From NCBI GenBank assembly GCA_037951105.1, contig JBAMJV010001805.1:71342-135341 (forward strand): 64,000 nt of DNA, read 5' to 3'. The notes beneath the pieces were generated by a model. The model ran no database searches. It was not told where the DNA came from and saw only the letters and a list, made by a program, of their open reading frames with translations. The stretch is from Echinarachnius parma (lineage: Eukaryota > Echinodermata > Echinoidea > Clypeasteroida > Echinarachniidae). Shown here one piece after another: positions 1 through 64,000 of the stretch. The position numbers were made by a program, and so were the translations under genes. How positions within the stretch are numbered: the stretch's first letter is position 1; each line of letters opens with the position of its first letter.

Positions 1-1700
1 AGGAGAAATTCAAAGGGAATAGAATCAAGTTATTATGGTTTATTTTATGATAGAATGAGTTATTAAAGCAATTTGTGCAGTTAACAAGTCATGAAAGTGT
101 TCAGTTTCATGTTTTATGAAAATAAAATTTTAGTGAATTGACCCTCCCCTTTACCATGAAATCGGCACAGCAAAGTGGCTCTGTGCGTGACGTAAGAGCC
201 GGGCGTTGCGCTCCCGACAGCTCTAGCTGTTCATAGAGTGGACGCAGTTCTACTCTCTCAAAACGATTGAATATTGCCTGAATAATCAATATCTGACACA
301 CAGTTGTCCTCCCATGTCCTGAAACATATCCTAATGTCAATATTCATGTCATTATTGGCATTGAAAAAAGGGCAATCTCCGTAAAATAACTGTTTACAAC
401 TCACCATTTTGCCGAATTGTTGAATTCATATGTACACGGAGATAGTATGAAACACAAATCTATTATAGCTGTGTTTCAAAACAAAATTACCTAGTAGAAT
501 CATGTTCCGAGCTAGAATTGCCTTTGTTATAACAATATATAATATTTCAATATTTCAATATGTCAATAACTGGTATAATTACATAGAATAGTGTATTTCT
601 CACCGTTTTGTTTTGGTTTTGTTTCGTTTCGTAAAAGTTTCGTCCATCGAGAAATACATGCAAGCGCACGATCGTATACCCGGCCGTATACATACTATGC
701 ATATTGTGTATGTTATTGAACTAAAAGTAGTTCCAGCGTATGCGCTATATTCGAAGCTTTCTACAGTCCACACGATCACGATCTCGCTCTAGAATTACAT
801 CTGACAGTTCAACATGGATGAAGAATTTCAACAAAACAGCCTGTTGATGGACTTCGAAGTATCCGTGGAGGAGCAAGCTAGCTAGCTAACACGTGCACTC
901 GTTTGTTTTGATGCGGGCGCAGGAAATGTAAATCCGCCAGCGCTATCAGCCGTATAGGTAATGCGGCTGCCAATGTTCAGAGAAATCGCGGATGAATCGT
1001 AACAACACAGGAGATCGCGAATCTAATTCACTCGACTTTTCAAGCTAAACCATGAAACTAGCCATGATAGATCGACTAAAGTAATAACTATTCTTCGTTT
1101 TTTAAAATTTCATTTGATTCATATTGATTATTAACTGTTTGTTTCCATAATGGAAGTGGTTAATTCTCCGTCTGATATGTCAAAGTGAAACTACATGTTG
1201 GTAAAAAATCGCCTGCTCCCAAATCTGTGCAGGCCTACTGCACGACACAGTCGTATAGTTTCCCCTTCTTTTTTTCACCTTTTTCAACCTTTTTCAACTT
1301 TTTTTGTCACAAACAATACATTTGTTGGAATATCATGATGAAAATATAAATGAGAAGCAAATTACAAACAATGTAGTATTATAATTTATTCTTGGTAAGG
1401 GAAAAATAGCACATAAGTTGAAGCTTGTCTTTCCAGCCTGGTATATTATACGCTTATCTACATACAACCGCGGCAGCCGCCTGGGCTTCAAGCCCGGCTC
1501 TTACGTCACAGCTAAAGGCCGTTTCGTGTAGCGATTGAGCGAATTTGTCCCTCGGAATAGGGTGATGTTTTCACCCTAATTTCGCTTTTATGGAAGCGTT
1601 ATATTGTTTGAATGTCAGTCAAGCTCATTCTATGGCATATAAGCTTTCTGTAGATATGAATATCGTCATATTTAGGGGTTTTCTTTGATTTTCTCCTTTA
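1..1700. other. 5' flank or upstream XRN1 intron, no gene recognised
   Basis: I see no supported coding exon here. The N-terminal XRN1 exons are not recognisable in any frame, so this is either intron between an upstream XRN1 exon and the exon at 3226 or unrelated flank. A short ATG frame of 23 codons starts at 813 in fair context but matches nothing known to me. An 18-base inverted match (GTGACGTAAGAGCCGGGC at 188-205 and its complement at 1492-1509) may mark the ends of an old element. Confidence 0.5.
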
Positions 1701-1968
1701 ATTATGATTGTACACGGATCCTTGTAGACTAGCTGCTTATCAGTTTGTGATCAAACCCGAGGCCTCTGGATGGCCTGACTGGTGCTCAACCATCGGGCCA
1801 CAAAGACCAGTGAATGGGGGAAGTTCTCATGAATCCCTTTTCATTGCTCGTAAATAAATGAAATAAATAAATAAAAAGTCTCATCATGATTATTTGCTGA
1901 TCATGCTTGGTATCTCATTATCTCATATCTTATAAGCCTCCTCTCTCTCTGCTCCAGAAAGCATTATT
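1701..1968 (+). pseudogene. Decayed copy of XRN1 exon 3226-3393 with flanking intron
   Basis: The string GATCATGCTTGGT at 1900-1912 followed by TATCTCAT and a CTCTCTGCTCCAGAAAG tail matches the start of the exon at 3226 (GATCATGCTTGGTCTGATATCTCA, then CTCCCTGCTTCGAGAAG). The upstream intron is also copied: TATGATTGTACACGGATCCTT at 1703 corresponds to TATGATAGTACACTGATCCTT near 3109. A SINE-like piece sits inside the copy and a tandem array (1981-3110) separates it from the exon. The frame is broken. Confidence 0.7.
1738..1866 (-). mobile_element. tRNA-derived SINE remnant
   Basis: The stretch carries ATCAAACCCGAGGCCTCTGG, the complement of a tRNA B-box-like block, followed by 'accagtgaatgggggaag' and a CCCTTTT...AAATAAATAAATA tail. 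A second copy lies at 18222-18335 with the same order of blocks (ATCAAACCCGAGACCTCC, then 'cccttgaatgggggac'). Homology between the two copies supports a dispersed element; assignment to tRNA-derived SINEs is inference. Confidence 0.5.
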
Positions 1969-1980
1969 ATTCATTAAATA

Positions 1981-3112
1981 TTGTTGTTGTTTATTGTCGA
2001 GCCCACCGTAGGTGGAGGGAAGACTAAGGGATCCAAATTGCGTCCGTCCGTCGGTCTGTCCGTCCGTCTCCGTCCGTCCGTGACACTTATACAAATTTTA
2101 ATAACTTTCCAACCGTGCATCTGTTTGTTACCAAACTTGATTGGTAGATGCCCTATACCGGCCTCCATGATATGCTGGGGTCAAAGGTTACATAAGTAGG
2201 TCAAAGGTCAAATGAGGGTAAATGTGAAGTTTTTGGGGTGTCTAATAGGGTCGATAACTTTCCAACCCTGCATCTGTTTGTAACCAAACTTGATTGGTAG
2301 ATGCCTTATACCAGCCTCCATGATATGCTGGGGTCAAAGGTCACATAAGTAGGTCAAAAGTCAAATGAGGGTAAATGTGAAGTTTTTGGGGTAAGTGTCT
2401 ATTAGGGTCGATAACTTTCCAACCCTGCATCTGTTTGTAACCAAACTTGATTGGTAGATGCCCTATACCGGCCTCCATGATATGCTGGGGTCAAAGGTCA
2501 CATAAGTAGGTCAAAGGTCAAATGAGGGTTAATTTGAAGTTTTTGGGGTAAGTGTCTATTAGGGTCGATAACTTTCCAACCCTGCATCTGTTTGTAACCA
2601 AACTTGATTGGTAGATGCCCTATACCGGCCTCCATGATATGCTGGGGTCAAAGGTCACATAAGTAAGTCAAATGTCAAATGAGGGTCAATGTGAAGTTTT
2701 GGGGGTAAGAGTCTATTAGGGATGATAACTTTCCAACCCTGCATCTGTTCGTAACCAAACTTGATTGGTAGATGCCCTATACCGGCCTCCATGATATGCT
2801 GGGGTCAAAGGTCAAATGAGGGTCAATGTGAAGTTTTGGGGGTAAGAGTCTATTAGGGTCGATAACTTTCCAACCTTGCATCTGTTTGTAACCAAACTCG
2901 ATTTGTAGATGCCCTATATTGGCCTCCATGATATTCTGGGGTCAAAGGTCACATATGTAGGTCAAAGGTCAAATGAGGTCAAATTGGAAAGTTTACCTGC
3001 TAGACTCTATAATGGTTGATAACTTTCCAACGCTGCATCTGTTTGTAACCAAACTTGATTGGCATGAATGCGCGCAATTGGGCGAGACACATTACGGCTA
3101 TCGCCTTGTTAT
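1981..3112 (+). repeat. Tandem array of ~155-bp units with AGGTCA direct repeats
   Basis: About seven units start near 2098, 2250, 2408, 2567, 2726, 2864 and 3018 with 'ataactttccaaccctgc' and continue through 'tgattggtagatgccctat' and 'ggggtcaaaggtcacat'. Before the array is a CCGT-rich tract (2041-2092) preceded by 'gtcgagcccaccgtaggtgg'; it ends with 'gcgagacacattacggc'. Organisation (CCGT tract then ~150-bp units) parallels the array at 30278-31255. Most units carry AGGTCA-type hexamers spaced by one base. Confidence 0.85.
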
Positions 3113-3225
3113 GATAGTACACTGATCCTTTGAGATAAATACATGTACCAATAAATACAAAATCTGTGAAATAATGTTTTACACTTTAGATCATAAATAT
3201 AAAATGTTATTATGATTATTTTTAG

Positions 3226-3393
3226 ATCATGCTTGGTCTGATATCTCACGAGCCCCATTTCTCCCTGCTTCGAGAAGAAGTGAAATTCGGGAAGAATGTC
3301 AAGCGACCCACGACCGTCGAGGAGACGACCTTTCACCTTCTTCATCTCTCCCTATTCAGAGAGTACCTAGCCCTGGAGTTTGCAACTCTCAAA
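3226..3393 (+). CDS. XRN1: XRN1 exon a (first in window)
   Basis: Begins after TTTTTAG, encodes 56 residues starting IMLGLISHEPHFSLLREEV and ending REYLALEFATLK, donor GTGAGT. It holds the conserved THDPHF/LLREEV and ETTFHLLHLSLFREY segments of the XRN N-terminal nuclease domain. Phase 0 at both ends. Confidence 0.93.
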
Positions 3394-6300
3394 GTGAGTC
3401 ATTTGTATAATGCGCTTGTTTTATCTTCCTAAATTAACCATTTCCTACCATAGACTAGGCTCTACAAATATTGTTTTCAGACTTACCCAGTCATAAAAAC
3501 ATAAGTTACTTGCTGGACTATAAAACATTAGACATATTTTGTCACTTTCATCAAGAGCTCTTAAATAAAGTCAGTGATCCACTTTAGAAAACTTTTGAGT
3601 TCAAGTTGATGTCTATTATTTGCTTTCAATTTGTCTATATTTCAAACATATTCTCTTAATAATTTGGATCTTTATTACTTGTCCTGGTGAGTCAAGTGTC
3701 TTTTAATTATATTTGTCTTCCATTGATGCAAGTGGGCATGTAGAGCTCTATAGAGATAGATTACATTACAGCCCTCCGTGGGTTAATTGCATTTAAAGGA
3801 AAGGGAATGGGGATGCTACACTGTGGGTCGCCATTTTCAACTAGTTAGCGCACACTGCACAACACTTGACCAAAGTGCATTATGCACCGTGCGCAAAGCG
3901 TTCACAAGATGGCAATGCGCGTCTGATTTACGAATCCGGACTACCTCTAAAAAATCATGATCATATCATTTTCTCTGAACAGGACCAGATCAGTTGGTTT
4001 AATGTGGAGAGTCTCATCGATGATTGGGTGCTCCTGGGATTCCTCGTCGGCAACGACTTCGTTCCACACTTACCCGATTTGCATATATCCCATAATGCAA
4101 TGCCATTGCTCTACAAGACGTACGCTGAAGTGCTGCCATCACTTGGTGGTAGGTTTTTCACTGTTTATTATCATTATTTTGTCTTTGTGTATTTGATCAT
4201 ATTTATTTCATCACTAATATGTTATTGCTTGTATGTTTGATATTGTCTCTTAAAGTTTATTTGATCGATACTATTACTAATGATAGTATATCTTTTCATA
4301 GAGTTTATTGTTGTTTGTAATGTTTATGTACTTAGTATACCTTAATTGTGCTTGTTATTTGTATTACTAAATTGCTTTTTATAAAAATGTTTCAAAGACT
4401 TTTAGAAAATATGAATTGTATACAGTCAAATTTTGACTTATTTAAGGTTAAACAAAAGGGAGCCAGAAAAGACCTTCGACCTTGCCAACATTCAACTTGG
4501 GCAACTTTGGTTTAGGAAAGATTTATTATATATTATCATTTTATTTTTTGCAGGTTACCTCAATGAGGGAGGATTCCTGAACTTGCCGAGATTTGAAAAA
4601 TTCATGAAGAAACTTTCAAAGGTAAGAAAATGAATATCAAACATTGAATATCTATAGATTGCTTGATATAATGTACAATCTTGTTCTACCTGCATAGTTC
4701 TTAGTGCTAATGTTAGTTTGTAGTCTCTCACATCTTGCAAGAGCCAGGACAGGAGGCTCAAAACCACTAATTATGTACAACTGAAAAGTCAGAAAATGTC
4801 AAAAATAAAGTTCTTGCTAAACGTTTGATTTTAATGCCAATCTAAAGTGCATACTTGGTAGTATATACTCCGAGAAAATGAGCACGTAATGTTACTGTGC
4901 AAGAAATGTGTGCTTCATTTTGATAAAAAGGTGTAACATACGTTACCATCAACATTTCACATGTTAGCTAGTTAGTTTCAGAGTTGTTAACTGAATGTTA
5001 CAACCATGAAAAAAAAACAATGAAGTGTTAATAAAACCACTAAAACATATTTTGTGAACATTCATCTAGTCAGGTGTCCGTTAACGATTTCCAAAGATAT
5101 GTAATTTGGCCGTAACGTATGTTTCAAATTGGTAACGTATGTTACATTTAGTGTTGTTTGAATACAATTTTGGCCTTGAAAATGATTGCTAAGCTCACCC
5201 TTAACCACATATAGATGGCGTTAACCAGTTTGCTATCAATTTAGATAGTTATTAAGTATATCCCACACACATTTGTTTACACCTGGTAACGTATGTTACA
5301 TCACCTGGTAACGTATGTTACATCATTTGGTTGATTAAGCAACATTTAGTTGAACTTAATTTTCATTTTTTGTGTGATATCAATCTACTTCATTGGCCTG
5401 AACTCCAGTAGAGTAATTTACATCATAGTGGTAACCTATATTTAAAATTCGTGGTAACGTATGTTACACCTCTTAAATCTACTATTTTATCCCGTCTCTT
5501 TCTTATATTCCCAGTCACATTTCTTTTGTATCTTGACATTTAAATATGTTTTTACTTGTATGCCATGTTCTCATCATTAGAAAAATAAGATAACTGTACA
5601 GATGTGAGCATCTAAGCATATCCCTTTATTTAGTAAGATAATGGTAACGTAGGTTTCACTAGATTTGGCGACACATTTCCAATGGCCATCAACATTTTAA
5701 ATAAAGTGGGATCATCACATTTTGTATTATGTTTCATAGAACACTGTGCTGCTGTCGTAAAACCGCACTTATTTTGCTCCTGTGTACTCTTATTTTTTTA
5801 CAAACCTGGAAAAACTGAACGATTTTGTCTTGACGACATGGGGTTTTTGATACCTCGGCCATATTCTATCCCCTGTCAATTGTTTATTTTACTTTCAATC
5901 ACTTTGAATTTATGGTTACTTTTACGAGAAGGACCCTCACTATCAAGTAAAAGTACAATTTAACTGGTGTAAAGTTAAATCTCTTCTCTAGAAGACCAGG
6001 ATCACTGGAGACACACTTTTTCACTAATGGTGCATATTTAGTGGTTTTGGGCCAGGAATGGCACTTTTAAGGAGATTTTCTCATCAAGTCAAGTCATAGT
6101 TTTACCTCTTACCTAAAGATTGATTATAAGTTTTTGTCACTTAAAGCTCATTGAAAATTCCTCCGGTTTTGAAATGCGATATAAAAGAAACATTTATTAT
6201 TATTATTATTGATGATAGCATCTGTTACGCTAACACATGCATTTCTTTCATGCTTTGTATCATCTTGAATTCATTTGTTATATATTTGTTCTCTCTCCAG

Positions 6301-9300
6301 TTTGATTATGACAACTTTGACAGTAAGGACATCGACCTTAGTTTCCTTGAAGGCAAGCAGAGTGATGAGGGCTGGAAGAGCAAACGAGTGGAGATGAAGA
6401 AGGCAATCAGAGAGAAATTACAAGAAGAGGTCAGTAATGATGAGGATGATGATGATGAGGATGATGATGAGGATGATGAGGATGATGATGATGATGTTGA
6501 TGAGGATGAGGATGATGGTGATGATGATGAGGATGAGGATGATGGTGATGATGAGGATGATGATGAGGATGATGATGAGGATGATGATGATGAGGATGAG
6601 GACAATGATAATGTTGAAGATGATGAAGATAACGATGACGACGACGACAACGATGATGATGAAGATGATGATGATTATTGATACAAAGATGATAATATGA
6701 ATGTGAACGAGAACGGAGATGGAGATTATAATAATAATTACGTAATGATTCCCTGTTTCAGATGCCAGGGTTCATGGACGTAGGGTGGATAGAGAACAAG
6801 GACATAGATGAGGCGTCAGAGGAGGAGTAGGTGGATGATATGATTATGATAATGAAGATGATAATCTTTACAATGATGATGATTACAATATTAATACAGG
6901 GATGATTATTATCTTGATTGTATTTTCAGATGCCTGGGTTCATGGACATGGGGTGGATAGAGAACAAGGACATTGATGAGGCTTCATCAGAGGAGGAAGG
7001 GGAGGATGAAGATGGTGAGCTGCTTGCATTTTCTGTTTTCTAAGTCTACAGCCAAGTCTCCACGCTAACTCGTTTTACTGCTTGCCCGTTTGGGCAAGTG
7101 AAATCATGAATTTTCAAATTTGACTTGCCCGAACAGTAAAATTACTTGTCCATTTGAAAAAAGAGAAAATCGTTTGTCCTAGGTAGCTCAATCTGCTTGA
7201 CAAATTTCTCTCTTTTTCGTAGTTAAGATTTACGCGTATGAAATTACACTTTCTCTTGTAGTTGAACAGAAATGGTAGTTGCCTGATTGGACAACCAAAC
7301 TTAACCATTTATGACATTTTACTTGCCTGACGTCAATTTTGACTTGCCCCGGGGTAAGTGCTAGTGTCGAGCCCTGCTATAGCCAATATCCATGGTCTTA
7401 CGGTGAGCTTACTTACTTACTTTACTTTGGTTTACTTTGGTGTTGAGGCTTGAAGCTTCAGCTTATGTGCCCCTCTTTACTGCATTGGATTCGCGTTGGT
7501 ATGGGCAGTATTTCTGCTGGTGGTGCTTCCAATGATTTTCAAGTTCTGATTTGAACTTATTAATAGATGAGGCATTAATGGCAGTTGTAGGAAGATTATT
7601 CCAATTATTTATGCTCCGCACTGAAAATGACATCTGCCTCATCCTTGATTTACAGTGAGGTTTCCTAATTTTGAGCCTGTGTCCTCTTGTTCTGGATTCT
7701 TTGATGATTTCAAACATGTCATTCTTCTCTACAGACTCAAATCCATGCATGATTTTGTATATTTGAAGAAGATCAGCCCTCTGTCTACGGTATTCTAGTG
7801 ATGGTAGTTTGAGTGACTTGAGCCTGTCTTCGTAGCTTAGATGTTTCACATCTGGGATGAGTCGTGTAGCTCGTTGTTGGACCTTTTCCAGTAAGTCTTG
7901 ATCCTTCAGATAAGTTGGTCTCCAGACTGCATTGCAATACTCCAGTGTTGGGCGTACTATGGTCTTATACAGTTGTAGCATGCCACTGGAACCAAGGGAT
8001 GAAAACGAACGTTTGATGATTCCCAACTTGATATTGGCTCTTTTGGATACATCAGCTACATGGGCGCAGAAGGACAGATCTGAGTCAAATAATACCCCCA
8101 GATCCTTTTCTCCCATACCTTCATCCGTTGCCACATCTTTTCTCCCGTCAGGGCTTTCCATGGTGTAGGCGAACTTCTTGTTGTTCTTTCCGTAGTGAAT
8201 CACTTTGTCACTAACACTTGTTTGTTGATTCGGGGGCCAGTAATATGGCCTGCAAAAATTAGTAAAACTTTGCAGTATTCATTGTACAGTTGAAATTAAA
8301 TTATGGCCCTTTTGGGCCAGGAATTTTTGTTTTGGGTACCATATATTATTTGACTGACTGGTTCTATGCACATTTTTCTCAAACACCCAGTAAGTTACAT
8401 ATTGGAGTTCAACTTTAACCATTCTTGTTTTCTTTTCCTATGTTAACATTACAGATCCCATAGAGATGGAGTTCAGAATGCGGAAGAGAGATTACTATGA
8501 CAACAAGATGGGATTCAAGCAGATCTCAAAGTATGAATTAAAGTTCATAATCAATCTTATATTCATGAAAATATTAATTTATGCACACAATTATATAATG
8601 TAGCAATGCAGGATCAGTTTAATGAAAACATTAAATTATACACACAATTATATGATGTGGCAATTCAGAATCAATTTCAATTAATGTCTTTCTTTCATGA
8701 AAGTATTCAATTGCAGTAATAATAATATAATAATAATAATATATTTGCAGTAATAATAATAATGGTAGTATTCCAGCATTTATATTGTGCCATGAATCTA
8801 GATATTCTATTCTGAGGTGTATCATACCTTACAGGATAGTATTACCCAGATATAATGTGAAAATATTTCTTAGACTACCCATTGGCTGTGTTACTACTAT
8901 CAACATTCGAAGGGCTATTGAATCATAATTTGGGGTCTAGATTCAGAGCTGATTCGATAATTTCCAAACTAGATTTACACTTTGTAAGTATACAGGGATG
9001 CCAGTATGCAGGCAAAAGCCTTAATTGGGACTTTGTTCACCTAGAAATTCAGGCTTATTTGTTCCATTTTCCACACAGATCACCTGGGTATAATGGCACA
9101 ATGTCCACGCTCTCATCTTTTAGTTTACTGGCATCCCTGCATATATCATTCTTGTTCCTAGCACAATAATGTCATGCTGATTTGAATTAAATCAAAAGCA
9201 AACCTTTCATTTAAATATTAAAGGGATATTTCTCTCTTTTATTTTCTTCTTTATCTATCAGAGCACAGCGCTTTCAGATTGTGAGTGACTACATCCATGC

Positions 9301-12300
9301 TATACAGTGGATATTACATTACTACTACAATGGCCTCCAGTCATGGAGTTGGTAAGTACACACACTGTTTGTTTGTTTGTCTATTTGTGTTTGTATTGTA
9401 TGACATATTTACTGGCAAAGGCAAAACTAATGAGCCAGGTACTGTGACTGTGTGGCTTGAGGGCTGATGAATTTTAGATGAGATACCCTATGGTCCAGGC
9501 TTCAGAAGGACCTTGACCTTGATCTCAATTTTTTGTTCCTTTGTTTGTCCAGGGACTATCCTCACCACTATGCGCCCTACATGCCTGACCTCAAAGATTT
9601 ACTGTAGCCATGTTGCCTCGGGTCAAATAAAGTAGAGAAATGTGACAACCTGTGATCTTGAGGGCACTAGAACTTTATCTTGATCTTGATTTCAATTTTG
9701 TTTTCCTTTTTTTGTTTCCATTTTTTGTCCAGGTACTATCCTCATCACTATGCGCCCTACATGTCTGACCTCAAGGACTTCAGTGACCTGCAGTTGACCT
9801 TTGATAAAGGTGAACCCTTCTTCCCATTCGAGCAACTGATGGCTGTCCTGCCTCCTGCGAGTAAGGACCACGTTCCACCGGCCTTCTGGGTGAGAACCTG
9901 TCTTTTCTACCTTTTGTAGATCGTTCAAAGTGCCTGTTGATTCCATACCATATCTTATATCATACCCCTAAAAAAGCCCATTGATTCCATTCGTAGTGGA
10001 AGCGTTGTCGTGTAGTGGATTAGGCTCCCATCTTTAAATGCAAGGGTCTCGGGATACCCAATGTCTTCTACTCTTCAGCAAGGTACATTATTTTGCATTG
10101 CTACCCTCCACTCAGGTGCATAGAGCATTTGTGTGCTTCTAAATTAGCACCGGCTAGAATGCTTCCGGGAAGGGTTGAGAGTACATGTTATTTGCAGGAT
10201 TGATAGTAGATGTATAATTTATTGACCAAGATGACCAAGGTACTAATATAGGTTTTCCCTGCCAAATTCGTCAAAATAGCGGGCATATTCATATGTCATT
10301 CAAGTTCGCGTGATTTTTGTAAACCTGCTGTTTACACTGTTCAATTTTAAACTCCAGAACATTCATCTTCGTCAAATTGCATTAAGTTTTTACCGACAAC
10401 GTATTCAAATTGGTTAGAATGTCAAACAATTTGGCAATACACATCCGTCATTCAAATTCGTGCCAGTTTGCTTGACCTTAGATTTCGGACCGATTTGGGT
10501 TTTCTATTTCGTTTTCAGGCGTCCTTCTTAGCACATCTAGCATTCAAATAAGAATGATCAGAACATACAGGATGATGCAGTATGAAGGTGGGGGGTGGCA
10601 ATTTACCCTCCTATTTCCCATTATTCCATCACTCCCCAACCACCACTCCCACCCTAGGCAGCTTTTTTTTTTTATTTTTTTTTTTTAAGGTCATTTCCTA
10701 ATCTATATTTTTCTTCATTCTGTTTTTTTTACGACTTATTTTCATCTTTCTTTTCACATTTGAACTGGTAACTGTAATGTAATGTCATGGCATGCACTTA
10801 TTTCATGTTTTTATATATTTCATATATTTCCATTTTTCACACAGTGTTTAGCCTTGGGTCATTTCTTAACCCTAATCCCACTGGGGGGGGGGGGCCTTTT
10901 TGGCCCCCCCCCCCTGTCGTTTTTTTCGATGTGCATCTAGACCGTTTGGAATTTCATGTTCAAACTTCATGACTATTTTCTATCAAGTCTCCCGCATGTT
11001 TTGATATATAATTCACCCCGGTCGGACCTGTAGAACTGATTTTAGAGGTGGATAATTGCTCGTCCGTCACAAAAAAATGTAATTTTTGTACAGGTTTCTA
11101 TGTAATTCCTATATCCGATGCCATGTTATCTCCAAATCTGTTATAATTGTTACTTTGAATTATAATTTGGATTATTTCTTTGTTATTAGTTGAATTCATA
11201 CACTTCAGAGATAAATTCTTCTTAAAAAAACTAACAAAAACAAACAAAAAAACAATAAAATACATAAGAATGAAAACAATGTGGATAAATCCGGGAATAC
11301 TAATTTGCATATTTATGCAAATTAGTGATATATTTTATCACCATAAAAAACATTGATATGATGAATTACATCATTTTAAAGTATTTGTACAGAAAACCTG
11401 AAGAAATCCTGTAATTTCTTTTGATTTTAGATGAAAATCCCAATTTTGTCCCAAATTCGTCAAAAATTTGCATATTCAAAATTGTAATTAATTATAAAAA
11501 AAAAAATAATGGTCCATTTTTTTTTGTTTTTTCATATTCTTATTCTACTTGACTTGTTTTACGTGTGTGCTAATTTTCAAGTCGATCGGTCCATTCGTTG
11601 CCGAGATTTGAGGGGGGGGGCCAAAACAGCCCGACCCCCCAGTGGACTCAAGTGACCAAAATAACCCAGTGGGATTAGGGTTAATCTATATTTGTCTTTT
11701 TTTCTGTTTATTCAAAGACTTATTTTAATCTTTCTTTTAAGATACACGCTGCTAAGTATATTGTTCATATTTTTACATTTCAACTGTTAATTGTTATGTA
11801 ATGTTATTTCATACACTTGTTTCATGTTTTGATTTGATTTGATTTGATTTGATTTTCATCATATGCATATACTTTATTTTAATCACAGTCTTTAGTTTAG
11901 TCATCAGGGGTGTATGTCTTATTTTCATCCATCAATCTCTTGACGAGCCAGGCATCTCGGCATGTATGTTTGGCTGTGGTTATACCACTGAGCGCACTTG
12001 GCGGCTGTGATGACATCGATTCTCTGTTCAGCGATCTCTCGTAGGATGTCGCACCTCCACTGTTGCATAGTGACTCCTGCATTCTGCGCTGCCTCTCTGT
12101 CTCCAAGCCGTCGTTGTTGAGCAGGCTGTGCTAGTGGCCTCTTCACAGCTGAATGGGACATTTCTGTCATGTTCAAAAACGGAGAGTAAGGCGGCAGCAG
12201 TTTCGTCTCGACGTTGTGGTCTCCATCAGACAGTTGGGTACGAACATGAGGTCTGGCATTGTCGTAGATTAAGTAGATTGGCTCATCTTCCGGAAACATG

Positions 12301-15300
12301 AGCTCACACTCAGCGACCGTTGCTGCGAGGAACTGCTCAAAGCTGTTCCTCATCACGGTCTCGAAAGCGATTTGGTGATGCACGAGGCCGACACCACCTG
12401 ACACGGCGAATGTTACATTGCAGTTGCGCCCCCTCTGCCCTTCAACCACTCTTCTCGCAGGGATGCCGCGTTGAGCCCTTCCCTTGGTACGCCTTGTCCA
12501 AACGTTATAGCCGGTCTCGTCTATGAAGATGCAATTTCCAAGCACGCCATTCTCCAGAAACCACTCAGCTGCTGTAGGACACGCGGTGAGTTTCTGGCCA
12601 CCGGAATATCTTCTGTCAACTTGAGGGTCATCAACATCCCATCCAGCGTCCTGGCGATGGTGGAAGTAGACACTTCTGGCTTGTCCGGAAGATTGTCCCT
12701 TAGGCTTTGCCTCATCTGCACCAAGGTGAGGAGGGGGTTCGCATCCAATATTTCTTCCAAAATATCGTCATCCATCTTCACGTTGCGTGCCCCGCCCCTA
12801 AGAAGTTGTTCTGTTCTATTCCACAATAGATCTCGCTGTCTGACGTTTTATGCCAAGATTGTCCAAGTTCCAAGTAGTCTTGGGCATTGCCTGGGAAGGC
12901 TTCGACGTCGATCGACATTAGTTATGATGTGGTAACGGACTCGAGCTGCCAGGACTCACTCGATGTTCAAACTTTGATATGTGCTAAGAGTACTAAGTGT
13001 TGCTCTTACTACGAGATCATAAAGTGAAATGGAAGTGTATAGGCCTACTCCTATAAAGCAACACTCTCATTTGTACGAAACGCGTGAGTAGCTTTATAGG
13101 AAAACAATACAACTAAATTGATGAATAGGATTGCGCACATTCCAAAGATGTTCGCCCTTAGACGAAATAGAATTTATAAACGCCTACATTTTACCTTTAT
13201 AGACGAAATCGAATGCTCTTCACCCGATTTTAAAAGATGAATGGAGTTATTTCAATTCGGTTTGACACAAGTCGGCAATCGCACAGTCCAAAAATCAAAT
13301 TGAATGAAATCATTTGCTAATTGAAACACGATCCTGATCTTCATTCAATTTCATTCTAAATTGCGTGCTGTTAATGACCATTTGAGTGCTATATTGACGA
13401 AATTGGGCGGGAAAACCTATATTAGACTCATGGCCCTCTGGGAAATCAGAATGAAATATTATTATTTTATTCATTATTTTAGTTCAGTTTTTTTCTTTTC
13501 ATTTATTTTTTCTTCAATGATACAAAATGCATGTACATCAAATAATATTTGTTTACCTGTGAATATTTTCTGGAACAACTATTTTGTCAAACCATTGTAG
13601 CAATCACTGCATTTAAAAAAAGAATGGTTAATAAACTCTGCCTTTGTTTCACATTTAACTCACAGCCTCTGATGATGAATGACACATCACCCATCCTTGA
13701 GTACTACCCCCTGGAGTTTGAACAGGATCTCAACGGCAAGCTACAGGCCTGGGAAGCCGTGGTACTCATTCCATTCATCAATGAGGTAGGAGATGATGAT
13801 GATGAAGATTATAATGGTGATGATGATGGTTGTCGTAGTTTGGATGATGATGATGATAATAAAGAGTTGGAGTAGGATTGTGATGATGGTGGTGGTGATG
13901 ACAATGATTACGGTGATGATGGTTGTTGGGTTAGAATCTGAATGACATGCCGCAGGAGTGGGAAGGTGTGGTCCTCATCCGATAAATCAATGAGGTAGGA
14001 GAGGAAGGACGCTGAGAATTAAGGATTGTGATGATGATGTTGGTTTGGTTAGGTGCTGATGATGATGACAACTACGATGCCGATGATGATGGTGACAATG
14101 ATGATGGTGACAATGATGATGCAATGTCGATGATGATGGTAGTGGTGATGGTGATGATTGGGATGATAATGATGAGGAGGTGGAGACGGTTATTTATTTT
14201 ATTGATGATTATTTGAACAATTACATATACAGGGTGTCTCATAAAGAATGCAACACCTACGATCCTTCATTTTATCAACATCATCGACCAAATGTCATTG
14301 TTTTTTGTTTGATTGGTTAGAACGTTCTTTTTCCAACAAGATGATACCATAAGCATTGATTTTGGGTAAGGCGTTTGGATCCTAGGGCCATTTTTCTGAG
14401 GCAATGTCGTTTCTTAAATTTGCTACTATTTCGTCTCTGGCGATCCTCTGAACACTGAGACATTCTTGCCCCACGGCCTCCCATAGACAGAAGAACTGCA
14501 TGACTGCTCTCCCTTTGATAAGGAAGACAATGTGAGCCATACTGTATGGGGTACTTGATTATGCAACATTGTCTTCTTTATCAAAGGGAGAGCAGTCATG
14601 CGTTTCTTTTTCTATGGGAGGCCTTGGGGCGAGAATGTCCCAGTGTTCAGAGGTCGCTGGAGACGAAAAAGTAGCAAATTTAGGAAACGACATTGCCTCC
14701 GAAAAATGGCCCTAGGATCCAAACGCCTTACCCAAAATCAATGCTTATGGTATCATTTTTGGGGAAAAAGAATGTTCTACCCAATCAAAACAAAAACAAT
14801 GACATTTGGTCGATGATGTTGATAAAATTAACGATCCTAGGTGTTGCATTCTTTCTGAGACACCCTGTATAATAATAATATAATGATGATTATGAGTCAA
14901 TAAAACTGAACACTACTGATTGATTTCCAGGATCGCTTGTGGGCAGCTATGAGGATGTATGATCACAAGTTGAAACCAGAAGAGAAGGCACGGAACACGC
15001 ATGGTCCTCACAATCTCTACACCACTGACACATCAAACCCACACACATACACCTCATCACTACCAGGGGCATTCATGGACATACGCAACTGCATAGCAAA
15101 GTAAGAACACCATATCATTGGTTGAGAAAGAAAAGAGCACTAAGTCACCTGTACTTCTGAGATAATCATGTACAAAGTTGTGGAGCTTGTAGAAAACCCA
15201 ATATAGCTCTCTTTTATTTTTGATGAATATTCACAAAAATTGAAATAATTATTAACTGAAAATGTAAAACTGCGTAGAGAAGGCTCCGTCCTGCAAGATG

Positions 15301-18300
15301 GTGTGTAGAACTCAATTTAGAAACAAATTCTTACTCTCACCCGACAGTATGTGAAAGAATGTGTTGCTTTTTTTTTTTTTTTTTTTGTATGCAAATGAAA
15401 TTTGGCATAGGGGAATGGAGAAGTTAGACTGTCATTGCCCTTAAATTGCCCTTAATCTTCAATAGTTTTTAACAAATCTTCGATAGTTTTAAACAAATCT
15501 TTGATAGTTTTAAACAAATCTTCAATCGTTTAAAAAAAATCTTCAATAGTTTTAAAAAAAAGTTTTAAAAAATCTTTCTTGGAAGATTGGTGGTCTAAAG
15601 AATGACACACTGCTAGTTGGACCACCACTCATCAGAGAAAGGATGTTCTAAGTTGCTCTTCAAGTTATCCTTCACCATGGAAACCTTCACATTATAAACA
15701 TATCTATCACTGTAATTTGTCACACATCAGCCTATCTTTTATGCCATTTTTGTTTGCTTCAATTGTTTCCTGAACTTCAAAGTGATTATAACTTTCGGTT
15801 CTAATGTTGATGTTGTATTTCTTTGCAGGTGTGAATTGGTGAGGAAAGATGCATTCCAGATTGACATCAGTCGTCTCAAGAAGGGTTTGGTAGAGGGCGG
15901 GAGGCTAGGAAATTTTTTTTCCCTAATAGGTTTTATGTGTGTTTTTGTGAACTTGAAAGTGATTAAAACTTTTGGTTCCAATTTTGATGTTGTTTTTCCT
16001 TGCAGGTGTGAATCGGTGAGATGCCTGCCAGATTGACATTATTCGTCTGAAGAAGGGTTTGCTAGAGGGCATGAGGCGAGGCCAATTCGTTACCTTCAAG
16101 TGATTAGTTTGGATTAGGATTCATGATGTTTCATGAACTTCAAAGTGATTATAACATTCTGTTCCATGGTTGATGTTGTTTTTCTTGCAGTTGTGAATTG
16201 ATGAGGATTGGTTTATTGTTGATTTGCTAGAGGGCATGAGGCGAGACCAATTTTTTACCTTAAAGTGATTAATTTGGGTTTTAAGATGTTTTGTGAACTT
16301 ACATGTAGAAGTATTTATAACTTTGGTTCCAAATGTTTTTCAGGCGTGAATTGGTGAGGAAAGATGCATTCCAGATTGACATCAGTCGTCTGAAGAAGGG
16401 ATTGCTGGAGGGCGTGAGACTAGGGGTCTACTTCCCAGGGTTCCCTACCCTATATCATCTCAACTTTGAGGTAATGTTTTGTTTCTTTTTTACAGTAATC
16501 AAACTGTATTAACTCATTTACCCCTTTAAATGATTTGAAATAAAAGCGACTTCAAACTGAAGAAATAAGGGATTGGATGGAGACTTGTTATATAATCTCA
16601 ACTTTGAACTGAAACATTTCTCTTTTTACAACAATCAAACTACAGCAATTAATAGAATTAATTATTTAGAATCATTTAGATTAGAATAAAACCTTGCACT
16701 GAATAAATTATGGGCTTGATTTTAAAATGATAAAGCAGTGTGTAAATACATGTGATATTATAATGAATCATTGAATAAAAAACATGCAGATTTTTAAAAA
16801 AAAATTTTGCTTTTATTTCTGAGTGAAGCAAGGAATACGGAGAGGAAAGTGCTCAATCAGCCGAGTCAAACAGATTACATGAGTCTATATGTTGTCCCAG
16901 CAGAACTAAACCATTTAATAACGATTGATCAACTAGGTTATAAAATCGTTTGACTAAATAATGAAATTCTATGACTAAATTGTAAAATTGTATGACTAAA
17001 TTATAGAATTATATAACTAAAATATTTATCAATTACATGACTACTTATAAAATGGTATGACTAAATTATTAAATTATATGACTGAATACTACAATTGTAC
17101 TTATCAAATTATTGTGGTTCTGTTTATACAGAGTGAAGTGAGGAATGCTGAGGTGAAGGTATTCCAGCAGCTGAGCCGAGGAGAGAACGCGATCATAACC
17201 GTCAACCCAGCAGATCCAGACCCAGTAAGTTGTGCTTTCTTCTTTCTCACTTGGCGTTTGAAGGCGTTTGAATACTGATATTCAGACAGAACGAGACGTG
17301 GAAAACGTTTGCCTGTTTTCTCATGGCTGTCTCTACCATCATAATTTAAATAATATTTGTGATTGTTGAAAAGGATTTTATAGTTGCGATGTTACGTTTA
17401 ATGTAATCTGTAGCCTCATGTACATGTAATGTAATGTGCTAGGTAGCTTTATCTCAAGGAGGATAAAAGTTACTTCATTAACTGTTGGCCCATTTAGAAC
17501 CTGTCACAAAAAGTCTTACTAGAGTGTATGGATAATGTGTGAAGTACTAAACTGCTTGCTTATGTTTCTTGAGCTAGTCATACAAAATTAAATCTAGGGT
17601 GAATGAAGAATGTGTGTGGCGCTAAAATCAAATAGTCTTGAATTTTTAAAGTTTTGAATTGCCTTTGTTTTCTGTAGAATGTAATAATGTGTGTAGTACC
17701 AACATTGATTACTTTTGTTTTCTTGCAGAACGCATATGATCTAGCCCAGCAGTTGCTAGGTGAGAGTGTGTATGCTGAGTGGCCTCATCTCAAGGAGGTT
17801 AAAGTTGTTGCTGTGTCTGATGGAAAAATGAGGTAAGCATCACACCATTCTGGAAGGCCACCATACAGGAAATCAGCTTGAAGAAAGTAGAGTCTGACAA
17901 ATGTTACTTTAATTTAATAACAAGAGGTAATACTAATATACAGAGGTATACATTGTTTGTCAGATTTTGTATTCATTCCTGCCAAGGATGAAGAAATTCT
18001 TTGATGTACAGATCTAGTTGATTAGATGTTTACTGCTTTTCTGGACTATTTTTGCTACAGATATGAGCTGGTGGAGGACTCCCGCTCTGTGAAGGCCAGC
18101 ATACAGGAGATGAGCCTGAATAGAGTGGACTCTGAGAAATGGAGGAGGGACTGCCAGCTGATTAAGGAAGAGTAAGTGAATATTATTTATTAATGGTTGA
18201 AAATTAGCATAGAAAAATAGGCTTCGCCGGGAATCAAACCCGAGACCTCCAGATTGCTCAACCATCAAGCATCAAAGACCCTTGAATGGGGGACGGTCCC

Positions 18301-21300
18301 GTGAAACCCTTTTTATTGCTTGAATAGTCAGAAGCTATGAAACAGGGCACTAACCCAAGGATAATTAAATCAAATTTTCTGAAGAAAGTGAATGGGGGAC
18401 GTTCCAATATTTCTAGTCTGTTACTGTTTAATGTTCGAAATTCAATTTCAATTCAATTGTATTAATTTATTACAAAGGTTAAATACTTAACCTGTGTGTA
18501 TGAAGGTTATAACGGTTCCCGTGCATTGGTATCAGTATAAAGACAAGGGATTGATTGATTTTTTTTTTTTTAACAGACAACAATGTAATTTTGTACAAAC
18601 TGCTGGATGGCCCATAATCAGGAATGCCGTCCTGACACTCCTGGTCACTCATGGACACTCATGGTAGTTCAGGCGTAATAATATGCCATCAGATTTTTTT
18701 GTAAATGCTCACAGTTCAAAACAATGAAAGACAAGTGAGAACACAATAATGGTCTTTACGAACCGATGGTCTTTATAGACAGGTTGTCACTTAACCCAGT
18801 TGATGGTAAATGTGTGATTTTCCCCTTACATTTTGCTATTGATGCAGGTATTTCCGAAGGAAAGGCGTCAACATCAGAGACACAAAGATCCTGCTGTATG
18901 CGTGTCCTCTGCTGGGAAGAAAGTAAGTAAACATATTCCCTCCTTATTGATCTAATATTGTGGTACACAGTTTTATCTTTTATAGACACTGAATGAATAA
19001 GATAGTGACATTAGGCACATACCACATTGATGCTTGGAAGAATGACAGTTAAATGGCTGTTCACTCTTAGGTTTGTCAAATGTCCTTCCCGTAGAGTTAA
19101 TACATGTTACACAGGGTTTTCATAGGCATTTGGTTAACAAGCTGGTGGTCACACTAGGCATTAACTGCAAGCCCCTGCTCTATGCATGTCCTCTACTAGT
19201 CTAGGTTCTATACTATGTATATACACCTTTCCCCCATCGCGTAACCCGGTGCATCTGTACGCACGTGAACCTGTACAGAAACATAGTATAGGAAAAGTTG
19301 GCAAGGCGAGGGAATTTGAGTGGATTTTCACGGCGGGCATTAGTCTTCAATATGAGTTGCATTACGGACATTGTACTCTGTGAATAACAAAATAATGAAC
19401 AAAGTGAGAATCCCATAGTAAAATGATAATGTGTTTCATTAGTGGGTGTATAAAAAGTGAAAACAACATTGATTACAAGTGTTTTTTTACAATAAACTAC
19501 TAAGTTTGAAGTGAAGATCTTCGGCTGACATTTGTAATTTGGTATGCAATACACAGACTACGATCTGAACCTACGCGATACGTTCAACACAGGCGGTGCG
19601 CTGTCTATCACTCGCGATGGGCGGAGCAGTTGCCAAGTTTACCTAGACTATGTTTCTGTACAGGTTCACGTGCGTACAGATGCACCGGGTTACGCGATAT
19701 ATGGGGGAAAGGTGTATAACATAGTATAGAACCTAGACTAGTCCTCTACTGGGGAGGAGGTACGAACCAGGGAACATTTTTTAGAAAGGATTAAAGTTTT
19801 TCCAGATCATGCTTTATGTGTGTCGTTTGCCGAGGTGATGGTAACAACTATGGAATATTTTTCAAAAGTGGAAGTTGATGGCGAGAAAACAGATAAAAGG
19901 TAATATTAAATAACCTTGTTGTGAGGATGATAAGAATCAAATTAATTTGAACAGAAATTTGGATTTCAAATTATCTTATTTGATGATTTATTCATGTATA
20001 TGTTCTCTGTTTTCAGATATGTGTGCGGCCACAACGGCAATGTAACCCTGGAGAAGCAATGGACCATTGCCCCCATCCCGTATGCATACCAAGTTACCAT
20101 CAAGGTAAACATGTGCAGCTATTCTCTTGATAGCATAGCCATAGACCATAGCTCCCGTCCCATATGCATACCAAGTTACCATAAAGGTAAACATGTGCAG
20201 CTATTCTCCTGATAGCATAGCCATAGACCATAGCTCCTGTCCCATATGCATACCAAGTTACCATAAAGGTAAACATTTACAGTTATTCTCTTGATAGCAT
20301 AGCCATAGACCATAGCTCCCGTCCCATATGCATACCAAGTTACCATAAAGGTAAACATGTGCAGCTATTCTCCTGATAGCATAGCCATAGACCATAGCTC
20401 CTGTCCCATATGCATACCAAGTTACCATAAAGGTAAACATTTACAGTTATTCTCTTGATAGCATAGCCATAGACCATAGCTCCCGTCCCATATGCATACC
20501 AGGTTACCATCAAGGTAAGCATTTGCAGCTATTCTCTTGATAGCATAGCCTTAGACCATATTTTAATTGTTGCTGTCATTTAGCAACTAGCATTTAAATG
20601 CACCCCGGAGCTGGATGTACCATAGAAGCACTTATGGTTCCCATGGTAACTAGATAGAGTGAATCAATTATTTTCTAAATCAATTTTGAACCTCAGTGTG
20701 TAAAAGGGCAATTAATGTTATCAAGAGGAAGGCGCCTCATTTTAGGGATATTGAATTGATGATTAAAATTTGTAATATTAAAATATATTGAAATTAAATA
20801 TAGAAAAGTGATTCTATTCAAACAAAACAATAGTTGTTGCAAGAATTCAACCCTGTTGAAGTCACAACAAATCTGTGATATCAATAAGATGTATTAGATA
20901 AATATCAAATAAATGTATATATATCTATAATGAAGGTTAATAATAATGTATCAAACTTTGACCGTAGGACCTGGCAGTGTTTGACCCCAGCTTCCAGCAG
21001 TTCAAGACACTGGAGGAGATCTACCCTGTTGACGCTCCATGCTTCATGCTGGGCATGCCTCACTACGGTTGCCAAGGAAAGGTATGAAACAAAGCAGTCA
21101 TTTGCTAGCTATTTCATTTAGTTTTCTTCTTTATAATGTGTTTTTTCTTAGATAACCTGCCATTTACTTTATAGCAGGACATGCCTCATTATGGTTGCCA
21201 GGAAGGGGTGCCCCTAATAGTTTGACAAAAACAAAAGGGTAAAATCTTGTGAAAATGAAGAAATACGTAAGGTGTGCCCCCTCCAATAATATTGTTGCCC

Positions 21301-24300
21301 CACAATCAGTCCAACGCCGCTACTCCACTGCCTCTTAAAATGCAATATGATGAACATTTTAAATAATCCTTCTCAAATGAAACAACAATACAGATGAGGT
21401 TTCATGCTAACATTAAGTGTGTGTTTCCTCCATGTGTTATCAGGTTGCAAGTATAACAGTTTATTACAAAAGCAATGTGCAAATATACTGCAAATAACAC
21501 AAATCATTTTGGAAATAGGTACGCAACCATTGAAAACGATTTTTACCATTTTTGAGCACAGAGGAGGACAGAGCATGGTGGGCTATGCACAATGTCTGTG
21601 AGGATTTCAGAATCAAAAGGGAACTGGTTAATATTGGATAATTATGATTTGTTTGTTCTCCTCGTCTGATCAGGTTGAGAGGACAGAAAAGGACAGAGTG
21701 CAGGTGATGTTCTCCACACCCAACGAACCCAACCTTGATTACATCAAGGCCAACCAAAGTGTAAGTATATTCCAAGTTAATTGTTGCTTTATTTTGTGAT
21801 TATAGAATAGATTTGTACACTTTTGTGGTTAAGTTGCATCCACGAAATGTTGGTTGATAAAGAGAAGACTGCAGAGTCACTATAGGCAGGTTGGCTGCTT
21901 TACACAGGTTGGACTGTATGCCAAGCAAATTGTTGCTATATTTAGTGATTTATAGAATATATTGGTACCATAAAGGTGTTGCCACTCGCTCACTTCTTTA
22001 ATTGAATGACAACACAGCTAAAAGTTGACATTTTCATGGACTGATTTATGCAATAATCAAACGCCCCAATACTTATTTACATAATATTTTGAAGACACTG
22101 GTCATTGGGATGAAATTATACGATTTTAAGCGCCACGAAAATTGGCCTTTTCTATGCCTGTGTCCGCTCGGTTAGGCTCGCCATTGACTTTGTACATGTG
22201 TGACCTCTCTCGCGTTTTCTGTCGATTACGTGCAAAGTCAATACTGAGCGGATACCAGGATACATAGCACCTACGCAATCCTCCCTTAAAATCATTAGTT
22301 GTCCCGTTTCCGGGATTATTTGTTACAAACGATACTTACTAGTGCCGTGCTAAGATCCTGAGCTACCACGGCGTGATTCCATTCCGCCTCTAAAATCAAT
22401 AGGTGATATTTCCGACACAAATCAGAAGATGGTCTAAAAAAGTGACACAAATTTCTAAAAACAATATATCCGCGAGCTACATTCATCTTGGTGCAAAGAA
22501 CTGTCTTTTTTCCCCTTTTAATTTAACGTAATGAATTGAACTTTTAGGGATGCATTCCGAAAATAGAAAACATCGCGCATACGCTTGTACAGCGCGCGTA
22601 CTGCGCGCAGTAAGGAAGTAGGTCACTTTTCAGGGGTGAACGTTGTGCATAATCTGCCTCGGGATGGGAGAAAAGGGTGCGGGGATGCCAAAACTTGTAT
22701 GGTACGCTTTTGCAGTCAAGTTCAATGGCCTGAGTGGCAATGGCTACCAATAATTTAATTTTTGCCACTAAAACCTTCTTCTTTTTTCTTTTTTTTCTTC
22801 TTTTTTTTGGGGGGGCCACCAACAAATAAGTATTTACAACACACAAGTCTATGGTGGGAGTCTATATGATGTTTCAAGTAAACCCCATCAAAGCTTAGGA
22901 GAGAGCCTTGCAAGTGTACTATGACTGTCAAAATGTACAGCAGAGGACTAGCCCCCTTCTGTACCTATCACTACTTGTAGTAAATAGTTGGCTTAGAGTT
23001 TCCAAAGATAGTTTAGACTCGTTAATTAGATGTGCGGTGCCATCTTGTGTGTGCCCTGCGCGTGGTGCCCAATACACACTGGCTCAGTGATATGTAGTGT
23101 GCACAAGCTAGCCAGGTTTGGGCAGGTTCTACAGTCCCCATGCGTGATAATCTTTGTACAGAGTTTGGCACTTCGTGAGCACTGCCTTCTTTACCTTAAC
23201 AGCATGGAAAGGACTTCAGCCTTAACGTTTTCCCCTCAATCTGCTTATCAATCTGCCCATGGACATTTATACATGCTCAATGAGCTTCTTGTGGGCAATG
23301 GCTTACCTTTACTTAACATTATTATTTCTAATGGTCAGTTTATGCAGGGTCATCACTAACTATTTCTTTGTTGTTCTGTTTCAGTCCCATTCGATGCAGT
23401 ACCTGGAGGGCTACATGGTTGCACAGCGTCTAGGGGTCTCGTCACAGCAGATAGGAAGGATCACTGGGTCTATCTACGTCACAAGAGGGCCTCGTCCATC
23501 GTAAGTACACACTAGGGCCCTGTTGCAGAAAGAGTTGCAATTAATTTCATGTCAGATAATATGCACATTTGAATATATAGATTTGTGCATCTAATCACAT
23601 GATCTGATTTGCAATCAATTTCAACTTTACAATCAATCGCAACTCTTTCTTTAATGGGGCCCTGTTGAGTTTGTCTAAATCTCACATATTAATAATACAA
23701 AAATACAGAAATGCAGACCTTCCTTGATTTTAGGGAGGCTCCCTGGATTTGTTCTCATATGTCACACCCCACAAATTTTCAATGCTCGTGTGACTATTTT
23801 TGAGAGATTTTTCCATTTACGCTGTATGATATTTATAGAAACCTCCCTGATTTCTGAATTATCTACCTACTACTTACTACAGTTCTGAAGAAATTATGTT
23901 TCCTAATGCTTTCTCTCTTGCTTTTGTTTTTAGGAGGTGCGACGAGGGTTTCAAAGGATCCAGTGTCAATGTTGGATTGAACCTCAAGTTCAACAAGACG
24001 GAGCAGGAGGTGCCAGGCTTCACAAGAAAGAATAGCCAGAGCAAATGGATCTACTCCTTACCACTCGTGGACACCCTTCGAGACTTCTTCTCTCAGTAAG
24101 TTCCTTAGCATTGTGTGCACCTACAAGGTTGCTTGGCTGGAATGCTCCCCAGGGATTGGAAAATGTGCACTTTGTGTGCTGGATTGATTAAAGTATGCAT
24201 CTGATGACCGGGGTAATAATTTCAATGTAAAGTGCTTAGAGATGATTAACAATCATATTAGGCACTATATATATCAAGAATATTATTATTATTATTAAGT

Positions 24301-27300
24301 TGCATTCTCAACTTAGTGTACATGTGACCTGCTTCACATCAAATGTATGTGAAGAGCTTCATGGTTAAAGGGAAACAACACCCAAAATTAATGTTATTAT
24401 AAATGAAATGTAATAGTTTTAGTAGTCCATTCCACCAACAAGTACAGAAAAATTGGTTTCCAGATAAATTATATAATTTGAAAACCCTTCTTTTGTTGTG
24501 CTTCTATTGTCTCCCAAACAGATGCGGGTATAGAATTGATGCACTCGTTAGTTATGGTTGCTAGTTATTTGTGGTACAGTAGTCTCTGCTTTATGGAGTC
24601 ACATTTAATGGAGTACACCTGTTAAAAGGGTAGGAGTTGACCAAATATTTCTTGTTCATCACTTAATCAGGAGCACCTGTTAAGGGGAAAATATGCCTTG
24701 CTAAAGCCTACCCAATTAACCTGTTCACTACTAGATTCTAAAATCTCTATTGACTTTTTATACAACTCACCCGGTTCCCTTAGTCAATGGGTTAAGGAAA
24801 GACCACTATAATAATATTTGATGTATGCCCTTTGTTCATATCAATTACCTAGATTTCCAGCAGTAGTGAGATTCCTGAATGGCAAGGGATTCAATGAGGA
24901 CCTCTATGAAGAAGAGATTGTTTGCTGGTGTTGATTATAACCTAGATGATGATATTTGAATGGCTGTCATATCGCACTAGAGTTTATAAGGACTTCAGTG
25001 TCAAGGTCGCCATTTATTTGTGATAATTGTATTAAAGCATGCCCTTTCTTTCATATCAATTACCTAGATTTCCAGCAGTAGTGAGATTCCTGAATGGCAA
25101 GGGATTCAATGAAGACCTCTATGAAGAAGAGATGTTTGCTGGTGTCGATTACAACCTGGATGATATCAAGAAGTGGATCGAGCAGCAGCCTTGCAGCAAA
25201 GCTCCCAAGGGAAAGATTGGCTCCACCGACTTAGAGGCCCCAATCATTAGCCTAATAGAAGAGGAGGTCGAAAAGGTACAGTTTGACTAGTTTTATTTTA
25301 TTTCAACTAGTGACTTTTTTAATAGTGTAATAGAAAATACAGTAATTTCACCATGATGTTGATAGTACATGCACAAAGTAAAATGCAGGCTGGAGCCCAA
25401 GGGAAAGATTGGCTCCACGGATCTTGAGACCCCAGTCATCAGCCTGATTCAACAGGAGGTTGAGCAGGTACACTTTGACTAGTTTCATTTTTATTTCATG
25501 TACATATTTTATAAATGGCATAAAGGAAATACCTTGTTATAACCATGTAAATTCACAAGTTAAGAGTTGGCTAGAGCAGCAGCCTTGCAGCAAAGCTCCC
25601 GAGGGAAAGATTGGTTCCACCAACCTTGAGACCGCCCCCCCCCCCCCCCCCCCCAAATCATCAGCCTGATTTAACAAGAGGTGGAGCAGGTATGCTTTTG
25701 TTGATTTAATTTAAAACTTTGAACTTCAGAGAAAATCATGTTTAAAGTGTGGGAGCCCTGTAGAAAAGCAAATTAGTTCTATTTAATTGTTGAATAGATT
25801 AATAGATGAATTTTCCCCAAATTATGAATAATTATGATCAATATAAAGATGTGGCATCTCATAGTTGAGGCTCAAACCTACAAGATGGTGTGCAAAACTC
25901 AATTTAGCAAAATATTTCCTTAACACCCTTCTCACTCTCACCCGACAAAATGTGGATCATTAAAATTGTATCTTTACTTGACCTTTCATTTTTTGTTGTA
26001 CGTTGTACTTTGCAGGTCAATAAGGCTCCAAGCAAGAAGAGGGTCAAACTCTCAGTCAGACCACATCTCCTGTTCAGGGTAAGTTCTACACTATATGTTC
26101 TGTTGCATAATAAAACCACACATTATGGTTTATGGTCAATATAAGAGGGTCAAACTCTCAGTCAGACCACATCTCCTGTTCAGGGTAAGTTCTACACTAT
26201 TTGTCTGTTCCATTTATATAACATACTGTACATACCCACGTGTATAAATGGGTACCTGGTCTGGTGAAAATTACCCTTGTGCACCTTTCTGGTTGCCACG
26301 GCTAGTATGCTCCCTGGGAGTTGAGAATGTGTACAAGATAATTGTGCGGGTCTGAACTGTACCGAATGACCAGTGATAAAAGTAATGAAAGTGCTTACAA
26401 ACTATTCGGCATGAGGTGCTTTACAAATGTGTCATATCAATATGAAGATGGTTTGTAGTTGCTTGGTCTATAACCATTTGGTCTTCATCTTACATGATTC
26501 CTCAATTTTCCCAACCCTGATCCCAACCCTAGTCTCAACCTCTAACTCTAATCATACTTCTTAATCCTAACCCTTAACCCTATCTTAACTTGGGGGGGGG
26601 GGACGGACAATTAGCAAAAATTAGGGTACTTCGGTAATGAATATGCGCATAATTTGCATATTTAACATTGAATCGTTTAAACGAAAACCTGAACACTTCG
26701 CTAATACTTCAATGTACCTCCATGCAAAATTTCGCGTGAATCGGACAATCGGTCTTTGAGATCTTGGGGGGGGGGGGGGTCAAATTGACACCCCCCAGTA
26801 TAAACCTGGTCCGAAATAGCCCAGTTAAAATAGTGTCAAGCCTTTAAATTATGATTTTGTGAGTAGATGAAATGGGTGTAGACCAAGTGTTAAGTTACCT
26901 GCAGGATTAGTTACCCACTGGGTGCGTACAACTAATTCAATGTATATTCATAACTATCTTCGTAACTTTTTCCACCATAATCCACATTCCAAATAATGGT
27001 CTGCTTGTAATATTTGGCAATGCAATGCAGAGCCGCTTTGATTTTTGGAATTAAATGGAGATTCCTTCCCAGTTGAATGGGAGGAATCAAGAGCAAAAAT
27101 CTGAGCAGAAACGGTAGAGCAACAGACAAATTATGAGAGTTTTAACTTTGTCGAGAATGAACACTCGTGTGTTTAGTTTGTAATTGCTATAAATCATGAT
27201 AAATCATGACAATAAAACATAGATTATACTTTACCATGTAAGGGGGGATTTCCCTTTCGTCAATGAAAAAGTTTGAAATTAAGGAAAGTTATCTTTTGTT

Positions 27301-27951
27301 TGCTTCTCTCTAGCCCATGAATGGAATGGGTAACCTCATCCCGGACCCTGACGCTACCTACTCACTGTTTGATCGCATCATCAACGTTAGAGAAGGCTTC
27401 ACCGTACCCCTGGGCCTGCGTGGTGTAGTCACAGGCATACAGACTGGTAAGTAATACATTCTTGTTTTTTGTTTTTTAACCAATTTTTCTTTAAATCTAT
27501 TCTTACTTGAAAAGGATTACCGTTATTATAGTTGTATCCATTCTATCTAGCAGTACACTTATTTAGAAGCTCATTCTAATTTGCAACAAAACTATCCCTT
27601 TTCATGAAGATTTTTTTTTTTTTCCAGGGGCAACCGTTCTGGACACGCTGTACGACGTTGTGTTTGATGAGGAGTTTGAGGGCGCCCTAGAACTGCGGTG
27701 TACCGGCAAGCGAGGCTACCGCATGCCCCCAACAGCCATGATCAACATCTCGTTTGGACAGAAGAAGGTCAAAGGTCAACAGAAGTATGAGAAGTCCACT
27801 GCTGTTGTCAAGCCGCAGGTTAGATATTGACTTTATTGTTTTACTTTTTTAAGGTTGGTGACAGAATTTGTGGAGAAAGCATTTTTTACAAGAATTGTGA
27901 TGATTAAGATGGTGGCAGTGGCGGTGGCGATGACGATGATGATAATGTTGT

Positions 27952-27986
<35 letters not shown>

Positions 27987-28015
27987 CCGATGATGCTGAT
28001 GATGCTGATGATGAT

Positions 28016-28058
<43 letters not shown>

Positions 28059-28185
28059 ATGATGACGATGATGATGATGATGATGAGGATGGTGATGATG
28101 CCGATGATGATGATGCTGATGATGATGATGACGATGATGACGATGATGACGATGATGATGATGATGATGATGATGATGGTGATGG

Positions 28186-28216
<31 letters not shown>

Positions 28217-31200
28217 GGTGATGGTGATGATGATTATGATGGTGATGGTGATGATGAAGATGATGATGATGATGATGATGTTCTTTATAGTAGAGATCAT
28301 AATGAGGAAGAACATTGATGATATTTGAACATTCAAATCTGAAATAGTTCATTGACCTATTTCACAATCAGATGAATCTAATAAAGGGTGATGTTCATGG
28401 TAATAATTATATTTTTATAATTGTTATTAACAGGTGAAGCAAATAGGGCCAGACACGAGCGGACACACACAGAGTCATGACTACTACCAGAACCGCATGG
28501 CCAGACTAGGATCACCAGGTGCTGCTCAACAAACCAGGGGAGCCCAGCAGAAGGGACAGAGTGACTATCAAACCAGGGGAGCCCAGCAGAGGGGACGGAG
28601 TGACAATCAAGAGGCAGCCAATCAAAGCAAGGTAATTGTCAGCATCCACAAAATTAACTCAGAACTCTAGCGGTTCTCACATGCCTCGTATAGAAGCATG
28701 GAACAGGTTTCAGTTTTCTATAAAAAAATTAGTCACTAAGATATGTATGATTGAAGTGTTTAGAATTTGAAATTCTCCAATGGAGAATTTCAACTGTCTA
28801 TAACGTCAGTGCAATGAGTTAGTGAAGATAATTTTGCATTTTTGTTCTTTACTTGAATCTCATTTACCATAGAATATCAGATCACAGAAGTACACATTTT
28901 ATCAACCCTTTGACAGTTTTTGCACAGGTCAACAAAGTTATGTTTGTGTCTTATAATTACATATCTAACCTTGTAAATTATGGTTAGTATACAGTTTTGG
29001 TAAGTCAAAATGAATGTCGGCCATTTTTGTGTTCATTTTCCATGATTTAGATGTATGCGAGCACCAACGTAAGGGAGGATTCGAGCGGCTCTCCAATATC
29101 CTACGCTGCTGCCACCGATAGCTCCCAGCCGAAGCCAGCTGTAACCCCAGCATCAAGGCCAGCAGCGTCTGCCAAGCAACCAGCCTCTGGCATGCAGGCC
29201 CTGGGTAAGATTCCTGGAGGCAAGGCCGGCGGGAGGGGTGAGAGGCAGAGGCAAGAGCAGAGGAACTCTCCCGTCCAATCCCAGGACAAGAAGGTCATCA
29301 TCCTGAAGCGCAATCAGAAAGTACCTGCCACCCAGCAGGGATATCAAGAAGCAGTAGGATCTACCACCAGCCAGAGGTTAACAGAAGACAGTGGCACAAG
29401 GGCACAGCAGAATATGGCTAGTCAGAGAATAGCCGGAAGCGGCAAGCCGAGACAGCCTGCTGACAAAGAAAGGACTACTAGTGCCTCTGCCAAACCTTCA
29501 GCTAGATCTTCTGCAAGAGTGGGTGTGAAGGAACAGAATGACGAGAAAGTAATCGTAAGAACAGCAGTTTACGAACGGAGCACTAGAGATCCGAATGAGA
29601 GAGCAGCTGAAGAGATAAAACCAAAGGACTCCCCGTCAGCCCGGCTACCCCGCCTGAGCAGGGAAGGAGGGTTGGAGGTCAGAGAGGAGGAGCGGATGGG
29701 GGAAGGGGTGACAGCAGGAGTGGGAGAAGTGGATGAACTGTCTGCCATCTGGAGCAAGCTGATGAAGGTGCAGGAGTCAAGCCCAGCTAGGAGTGATAGC
29801 AGTCCTGGGAGAGGCGGACCAGGGGAGGAGAACAAGCAGGTCAGTTCAGTTTGATTTATACATTCAAACCTGTCTAAGTAGCCACCTGTCTATAGCAGCC
29901 GACTTGCCTATAGTGGCCACCAAAAGTGTTCCCCTGTAGACAAAAACAGTGTGATGGAACCTGTCTATAGAGGTCACCTGGCTACAGTGGCCAATTCTCT
30001 TGTTTCCCTTAGGTGCTCACTATAAATCTGTAGTTGTCTTCCTTTATCTTTTGGCTTATTCCAATTATGGATAAATCCTTTTCCTCGAGTGAGACAGAAT
30101 CTGTATTGTGTCCCTCCTTCTTATCTTCTTGCCCCTTTAGCGTATCCCAATAAGAGATATATCTCCTCCTAAAGGAGCCAATGAAGTATTTGTTGTCAGC
30201 AGGTGGCTTGAATCCTGATGTCATTACATATTAGATATTTTTAAAAGATATTTGAAGACATATTTACATGTATTTTTATGCCTCCGCCAACGAAGTGGCC
30301 GGAGGCATTATGTTTTCGGGTTGTCCGTCCGTCCGTCCGTACGTACGTCCGTCCGTACGTACGTCCGTCCGTACGTACGTCCGTCCGTACGTACGTCCGT
30401 CCGTACGTACGTCCCGTTTTCGTTCTCACGATATCTCAAGAACCGATTGACGGATCAATTTCAAACTTGGTATGAGTGTACATATTGGGGTGACAATGAT
30501 CTGATTAGATTTTAGGGGTCATGAGGTCAAAGGTCAAGGTCACAGGACTCAATATATATACAAAAATGCCTTGTTCTCGCGATATCTCAAGAACTGGTTG
30601 ACGGATCAAATTCAAACTTGGTATTAGTGTAGATATTGGGGTGGCAATGATCTGATAAGATTTTGGGGTTCATGAGGTCAAAGGTCAAGGTCACAGGACT
30701 CATGTATGTGCAAAAATGCCTCGTTCTTGCGATATCTCAAGAACCGGTTGACTGATCAATTTCAAACTTGTTATGAGTGTAGATATCGGGGTGCCACTGA
30801 TCTGATTAGATTTGGGGGTCATGAGGTGAAAGGTCAAGGTCACAGGACTCAATATGTATGCGAAAATGGCTTGTAATGGCAACATTTCAAGAACTGAATG
30901 TCAGATTTCAATCAAACTCGGTACCTGAATGCATCATAAAGAGTCAACGTAGCCATAAAATGTTGGGGTCATGAAGTTGAGGTCAAGGTCACGGGACTCA
31001 TTATACATGCAAAAAAGCTTGTAATGCCAAAATCTCAAGAACTAAATGTCAGATTTCAATCAAACTTGGTACCTGAATGTTTTTTAGGGAGCCATCAAAG
31101 ATTGGGGTCATATGGTCAAGGTCACAGGACTCAAAATATATGAAAAATATATTTTTAAATTAAATCAGTGCATGTTAATTTGGGCTTGATATTAAAATCG

Positions 31201-34200
31201 TGTGATAGCGGAGGCATAATTTTCGATTGCGCGCAATCGAAGATCCATCTAGTTATTGTAGGTTATTGGAGAGGTTGTAATGCGCATCGATCAGTTTTTT
31301 AATAAATATCAAATATTATTATTATTATATTATTCCACCAAAAATTATGTGCATGCAATCAAATGTGCCATATATCAGGAACGGGTAAAGATGAAATGAA
31401 GTATGTAATGTATTTAGATTGTGTGTCCCTCGAAGTATGGCCTCAAGACAGACCCAATTATGATTGATAATTATCTCTTTGAATTGCTTCACAAATCCTT
31501 GACAAATCTTGACAAACACTAAAACAGGTCATATCTGATGTAGCCATGACGACTGATAATGTTTTTTGAATAATCATCTCTAAGAAACACTTCAACAAAT
31601 GTGTACATATATTCATTAAAACAGGTGATATCTGATGCTACCATGACAATGGATGATGCTCTGTCGGAGGAGGAGTATGTGACCAGCATGGGATCAGAGG
31701 AAGGTGAAGAGAGTGATGAAATGGAAGAACAAGATGAGATGGAGAGAATGACTCCTAATACATATAGAAATGTAAGTGTTTTTAATCCTTTGAGAACAAT
31801 ATTTGGAATAATCCAAATAGTAACAGTAACAATTATAAAATGGGTAGAAGAATCCCTGCATTCTGATTGGTCAATTAGCGTGTAAAAGTTTTTACTGATG
31901 CATTTTACTTATGCATTTTACTGATGCATGGCTCACTTTAGTTTGAATTTCGCATTTTTTTCGCCCATTTTATTTTTTAAATGCTGCACAGGCATATTTC
32001 GTGGATCGGTAAGAATTGTCTGCACTCTTTTAACTTTGGAAATAGTCTAAAACCCACACCATTCCAAAGTTCTGGTGCATCCAATTCTTACCGATCCACT
32101 CAAGCCTGTGCATCATTTGTATAATAATGACTCCCGAAGCTAAGAGCATTTAATCCACTATGAAAAATTATTGGGAAATCCAAATTATATCATTAGTTCT
32201 GCTCAGTACTGGGTCCTGAAAACACTCGGGCATAGGTCTATGGAGAATGAATATTATACCAAAATCAAATAATTTTGAAGGGGTTAACATTGTTTCATGC
32301 AAAACAAATCATTCTTCTCCTTCTGGTCAATCTAATTTTTGCAGATAGATTGAAAGATTTATGTCTCAAATATACAATTTGCTGATGTATAAACAGCATT
32401 ACAAATGCAAGGGGACTAAAGTACAAATAATGAAAGAATACTACAAGATAGTCCTTCTGTCTATACCGTAATCATTTGTTCAAGTAAGCATCTTTTTTAA
32501 ATAACAGTGTAACAAAATAATACAAAAGAAAAAGTAGCTTTCTTACAAAAAAAACTGACATAATTCTTCAAACTATGCAAAATATGTGTGTTTGGCAAAA
32601 TGTAAATTGATCCCATTCTTTTATTATTTTGATTTTTGTTATCATTTTCAGTCCCAGACAGAGCAGCTGTGTCGTCTCCTCAACATCACCAAACCCAATG
32701 AGAGCAGAGAGGATAGCGGCGTGAACACTCAGAAGCAAGAACCAGCAGTGAGTGCCTCATCAAAACCCAGCTACACAAAGCAGGTCTCTGTCGCTGAGTT
32801 ATTTGGTAAGTTTGTTAATGAATTGTAAGTTTTAATTGTTTAATTTTTGCTCAAATACTCTTCTATTTCTCTCTCTTTTTCTTGTATATATTGATACTTA
32901 ATTGTAAGATTGCACTTTATAAGAAAGGATTATTATTATTATTATTATCATTAATCTAGGCTAGTTAGCTTCAGTACCATGAGAGAGAAGAAGGACTTCC
33001 GTATTAACCTTTTGAGAGTGAAAGAAGTATGTCCTTACTCCTCACTATTACCTCCCCCCTTCCTCCCCCTCCCCCCTCACCCCACTCCACAAACTTAAGT
33101 AATCAGTCGAGATCTTTGATTTGAAAGTAGCCCTCTTGAAATATGATTTGATTAATAGGATAATCATTGAAATCAAATGATGTGTTTTATTTTATTCATT
33201 ATGTTTATTGATTTTGTGCACCCCTTTTTCAGAGTCGGCAAAGAAGACAGGCAGCCACCCAAGGAGTCCCATCAATCTCCCCCAGGGTGGGGTCATGATG
33301 CAGTCAAAGCCCCTGGGTCATGTTGCCCCCCATCTACAACCCCCTCCCAACCTCCCACCAACCTCCCTCATGGGGCCCCCACTCCACAAGCCTCAGCAGA
33401 GAGGGCAACAGACGCAGCCCCCATTCATGGTTGGACAACACCAGCATGGTGGACAGGTGGTCCCAGTGGCTACCAGCATGGCACAGCTACCGCCCTCATC
33501 CCACCAATCCATGCAACCCTTCTTGGTGCCTTCACCCGGCAAACAGCAGCATGCAGGACAGATGGTGCAAGCACCTGTTGGTGTCGGTATGGGCATGGGG
33601 CATCCGCCCCCACCGCAGCGCGTGGGACCAACTTCCCCACAGAAGCCCTTTATACAACCTGCTGCACCCCTCCCCCCAACGAGTGCCTACGGACAGCACC
33701 CCTTCCAGCCCCAGCCACCGTTCGGTATGCAGGGCCCACTACCAACCAACCCGAAGGGTGTCCACCGACCCCCTGGACCACCGATGTCTGGCCATGGACC
33801 CATGCCACCTGCCATGGTAGCCCCTGGGCCTGTGCCTCCCATGATGGGCACCTGGTTCCAGCCTGGATGGGGACCTGCGGGACCTATTGGGCCACCAGGG
33901 CCACCTATACCACCGGCCACTGAGACACTCAAGGGATGGTGCCTGGCTCAGAAGCTGCCCCCGCCGAAGTTTGCGTTCTCTAAGCTTCCACAGGTAACTT
34001 TCAAGCTCATACAGATTTGGTATCTACGATTGGTGTACATAGTTTGTCTCATTGGGCCTGTCAGTTCAGGGTTTATGCATCTATTTATGTAGATCCTTTA
34101 TTTAAACATCATCAGACTTTGATGAATATGAGAAGTTCAACGTTTGACAATAAATAGAACATACTACATTGTATGAATGGGGAAGTACATGTAGCTAGTA

Positions 34201-37200
34201 TTAGAAAGAGTGCTATAATATATGAAGCAAAGTTGTTGTTTGATTTGGGGGTACAAAGAATAGTAAAATGTGTGTAGCCTTTGTAATGGCATCAGTTATA
34301 AGGGGCTCCCATGTCCTGCAGAATCAATGGAGAGGAGATCAATGGAGTTGCTCCAAATAAATCTAGCGTGTTACTAATATTACAGGGATGTAAGTTTTCC
34401 GGATTTTGACGGAAATCCGGATTTTTTATAAAATTCCGTTTTTGTTTTTGTTTTGTTTTTTTTTTTGATCGACAAACGTGTCTGTAATTACAATCAAAAC
34501 CTATCCATCATGTTACTAAAAACTGCAAAGTTCAAAGGCAAATTTGCAAAATTTTCCTGCAGGGCCCTGCTATGGGGCAAGGGCGCTGCCCCTGCAACCC
34601 CGCCAGGGGGCTACTGCCCCCTGGACCCCCAGTTTCTGGATTTTTTTTTAGCTCCACTTACATCCCTGATATTATTGTTTGTGTGGTTGTTTGTGTGATT
34701 TACAGGGCATGGTGAAACCTGTATGCATCCTGTGTAGTGACATCAGTAATGAGGGTACTCCCTGCCCTTTATAATTCATGGCCGTAGAAATCAATACTCC
34801 CCAGGGAGTGGAGATGGTGCACACAAACCAAACATGTTACTAATAGTATTGTTGTTTAACTCTTCATGTACAGGGCATGGTAAAGGCTGTATGCATCCTG
34901 GGTAGTGGGATCAGCTATGAGGGTCCTCCCTGCCCTGCGGAGTCCATGGCTGTGGAGAGAGCTGCCGGTGTCGCCTTACACAAACTGGTATGTCCAATAC
35001 AATTTGTCTTCTAAATAGCATTTCTTGCAGACTACAACTTTATTCATAAATTACCTGTGAAACATTATGTACATACAATATATGATATATTCCCATTCTT
35101 ACTGATAAAGGGCACAATTGTTTCTCTCGTCTTACGCACATATGAAATATGAAATAAATTAAAATGAGCGAATAAAATCTGACTTGGCCATGAATCCATT
35201 TGTTGTCCAAATGAACCTACCTCTAAACCTTGTAATTGCTATAAGTTACATTCATTCTTTACTTTTCAGCACATCCTACCAATCCACCAGTATGTTGGAG
35301 CTCCCATGCATGTGGGACCAGCAGGAATGAACCCCCCAGTCAACCCCAACATGAGGGCCCAGGGCATGCAAGTACCCCCTGGATACAGACCAGGTAAGAA
35401 AGACGCCCCCCCCCCCCCCCCCTTCCACCTTTCTCCTCCCTAGCTGTGCCCTAGCTACAAGCCCAAGAAAGCATGAACAAAAGTCATTTTGAGGAATACC
35501 ACAGTGCATTTAATTCAGTGTATGCTCCCCAGGGAGTTGAGAAAGTACGCAATATCATTGTGTGGGGTTGATATGAACATGATGACCATGGGCAATAATA
35601 ATTTAAGTAATTATTTAAGCGATTTGAACATTATATATGGAAAATGCACTATAAACATGAAGAATTATTATTTTTTATTATTTTAGGTCAGTTACTCAAG
35701 AATAGTCGGTTCTTTTTAGGACTCTGGCATCACCTACTCACTTTCAACATGGTTTCACAGAAAATCACGAGTGTGTAAGGAGAATTTGTAACTGGAATGC
35801 TAATGCTTAAATCCAGAGATTTTCATATGCAAAGTTTGGCCAATTTGACTTAAACATGGCTCTTACTTTTAACCCATTGAAGACAATTTGAATTTGGTAT
35901 CATGCGCATTTACCATATATCTCAGCCCAACTTGTTCATTACTAGTCATGAGGAGGTCAATATAATATGTGCTTTAATTCAGCCTTGTTTACTCTTTGAG
36001 TATATAGCATGTACTGGTATTTTCATTCATGCTTCCACCTCTCTCAAATTATTGAAAATGAAACGTTGTAATGAACCTCAATAAAATCCTGTTACAATAA
36101 CAAGTAGTTTATTTCTACATTTGTTTTGTCTCTAGGCACGAGTCAACCCATGATGGTACCCCGCCCTGGTTACCAGCCTTCACAGCCTGCCCCACCCCAG
36201 GGACCACCCCAGGGACCACCCCAGGGGTCACCAGCTTCAAACTGGGGGAACTTTGTACCCCTCCAGGTGATTAATACATTTCTCTACTACCGCTGTCTCT
36301 TTCATTTTCCTCCTGTTGCTATGCGCCTTGGAATAGGTTGTCTAGATAGACAACGCTTTTGCTTGCTATTTATTTGTATTTATGATACTGATGATATACC
36401 TGGGCCTGTTGCATAAAGTGATACACTAGATTTTAAGTTCCAATTAATTATAAGTCAGATCATGTGATCTAAATGCGCAAATCTGATTGGTTGAAACGCT
36501 GAAATAATCTGACTTACCATTAATTATATTTTACAATCAATTGTATCTCTTTCTGCAATGGGGCCCTGGTCTAGCAACCACACATTTTATGTCCCACCCC
36601 AGGGGCACCCCAAAGGTCACTAGCTGCAAAGTGGGGAAACTTTCATTGATCCTCTTCAGGTGATTAATACTGCTAATACTGCTTTTTATAAGCGCAGTAG
36701 AGTATATATTTATAGTAGCTGCGCTATACAAATGTTTGTATTATTATTATTATTATCCCTAGAAAGCAGTTTGCATGTAAAGGAACCTGTCTATAAATAG
36801 CTTCTGCTCACAGAGACCACTTATTGGGTCCTGCTTGGGTTTGACAGTCTTTATGGAAAGTAAGAAGTGGCAGTAAGAAGTAGGTAGTAATATGTAAACA
36901 ACAAAATATTTTTATTTTCTTTCAGGTAACCAAACAGTTGGCTACAACCCCAACCAAAGTGCCACCAGGTTCAACAGAGACTACAAACATGGCGCCAATG
37001 TCAGCAGCAAACCCCGCTGCATTCTCAGCAGCATCAAACGTCAACAATGTCATCCCAACCACTTCTCCACCCAGTACCACCCAAGCTGGATCAAACCGGT
37101 CTAGGCAACTCGACTTCAGCGTAGCTCCGGACGCAAACGTGCCAAACAAGCTCTCTGAGATTGCTCAGGTCGCACCGGACATTCCAGCACAGGGGGGTAT

Positions 37201-37345
37201 GGGTGGGACTGCAGGACAGGTGGACAGTACTACAGCTGGTCAAGGGACCAAACAGGCACCAGGACCAGCTGGTCAGTCTAAGGCCACTAAGGGAGGGAAG
37301 AGGAGCTCGGTCAAGCTAGCCATTAGCTTCGGAGGTGGGAAGTGA
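3226..37345 (+). CDS. XRN1: 5'-3' exoribonuclease 1 (XRN1), C-terminal 33 exons
   Basis: XRN1 degrades decapped 5'-monophosphate mRNA processively in the cytoplasm and P-bodies. I joined 33 exons by GT-AG borders and consistent phase to 5,739 nt, that is 1,912 codons plus TGA. Order seen: end of the catalytic core (LLREEV, FLVGNDF with the conserved active-site Asp), core helices (QWILHYYYNG), D1/D2-like region (KVFQQLSRGEN, VGLNLKFNK, RPHLLFR), SH3-like domain (FDRIINVREGF, VVFDEEFEG), then a long low-complexity tail with DELSAIWSKL, proline/glutamine-rich blocks and a basic end KRSSVKLAISFGGGK resembling the vertebrate C terminus. The exon at 3226 begins with IMLGL; in known XRN1 the active-site pair D.D directly precedes this, so it must be in the missing upstream exon. 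Human XRN1 is about 1,700 residues; this protein would exceed 2,100, mostly by tail expansion. Confidence 0.95.
3983..4148 (+). CDS. XRN1: XRN1 exon b with catalytic GNDF motif
   Basis: Acceptor CTGAACAG; encodes DQISWFNVESLIDDWVLLGF then LVGNDFVPHLPDL and ends ...LPSLG with one base over. The Asp of GNDF is one of the metal-binding acidic residues of the XRN family. Donor GTAGGT. Confidence 0.95.
4554..4621 (+). CDS. XRN1: XRN1 exon c
   Basis: Acceptor TTTGCAG; encodes (G)YLNEGGFLNLPRFEKFMKK then LSK; donor GTAAGA. Matches the YINESGHLNLPRFEKYL segment of animal XRN1. Confidence 0.93.
4622..6300 (+). other. Intron with scattered GTAACGTATGTTAC motif
   Basis: The intron contains no exon signal. 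It carries a near-palindromic 14-mer GTAACGTATGTTAC, complete or degraded, near 4933 (complement), 5112, 5141, 5286, 5306, 5440, 5453 and 5643. See findings. Confidence 0.7.
6301..6429 (+). CDS. XRN1: XRN1 exon d
   Basis: Acceptor CTCTCCAG; 43 codons beginning FDYDNFDSKDIDLSFLEGK and ending REKLQEE; donor GTCAGT. Charged, equivalent to the linker segment after LSDFDREHF in vertebrate XRN1. The intron turns into a (GAT)n tract nine bases into the donor, and the frame stays open through it for 84 acidic codons. Confidence 0.9.
6436..6690 (+). repeat. (GAT/GAG)n tract at the exon d donor
   Basis: Imperfect GATGAGGAT repeats run from just after the donor to a TGA near 6681. They give an accidental poly-Asp/Glu frame in continuation of exon d. 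I regard it as intronic because the next exons match XRN1 and use a separate acceptor. Confidence 0.9.
6762..6827 (+). pseudogene. Copy of XRN1 exon e ending in a stop codon
   Basis: After CCTGTTTCAG it reads MPGFMDVGWIENKDIDEASE then EE and TAG, almost identical to exon e 168 bp downstream. The exon e donor GTGAGC is not conserved; a TAG falls where the copy ends. It could be a skipped tandem duplicate or a rarely used poison exon. Confidence 0.8.
6930..7014 (+). CDS. XRN1: XRN1 exon e
   Basis: Acceptor TATTTTCAG; encodes MPGFMDMGWIENKDIDEASS then EEEGEDED; donor GTGAGC, phase 1. Acidic, equivalent to the ETEDDD segment before FRQYKRTYY of vertebrate XRN1. Confidence 0.9.
7384..8245 (-). 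mobile_element. 5'-truncated jockey/CR1-type LINE, reverse transcriptase C-terminus
   Basis: A 246-codon open frame (8203 to 7463) contains KDLGVLFDSDLSF, LYKTIVRPTLEYCNAVW and EKVQQRATRLI, the hallmark C-terminal region of reverse transcriptase ORFs of jockey/CR1-like retrotransposons. The end nearest 7384-7440 is a GTAA-type repeat, as expected for a LINE 3' tail. It is antisense in an XRN1 intron. The N-terminal RT motifs are missing, so it cannot move by itself. The open frame suggests a young insertion. Confidence 0.9.
8455..8530 (+). CDS. XRN1: XRN1 exon f
   Basis: Acceptor CATTACAG; encodes (D)PIEMEFRMRKRDYYDNKMGF then KQIS(K); donor GTATGA. Matches the FRQYKRTYYMTKMG core of the family. 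Confidence 0.93.
8531..8860 (+). repeat. Intronic short tandem duplication and AT-rich tract
   Basis: A ~65-bp unit containing 'cacacaattatataatgt' at 8583 is repeated at 8640 as 'cacacaattatatgatgt'. It is followed by (TAA)n-type sequence at 8717-8765. No exon seen. Confidence 0.6.
9262..9351 (+). CDS. XRN1: XRN1 exon g
   Basis: Acceptor CTATCAG; encodes (K)AQRFQIVSDYIHAIQWILHY then YYNGLQSWSW; donor GTAAGT. Strong match to the QAIQWILHYYYHGVQSWSW block of XRN1. Confidence 0.95.
9480..9606 (+). pseudogene. Decayed copy of XRN1 exon h
   Basis: After TTGTTTGTCCAG it reads GACTATCCTCACCACTATGC and on to 'gacctcaaagattt' then degrades with stop codons. The real exon h lies 180 bp downstream. 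The upstream intron (CTTGATCTCAATTTT) is copied too, so exon plus flank was duplicated in tandem. Confidence 0.85.
9733..9889 (+). CDS. XRN1: XRN1 exon h
   Basis: Acceptor TTTGTCCAG; encodes (W)YYPHHYAPYMSDLKDF, then PFFPFEQLMAVLPPASKDH and ends PPAFW; donor GTGAGA. The SWSWYYPYHYAPF / PFEQLLAVLPAAS motifs are diagnostic of XRN family enzymes. Confidence 0.96.
10000..10225 (+). mobile_element. tRNA-derived SINE
   Basis: The stretch has an A-box-like GTGTAGTGGATTAGG and a B-box-like AAGGGTCTCGGGATAC, followed by a body with 'ctagaatgcttccgggaag' seen in variant form at 24140, 26305 and 35521. This suggests a full-length tRNA-headed SINE of a family present four times here. Confidence 0.55.
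10866..11684. mobile_element. piggyBac-like MITE nested in the Tc1/mariner-like element
   Basis: Ends are CCCTAATCCCACTGGG and CCCAGTGGGATTAGGG, flanked on both sides by TTAA, the piggyBac target duplication. G and C homopolymers lie inside both ends. No transposase frame is present. A related, more decayed copy is at 26590-26825. Confidence 0.8.
11925..12935 (-). pseudogene. Broken IS630/Tc1-mariner-type transposase
   Basis: Three partial frames on the minus strand. The first has LGIKRQTARSIVE then a stop; the next has RGGARNVKMDDDILEEILD and an HTH-like STIARTLD; the third has FIDETGYNVWTRR, YLIYDNARPHV and PPYSPFLNMTE. These are the expected D, D and E blocks of a DDE_3 transposase. Frame changes near 12550 and 12830 and an early stop show it is inactive. 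Confidence 0.88.
13666..13785 (+). CDS. XRN1: XRN1 exon i
   Basis: Acceptor AACTCACAG; 40 codons: PLMMNDTSPILEYYPLEFEQ then DLNGKLQAWEAVVLIPFINE; donor GTAGGA. The DFKTDLNGKQQEWEAVVLIPFIDE block is highly conserved in XRN1. Confidence 0.96.
13791..13930 (+). repeat. (GAT)n tract at the exon i donor
   Basis: GATGATGAT sequence starts six bases into the intron and continues imperfectly to about 13920. Confidence 0.85.
13935..14003 (+). pseudogene. Decayed copy of XRN1 exon i 3' end
   Basis: Reads AATCTGAATGACATGC...CAGGAGTGGGAAGGTGTGG...CTCATCC and ends ATCAATGAGGTAGGAGA, matching the exon i end plus donor 209 bp upstream. An in-frame TAA replaces the conserved PF before INE. A second GAT tract follows. 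Confidence 0.85.
14030..14200 (+). repeat. Second (GAT)n tract, after the exon i copy
   Basis: Imperfect GAT/GGT repeats follow the copied donor just as in the original, which suggests that the tract was duplicated together with the exon or that this context favours expansion. Confidence 0.8.
14230..14867. mobile_element. Long foldback MITE, Tc1/mariner-type ends
   Basis: Begins CAGGGTGTCTCATAAAGAAT and ends in the near complement ATTCTTTCTGAGACACCCTG, flanked by TA on each side. The arms are ~310 bp each and nearly the whole 638-bp element folds into one hairpin. No transposase. Confidence 0.9.
14931..15100 (+). CDS. XRN1: XRN1 exon j
   Basis: Acceptor GATTTCCAG; encodes DRLWAAMRMYDHKLKPEEKA then NTHGPHNLYTTD and ends FMDIRNCIA(K); donor GTAAGA. 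Equivalent to EKRLLEAMETCNHSLKKEERKRN of vertebrate XRN1. Confidence 0.93.
15460..15560 (+). repeat. Short tandem repeat, ~23-bp unit
   Basis: Five units of the type ATAGTTTTAAACAAATCTTC within the intron upstream of the exon k array. Confidence 0.8.
15757..16340 (+). pseudogene. Three upstream copies of XRN1 exon k with intron flank
   Basis: Acceptor-like TTGCAG/TTGCAG/TTGCAG sites at 15828, 16005 and 16190 precede GTGTGAATTGGTGAGG, GTGTGAATCGGTGAG and TTGTGAATTGATGAGG. Each has copied upstream intron ('gtgattataactttcggttc' and variants). Copy 1 keeps KDAFQIDISRLKKGLVEG in frame; copies 2 and 3 have lost parts. None has the GVYFPGFPTL end of exon k. Confidence 0.9.
16344..16470 (+). CDS. 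XRN1: XRN1 exon k (last and complete copy)
   Basis: Acceptor TTTTTCAG; encodes (K)RELVRKDAFQIDISRLKK then GLLEGVRLGVYFPGFPTLYH and LNFE; donor GTAATG. Only this copy has the conserved FPTLKH-like end, so I take it as the functional one. Copy 1 at 15829 could be an alternative start of the exon but lacks the end. Confidence 0.92.
16822..16912 (+). pseudogene. Decayed copy of XRN1 exon l
   Basis: GAGTGAAGCAAGGAATACGG at 16826 aligns to GAGTGAAGTGAGGAATGCTG of exon l, and the alignment runs on to CCCAGCAGAACTAAAC versus CCCAGCAGATCCAGAC. Offset is about 306 bp. Several changes break the frame. Confidence 0.75.
16930..17100 (+). repeat. ~22-bp tandem repeat (TAAAATTGTATGACTAAAT)
   Basis: About eight degenerate units of TAAAATTGTATGACTAAAT lie between the exon l copy and exon l. 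Confidence 0.8.
17132..17224 (+). CDS. XRN1: XRN1 exon l
   Basis: Acceptor TTTATACAG; 31 codons: SEVRNAEVKVFQQLSRGENA then IITVNPADPDP; donor GTAAGT. Matches GVQVFQQSSRGENM of XRN1. Confidence 0.93.
17729..17832 (+). CDS. XRN1: XRN1 exon m
   Basis: Acceptor TTCTTGCAG; encodes NAYDLAQQLLGESVYAEWPH then LKEVKVVAVSDGKM; donor GTAAGC, phase 2. Matches SSVLGKSVFVNWPHLEEARVVAVSDGE. Confidence 0.94.
17850..17910 (+). pseudogene. Decayed copy of part of XRN1 exon n
   Basis: AAGGCCACCATACAGGAAAT then 'cagcttgaagaaagtagagtctgac' matches AAGGCCAGCATACAGGAGAT then 'gagcctgaatagagtggactctgag' in exon n, 237 bp downstream. No acceptor is seen before it. Confidence 0.8.
18061..18171 (+). CDS. XRN1: XRN1 exon n
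   Basis: Acceptor GCTACAG; encodes (R)YELVEDSRSVKASIQEMSLN then RVDSEKWRRDCQLIKE; donor GTAAGT. Divergent from vertebrates in sequence, but placed by the conserved exons on each side and by phase. Confidence 0.88.
18222..18335 (-). mobile_element. tRNA-derived SINE remnant
   Basis: GGGAATCAAACCCGAGACCT is the complement of a tRNA B box region. The following blocks match the element at 1738-1866. Confidence 0.55.
18848..18922 (+). CDS. XRN1: XRN1 exon o
   Basis: Acceptor TTGATGCAG; encodes (E)YFRRKGVNIRDTKILLYACP then LLGR(K); donor GTAAGT. Matches HYLRRKGIIINETSAVVYAQLLTGRK. Confidence 0.93.
19152..19770 (+). pseudogene. Copy of XRN1 exon o split by a transposon
   Basis: The left part 19152-19195 has CCCTGCTCTATGCATGTCCT, matching exon o ATCCTGCTGTATGCGTGTCCT. 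After a 546-bp inverted-repeat element and a 7-bp duplication the copy resumes at 19749 with CTGGGGAGGAGGTACG, matching CTGGGAAGAAAGTAAG. Removing the insert and one TCCTCTA restores continuous similarity. Confidence 0.85.
19196..19741. mobile_element. Inverted-repeat MITE with ~95-bp ends and 7-bp duplication
   Basis: Left end CTAGTCTAGGTTCTATACTA and right end with the complement TAGTATAGAACCTAGACTAG; similarity runs ~95 bp inward through ACGCACGTGAACCTGTACAG. TCCTCTA flanks both sides (19189-19195 and 19742-19748). No transposase frame. Confidence 0.9.
19785..19842 (+). pseudogene. Second decayed copy of XRN1 exon o
   Basis: AGATCATGCTTTATGTGTGT then 'cgtttgccgagg' aligns to AGATCCTGCTGTATGCGTGT then 'cctctgctggga'. 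The preceding 'ttttagaaaggattaaagt' resembles 'tttccgaaggaaaggcgtc' of exon o. More diverged than the copy at 19152. Confidence 0.6.
20017..20104 (+). CDS. XRN1: XRN1 exon p
   Basis: Acceptor TGTTTTCAG; encodes (K)YVCGHNGNVTLEKQWTIAPI then PYAYQVTIK; donor GTAAAC. Matches YQINQNGEVRLEKQWSKQVVPFVYQTIVK. Its 3' end and donor are the first copy of an 82-bp tandem repeat. Confidence 0.93.
20060..20545 (+). repeat. 82-bp tandem repeat covering the exon p donor, six copies
   Basis: Donor-like GGTAAAC or GGTAAGC occurs at 20105, 20187, 20269, 20351, 20433 and 20515, exactly 82 bp apart. Each unit contains CATATGCATACCAAGTTACC, the exon p end, plus 'tagcatagccatagaccata'. 82 is not divisible by 3, so reading through shifts frame; copies 2-5 have ATAAAG where exon p has ATCAAG, while the last has ATCAAG again. 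Confidence 0.95.
20968..21081 (+). CDS. XRN1: XRN1 exon q
   Basis: Acceptor GACCGTAG; 38 codons: DLAVFDPSFQQFKTLEEIYP then VDAPCFMLGMPHYGCQGK; donor GTATGA. Matches FDSRFSNIKTLDDLFP and FMLGTPYYGCTGE. Confidence 0.94.
21165..21215 (+). pseudogene. Decayed copy of the XRN1 exon q end
   Basis: GGACATGCCTCATTATGGTT then 'gccaggaaggggt' matches GGGCATGCCTCACTACGGTT then 'gccaaggaaaggt' of exon q, offset ~128 bp. Confidence 0.8.
21674..21760 (+). CDS. XRN1: XRN1 exon r
   Basis: Acceptor TGATCAG; 29 codons: VERTEKDRVQVMFSTPNEPN then LDYIKANQS; donor GTAAGT. Matches GRIRVIFSIPCEPNLDALIQNQ. Confidence 0.94.
22020..23380. other. Long XRN1 intron, unclassified repetitive sequence
   Basis: No exon is seen. 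The stretch 22540-22620 is rich in CGCGCG, and 22780-22810 is a pyrimidine/T tract followed by G7. Local composition differs from nearby intron and suggests an old insertion, but I could not define its ends. Confidence 0.4.
23385..23500 (+). CDS. XRN1: XRN1 exon s
   Basis: Acceptor TGTTTCAG; encodes SHSMQYLEGYMVAQRLGVSS then QQIGRITGSIYVTRGPRP; donor GTAAGT, phase 2. Matches YNPGYVLASRLGVSGYLVSRFTGSIFIGRG. Confidence 0.95.
23514..23665. mobile_element. MITE family G, copy 1
   Basis: Starts GGGCCCTGTTGCAGAAAGAG and ends CTTTCTTTAATGGGGCCCTG; the two halves are near complements around 'gatctgatttgcaat'. Same family as 36402-36568 and 38794-38957. Confidence 0.8.
23934..24095 (+). CDS. XRN1: XRN1 exon t
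   Basis: Acceptor TTTTTAG; encodes (S)RCDEGFKGSSVNVGLNLKFN then KTEQEVPGFTRKN and ends DTLRDFFS; donor GTAAGT. The NVGLNLKFNKKNEEVPGYTKK block is nearly identical to XRN1 in vertebrates. Confidence 0.96.
24110..24298 (+). mobile_element. SINE 3' body with (ATT)n tail
   Basis: Contains 'gctggaatgctccccaggga', 'tgatgaccggggtaataatt' and an ATTATTATTATT tail after 'ggcactatatatatcaag'. Related pieces are at 10140, 26270 and 35521. Confidence 0.6.
24838..24960 (+). pseudogene. Recent frameshifted copy of XRN1 exon u
   Basis: After TCAATTACCTAG the exon start is copied almost perfectly for ~75 bp. One extra base in GAAGAAGAGATTGTTTGCTGG, where the exon has GAGATGTTTGCTGG, shifts the frame and leads to TGA. 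Offset to the real exon is 215 bp. Upstream intron is copied too. Confidence 0.93.
25068..25275 (+). CDS. XRN1: XRN1 exon u
   Basis: Acceptor TACCTAG; encodes (Q)FPAVVRFLNGKGFNEDLYEE then EMFAGVDYNLDDIKKWIEQQ and ends ISLIEEEVEK; donor GTACAG. Equivalent to the EVQEIITWLKGHP ... AIVEKIEEEVEK block of XRN1. Confidence 0.93.
25380..25480 (+). pseudogene. Open copy of the XRN1 exon u end
   Basis: Downstream of an AG at 25388 it reads GKIGSTDLETPVISLIQQEV then EQ and the donor GTACACTTTGACTAG, matching the exon u end and donor. No stop in that frame, but splicing to exon u would shift the frame by one. It may be a used variant exon or a young relic. Confidence 0.8.
25548..25692 (+). pseudogene. 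Third copy of the XRN1 exon u end, with poly-C expansion
   Basis: Contains LEQQPCSKAPEGKIGSTNLE coding sequence, then a C tract of about 20 bases, then 'aaatcatcagcctgatttaa' with an in-frame TAA and a donor GTATGC. Matches the second half of exon u. Confidence 0.88.
26016..26078 (+). CDS. XRN1: XRN1 exon v
   Basis: Acceptor CTTTGCAG; 21 codons: VNKAPSKKRVKLSVRPHLLF then R; donor GTAAGT. Matches KKVRVTVKPHLLYRP. Confidence 0.93.
26144..26211 (+). pseudogene. Near-identical copy of the XRN1 exon v end and donor
   Basis: From AGAGGGTCAAACTCTCAGTC on, the sequence repeats exon v and ~15 bases of intron at a 106-bp offset, including GGGTAAGTTCTACACTAT. The second donor is as strong as the first; use of it would add 106 nt and shift the frame. 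Confidence 0.93.
26240..26445 (+). mobile_element. SINE-like body
   Basis: Contains 'cggctagtatgctccctggg' and 'gaatgaccagtgataaaagt' as in the related pieces at 10140, 24140 and 35521. Confidence 0.55.
26590..26825. mobile_element. Decayed piggyBac-like MITE copy
   Basis: TTAACTTGGGGGGGG on the left and CCCAGTTAA on the right, with an internal G tract after 'ggtctttgagatct', parallel to 'ccgttgccgagatttgagg' in the element at 10866-11684. Confidence 0.55.
27314..27446 (+). CDS. XRN1: XRN1 exon w (SH3-like domain start)
   Basis: Acceptor TCTCTAG; encodes PMNGMGNLIPDPDATYSLFD then RIINVREGFTVPLGLRGVVT and GIQT(G); donor GTAAGT. Corresponds to FDRVVNVRENFSVPVGLRGTIIGIKG, start of the XRN1 SH3-like domain. 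Confidence 0.95.
27628..27818 (+). CDS. XRN1: XRN1 exon x (SH3-like domain end)
   Basis: Acceptor TTTTCCAG after a T tract; encodes (G)GATVLDTLYDVVFDEEFEG then ALELRCTGKRGYRMPPTAMI and ends STAVVKPQ; donor GTTAGA, a weaker site. Matches DVLFEVLFDEEFPGG...GRGYRLPTSALVNLSHG. Confidence 0.95.
27905..28285 (+). repeat. (GAT)n microsatellite, ~380 bp
   Basis: GAT/GAC/GCT triplet array in the intron after exon x; frames through it give meaningless poly-Asp, poly-Met, poly-His or poly-Ile. Confidence 0.95.
28434..28631 (+). CDS. XRN1: XRN1 exon y, with internal peptide repeat
   Basis: Acceptor TTAACAG; 66 codons starting VKQIGPDTSGHTQSHDYYQN; contains QTRGAQQKGQSDY and QTRGAQQRGRSDN, a 13-residue in-frame duplication; ends QSK with donor GTAATT. 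Start of the disordered tail. Confidence 0.88.
28632..28946. mobile_element. Decayed dispersed repeat T abutting the exon y donor
   Basis: Blocks such as 'actcagaactctagcggttc', 'attgaagtgtttaga' and 'atatcagatcacagaagtac' follow the same order as in the element at 53571-53955. The left edge coincides with the donor GTAATTGTC, equivalent to GTAACATTGTC at the edge of the other copy. Confidence 0.7.
29051..29839 (+). CDS. XRN1: XRN1 exon z, large disordered tail exon
   Basis: Acceptor GATTTAG; 263 codons from MYASTNVREDSSGSPISYAA to GEENKQ; donor GTCAGT. Rich in Ser, Ala, Gln, Arg and Lys. Contains DELSAIWSKLMK near its end, similar to the DDEFCNIWQSL motif of the vertebrate XRN1 tail, which supports the placement. 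Confidence 0.88.
29860..30020. repeat. Dispersed repeat with CTGTCTATAGTGGCCACC motif
   Basis: 'tcaaacctgtctaagtagcc', 'cctgtctatagcagcc' and 'tatagtggccaccaaaagtg' recur at 52602-52690 and 52912-52980, where a MITE has split the copy. Confidence 0.8.
30278..31255 (+). repeat. CCGT/CGTA tract plus ~150-bp tandem units with DR1 motifs
   Basis: Begins TATGCCTCCGCCAACGAAGT, followed by a CCGTCCGTACGTACGT tract (30328-30412), then about six units with 'gatatctcaagaaccg', 'aatttcaaacttggtat' and GAGGTCAAAGGTCAAGGTCA; ends AGCGGAGGCATAATTTTCGA. The outer GCCTCCG and CGGAGGC are complements. Confidence 0.85.
31515..31570 (+). pseudogene. Decayed copy of the XRN1 exon aa start
   Basis: AAAACAGGTCATATCTGATG then 'tagccatgacgactgataatg' matches AAAACAGGTGATATCTGATG then 'ctaccatgacaatggatgatg', offset 97 bp. 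The frame has a stop (TAG). Confidence 0.85.
31625..31771 (+). CDS. XRN1: XRN1 exon aa, acidic
   Basis: Acceptor AAAACAG; 49 codons: VISDATMTMDDALSEEEYVT then SMGSEEGEESDEMEEQDEME and RMTPNTYRN; donor GTAAGT. Tail exon placed by phase and order. Confidence 0.85.
31986..32115. mobile_element. Short inverted-repeat element
   Basis: TGGATCGGTAAGAATTG and CAATTCTTACCGATCCA face each other with outer GCACAGGC/GCCTGTGC and an inner AACTTTGG/CCAAAGTT pair. No duplication site defined. Confidence 0.65.
32652..32805 (+). CDS. XRN1: XRN1 exon ab
   Basis: Acceptor TTTTCAG; encodes SQTEQLCRLLNITKPNESRE then DSGVNTQKQEPAVSASSKPS and ends VAELF; donor GTAAGT, phase 1. Comparable to the LASLNISKENE-type segment of the vertebrate tail. 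Confidence 0.87.
33233..33993 (+). CDS. XRN1: XRN1 exon ac, Pro/Gln/Met-rich, 254 codons
   Basis: Acceptor TTTTTCAG; starts (E)SAKKTGSHPRSPINLPQGG; long Pro/Gly/Gln/Met low-complexity part with WFQPGWGPAGPIGPPGPPIP; ends ETLKGWCLAQKLPPPKFAFS then KLPQ; donor GTAACT. The end corresponds to ELSRICSLVGMPQPDFSFLRMPQ of vertebrates. A 248-codon frame in +1 over the same DNA is a shadow of the biased composition. Confidence 0.9.
34384..34674. mobile_element. MITE with GGGATGTAAG ends
   Basis: Left CAGGGATGTAAGTTTTCCGG and right end CTTACATCCCTG are complements at the tips; interior has a Gln/Pro-like GC-rich palindrome ('ccgccagggggctactgccc'). Confidence 0.7.
34706..34805 (+). pseudogene. Copy of XRN1 exon ad with stop codon
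   Basis: After GATTTACAG it reads GMVKPVCILCSDISNEGTPC then PL and TAA, matching exon ad 168 bp downstream (GMVKAVCILGSGISYEGPPC). The rest of the exon is degraded. Confidence 0.92.
34874..34987 (+). CDS. XRN1: XRN1 exon ad
   Basis: Acceptor ATGTACAG; 38 codons: GMVKAVCILGSGISYEGPPC then PAESMAVERAAGVALHKL; donor GTATGT. Matches MTVCQVKLSNGLLVHGPQCHSENEAKEKAALFALQQL, a small folded segment late in XRN1. Confidence 0.93.
35270..35393 (+). CDS. XRN1: XRN1 exon ae
   Basis: Acceptor CTTTTCAG; encodes HILPIHQYVGAPMHVGPAGM then NPPVNPNMRAQGMQVPPGYR and P(G); donor GTAAGA, followed by a C tract. Confidence 0.88.
35515..35692 (+). mobile_element. SINE-like body with (ATT)n tail
   Basis: 'tatgctccccagggagttga', 'tgatgaccatgggcaataat' and an AT-rich (TTATT)n end resemble the pieces at 24110 and 26240. 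Confidence 0.55.
36136..36266 (+). CDS. XRN1: XRN1 exon af
   Basis: Acceptor TCTCTAG; encodes (G)TSQPMMVPRPGYQPSQPAPP then QGPPQGPPQGSPASNWGNFV and PLQ; donor GTGATT. The end matches HNQFIPLQ before the last exon of vertebrate XRN1. Contains a triple PPQG repeat. Confidence 0.9.
36402..36568. mobile_element. MITE family G, copy 2
   Basis: GGGCCTGTTGCATAAAG at the left and CTTTCTGCAATGGGGCCCTG at the right, with 'cagatcatgtgatct' in the centre. Confidence 0.8.
36588..36672 (+). pseudogene. Decayed copy of XRN1 exon af end
   Basis: TGTCCCACCCCAGGGGCACC then 'ggtcactagctgcaaagtgg', 'ggaaactttca' and CCTCTTCAGGTGATTAATAC match the end of exon af and its donor and intron, offset 393 bp. MITE copy 2 lies between them. 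Confidence 0.92.
36926..37345 (+). CDS. XRN1: XRN1 last coding exon ag
   Basis: Acceptor TCTTTCAG; 139 codons and TGA. Starts VTKQLATTPTKVPPGSTETT (vertebrate: VTKKRVANKK) and ends KGGKRSSVKLAISFGGGK, close to the SSRRKSRKLAVNFG end of vertebrate XRN1. In known XRN1 proteins the C-terminal end contacts decapping factors; that role here is inference. Confidence 0.93.
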   Translation, partial: VTKQLATTPTKVPPGSTETTNMAPMSAANPAAFSAASNVNNVIPTTSPPSTTQAGSNRSRQLDFSVAPDANVPNKLSEIAQVAPDIPAQGGMGGTAGQVDSTTAGQGTKQAPGPAGQSKATKGGKRSSVKLAISFGGGK

Positions 37346-37374
37346 TACTTAAGAGCTGAACACTCATTGGATAT

Positions 37375-37830
37375 GTCTGCGCAGGTGTTTCATCCATTAC
37401 GTCCTGATTGAATCATCCTTTGGTCTAAGAAGAAAAGCATACAATAAATCGTCTAGAACAGGCTGTACCTTTAACCCATTCAGGACTGGTCCTAAAAATA
37501 GTCTGTCTTGTTTTTGCAGGCGTTTCATCCATTAGGTCCCTGATGCTGTCATCCTTGGGTCTATGGAAAGTGCTACTTATATGTAAATGTTATTGCAAAA
37601 TCAAATAGTATCAAACAGGTTGTACCATAAATCAATCTAGGGCTGGTCCAGAAGAAAAAAAATGGGGACTTGTATTCTCACTATGTTAACCCATACTTGG
37701 GTCTATGGGTCAATGGAATTGGAAAATGCTACATGTGAATTTTTATTTCAAAAGTAAATAAGTCTTGAACAGGTTACACCTTTAACCCATTCAGGGCTGG
37801 TCCCGAAAAATACTCTTTGGAAATTGTGTG
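37375..37830 (+). repeat. Threefold ~150-bp repeat in the XRN1 3' UTR
   Basis: 'gtttcatccatta(c/g)gtcc', 'cttgggtctatg' and 'aacaggttgtacc' plus 'cccattcagg(a/g)ctggtcc' recur in order near 37385-37500, 37520-37650 and 37690-37810. Confidence 0.8.
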
Positions 37831-38793
37831 GCAATAATGTGGAATCTTTGCATAGTTTGCAAGTAGAGGATTATGATGTAATTTTGAATGTGACAATTTT
37901 CAATGAAACAAAAATTGTATCAATGTTATGCCTGCTTTAATATACTTGGTTCATTTTGGTTATGTTCCTCATATAGAATTCACTCTAGTGAATGTGAATT
38001 TGTACTGCACACCAAGATCACTGCAAGTTCAAGTTTCTAGGTTATCTTTCCCATGGTGTTGGCATGTAGAATGATGCAGGCCAATCTAACTACCTGTAGC
38101 TGCACATCCATGATTATGCCCTTGCCTCCACGATACATGAACAGCTTTTAACTCACTCACTAAACATATGTCGGTTCAGTTGAAGGAATTTTAAAATGTA
38201 AAATATTGCCATTTACTTTTGATAAATGGTAAAGGCATTTTACGTGTTCAAACGAGACATTCTGAGACATGTTTTTAATCATAAGGTTCCATATATTTGT
38301 TTGTGCAATCTACTGAAAAAAACCTGTTCTGGTGTAACACAATTTGAAGGAAAAAAATAACCAATGTCTTCTTGTAAACGTTATTAGTTATTACTGAAGA
38401 AATCCTTCCCACTTTGCAGTCTTTTATTGAAATATATTTATCTGAATGGTTAATTTTATGCATGGGCAGAGAACACATGTTTGACTTATGATTTTCAGTT
38501 CACGTAACCCATGACTGTATCAAATTTGCTTTAATTTGTATACTCTCAAGTTGCCATGTTTGTTTTACAGGAAATCTTTTAAAACATTCAATGTGAATGG
38601 ATTGTTTTGTATTCAATTTTCATTTTTAATTGGTATTCTAGGATTTTCAGACACTCACAATTCATCAATTCTTCACAGTACTTAATGTCATACAACTGCA
38701 GTGTGTGAAATGTCTCATGAAATGTAGGGTGAATCTAGTTATTTTATGAATGACAATTCGGTCCTCTTTTAATTTAACACATTTGTAAGACCA

Positions 38794-38957
38794 GGGGCCC
38801 GTTGCAGAAAGAGATACAATCGATTGTAAGATACAATTAATTGTAAGTCAGAAAATTTGTGCATTTCAACTAATTAGATTTGCAAATTTAGTCACATGAT
38901 CTGACTTACAATGAATTGTAACTTACAATCGATTGTATCTCTTTCTGCAACAGGGCC
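38794..38957. mobile_element. MITE family G, copy 3 (nearly perfect hairpin)
   Basis: GGGGCCCGTTGCAGAAAGAG, 'atacaatcgattgtaag' and the complementary 'cttacaatcgattgtat', 'ctctttctgcaacagggcc'. The most intact of the three copies. Confidence 0.88.
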
Positions 38958-39944
38958 TGTGTATTGTCAAATTATATCAAAAGTGAAAATAAATCAAAAC
39001 TCTATCACACAACTCGTTTGCAACTCTGAGCAGAACTTTTACATATATGTAGTGAACTATGTCCTTGCAGCACTAAATTCAAAATGGTGCATACAATTGT
39101 CATTATTCCTCGAGTAATGGATATTTAGTGGCGAGTTTTACACAGAATGTGTGAACTGTCATATCATACCACCCAGTGTTTGAAAGTTTTACTCATCTAA
39201 ATCCCTGATGGATGTTTTAAATGGTATGACTGGCCATTAAAATCCTGGGATTATTAATGCGTTGCAATGTAATAACTGCAGTACAATACATTTATGAATA
39301 ACATTGAAATTGAGAAAATGGAGGCATTTTACTTCCACATAGTAACATGTGTAATTGTGTATGAGTGTGTTTCACACAATACTAAGTACTTACATGTAGA
39401 AGTAATATCAGCAGCAATGGCAACAAAGATTTATTTTGTATGAAGTAATATCATTATTTCTTGTATACAGACATATGAAAATGATTGTAATTACACTAAC
39501 AAAGTTTATCGAAACAAATCCATTTCTTGTGGGAAAAAAAATCAACCAGAAGGAAATTAGCCGGGAAATTAGCATATCATTCTATAGAAAAATGTTTCAT
39601 GTCCTTAGTAAAGTCTTCTTCTGAAATTCAAACTAAATTTTCTAATTTTATCAATTTCCTGGCCTGCCCTTGTAAACACGATGAAGACATTTGCCATGAA
39701 TTTTGACAGATTTTTATTGAACTGGAAATGGCCGAACAGTATTTTTTAATAAATTATGAGGAACTACTATCACTTGTTGTTTTAGTCATCAATTTTTCTT
39801 CAGTTGCAGGACACATGAAATATCTTTGACCTGATATCAGCTTAAAGATATTATTTTCTTGACTTCTGTGTTTCTGTGTTTTTGTCTTTGAATGTACTGC
39901 TTGTTTGTGTTGAGGTTTAAAATGCTTGTAACATCAATCTACCA

Positions 39945-40114
39945 CAATAGACCGCTTCTGTAATGTATGCAAATAATATGCGTATGACGTCAGACCGTTG
40001 GCAAGCTTAACAATAGTAACTAGGTCCGGCAGGCTCCGGCAAACTTAGCTTGCAGGAGCTAGTTACTATTGTCATACGCATATTATTTGCATACATTACA
40101 GAAGCGGTCTATTG
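39945..40114. mobile_element. 170-bp MITE with 44-bp perfect inverted ends
   Basis: CAATAGACCGCTTCTGTAAT at the left and ATTACAGAAGCGGTCTATTG at the right; the match runs on through 'gtatgcaaataatatgcgta'. The 5-bp flanks are not obviously duplicated. Confidence 0.92.
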
Positions 40115-40149
40115 GGAGAGAGAACTCCTGCCTTAAAGTTAGTGAATAA

Positions 40150-40368
40150 ATGTATTTGTGTGTGCCTCTGAGTGTGTTTGTGTGTGTATGTTACAAAAAA
40201 GAAACAAATGTGTGTGAATGTGCGTGTGTTTGTGTGAATGTGCATGTGTTTGTGTAAATGTGAATGTGCATGCGTTTATGTGAATGTGCATGCGTTTATG
40301 TGAATGTGCGTGTGTTTGTCTGAAGGTATGCACGTTTGTGTGAATGTGCGTGTGTGTGTGTATGTAAA

Positions 40369-40410
<42 letters not shown>

Positions 40411-40460
40411 TTTGTGTGTGTGTGTGTGTGTATGTGTGTGTGTATGTATGTGTGTTATGA
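40150..40460 (+). repeat. (GT)n-rich microsatellite
   Basis: TGTGTG with interspersed 'aatgtgcatgcgtttatg' units (40220-40320), then pure GT to 40460. Confidence 0.95.
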
Positions 40461-41217
40461 AAAGGGAAAGTCTTTTTAGAAGGCAATAAAGAAAAAATAT
40501 ATCTTGATATAAAGTTATATCTGGAATATCACCCCCTCAAAAAAAGATGAAAGGTTGAAATTAGAGGCCTTGCAAAGTTCGAAAATTTCAAACATCAAAA
40601 TTGTCCAAGGTCATTTTGGATTTTAAAAAATACAAAATTGGAAAACCCCAAAAATAGAGATTTAGTGTCAAAAACTGCACTTTCCTTGTCTCAAATCATA
40701 TGACTTTTAAAAAGTCATTATTTATGATTTGAGTTTTCTGTCCATTTCGGAGATGGATTTCCAAAACAAACAAGTTTTGATAGGGGTTGGGTGGATGGGG
40801 TGAGCTCTATCCAAATTTTATTTGGATGTTTGGAATTTGCAAGTTGAATTACGGTAGACCATTCGTATGCTTAGAATAAAACATATTCAAAGGCAAAGAA
40901 TGCAATAATATTAGAGACTTCTAAAAAAAATTATAAATAACATCTGACTCCTTGATAATCACAAATGTGACTGTTTTTACCAAATTGTATGCCTTTTAAG
41001 AAGAGAAATCCATACCCAGTAGGAGTTTGAAACTCCTATATCGCAGGCCTAGATCTCTGTGTTTGTAGGTCACCTGACACACAACCATAACATGGATCAT
41101 GTGACTTCGTTCGTAAGTGGCCGCTGCATGATTATGCGAGGATCGTGCGCAGCTGCCAGCCGCGGCCGCCGCGCCCGGCCGGCCGGCCGGGCGGGCAGCC
41201 GGGGCGAGAGCTAGACG

Positions 41218-41968
41218 GCCTTAGCTTTACTTCTACTTCTACTTCTACGTCGATACTCAGCAGGATCCAAAAGTCCGGATATAATGCCGAGGAACGAATA
41301 AACAAAACAAAACAAGACAACACAAAACAGAACAGTAAACATATAGTGTGTGACCTCGGCCTAATTGCCGAGGGCGGGAAATGCTCTTCTGAAGGTCGCC
41401 AGCGAGTTGGCACCTAATGCATTTGTTGGAAGAGCATTCCAAGACAGGACTGTCCGCGGGAAGAAGGAGTTCTTGTATACTTCAGTTCGACATTGGAGTA
41501 GCTGGTACTTATTTTCGTGATATTGACGAGTGTTATTAGGCGCCATCGGCATAATGAATGCGGTTGGGTCGATAGCAACAAGTCCATTTTGTATTTTGAA
41601 CATCATATTCAGGCTTGAAGCTAATCTTCTTCTTTCCAGCGTCTCCCATTTAAGATGTTGTATCATGGCCGAAACGCTGCTCCTTCTTTGGTAGTCACTG
41701 GAGACGAATCTAGCAGCCCGTCTTTGAACTGCTTCAATTTTGGAGATGTTTTTGTTCGTATGCGGGTTCCAGACAGAGGAGCAGTACTCTAAATGTGGCC
41801 TAACAAGCGCAAAATAGGCTTGTTGGCGAATCTTCTGTGTTGTTTTCCGCAGGTTTCTGCTGACAAGGCCTAGCATCCGGTTGGCACGTGCTGTGATGTT
41901 GGTGATGTGGCCATTCCAAGAAAGGGTGGACGAGAATAGGAGGCCAAGGTACCAGTTATTTCGTTCTC
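41218..41968 (-). mobile_element. 5'-truncated jockey/CR1-type LINE next to the arylsulfatase exon
   Basis: Minus-strand frame has [52 protein letters not shown] and IEAVQRRAARFV, the C-terminal end of a non-LTR reverse transcriptase ORF, closing ...AFPALGN. The 3' end is a (GAAGTA)n tail (complement ACTTCTACTTCTACTTCTAC at 41228). The truncated 5' end lies within ~15-20 bp of the sulfatase ATG. Confidence 0.9.
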
Positions 41969-41980
41969 CGCGACGCTGCC

Positions 41981-42232
41981 ATGGATATCTTTGTTTTTCA
42001 AGTTCTACTCTTCGCCCTTCTGGGTGTTGGTAAGGGCAGAGCAACCCCTCCAAACATCGTATTCATCTTGGCAGATGATTACGGCTTTCATGATGTTGGA
42101 TACCACAACAACGACCTTATCAAAACACCGAATTTAGATGCACTTGCATCGTCCGGAGTCAAGTTGGAGAATTATTACGTGCAGCCGATCTGCACGCCCA
42201 CACGAAGTCAGCTGTTGAGCGGAAGATATCAG
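41981..42232 (+). CDS. Arylsulfatase first coding exon
   Basis: 84 codons from ATG in a strong GCCATGG context. Residues 1-20 ([20 protein letters not shown]) look like a signal peptide. [20 protein letters not shown] holds the conserved metal-binding Asp pair; [16 protein letters not shown] has the CxPxR motif whose Cys becomes formylglycine, the catalytic residue of sulfatases. The type is closest to ARSB/ARSI/ARSJ (desulfation of glycosaminoglycan-type sugars in lysosome or secreted). Donor GTAATG, phase 0. I found no next exon (expected GKWHLG motif) in the following 20 kb, so the gene is incomplete here or the exon is an orphan. Confidence 0.85.
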
Positions 42233-43930
42233 GTAATGTATGTAAACACCACCCTAGGGTCACTCTCATAGGCAGGCTGCAGTAAACAAATTTGTGAGAC
42301 TGGCAAAAATCATAAAATCATTTCTAGCTAAAATCTCACCAATTAATCAAACTTAACATAACAGGGGGTTAGAATTGAATATAATTTAAAACTTACATGA
42401 GCTTTCCAATGTCAGAAGCACTTTAAATTCCAGTTTTTTTAATTATTTGATCTATGACTTGAAGCTCCAATCTGAGCCTGAGCTTTCTGACTGTGCAGCC
42501 CTCAACCACAGGTTTTAGAACAGTTGTTTACATGTTTAGGCTTGTCTGCCAGCCAGTATTATCAAAAGGCTGAAGGGATTATTTCAGAGATTAGTGTCTG
42601 AATGACCTAACTGACAATGGGTTCTGCAAAGTACTATGACTTGTACTATTTGCAGGCGTGCAGCATTTCAATAGGTGTCTGGACAAGACAATAGTCAATA
42701 CATGTGGCTTTTGTATTGCATTCCAAAGTATATAACAATGAATATAGGTAGTCCAAGAAGACTAAAGGTAGAGACATTTACATTAACATTTGGACGTTTT
42801 TTTTTAACATGTCATACCTTTAGTCCTAGTCCATAGTGTACATGTTCTGTATCTAGCCACTTATCCACCCAAAAAACCCTCCAATTTGGTTGGAAATATT
42901 TCGGCTACTCACCTGAATTTTCACGACTAGGCAGATGTTTACTCTCTTTCTGCAATTGTGCTGTCCCAAATACGTTTACAAGTTGTAATTCTGGTAAAAT
43001 TAACACTTTTCCGAGGTAAACACAGCCCGATGTTTGATGACCAAGAAATTCCCGTAACATGCTATTCAACTCAATTGCACATGGTAGTATTGTATTCGCC
43101 GTGTAGACATTTGCATAACACACGGCTCGCGAATATAATACCGTTGCATGTATAACCTGTACGCGCGCGCCGTATCCTCTATATAATATACAGTAGAGGA
43201 TACGGCGCGCGCGCGTGCAGGTTATACACATAGAAGTATGACTCCAACACTGCCGTTGTAGAACTAGAAGGCAAACTGTATTGCCCGTAGGTACCGTACC
43301 CCATACACTTTGTACATAAAACAATGGCGGGCTGACGGTCTTGTTTACGAGCAGTATTGAACGGAGGAAGTTCGTCTCAAAACTGCATTGTGGGGAGGTG
43401 AAATGACAAAACAATAGGAATGTGCGTAAGGCGCGCACTTTACCAAGCGCACTCACACTGTACATTTTCTATGGCAAAGATGTCATTAGCGCGTACATTT
43501 GTGATTTTGCGCGCGATGAATTTGTAAACAATTTTTGCCCTTGGCTGAGACAGTGATCCGTGTATGAAGAGCGACTCTTCTGCAAATATTGAGAAATCAT
43601 AAACAGTATTTAACACAAAATGTAACTTAAAAGGTGGTTTTATTAATTGGGTAGAAAAGGGCAACACAAATTGATTACGCTAGATAAAGAAGTGGTGAAT
43701 ATTTCACCGCTCAATGTGATGTATTTTATTATTTAATTCCAGATCAATTTCGAAATACACAGCCTGTCATACTTTTGGTGACGTTTTGTGACGTAGCTAA
43801 ACTGCTTCTAATCGCATGCATACCTAACCGCCATGGCGGCTGAGTTCACCCCCCCTGGTTTATTCATACTTCTATGCCTGTTTTCACACCGGAAGCATAT
43901 CTCGGTCATAAGGTCAACCCCAACCACGAG
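42233..43930. other. No coding sequence seen; possible sulfatase intron
   Basis: Apart from the GC-alternating hairpin at 43151-43227 and some CGCG-rich stretches (43430-43510), no structure was found. Confidence 0.5.
43151..43227. repeat. GC-rich hairpin with CGCGCG arms
   Basis: TATAACCTGTACGCGCGCGC, 'cgtatcctct' and the complement 'agaggatacg', GCGCGCGCGTGCAGGTTATA flank a 15-base loop. The arms carry alternating CG runs. Confidence 0.85.
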
Positions 43931-44017
43931 TCTCGAATCTGATTGTGTTCAGACGGTAAAAAAAATAGACTGCGCGCAGTCGCGCGCTTATCGCGCGCTC
44001 ATTCTGCGCAAAATCTT

Positions 44018-44216
44018 ACAAGTATCTTGTGGTTATCTTGTGGTTTGCAAACCACAAGATAACCACGAGATTGCGCATATTTTGCAGTGCGCGCAATCTC
44101 GTGGTTTGGAAACCACAAGATAACCACGAGTTTTGCGTGTTCAAACGAGCGCTAACCACAAGATATTCTTAAGAATTGCAAACCACAAGATAACCACAAG
44201 ATAACCACGAGATTGA
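44018..44216. repeat. Palindrome array of AACCACAAGAT motif
   Basis: ATCTTGTGGTTATCTTGTGG then TTTGCAAACCACAAGATAAC is a nearly perfect palindrome; the motif or its complement occurs about ten times to 44216, with ATCTCGTGGTT/AACCACGAGAT variants. Confidence 0.9.
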
Positions 44217-44224
44217 CTTTCATC

Positions 44225-44375
44225 GTCTGAATGCGGCTACTGTAATCGCTTGCTCTCCGAGTCTTGTCGATGAGCGGATTAGTTGCATAAATAAACGTCG
44301 CTCACAGTGCGTACAAATATATGCGTGGATGGCTGATCGATTTAGACGCCACATAGATTGGAGATAATAAGATGT
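44225..44375. repeat. Dispersed repeat U, copy 1
   Basis: 'gagcggattagttgcataaa', 'aaacgtcgctcacag', 'gcgtacaaatatatgcgtgg' recur at 51485-51660 ('gagcgaactatcgcataaat', 'aatgtcgctcacagcgcgta'). Confidence 0.8.
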
Positions 44376-44841
44376 ATGATCCAATTTGAATTTATCCATG
44401 ACAAGTGACACTTTTAACTGCGTACAAACCTATTGCATCGTTCATAGCTTTCAGTAATAAAGATACATTTCACCCACTCGTTATCAGCCTGGGAAAGTGG
44501 AATAGAAGTGAACTATTCCTATAACCCTTTAAAATATCATCAATGTTCTCGCAAAACCTCACAAAATAGGTAATGTTGATGTTGCATCATCATACATTTC
44601 AAATTATTTTGATAAAAGAGTGGTTGTAACTTGTGGTGTCTGGAGGGCGCCCCTTGTGTTAACAGCTGCCTTTTGTATGAAAAGAACCCTGTAACTAAGT
44701 CGTTTATATGTTTATCTACCATTCAAGCATTATTGAATTATAACTGTTAGTTTTTAATCATAGGTGATGCCGATGTTCCATCATCATACATTCCAAAAAC
44801 GCACAAGTCTCTCCATGAAAGCAGACCTTTGTATGTATGTG

Positions 44842-45058
44842 CCCGGCGCAGACAGAGCCGACTCGACCCGATCCGACTGGTTTTCAGTCGGTTCAGCTCA
44901 GTAAACGTTGCCTCATGACTCCTGTTTTGCCAGTCAAGAGCCAGTCAGAGATCATACGAGGCCGATTCAACATGTTGAATCGGCTACGACTGAGAGAAAC
45001 CGACCATAGCCTGAATGAAAACCAGTCGGATCGGATCGAATCGGCTCTGTGTGCGGAT
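44842..45058. mobile_element. CCCGGCGCAGAC MITE, copy 1
   Basis: Left end CCCGGCGCAGACAGAGCCGA; right end GGATCGAATCGGCTCTGTGT is a diverged complement. Internal 'gatccgactggttttcag' and 'gaaaaccagtcggatc' are complements. Confidence 0.88.
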
Positions 45059-45169
45059 GTCTTAGCACGCTGCATCGCAACACGTACCATTCAAAGCTTG
45101 AATGTGCTTTTTAAATGAAATAGACAATTACAAGTAAAAAATGATGCTGATAAATAGCATCAATATTTA

Positions 45170-45692
45170 TTAAAGGGAAAGTTCAGTTTTGGTTTAGAGG
45201 GCACTTCGAGAAATTAGTTTGTGTGAGGTAATGAACAACTAAGTGTATAATTTGAGGGAGAACACAATTTTTAAAAACAGAACCAACTTTGTTTTATCAA
45301 AATCAGTTAAGAAACAGCTGAAATATTCATAAATACTGTATATCCGATTGGAATAAAAGTTGGGGATAACATTTTATTCAATAATTTAAGAAAATATTAA
45401 AAGATCCTACACATTTCTGAAAATATACCAAAATGGTTTTTAAATTGTTTTTGATGATCTCTCTGTTTAATTATTATTATTAAAAAAACACACATTCATA
45501 TAATTATTTTGGATAATTGTTGTTAACAACTTGATGTGTCTGAAAGACTGCTTGTAGAATTAAAAACATCCCTATAACTTAACTTTGTATATGTTTTTAC
45601 TACAATACAAGCATCATTGAAATTTAACTGTTAGTTTTTAATGATAACTTACACATTTTTAGTTACTAAACAAAACTATACGATCCCTTTAA
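45170..45692. mobile_element. TTAA-flanked AGGG(G/A)TAGTTCAG MITE, copy 1
   Basis: TTAAAGGGAAAGTTCAGTTT to GATCCCTTTAA; interior 'gtgtgaggtaatgaacaac' and 'caatttttaaaaacagaacc' match the copies at 49998 and 54179. Confidence 0.8.
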
Positions 45693-45732
45693 TTCTCTGT
45701 TATTACCTACCCCTGTATGCATGCATCTTAAG

Positions 45733-45950
45733 CCCGGCGCAGACAGAGCCGACTCGACCCGATCCGACTGGTTTTCACTCAGGCTAGAGTCAGTTTCGCT
45801 CAGTCGAAGCCGATCCAACATACTGATTCGGCCTCGAATGACCTCCGACTGGCAATTGACTGGACAAACCGGAGTCCAGAGGCAGCGCATACTGAGTTAA
45901 TCAGGCTGAAAACCAGTCGGATCGGGTCGAGTCGGCTCTGTCTGCGCCGG
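45733..45950. mobile_element. CCCGGCGCAGAC MITE, copy 2 (intact ends)
   Basis: CCCGGCGCAGACAGAGCCGA at the left, TCGGCTCTGTCTGCGCCGGG at the right; the complement runs about 45 bp inward. Confidence 0.93.
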
Positions 45951-46084
45951 GAATAACATGCTACATCTCAATATGTATACTGTGGCTATACCGAATTCAC
46001 AGCCAGAATATGTTGTTTTTTAAGAAATATACACAGTTTACAAGTTTTTAAAAATCTGAACGTTACAATTTCCCAAGACTTCCT

Positions 46085-46605
46085 TTAAAGGGATAGTTGA
46101 GTATTGGTCAAACTAAACTTTAGTAACCAAAACCTGCACCATTACGGTACAAACTACTACAAAGTAATAGTTATAACTTCATCATGCTCGAAAAGTATAT
46201 ATACACAATTACAAACGACTAAGTAGAACCCCTGTTATCATTCAAAAAGAGCCGCTACAACTCAAGAGAGCGCTATTTAAAAAAATCATTGGTTTTAGCC
46301 TTTTTTCATACAAAATTGTGCATTTAATGTTTGTTAAAATAATGATTCAATAGAGATATCATCAACGACTTTTTAAAAACCTATTCTGATTTTGTTCAAA
46401 GTAGTCTTCGAGCATTTTTTGAAATTTTTCTAAAAAGTCTAAATATCGCCCGGTGATTGCCGGTGAAGAACATTTTGAATAAAAATATATTTATGGATAT
46501 TTCAGCCGTTTCTGAACCGATTTTGATCAAATAAAGTTTATTCCGTCATTAAAATTGTATGTTATTTCGAATTTGACAGTCAGTTTTTCATTATCTCACA
46601 AAAAA
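46085..46605. mobile_element. TTAA AGGGATAGTT MITE, copy 2, reverse orientation
   Basis: Starts TTAAAGGGATAGTTGAG and runs 'aaaacctgcaccattac', 'gttataacttcatcatgctc', which is the reverse complement of the interior of the copy at 49998. The far terminal repeat is missing. Confidence 0.78.
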
Positions 46606-46609
46606 ATAT

Positions 46610-47400
46610 CTTACTTAAAAGTCGGAAAGGATATGTTAGGATTGACAAACGGCAAAGGATTTGTATACATTATAACTATGAAATTCAACGCAATGTGGTA
46701 TGAAGGTAACGTATACTATACTGGAATTTATTTTGTCCGTCAAGCATGTTTCATTCACTGGAATGCATCGTAGTAATCGTAAACATAAACATAAACACGT
46801 AGTACTAAGCAACGTCCAAGCAAGGCTTGACAACTGGCACGAGCTATAACATACTTTCGTCGAATGTTGACTCACCCATCGATATCAATCGCAAGATAAG
46901 GGTTTGTTTACTCCAATCACATCTTTGTAAACGGTCTATCTAACTCGCAGTGCGGCCTAGTTATGAATCGAGGTGAAGTCCCGCTGCTCTGGTCGTTATA
47001 TAAATCATGAGTAAAACTTAGATAATATGAAGTACACATTTACACTAAAAGTTGGTAACATTCCTTTGTATAACCATACACTAAAATGGCGACCGCTTAC
47101 GTCACACTTGTAGGGCGTTACGCGTGGATCCAGTGAATGATATCAGTGATCTCACCTGGTATGTTGGATCATCTGGCGGACCTCACATGAAGCTGCGTGG
47201 ATTTCCCATCAGAGGTTGACGGAGGATAATCATTGGTGAGCCTACATGGGATGGGGAAAATTTGCGTTGTGTGGGCTAACAGATTATTGCACTGTGTTAT
47301 TGTAACAATAACATTTTTAATTTTCTGTCCCATTTCCCCCTTTTTAATGTTTAAATGTCATTTGATAATTTGGAGAGCACGTGATTTCGTCGATCTTTAA
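46610..47400. other. No coding sequence supported
   Basis: At 47117-47208 one frame has SSGGPHMKLRGFPIRG before a stop, faintly like the DNGG...PLRG region of sulfatases, but not enough to call an exon. Confidence 0.4.
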
Positions 47401-47404
47401 CTAC

Positions 47405-47580
47405 GTCCCCTCCGGTTCTTCTTCCTCATCCCCTCCTCCTCCTCCTGCTCCTGCTCCTGCTCCTCCTCCTCTTCCTCCTCCTCCATGTCCTCCTTCTCCT
47501 CCTCCTCCACCACCACCTCTTCCTCATCTTCCTCTTCCTCCTCCTCCTTCTCCTCCACGTCCTCCTCCTCCTCGCCATCA
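47405..47580 (+). repeat. (CCT)n-rich tract
   Basis: Imperfect CCTCCT/CTTCCT triplets; open frames on either strand are composition artefacts. Confidence 0.93.
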
Positions 47581-47639
47581 TTGTCCCTTCATATTGTTCC
47601 CTTGGCAACTCCACTGCATCATAGTTGTTTACCATCTTC

Positions 47640-49640
47640 AGTAGATCCCCCATATCCAGTCGGTAAAGTCCTCCGAGTGCATTTAAGGGTCATTGGGCAG
47701 CAAATATCGCAATTTTAACATCTTTGAGGCAACGCGATAGTGAAAACACGGGGAAGGGTTAGTTATCTGGCCCAAAATTAATAAAACCCCGCTAGCTTAA
47801 TAGTTCTATGCTAAGTCTATTTCAAATGATACGGTTTAGTGAGCAACAAACAGTTTCCTAGTCCTCAACTAGTGTTAGCTGTTTTTAAGCCTTAGGGGCA
47901 CACTAATTTAACCCTAGTTAGCAACTAAAGGATCACGTGTTTAAAATACAGTCACATCATCCAACATAATTATAGACTTAGCATTATGATGTAACTATGC
48001 TAGTCGGCTTTTATGAATATAGGCCCAGTGGTATTTTCATTAGTTAAACTTTCCCGCTCAATTATGTTAATATTATCGATCATCTGGTCATTTTACCAAC
48101 TAGCTTGACCGGCTGAGGTTCGAGCCCCAAGCCTCCTAACTATGAGCCTTATATACCTCTGACCTACAATAACCAGTATTACAATATAATTCGGTACATA
48201 ACACAAGCAAAGAGGTGGATTGACTGCAACGATAGACACTTTGAATCCCTGATCAAGGCAAACAAGACTGACAGAAGATCGAAAGGCGTGCACGGCAAGC
48301 CATTGTGAAACAGAAGCCATCAGACATCCTAGCGAAGTTGTGGACGGTGTAAGTCAAGTCAAGTCCGGTTAAGTCTATATTTCACCCTTTTCAGACAGCA
48401 TGCGATTATATTTCTATAATGATGACATTCCCTTTTGTTATATAATGTGTGTGTTTTCTTTTTGTTTAAAAGTTAAGCTAGGCTGTATACGACTCTCATT
48501 TTACCACATTGGCGATATTTAGTAGATAAGCAGTTTTCAGCAGTATTTTCTTAATTCAAAAGTTAGTTATCAAAGATAACCGCTGTAAGACTGATGGAGG
48601 CCTTCAAATTTCGCCACCGCGACGACTCACTCGATGATTAGTAACTACATTTTGTAACCCTAATTTATTTAGAAGATATTCTGAGAGAAGAAAATTTATC
48701 CTCAGAAGCTTAGGAAAAATTAGATAAGAAGAAGTTAACTAAACATGAAGAATATACTATATTCTTATTAAGCAGAAAGTCAGAAACCCGTCAGAAAAAT
48801 ACTGAAAAGACGAAAATATTCCATGTTTTATGCAAGAGAAATGACTTTGTGCACTGCTTATGTTTCAGACAGAAGGCATATTTCTGTTTCGTTTGTATTT
48901 CTTTGCTCACGAACTCGCATGCTACGTGTATAATGATCACAGCATCTCCTTCCGATGTGCTGGAGAGAAACAGAAAGTGAATAAACCACAATTCGAAAGA
49001 AATCGCTTGGGAGTCTTACAACAGCATAATAATAATACTAATTCAATTATCATATAACGTTTAATACAATGTATTTGTTGTTGTTTTCCTTCACCGCACC
49101 TGAAACGAGACACCATTCTTGTCGGTTGAACTCTCGGGGCCGTCTCGGCGGCGCTTTAATCGGTTGATAGGTGCTAATGGAGTGAAACATGCGGGTCGGG
49201 GTTAACATTGGTTAATAAGTCCACGCAACGTTTTCCTACCGCGTAATTGCCCCATCAATAATGCTCACGCAACATCTCTCACACTGACGCGTTTGCACTC
49301 GTTGTTGATAGAGAATGGAACATTTTGAATATGACATAATAATGTTATTGTTTTAAAAATGTAATTGCAAATCAAATAATTATATGCATGATATATCATA
49401 GAAACATATATAAACTAATTGCGCAAAAGAAACAGAAGTAGACGAATTTTCGATTGTCTATTATTTAAAAAAATAGTTGAAATATACATGCTAATTAAAG
49501 GATTACCCAAACAAAATGTTTTCAATTTGAATTCCATCTAAGCCAATTTGAGATCGCGTGAAAAACTAAAAAATTACTTTTGAAATAATCATATCTATTC
49601 CGTTTTCCCTTTTCTGCTACCGCTTTCTTAATGAGAATAA
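47640..49640. other. No gene recognised; possible tRNA-headed repeat at 48100
   Basis: GGCTGAGGTTCGAGCCCCAA at 48111 resembles a tRNA B-box. The ~80-bp block at 48480-48560 ('ttggcgatatttagtagata', 'ttttcagcagtattttctt') recurs at 55445-55525. Otherwise nothing seen. Confidence 0.4.
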
Positions 49641-49720
49641 GGAATGCGATTACTCAAGCTCGTGCATAGCATAATCTTAGACGTGAGTTCGAACGCACCT
49701 GTACCCCTAAGTTCCGGCGG
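49640..49720 (+). mobile_element. Possible tRNA-derived SINE head
   Basis: GATTACTCAAGCTCGTGCAT and GACGTGAGTTCGAACGCACC have A- and B-box-like form at the usual spacing. Only this piece supports the call. Confidence 0.3.
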
Positions 49721-49997
49721 AATGTCCCCCCTACCATGCCCACCAGTGCGGCCCGACTGATCACGCTGCGCCGGCTAGTTAACTCATTTTCATACTACTT
49801 CGTCCTTTCAACGAAACCCAGTCGGCTGGGTTGTGTGTGCATGCTGTATAAGTTATTGACCCCATTTTTATTATTTCATATGATTCATATGAATTTCTTC
49901 AAATTGATATTGATAAAAAGAAAATTAAACATAAAACGTATGACGGCTTATGCTGTTCTATTCAACGAATAGTGTAGGAAGTGTGTGTAAAGTCGAG

Positions 49998-50541
49998 TTA
50001 AAGGGGTAGTTTAGTTTTGGTAGAGAGGGCGCTGCACATCACAATTTTTTTGTGAGGTAATGAAAAACTGAGAGTCGAATTTGAGAGAACATGCAATTTT
50101 AATGGCAGAATAAACTTTATTTGGTCAAAATCGACCCAGAAACGGCTGAAATATCAATAAATATATCTGATCTTATAATTATTTGGGGCCCAAATAATTA
50201 GATGATTTTTAGAAAAAAATAAAAAAATGCTTGCACTTTTTCAAAAATGTTCAAAAGCGTTTTTTGAATAGTTGTTGATGATCTCTCTATTTAATCATTA
50301 TATCAATAAAACATCACATGCATAATTTTGTATGAAAAATGGTTGAAACCAATGCCTTTTTAAAAAGCGCCCTCTTGTGTTTTAATGGCTCTTTTTGAAT
50401 GATTACAGGCGTTTTACTTAGTCGTTTGTCATTTTGTATACGTTTTGAGCATGGTGGAGTTATAACTATTAGTTTATAATGTTACTGTGCAGGTTTTGGC
50501 TACTAAAGTTCAGCCTTACCAAAACTAAACTACCCCTTTAA
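49998..50541. mobile_element. TTAA-flanked AGGGGTAGTT MITE, copy 3 (most complete)
   Basis: TTAAAGGGGTAGTTTAGTTT to AAACTAAACTACCCCTTTAA; terminal repeats are near complements with TTAA at each edge, consistent with a piggyBac-type target. Confidence 0.92.
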
Positions 50542-50599
50542 CTGATTTTCAAACTTACTTTTTTTTCTTCAAATTTATTTTGTTTCATTGATTGATTTT

Positions 50600-50790
50600 C
50601 CGAAATCACAATCACAATATAATTTACAATAATTCACAAGAATTAACAATAATTAACAATAGTGTACAATATGAATAACAATGAATTTCAACAAACAATC
50701 AACAATAATTAACAATAATTAACAATAATTATCAGTTTACAATCATTAACAATAATTAACAATATAATTAACAATGAATTTCAACAAATT
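50600..50790 (+). repeat. AACAATAATTAACAATAATT short tandem repeat
   Basis: Degenerate ~10-bp units of ACAATAATTA, broken by 'aatgaatttcaaca' which occurs twice. Confidence 0.9.
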
Positions 50791-51484
50791 TGTAATACAT
50801 TTTATCAACCTACAACTACGAGTGCAGACTACAATCTATATTACTAAATCGATTTTATCAAAGAGGAATCAAACAAAATTGGGTATAAACTAAGGCAATT
50901 TCTTATTAAATACAAACATACTTGGCGAGGATTTTATTTCAAAGGGAAGAATATTATATTCATGTGCGCCTCTATACATAAATGTGCATTTAAGAAATTC
51001 TGTTTGATTTCCGTTTGATCTTTATAGAGAGTAATTATAATAATAAAATCGAAAGGATCTTTTTAAATAAGGTGGAGTTAACTCATGTGTTGCCTTATAT
51101 ACCATCGAGTTTAAATGAGAATTTCGCCTTGCTGCTAATGATTTTAAACCAACTCCATCATGCAAATCTATAATTGACATACGTCTATATATCTAAGGGC
51201 TATCCCTAAAATAATTCTGCAAGCTCTGTTTTGGAGTTTTGGAGCTTCTGCAATAAATCAGTGTGTTCAGCACAAGCTGTTCCATATACCAGGTCTCCAT
51301 AATCAAATATTGGGAGAATCATTGCTTTCGAGAAAAGGAAAAACATATATTACAGTGTATAAAAGGCTGTTTTATGCTATTATTTTCACCGAAAGGTATA
51401 CACAATGACTACTCTATATATTATAATAACTCTATGCTAGTGACCAAGTGTCACTCCACGACGCCGTGCGTGCGCGCATAGGAT

Positions 51485-51660
51485 CATGTATACTGTAAGT
51501 AGTCACTTGCGCTCTGAGTCTTTTTGATGAGCGAACTATCGCATAAATAAATGTCGCTCACAGCGCGTACAAACATGTGCATGATTGACTCATCGAACAT
51601 ACATTATTTCCCGGATTTAGAGCGCAATATGGATTTAGACGCAAAAGAGATTGGAGATAT
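51485..51660. repeat. Dispersed repeat U, copy 2
   Basis: Same block order as 44225-44375, ending 'gatttagacgcaaaagagat' versus 'gatttagacgccacatagat'. Confidence 0.8.
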
Positions 51661-51767
51661 AGGAAGGGTGTGTCACATTGAATTAACTTAGGGACAACAA
51701 CAAAACTATATCTTCACATAATACCGACAGTATATCGGACAGTCTGGAAACCACTATCTTTCTGTTT

Positions 51768-51900
51768 TGTTGTTGTTGCTGTTGATGTTCTTGCTTTTGT
51801 TATTGTTGGTTTTGATGTGGTTGTTGATTTTGTTGTTGATGTTGTAGTTGTTGTTGTCGCTATTGTTGTTGCTGATGGTATTATTATTATTTTGATTTTG
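51768..51900 (+). repeat. (TTG)n tract
   Basis: Imperfect TTGTTG with TGA and TGC variants. Confidence 0.9.
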
Positions 51901-52601
51901 CTTGTGAAATGACAACAACGGAATGTTTAGTGAAGCGAGTTGGTGTATAAATGTACATTGTAACTAAAGAAAGACATGAAAGAGGGATTTCGCGTATCCT
52001 GGCACGTAACTGAATTTCTGAAACACGGTAGTCTTGATAATTTTTGGCATGATATTTGTGTCAATGAAAACACTTTCATGACATATTTCAAGACGGCAAT
52101 GTTTGATCATAATTTTATAAGGATCGAAACTGCGAGAACATGATTTACAGAAAACACTGAACACTGAAAACGAGTTTCGGAGTCTGCGAATGTGCACGTA
52201 AACCATGTAAACCGCTCCCTTATTAACGTGGAAGTTTAATAGTTGCTGACATTACTTACGAAACTTGATTTCAACATTATGCATGTGATGTAGTGTATCA
52301 CAATTTAGATAACTAGTTAACATTTCAAATAAAGCTTTTTTTCTTCATTTTCGTCACTGCACTGTATAAAGACTTTTTAAAATTATATACTCATTCACTC
52401 CTAAACGGCGAGAGTTGTACAATGTCGAGGAAGGTTGTAACCTTGATAACGAAAGTATTCCGTATAACTGGCAAGTATTTGACAAAAGTCGTCAACTTTC
52501 ACAAACAAAAATAGATAAAGAGTATTTTAACTGTTCAACCCATGTTTTATGTTTTGTTTTATAATTATATATCGCAAATCGGGGGCTCCTGGATTTATAA
52601 A

Positions 52602-52980
52602 TACAGTCAAACCTGTCATAGTGGCCACCTGTCTATAGCAGCCAACCTGCCTATACAATAGTGGCCACCAAAAGTGAGAGAAACACAATGTAATGCCCGG
52701 CGCAGACAGAGCCGACTCGACTGGTTGTCATTCCGATTGGCTCAGTTTTTAGTGCCTCGCGACACACATTTTGCCAGTCGAGAGACAGTCGGATGCCAGT
52801 TGGGGCCGATTCAACACGATAAATCTGCTCCGACCAACCGGGCCCAACTCTAGCCTGATTAAAACCAGTCGGATCGGGTCGAGTCGGCTCTGTCTGCGCC
52901 GGGCTTTATGCAACCTGTCTAATGAGGTCCCTGTGTACAGTGGCCACTTTTCTAGCTTACTTTAGGTGGTCACTAAAGAA
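52602..52980. repeat. Second copy of the CTGTCTATAG dispersed repeat, split by a MITE
   Basis: Left part 52602-52690 and right part 52912-52980 correspond in order to 29860-30020; the CCCGGCGCAGAC MITE copy 3 lies between. Confidence 0.82.
52695..52902. mobile_element. CCCGGCGCAGAC MITE, copy 3, nested
   Basis: CCCGGCGCAGACAGAGCCGA at the left and TCGGCTCTGTCTGCGCCGGG at the right. The left arm lacks a CCGATCCGA-like piece present in copy 2. Confidence 0.93.
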
Positions 52981-53570
52981 TTGCGAAAAAGAAAAGTATA
53001 CTTTCAGTTTACATTTATATAAATTACCTCGAAAACGTGTATCGTGTATATCATCACCTGTATTTAGAACTGTACAGGTGTGTACATGTTAGTTTTGCAT
53101 AATTTATCATAATTATGTTTATTGATCTAAAGATTCGAAACTCCGATTTGTATTTCTGTCACACAATTTTGATAAACAAGGTAACAGGATGTCTCTGTTT
53201 CAGATGTTACATTACAACTACTTGTATTACTGTGTATACTTTATCCGCCTACTCGGAAGTTGGATGATTCTGATAATATAAAATCAAAAAGCATAAAGAA
53301 TGAAAAAATACTCAAATAAAAAACGAACATTAACGACAGTTTTCCGTAGTTGTTTCAAATATGAAATGTACACCAAAGAACCATTTGTAATGTACTTTTC
53401 TGATTTGTCTGTACATGTACGTCATATGTATTGATTAATTTAGGTTATTAAATGTTAACGCACAAATATAATATTTGTATAATGTTTAGTGAATTATACG
53501 CACACAAAAAAGTCAACAAGGATACGATGCAATTTAGGTGGTATATCTAGACAGAGTTTTCCATTTGCTT

Positions 53571-53960
53571 TAAAGGGACTTAGTAACATTGTCCACATCC
53601 TCAAAACTTACTTGGAACTCTAGTGGTTCTCTCAAAACTTATTATATTCATATTAACAATAAAAGCACGGGACATGTTTCGGTTTGTTTAAATTTCCATC
53701 TCGTTCAAAAGATATTTGCAATTGAAGTGTTCAGATGTTAAATTATCCACTGGATCATCATAACCGTGTACAAAGTCGGTGCAATGAGTAAGTGAATGAC
53801 ACTTTGCATGTTTGCTCATATCTCAGCCAAAAAACATCCAATTAACGTGACGTTTTCACACATTACTTTGTGGAGATATCAGATCACTCCAATACACATT
53901 TTATTAATCACTCATCACTTTTTGCACTTCCCAACAAAGTTACTAGATCCCTTTATACTC
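53571..53960. mobile_element. Dispersed element T, intact copy
   Basis: AAAGGGACTTAGTAACATTG at the left and AAAGTTACTAGATCCCTTTA at the right are terminal complements. Interior homologous to 28632-28946. Confidence 0.8.
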
Positions 53961-54178
53961 GCTGAATTTCCCTCATGTAAACAGTACGCGATGATTCACA
54001 CACTCCGAGACAGAAATGTTTATCTCAACTTCCAACTTTTGAGTCTGTTAACTTCAACCCGTGACCCCTAGCCCAGAAAGTTTTGACACCTCATGACGTC
54101 ATCGTGACGTGATGCATTATTTATAAGAAGGTGTTTTGAATCATTTTTTTGATACTTTACTACATCAGCACGGCGGTA

Positions 54179-54607
54179 TTAAAGGGGTAGTTCAGTTTTG
54201 GTAGAGAGGGCGCTGCACAACACAATTTTGTGTGAGGTAATGAGTGTCGAATTTAAAAGAACATGCAATTTTAATGGCAGAATAAACTTTATTTGGTCAA
54301 AATCGGTTTAGAAATGGCTGAAATATCAATAAATATATCCGATCGTAACAAATTTGGGCCCCAAATATATTTGATGATTTAAAAAAAAAAATTTAAAAAT
54401 GCTTACACAAACCAATGCCTTTTAAGAGAGCGTCCTCTTGTGTTTTAATGGCTCTTTTTGAATGATAACAGGCTTTTTACTTTATAGTCGTTTGTAATTT
54501 TGTATATCTTTCGAGCATGTTGGAGTTATAACTATTAGTTTGTAATGTTACTGTGCAGGTTTTGGTTACTTAAGTTCAGCCTTACCAAAACTGTACTACC
54601 CCTTTAA
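54179..54607. mobile_element. TTAA-flanked AGGGGTAGTT MITE, copy 4
   Basis: TTAAAGGGGTAGTTCAGTTT to CTGTACTACCCCTTTAA, about 115 bp shorter than copy 3 by an internal deletion near 54400. Confidence 0.92.
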
Positions 54608-57540
54608 ACTGAAATGAAGAAAATAAGCTCCAATAAGATACACAGGAGAAGCAGAAACAAGAGGCTTTTGAAAAAGCCCTATATATCTTTTCTAAATTAT
54701 AATCGTGATTTCGTAATGACGGTATGCTTTATTTTAAGCCCGATGGTTCTTTAATTTACCTAGTGTTCATTTTGTATGAATTAAACATTATTGAGCAAAC
54801 TAAATTTTACACGTGATACATGAATTCATCTCCTTAAAAGTAGCAGAAGGTACACACGGAAAACAAGAAATCACGAGCGACAATAAATCAATTTGACAAT
54901 AAACCAATACTCGGTCAAAGTGATTTGCATTCATCTTAAAGACAGTCCAGACAAACGTTATTACTAGTATTATTATTATCATTATTACTAGTATAAATAT
55001 TACTATTATCATAACTGAACAATGACGGATATATTGTTGAAGACATGAAATAAATCACACATAAAGTACATAAAACAGGCTTAACTGACGATTGATAAAT
55101 TTAACGAGAAAAAGGAAAACAAACCAATTCAAAACGAAACCACACACATAGAAAAAAACGTTTTGAATTATAGTCTGGAAGCAAGTATATTATATCATCG
55201 GATCATAGGTTTTGTAGCAAAGCGCAATATCTCCTTTTTGTAAGTATGAGGCATTTGCGATATGCTGCTGAAATATTATGCGTGTGATCGCAGAATACGC
55301 GATATTGGTAATCATAACTTGTAATGTTTGTACTTGAAATGAAACGAGCGATGTAGCATTACGTTCGAAGGCATTGATTATTATGTATCATAATCTGTAA
55401 TATGTAGTCATGTTTTGCCCTGACGGAGATCCTACCAGGATTGAAAGGTAGGCTCTATACGACCCTCATTGTATCTTTTTGGCGATTTTTAGTAGATAAA
55501 CATTTTTCAGCAGTATTTTCTTCCTCCATTCATTTATTCATATACGATTGCGGTCTTATACATAAACTTGTTTCCATCGAAAATGGCGTTTCTTACGATT
55601 TGCCACGAAACTGTTCGTTTATTTGTCTCAAGAAAGTGGAGGCGAGGAAATCGTGACGTAAGCACTACAAAGTAGGCTACACATCAAACAAAATAAACTG
55701 GAAATAAAAGTTTTAGGAGCGAAACAAAAAACTACAAACGTTATGAATTATAGCGTCTAACTTTACATTATTTTGTCTCGCAAAACGTGGGAAAGGTTGC
55801 GGGAGCGTGGACAGAGGCCAATGATGTTGATGATGTTACCATGGCAACCGTACATCACCTTTTCCCGCCAACAATAAGGCAACAATATATATACAAAAGA
55901 GTGAACTTAGGAGTAAACTTTACTGTAAACTGTAAAAGTATATCTATTCAAAGTCGTCGAGCTGTAAAAACAAATAGAACTTCATTATAAAGAATGTTTC
56001 TATTTTCTTAGGATATGACTCATCGTGAAATAACGATGAAATTTAGGTGAAACTTATCAACAAATTTTGTCACGCGTTTAACTGGTAGCCTATGATATGT
56101 TTTGGAAGAACGGATCTAGTTTCCTAATACGTTATGTTAATACAAATCCATGATATCGAAAAACAAATCATTATATCGAATAAATGGATTATAAATGGAA
56201 TAAATACATTTTTTTAATGTATTTATTTATTTATTTTATTTTATTTTTTTTTTTGGGGGGGGGGGGGGAGGTTAAGGGGGTGGGGTGGAGTAGTGGCTGC
56301 CACCAAGTGCGTGCCGTTCTCTTTTTAAACGGATGCACGTCATTTTAAATGACTTAGTATTTGAATAAATCCACTGCCTTGTTGATGATTCCAGGTATTA
56401 AAGCATCTAATCTCCGTCAGTTCTCAGACCTAAAGCCCTTGCAGCAAAACATTTAACGCAGTTTTTTTATGCAAAGCCGCGCCTTAGAGGAACCGTTTAT
56501 TGCATCAACTTGGGATTAATCGAAGCATCGCTTGCTATCCGCTCGCTTTTACGGCGATTAGAGTCCACTGCAGCTAAGCTAGAAACCCTTTTCCCATCCT
56601 ATCGACTGGTTTTATTCTTATTTGTCCACATCGGCGCGATTTTCTCGAGATTTTCTCGGGTATCACCGAGGGATCAGTGGTAAAAGTAAGCGGCGCGGCA
56701 TCGCAACGCGGCGTATTAATGCGTACAGGTCATGAACATTTAGCCATCGTACTGTTTGTCATTAAAGCAGACAGGATTATTGTAATTAGAGAGTGATACT
56801 TCTATTGCGCAGAAGGTGCAGATTATCGTCAAGTTTGTTTTTTCTTATTTCTTTTCGTTTGTTTCCATTTGATTCAATGAGCGAACAAACATCTCACACG
56901 TGATGGAACACATTTCTTACCGCACCGTGATTGGTTATGTAATTGCAGTAACTTGATTGGCCAAAATGTAGGTACGTACGCCAAACAGCCATTGGCACTG
57001 CTCGCACTGCATGATGCAGTTTATATATTCATGTAGTATGTCTAGAATATAATATTTGAAAATCTAAACAACATATACATCGTACGTTTCATTTCCCACT
57101 CCCCTTCTTCAATGTGTCTCTATTGCTCTTTCCATCTCTCCCCTTCTCTCTCTCCCTCTCATCCTGTGATAAATACAGTGGGACAAAAATGCGGTGACAC
57201 CAAAACGCAACTTTTTTTTTCCACTGGCGTAGATCTGCGAGAAATTAGTTTGTTCATGGGGGGGGGGGGCATTTATTAATTAATCACCTCCCGAACAAAA
57301 TATATCGTTCACATTATCTACTCCAGTTTTTTAGGCCACCCCCGTCCCCCTCCGGCCCCCGCTCACTCCTCCTTTTCCTCTCACTCCCTCTTTCTCTATA
57401 TACCATTGTGTAAGATGACAGCAATTGTATATATATGACGCACCTGGTTCTGCGTTTCATATCATAACCATATCGCATTTGTTATTGATATGTGTCGCCC
57501 TTGTCATTGGTGGCATTATCATAAGCGCAATCGCAGATGA
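54608..57540. other. No gene recognised
   Basis: Contains a copy of the ~80-bp block at 55445-55525 (see 48480), a T/G homopolymer at 56230-56280 and pyrimidine-rich sequence at 57090-57170. No coding exon supported. Confidence 0.5.
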
Positions 57541-57554
57541 CTGGGTTCCGAGGA

Positions 57555-58705
57555 GGGTGTCGCCAGCAGAATTATCGAGTCACCCCAATAAACAAGGTCA
57601 TTTTCTATACTCGCTGACTCCCCTTCAAATACAACTTGATATATAATATTGTGGCCTCTCATGCATATCTCTTTTCTAAAGCGTAACTCTCCGTCCTCAT
57701 CTTCTTCTCAATCCCACCTGCAGCTCATCCTTTTGTCTTCTTTTCTGTACTCCGATTTCTCACTTCTTTCTTGGCGTTGTTGTCTACTTTTTGTATTGTG
57801 CCCGTGTTTTCCTATTTGATGAATTATTTTTTGAAGGGGAAGGGTGCCCACCTCCTGGACATGGGTGCCCATCACCACGAGTATGCCCACTCATTACTTT
57901 TTAAACTTTTTAAACTTTTAACATTTACCTTTGGTTATGTAACTTGTACTTTGCAATTTTGTTTGTATGTATTTATTTTCAATAATTTATTTTGTATATC
58001 TTTAAATGTAACAAATGTAACAAATGTGCAATTCAGCCTTTGGCTGCCAATCATTTGATGAATAAACTCTTTTTGAATCTTGAATCTTGAAACCTACTTC
58101 TAGTTCCTTTTTTAAAGTTACGAATTTGTTAATGGAATAATTACTCATTAGTCCTAACTATTATGAGTGGGGTCTGCTATTGTACACCATTGCTTTTTAG
58201 TGGATCCCTCTGTTTCCAATATTGAAATTGAAACATTGAAAATTGAAACGATAACAACAAATGTGGGTGTGTGTGTGTGTGTGGGTTTTTTTCACAGCGA
58301 CTCAAACATGCCCAAACACATTGTTTAACCTATACGTCGATGTATGAAGGGCGAGAATACAATCATTTAAATGAACTCGACGCAAAGAAATCTGTAATAA
58401 TTTCAACAAAATTCAGCGGAATTCGGCAGGATTATCGAGTCACACAAACAAACAACAGCAACAAGAGTGGGTTTTTTGTTTGTTCACAGCGACTTAAACA
58501 TACACAAACATTGTTTTTAACATACGTCTATGGACATGATGGAGGGCAAAACTACAATCATTCATAACGCACTCGACGAAAAGAAATAATAATTTCAACA
58601 ATATTTAGCAGAATTCGGCAGAATTATCGAGTTACCCTATATAATAAACGGGAACAACGATTTTTTTCACAGCGTCTCAAACATGCACAGTGTTTAACAT
58701 ACGGC
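57555..58705 (+). repeat. ~190-bp tandem repeat, three units plus a split piece
   Basis: Units have CACAGCGACTCAAACATG (58291), CACAGCGACTTAAACAT (58486) and CACAGCGTCTCAAACATG (58668), 'tttcaacaaaattcagc' and 'cggcaggattatcgagt'. A further AGCAGAATTATCGAGTCACC piece at 57566 is separated by the LINE tail at 57780. Confidence 0.85.
57780..58092 (+). mobile_element. LINE 3' end (CR1/L2-like)
   Basis: Non-coding 3' sequence with 'cagcctttggctgccaatca', 'gatgaataaactc' and a terminal TTGAATCTTGAATCTTGAA tail, typical of CR1/L2-like 3' UTRs. Only the end of the element is present. Confidence 0.65.
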
Positions 58706-59094
58706 GATGCAGAGCAAAACAAATGAACCTACGTAGTTAGGTTAACTTTTAAAATGGTAGCAAATACTATAATTGACAGCCTTCTGTGTACCTCATTCAT
58801 TGACGTAAAATCTCTTGACAAATTATGAAATCCATGTCGAGATGAACTGTGTCTGGACCCCAGTCCCCCTCCTCCATCCAAACATCGCTGCACTAATTCA
58901 ACTCGACGACTATCTACGTCACACCGAGAGGATAAAAAACATAAACAACGAAATAAGATGGCCGTGGGGTTTGGTGGAGGATGGGTGGAATGACAGGTCA
59001 GAGAGACAGATGGCAGGGAGATGAAAGGAGGATGGTAGAGGAACGATGAATGGGGAGAAAGATGATGAAGATGACAAGGGGTAAATACAGTTTA

Positions 59095-59215
59095 AGGATG
59101 ATGATGATGATGACGATGATGACGATGACGATGGTGATGATGGTGGTGATGGTGGTGATGGTGGTGATGGTGGTGATTATGACGATGATGACGATGACGA
59201 CGATGATGATGATGA

Positions 59216-59290
<75 letters not shown>

Positions 59291-59309
59291 ATAATGATGG
59301 TGGTGGTGT

Positions 59310-59342
<33 letters not shown>

Positions 59343-59412
59343 GGAGGAGGAGGAGGAGGAGGAGGAGGAGGAGGAGGAGGAAGATGATGACGATGACGAT
59401 GGTGATGAGGAG
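59095..59412 (+). repeat. (GAT)n then (GAG)n microsatellite
   Basis: GATGATGAC to 59340, then (GAG)n to 59382, then GAT/GAC variants. Frames give poly-Asp/Glu and are not genes. Confidence 0.95.
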
Positions 59413-59469
59413 AGCCAGGAGGAGCAGGAGGTGCAAGAAAAGGTTGAAGAGGAGTACAAAGTAGTGTGA

Positions 59470-62279
59470 GAATTTGAGAATTAAACACCTGATAATGGAG
59501 AGAAAGAGAGATAGGGGAGAGGTGGATAATTGTCAAAAGGGAATAAGAGAATGTTAACAATAATAGAGGGAAGAGTGAAACACTAACCCTAAACCATCAA
59601 CCAAACCATATAACCCTAGATTTCACTAAAACTTTTACCCTCCGTGTCGGAGCAATAATTGTCACCGGAGCAAGTTTCGTATTACCCCTCTCCCAGTCGG
59701 CTTGCGGGTTACACACTCTGTAGTTAAGTATTGGAAACCAGGAAACCATTCCTTTTCGCAGGGAATTGGACTTTCAATTCCCTGCTTTTCCCAACGTTCT
59801 TTCATCACTCCTAAGCTATTTACTAATCTCTCTCATTCTCCCCCCCCCCCCCCCCCCCTCTTCCCTCTCTCCTCTACCTCCTTTTTTTTTTTTTACCTCG
59901 TCTTTTAAAAAAGTAACTCTGTCTCCTCCGATCTCTCCCACCCTCCCAATGCCCTCTCACTCTCTCCCCCTTCAATGTTTCTTTGCAACTCTTGGTCTCT
60001 TCCCGCCATCTCGCGGTTTGCGAACTCGGTAAGTACACCCCATCGTCAGGAGTGGAGGTAATCATCGGCGCAATGGACGCCCCGTGGCATGCGGAGCCAG
60101 CGATATGTCCTACCAGCCGTGAAGTCTGCTTGAAACAAACTTTGACAAACCGGGTTCGTGGAGAAAAAAGAAAAGAAAAGAAAAGAAAGGCGAAAGTATA
60201 AAACAGGAGAAAAGTGAACCCTTGAGTTTGACAGACAGAGAGAAATTAGAAAGAAAAGTGAAAGTCCTTCGTCGACCGACTGAGTCTGAGTAGGAGCGAG
60301 GAAAGGGTGGTCATGATCATTTGGTTTAACTTTGACAATTTACTGGGTGTGAGAAAATTACTTCATTACGATATTTTATCTTATAATCGTCTGCAGAGAG
60401 AGTAAGAGAGAATGTAAATAATATACCTAAAACTCTATTTAAAGGAGAGAGAGAGAGAAAGAAATAGAGTAAGACAAACAATATCTATACATATAAAGGG
60501 TCAGAGTTAGAGAGAAACAAACAAAATTATAAAGATTTATATAGCGCATATAGAACAACATACTACGTATAACATTAATAAAGAAGAGAGAAAGAAGGAT
60601 ACAGAGGCGGGGAAATGGTTGAATAAAGAGAGAGGGAGAGAAAAAGAGGGGAAAGAAAGAGAGAAATGTTGATATATGTTTGAGTGAGTCAAACTGAATG
60701 TTGTGTTCCAAGGTTACCAACGTAGGAGCCTTTCACGCGCCCTCTGGCGTTTCTCAACTCGGAGTCATCTCTGATTTCATACCGCTAACAAAAACAAAAG
60801 TCATCATAAACATTTACATCAGTAGGCTAATCCGTCCCCATTTTTCATTTCATCAACGTTAGAGATTCTGAATTATATCGATCCTGAGGGATCCCGGTTA
60901 TGAGTTGATTTGACGACCGCAATTCCTTGACTTACATCGATATCGTCACCATGGCAACAGCTATGACGAAATCACGCAACGCATCTTTTGATTGCGTCTT
61001 CCTATAAAGCTGAGCATGAGCGAAGCGGGGTTGAGAATGAATGGAAATCGAATCGACGCGCTGATTGGCTCTGTAAGGATCGCGGTTGGCAGAGTAATTA
61101 TCAACGTCGAAACAAGATGAAAACCAGCGTTTTATTTACGATTTGGCCAACTATCTCGATCCGTATTTCCATCATTTTGTAATACATTCATATTTCTGGA
61201 AACCTTATGCTTCGTATATTGTTGTATTCTTCTACAAATTAATGACTTTGCAATACAAATTTTTAGCTCATCACCCTTCTTCACCGCGCTTCATAGCGAT
61301 GTAAAGACATAGGGAGAGATAGAGAGAGGAGGAAGGGGGGGGGGGGAGGAGGAGGGGAGGTAAGAGGGGTATTAACACTTTGAATCAATTATATAATCCC
61401 GTTCCCCTCTTCCCTGCGTCTGTATCAGGAGGCAGGTCGGGAAAGAACAAAGGGAGAGATGTGTAAAGAGAATAGAAGAATGAAGAAGAAAACAAATCAA
61501 GTACACACAATCATATCGTCTGCTATACGTCTGCTGTTAACTTGTTAACTTGTCGCATCGGCAAAGCGGCAAGAGATTCCGCACAGCTGGCCTACAGCTG
61601 ATCGACCACACATCGGCTGAAGTATACCGGGAGACTTAGCCCCCTCTCTCCCCTCTCCGCTACCGTTTCCAACATTTCCCCTCCGAGTCCTATCCGTGCT
61701 GACACGAGACTGGGGGGCACACACGTGAGAGAGCTAGAGAGAGAGAGAGATAGGGGTAGAAAGGAATACGCGTGTGTCATGTTTGGTAGTGCTCGCTTGC
61801 TTGCTTGCATTTAGTTCATGAGTTTATCCCCGAACTGCGAGTAAGGTTCGATCATCGAGAGCTACACAGATTGATTACCGCCTAGTCTGAACCTACTGTG
61901 TGGACACACTACTCAATAATACCTCTCGCTTCAGCGGCTTCAATGGTCTTGGAATAAAAAGTATGTCGACTTTTGGAAGTCTCGCAAACGATTATTGAAC
62001 CTGGCCGTCATCGGAGGAAAGCACCATGGATATTTGAGCTGCCGCATGATCAATAACGCGTTTTTAAATGCTAAAACTAAATTGAAGCTTCATGTTTGAT
62101 TAAAGTTTTTAAAATCCTTGAACAATTTGTTGAAATGGTGAATTCCCTTCATGAAATGTGACCAAAACGGGCTTACAAGTTCCTTTTCATTGGATGGTCG
62201 AGGTGAACCCACTTCGAATTTTGTAATTATCAGCTAAAACTTCATCGCCACTTGAGGTGAAATACTGTTTTTTTTAAAG
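59470..62279. other. Upstream region of the GPCR exon
   Basis: Contains polypyrimidine at 59836-59890, long purine-rich stretches (60435-60670, 61310-61370) and a GAGAGA tract at 61730-61750. The 5' UTR and promoter of the receptor may lie here, but no element could be named. TTTTTTTTAAAG just before the ATG could be a splice acceptor. Confidence 0.4.
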
Positions 62280-62845
62280 ATGCTTCGAAGGAGCATCGGC
62301 TACCCCGCGGCCATCGTCGACACCCCGCTGACGTCATCGTCGGTGGCGTCGATGGCGACCGGCGACATCGCTTCGGCCGTGTTGACGAGCTCGACGAGCG
62401 ATTCATTGTCCGCCTCGTCGTCGTTCTACGATTACCGGTTTCACCCCGAAACGATGAACCTCTCCGACTACGACCCGAGCTCGTTCTCGTGGTACAACAG
62501 CAACATGTCGGGGTTGCAGTGCGAGATCTTCCCGCACACGTCGGGCATCAAAACTTTCCTCGGCATCGTGTTCGCCCTGGTGACCGTCGTGTGCGGGCCT
62601 GGAAATTGCCTCCTCTGCTTTCTGATCGCCCGCCACAAGCGATTGCGCACCGTCACCAACCTCCTCATCGCCAACCTAGCCGTGTCCGACGCCCTGGTCG
62701 CCCTCGTGTGTGCGCCCTTCACGCTCCAATACTACCTCGCACAGAACTGGGTCCTGCCCGACTTCATGTGCCCCGTCATCGCGATGACTAAGAACGTCTC
62801 GCTCTACGTCTCCGTCAACACCCTGCTCGTCATCGCCGTTGACAG
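62280..62845 (+). CDS. Class A GPCR, prokineticin-receptor-like, first coding exon
   Basis: 188 codons plus two bases, donor GTGAGG. A Ser/Thr-rich N terminus with NLS and NMS glycosylation sites is followed by TM1 around residues 90-115 (GPGNCLLCFLIA), intracellular KRLRTVTNLL, TM2 with LIANLAVSDALVALVCAPF, a Trp in the first outer loop (QNWVL), the conserved Cys of FMC, and TM3 ending NVSLYVSVNTLLVIAVDR. The TNLLIANLAxSD and VSLYVSxNxLLxIAxDR blocks are most like prokineticin receptors; related peptide receptors are possible. The break inside DR/Y matches an intron position I recall for prokineticin receptors. TM4-7 are outside or beyond the intron. In-frame ATGs at 62352 and 62454 could be alternative starts. 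The exon is much more GC-rich than its surroundings. Confidence 0.82.
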
Positions 62846-62849
62846 GTGA

Positions 62850-62884
62850 GGACGATGATGATTATGATGATGATGATGATGATA

Positions 62885-62954
<70 letters not shown>

Positions 62955-63066
62955 GTATGATGACATGATGATGATGATGATGATGATGATTATAATGATG
63001 ATGATGATGATGATGATGATGCGATGATGATGACGATGATTATAATGATGTTGAGGATGATGACCG

Positions 63067-63114
<48 letters not shown>

Positions 63115-63135
63115 CGACGATAATGACGAGACGAT
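62850..63135 (+). repeat. (GAT)n microsatellite at the GPCR exon donor
   Basis: GATGATGATTATGATGATG begins five bases into the intron. Confidence 0.95.
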
Positions 63136-63265
63136 GATGATATTGATGATGAGGAGGAGGTGGAAGAGGGGGGAAAGATGGAGGAGGAAGAGAAGGAGAA
63201 TAATAATGACTGTGATGCAGATGATATCGATGGTGAAATTGAAGGGTTTGAGGCATTACAATATT

Positions 63266-63850
63266 ATATAAACCGAACACAAAAAGTAACTTCACCCCTA
63301 AGCAATTGCCCATAATTTCATAACCGATTATTGTTTCAAGATGTCATCTTACCACGATATTGGCACAGTTGTTATGTTCGATATGTGCGAAAATGGCTGA
63401 ATGAGCACAGATTAAAGACAAAATGGCCCAATTCAAAAGTCACAAGGTATTGCGCGTGCCTGTACATTGTTGTGAATCCGCACATGTGGCGGAATGCATT
63501 AATCATGGTTTATGAAACAATGCTGTTTATTATTCCATTCATTTTGATTTTTTGATGGCACATGTGGTAAAATGCATTAATTTCAATTGTAAAACAGTGC
63601 ATTTTTTAATTTTCCAACTCTCAATAATTTGTGATGATGGTAATACTTTTGCGAATTTTGAAATATGACTATTTTGTATGTAATGTGTGCTCATTCAACC
63701 ATGGATTAATGGTTACCTCTTATTTTTACACATTGTTTTCCCAACTACCATATGGATATATTGGCAAGACGAAATCTTGAAACAATTCTTGGTTATGAAA
63801 TTATGGGCAATTGCTTAGGGGTGAAGTTACTTTTTGTGTTCGGTTTATAT
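63266..63850. mobile_element. 585-bp inverted-repeat MITE
   Basis: ATATAAACCGAACACAAAAA at the left and TTTTTGTGTTCGGTTTATAT at the right; ~75-bp complements through 'cacccctaagcaattgccc'. TA-type edges suggest a Tc1/mariner relative. Small frames inside are not genes. Confidence 0.93.
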
Positions 63851-64000
63851 GTAACTTAGTACTTGCTCTCTTTTTTATTTTTCAAATAAAAAATGATGTT
63901 GTGTGTGTGTTTTGGGGCTTATCTCCCTTTACCATTATATGGGCATATGAAAGACACATATAATCAAAATGCAAATCAAAATGCAAATTATCGGAGTAAG

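What the first reader, a model, noticed from the sequence alone, without database searches (positions are those of the whole stretch)
1701..36672. Local decayed duplicates accompany nearly half of the XRN1 exons
Partial or whole copies of exons a, e, h, i, k (three), l, n, o (two), p (five extra), q, u (three), v, aa, ad and af lie in adjacent introns, same orientation, 80-400 bp away (a is now 1.4 kb away), usually with flanking intron and splice site. Divergence ranges from nearly identical (u, v) to barely recognisable (a, l), so duplication seems to be an ongoing process over long time rather than one event. Such a trail over a single conserved housekeeping gene is not something I know to be described. 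It could reflect local tandem duplication in this genome at large, seen here because the gene has conserved exons to align.
Basis: seen in the sequence. Interest (0 to 1): 0.88.

Follow-up and report, generated by a model that had tools for sequence, protein, structure and literature searches.

The report
Decayed tandem exon copies, genome-wide
In this sea-urchin genome short stretches of DNA are often copied next to themselves, so that about half of the exons of a housekeeping gene carry decaying partial copies in the neighbouring introns; the same is seen in the other conserved genes that were checked, so it looks like a habit of the genome and not of this one gene.

Summary
The gene is XRN1 of an echinoid (72% identical to Lytechinus pictus). 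I mapped 33 exons at 3226-37342; 16 have a same-strand copy within 1.5 kb at p<0.01, against 1 of 33 on the opposite strand and 8 of 231 distant windows. Not an assembly artefact: of 16 exons compared, copies recur on contig C2309 for 15, and on the more diverged C4564 for 9 of the 13 comparable. Copies drift like introns (95.1% and 94.8%; exons 98.4%), and none of 26 keeps both splice sites. XRN1 is not special: its paralogue has copies at 7 of 15 exons, three chaperonin loci and one adaptin locus were confirmed in DNA, and six random 10-kb stretches hold 21 local direct repeats, with 15 inverted. Best explanation: frequent, neutral, local tandem duplication, visible longest at exons because one copy is conserved. 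In 19 of 33 events the copies abut within 9 bp. Open: unit lengths pile up at 120-220 bp (39 of 64), and exons are hit 1.5-2 times as often as my neutral model predicts.

The parts
3226..37342 (+). XRN1 gene, 33 mapped exons a-ag (the first exons lie upstream of the window on the same contig)
   Evidence: spliced alignment to L. pictus XRN1; XRN1 homology to solved structures 2y35 and 9e70
1900..1959 (+). copy of exon a nt 1-51 (43/50), 1.27 kb upstream; on A, B and C (on C 180 bp from the exon)
   Evidence: p=0.0007, not significant
6762..6831 (+). copy of exon e nt 1-71 (63/68), with acceptor-like AG; unit about 187 bp head to tail; on A and B, not found on C
9555..9639 (+). copy of exon h nt 3-82 (67/76), with acceptor AG; on A, B, C
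13933..13994 (+). copy of exon i nt 59-120 (46/62) with donor GT; unit 209 bp head to tail; on A, B, C
15747..16424 (+). tandem array of the first 81 nt of exon k plus upstream intron, period about 177-185 bp; the last copy belongs to the real exon (16344-16470); extra copies on A and B, not on C
16822..16912 (+). copy of exon l nt 1-91 (62/89), the most diverged clear copy; on A, B, C
17849..17903 (+). copy of exon n nt 26-81 (46/55); on A, B, C
19169..19197 (+). short copy of exon o nt 38-66 (24/29); a second at 19804-19830 (22/27)
   Evidence: p=0.0013 and 0.0072
20055..20560 (+). 82-bp tandem array made of the 3' half of exon p, its donor and intron; 5 extra copies here, 3 on B, 3 on C
21160..21204 (+). 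copy of exon q nt 70-112 (36/42); on A and B, lost on C with a 77-bp deletion
24853..24950 (+). copy of exon u nt 1-97 (93/97) upstream of the exon, with acceptor AG; on A, B, C
25396..25463 (+). copy of exon u nt 137-204 (58/67)
25537..25633 (+). copy of exon u nt 82-172 (78/88)
26143..26184 (+). copy of exon v nt 22-63 (42/42) with donor; contig B lacks exactly one 106-bp period here
31473..31658 (+). 103-bp head-to-tail repeat that overlaps the start of exon aa
34260..34338 (+). copy of exon ad nt 4-85 (60/78)
34706..34788 (+). copy of exon ad nt 1-83 (66/83) with acceptor AG
36594..36643 (+). copy of exon af nt 69-119 (43/50)
5035..5347 (+). intron-only local direct repeat, offset 168 bp
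21768..21968 (+). intron-only local direct repeat just after exon r, offset 149 bp
58281..58657 (+). intergenic head-to-tail repeat, unit 186-192 bp, far from XRN1

Best explanation
This echinoid genome undergoes frequent small local tandem duplications: a stretch of some 100-430 bp, most often 120-220 bp, is repeated beside itself in the same orientation. Where a unit contains all or part of an exon, one complete exon survives between intact splice sites; the other copy holds one splice site at most, is presumably skipped, and then decays at the neutral rate or is deleted, at times by exchange between the repeats. Because the surviving exon is conserved, an exon-copy pair diverges only about half as fast as a pair of intron copies, so exon duplications stay visible longer and look like a trail over the exons. 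Shown: presence, orientation, recurrence on separate contigs, drift like intron, occurrence in the other genes looked at, abutting copies in 19 of 33 events. Inferred: that the events are neutral mutations of the whole genome, that the copies are skipped, and the molecular step that makes them.
For: 16 of 33 exons with direct copies vs 1 of 33 reverse. Copies on C2309 for 15 of 16 exons and on C4564 for 9 of 13 comparable. An orthologous copy of an N-terminal exon in XRN1 and on four XRN1b contigs. Contigs A against C, rows where C lacks the copy and the p array left out: copies 857/901 identical, introns 2648/2793, exons 241/245; with all rows 1601/1730, 4150/4485, 403/419. Other genes: upstream XRN1 exons 2 of 4, XRN1b on C1804 7 of 15, on C472 2 of 6, reverse 0 of 25; chaperonin copies at three loci, alignment scores 66, 98, 60 vs 13.5, 13.5, 9.5 reversed; adaptin 73 vs 10.6. 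Six random 10-kb stretches: 21 direct events of offset <=450 bp; XRN1 21 in 34.4 kb. Ungapped scan: 98 events in 204 kb, 0 in one shuffle. Copies abut within 9 bp in 19 of 33 events. Partial copies mostly look as tandem duplication predicts: copies upstream of the exon begin at exon nt 1-4 (a, e, h, k, l, u, ad; exceptions m, n), and among those downstream i, p and v reach the exon's 3' end with a donor (o, q, af and two u copies stop short of it).
Against: Exon-touching events are more frequent than my neutral, uniform model predicts: 14 of 20 (15 of 21 with one inside exon y) against an expected 33-45%, P=0.0008 to 0.023 (parameters are my guesses). In 14 of 33 events 18-123 bp of unaligned sequence lie between the copies, and in the window only 5 of 11 abut; the exon-b copy in XRN1b on C1804 has some 90 bp of unrelated sequence before the exon, so many are not, or no longer, clean head-to-tail units. 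Local inverted repeats are also common (15 within 450 bp in the 60 random kb against 21 direct; 6 against 6 in window 38.5-64 kb), so by that method the direct excess is clear around XRN1 (21 to 7) and modest elsewhere. No gain of a simple new unit was caught in the A/B/C comparison apart from changes in array length.
Confidence: 0.82

Rival explanations
1. The copies are alternative (for example mutually exclusive) exons kept for function.
For: Some are nearly intact: the e copy has an acceptor and 22 mostly matching codons before a stop; the k copy 15831-15909 an open frame with an acceptor; the p copies keep donors.
Against: Between contigs the copies change like introns (95.1% and 94.8%; exons 98.4%). 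None of the 26 copies listed keeps both an acceptor and a donor.
Confidence: 0.04
2. Assembly error: haplotypes or reads merged into false tandem copies.
For: The assembly keeps several versions of the locus apart (C1804, C2309, C4564), and the v copy is absent from C2309.
Against: Copies 10-30% diverged are unlikely to be merged alleles; copies of a, h, i, l, m, n, o, p and u recur on all three contigs.
Confidence: 0.03
3. Exon-directed copying: a repair or RNA-templated process that preferentially copies exon pieces into the adjacent intron, not a general tandem duplication.
For: Exon-touching events in excess of the neutral model; some visible copies hold only the inside of an exon (n, m, o, af); unaligned sequence between the copies in 14 of 33 events.
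Against: Blocks at e, i, k, v and ad include flanking intron; abutting units without any known exon occur in intergenic DNA and random stretches.
Confidence: 0.1
4. Repeats born from transposable elements with internal tandem repeats.
For: The 157-bp (2101-3062) and 150-bp (30420-31220) arrays share the string GGTCAAAGGTCA, and the second matches other stretches.
Against: The exon units are made of XRN1's own exon sequence; units at i, n, p, u and v had no match elsewhere in the DNA compared, those at e, h and ad 1 to 3 (XRN1b is part of that DNA).
Confidence: 0.03

Closest known systems
Tandem exon duplication (Ivanov and Pervouchine 2022, PMC9013439; abstract, introduction and results sections read)
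   Same: An exon copied within its own gene, with unannotated copies in introns.
   Different: They report about 2% of human, 0.08% of fly and 0.06% of worm exonic nucleotides with a homologue at >=80% identity; here the nearest figure for one gene is 1144 of 5736 nt, 20% (my method, not theirs). The copies here are partial and seem dead.
[quoted passage not shown] seen only as a reference title, content recalled)
   Same: Duplication inside genes as a common mutation.
   Different: Here mostly 120-220 bp units, many per gene, mostly without visible effect on the coding sequence.
Minisatellites / VNTR
   Same: The exon-p array changes by whole 82-bp units between contigs.
   Different: Most exon loci here show only one or two extra copies.
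Flap-ligation duplications of Okazaki fragment maturation (PMC12632346, preprint, passages read)
   Same: Ligation of an unprocessed 5' flap of the downstream fragment gives duplications.
   Different: Known from mouse cells with altered FEN1 methylation; nothing links it to this genome except unit size.

Membership tests
Local tandem duplication | same orientation, close by | tested here: met
   16 of 33 direct vs 1 of 33 reverse
Local tandem duplication | copies abut head to tail | tested here: inconclusive
   19 of 33 events with <=9 bp between copies, 14 with 18-123 bp; window 5 of 11
Local tandem duplication | not limited to one gene | tested here: met
Mutually exclusive exons | copy has both splice sites and an open frame | tested here: not met
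   none of 26 copies
Mutually exclusive exons | copy under purifying selection | tested here: not met
   copies change like introns
Mutually exclusive exons | inclusion in mRNA | not testable with these tools
   no RNA data
Assembly artefact | absent from other contigs that hold the locus | tested here: not met
   (one exception: v on C2309)
Okazaki/nucleosome-sized duplication | unit length near nucleosome repeat | tested here: inconclusive
   39 of 64 units at 120-220 bp; nucleosome spacing of this species unknown
Okazaki/nucleosome-sized duplication | junctions at fragment ends or linkers | not testable with these tools
   no chromatin or fragment maps

The most novel reading that the evidence does not exclude
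The genome carries a chromatin-scaled duplication process: units cluster at 120-220 bp with a smaller group at 300-412 bp, about the lengths of one and two nucleosomes or Okazaki fragments (recalled), and exons (nucleosome-rich in other animals; recalled) are hit 1.5-2 times as often as expected. Head-to-tail copies would be made when a displaced Okazaki fragment is ligated instead of cut, and the conserved exons act as a fossil record of that error.
Probability: 0.2. Interest if true: 0.8.

Novelty: new variant of a known kind. Interest (0 to 1): 0.5.

Why it matters
A conserved exon with one dead copy beside it is a clock: it dates a single duplication event for longer than introns can. A genome where half of a housekeeping gene's exons carry such copies would let the rate, size and age of short tandem duplications be measured gene by gene, would test whether their size is set by chromatin, and warns annotators that partial exon copies with single usable splice sites are common here.

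Tried and rejected
Rejected: alternative exons, assembly merging, transposon origin (see rivals). The first exon map, from a general animal XRN1 profile, missed exon e and the 3' exons; replaced. A first count on 23 exons (14 of 23 at p<0.02, none reverse at that level) is superseded. An early flank alignment with cheap gaps was too loose to use for flank identities. One search used a score threshold and did not list the a copy on C and the q copy on B; searches show them. One search counted rows where contig C lacks the copy; one search gives the tally without them and without the p array. I first read the exon-v difference as a new duplication in the window; the sequences fit a deletion on B between the repeats better. 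Gene conversion at the N-terminal exon-2 copy (54 of 54 identical) was considered, not tested. Junction microhomology was not measured. Profile matches in other families are lower bounds; I used them to find places, not to give rates. Papers: searches; among the titles and abstract starts listed none describes such a trail or nucleosome-sized tandem duplication; most subscription journals are not in the library. Recalled, not looked up: nucleosome-sized Okazaki fragments in yeast, nucleosome enrichment on exons.

Full report
What the gene is. A draft protein from window frames matches XRN1 of solved structure (2y35 E 4.5e-158, 9e70 E 1.7e-129). With a longer draft the best hit is XRN1 of the sea urchin Lytechinus pictus, 72% over the core; next come brittle star, sea cucumber and starfish at 49-52%. 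The organism is therefore an echinoid, not close to Lytechinus. Spliced alignment to the Lytechinus protein gives 33 exons at 3226-37342 (long exons that the alignment had split were merged; three pieces before 3226 in that alignment are poor and were dropped). The window is C1804:71342-135341 of a 1.2-Gb assembly of 14,790 contigs.

Not an assembly artefact. The same locus lies on C2309 (B, 98% over the first 17 kb) and on C4564 (C, 93% where aligned; allele or recent paralogue, not decided). Of the 16 exons compared (a, d, e, h, i, k, l, m, n, o, p, q, u, v, ad, af; ac was not), B has a copy for 15, all but v. On C 13 are comparable: a, h, i, l, m, n, o, p and u have a copy (o one of two, u two of three), d, e and k have none, q is deleted. 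The p array has 5, 3 and 3 extra units on A, B and C. For v, ad and af no orthologous exon was found in the part of C fetched.

How the copies behave. A against C, without the rows where C lacks the copy and without the p array: copies 857/901 (95.1%), introns 2648/2793 (94.8%), exons 241/245 (98.4%); with all rows copies 1601/1730, introns 4150/4485, exons 403/419. So copies drift like introns. None of the 26 copies listed keeps both splice sites; many carry stops or frameshifting gaps. At least one predates the XRN1/XRN1b split: the N-terminal exon-2 copy sits at the same place in XRN1 and on four XRN1b contigs. Copies of h, k and m have counterparts in XRN1b at similar exon parts, side and distance, which suggests the same for them.

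It is not only XRN1. Upstream XRN1 exons: 2 of 4 with copies; XRN1b on C1804: 7 of 15; XRN1b on C472: 2 of 6; reverse 0 of 25 (p<0.005, plain shuffles). Among 92 chaperonin (PF00118) matches three places show a second, partial match beside an exon (read from the table); the DNA confirms all three. Among 69 adaptin (PF01602) matches such pairs lie on C5025, C4320, C867, C4579, C13941 and C1699, some perhaps allelic, those on C4579 more than 1 kb away (read from the table); one, C5025, was fetched and confirmed. An RNA polymerase locus on C6478 shows one with a stop among 16 matches (not fetched). Six 10-kb stretches chosen by contig number hold 21 direct events of offset <=450 bp (2 to 6 each) and 15 inverted; XRN1 3-37.4 kb holds 21 and 7; window 38.5-64 kb 6 and 6; the XRN1b stretches 16 and 8, 10 and 7, 7 and 1. 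An ungapped scan of 204 kb (window, six random stretches, XRN1b loci; partly paralogous, arrays counted more than once) finds 98 events, none in one shuffled version.

Form of the units. I realigned 33 events with gaps, chosen by me from the stronger ones; some are allelic or paralogous. The copies abut to within 9 bp in 19 and leave 18-123 bp in 14; in the window 5 of 11 abut (by construction the block cannot exceed the offset, and no shuffled control was run). Unit lengths by the tile method: 39 of 64 at 120-220 bp, 11 below, 4 at 220-300, 10 at 300-450, three of these ten from one stretch of C1500; by the ungapped method after merging, 27 of 53 at 120-220 bp. Short units of period up to 9 or 15 bp were masked and short old units are harder to see, so the lower flank of the peak is less sure than the upper.

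Are exons targeted. I simulated uniform neutral tandem duplication with conserved exons and decaying copies, scored as the window was. Visible events should touch exons in 33-37% of cases, or 42-45% if 30% of the intron is taken as too young to count (an earlier version gave 34-35%). Observed by my reading against the exon map: 15 of 21, or 14 of 20 without the repeat inside exon y; P from 0.0008 to 0.023. The visibility argument thus explains much of the trail, not all. The model's indel rates and the 30% are guesses.

Mechanism. Most likely neutral local tandem duplication, one functional exon kept, the rest decaying or removed by deletion between repeats (v). What makes the units is open. 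Ligation of unprocessed Okazaki flaps gives duplications in cells with altered FEN1 methylation (PMC12632346, passages) and would suit nucleosome-sized units; this is a lead only. The exon-b copy of XRN1b on C1804, with unrelated sequence beside it and an empty counterpart on C472 and C5479, shows that some events are less simple.

Noticed in passing
contig C1804 about 21700-51700 (L020-L022, L028), C472, C5479, C99: A second XRN1-like gene (XRN1b) lies upstream of XRN1 on the opposite strand, with diverged exons and versions on other contigs; whether it is active is unknown.
   Followed up: partly
20055-20560: The exon-p array repeats a donor site every 82 bp (gtaaac/gtaagc), a row of possible decoy 5' splice sites whose number differs between contigs.
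   Followed up: partly
28530-28610: A 39-bp tandem repeat inside coding exon y gives an in-frame repeat of 13 residues.
   Followed up: no
19172-19742: An insertion of about 550 bp with inverted ends, present in the window but on neither of the other two contigs; looks like a recently moved small DNA transposon.
   Followed up: no
2101-3062 and 30420-31220: Two arrays with 157-bp and about 150-bp periods sharing GGTCAAAGGTCA; the second matches other stretches compared. The first lies between exon a and its copy and is absent on contig C, where the copy is 180 bp from the exon.
   Followed up: partly
L019:7308-7361 (C1804:68650-68703): Copy of 54 nt of an N-terminal XRN1 exon still 54 of 54 identical, although the copy is also in XRN1b; possible gene conversion from the exon.
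   Followed up: partly
20968-21760 (exons q, r): These two exons are only 88-92% identical to contigs B and C, while the other exons compared are 95-100% identical to B; unexplained.
   Followed up: no
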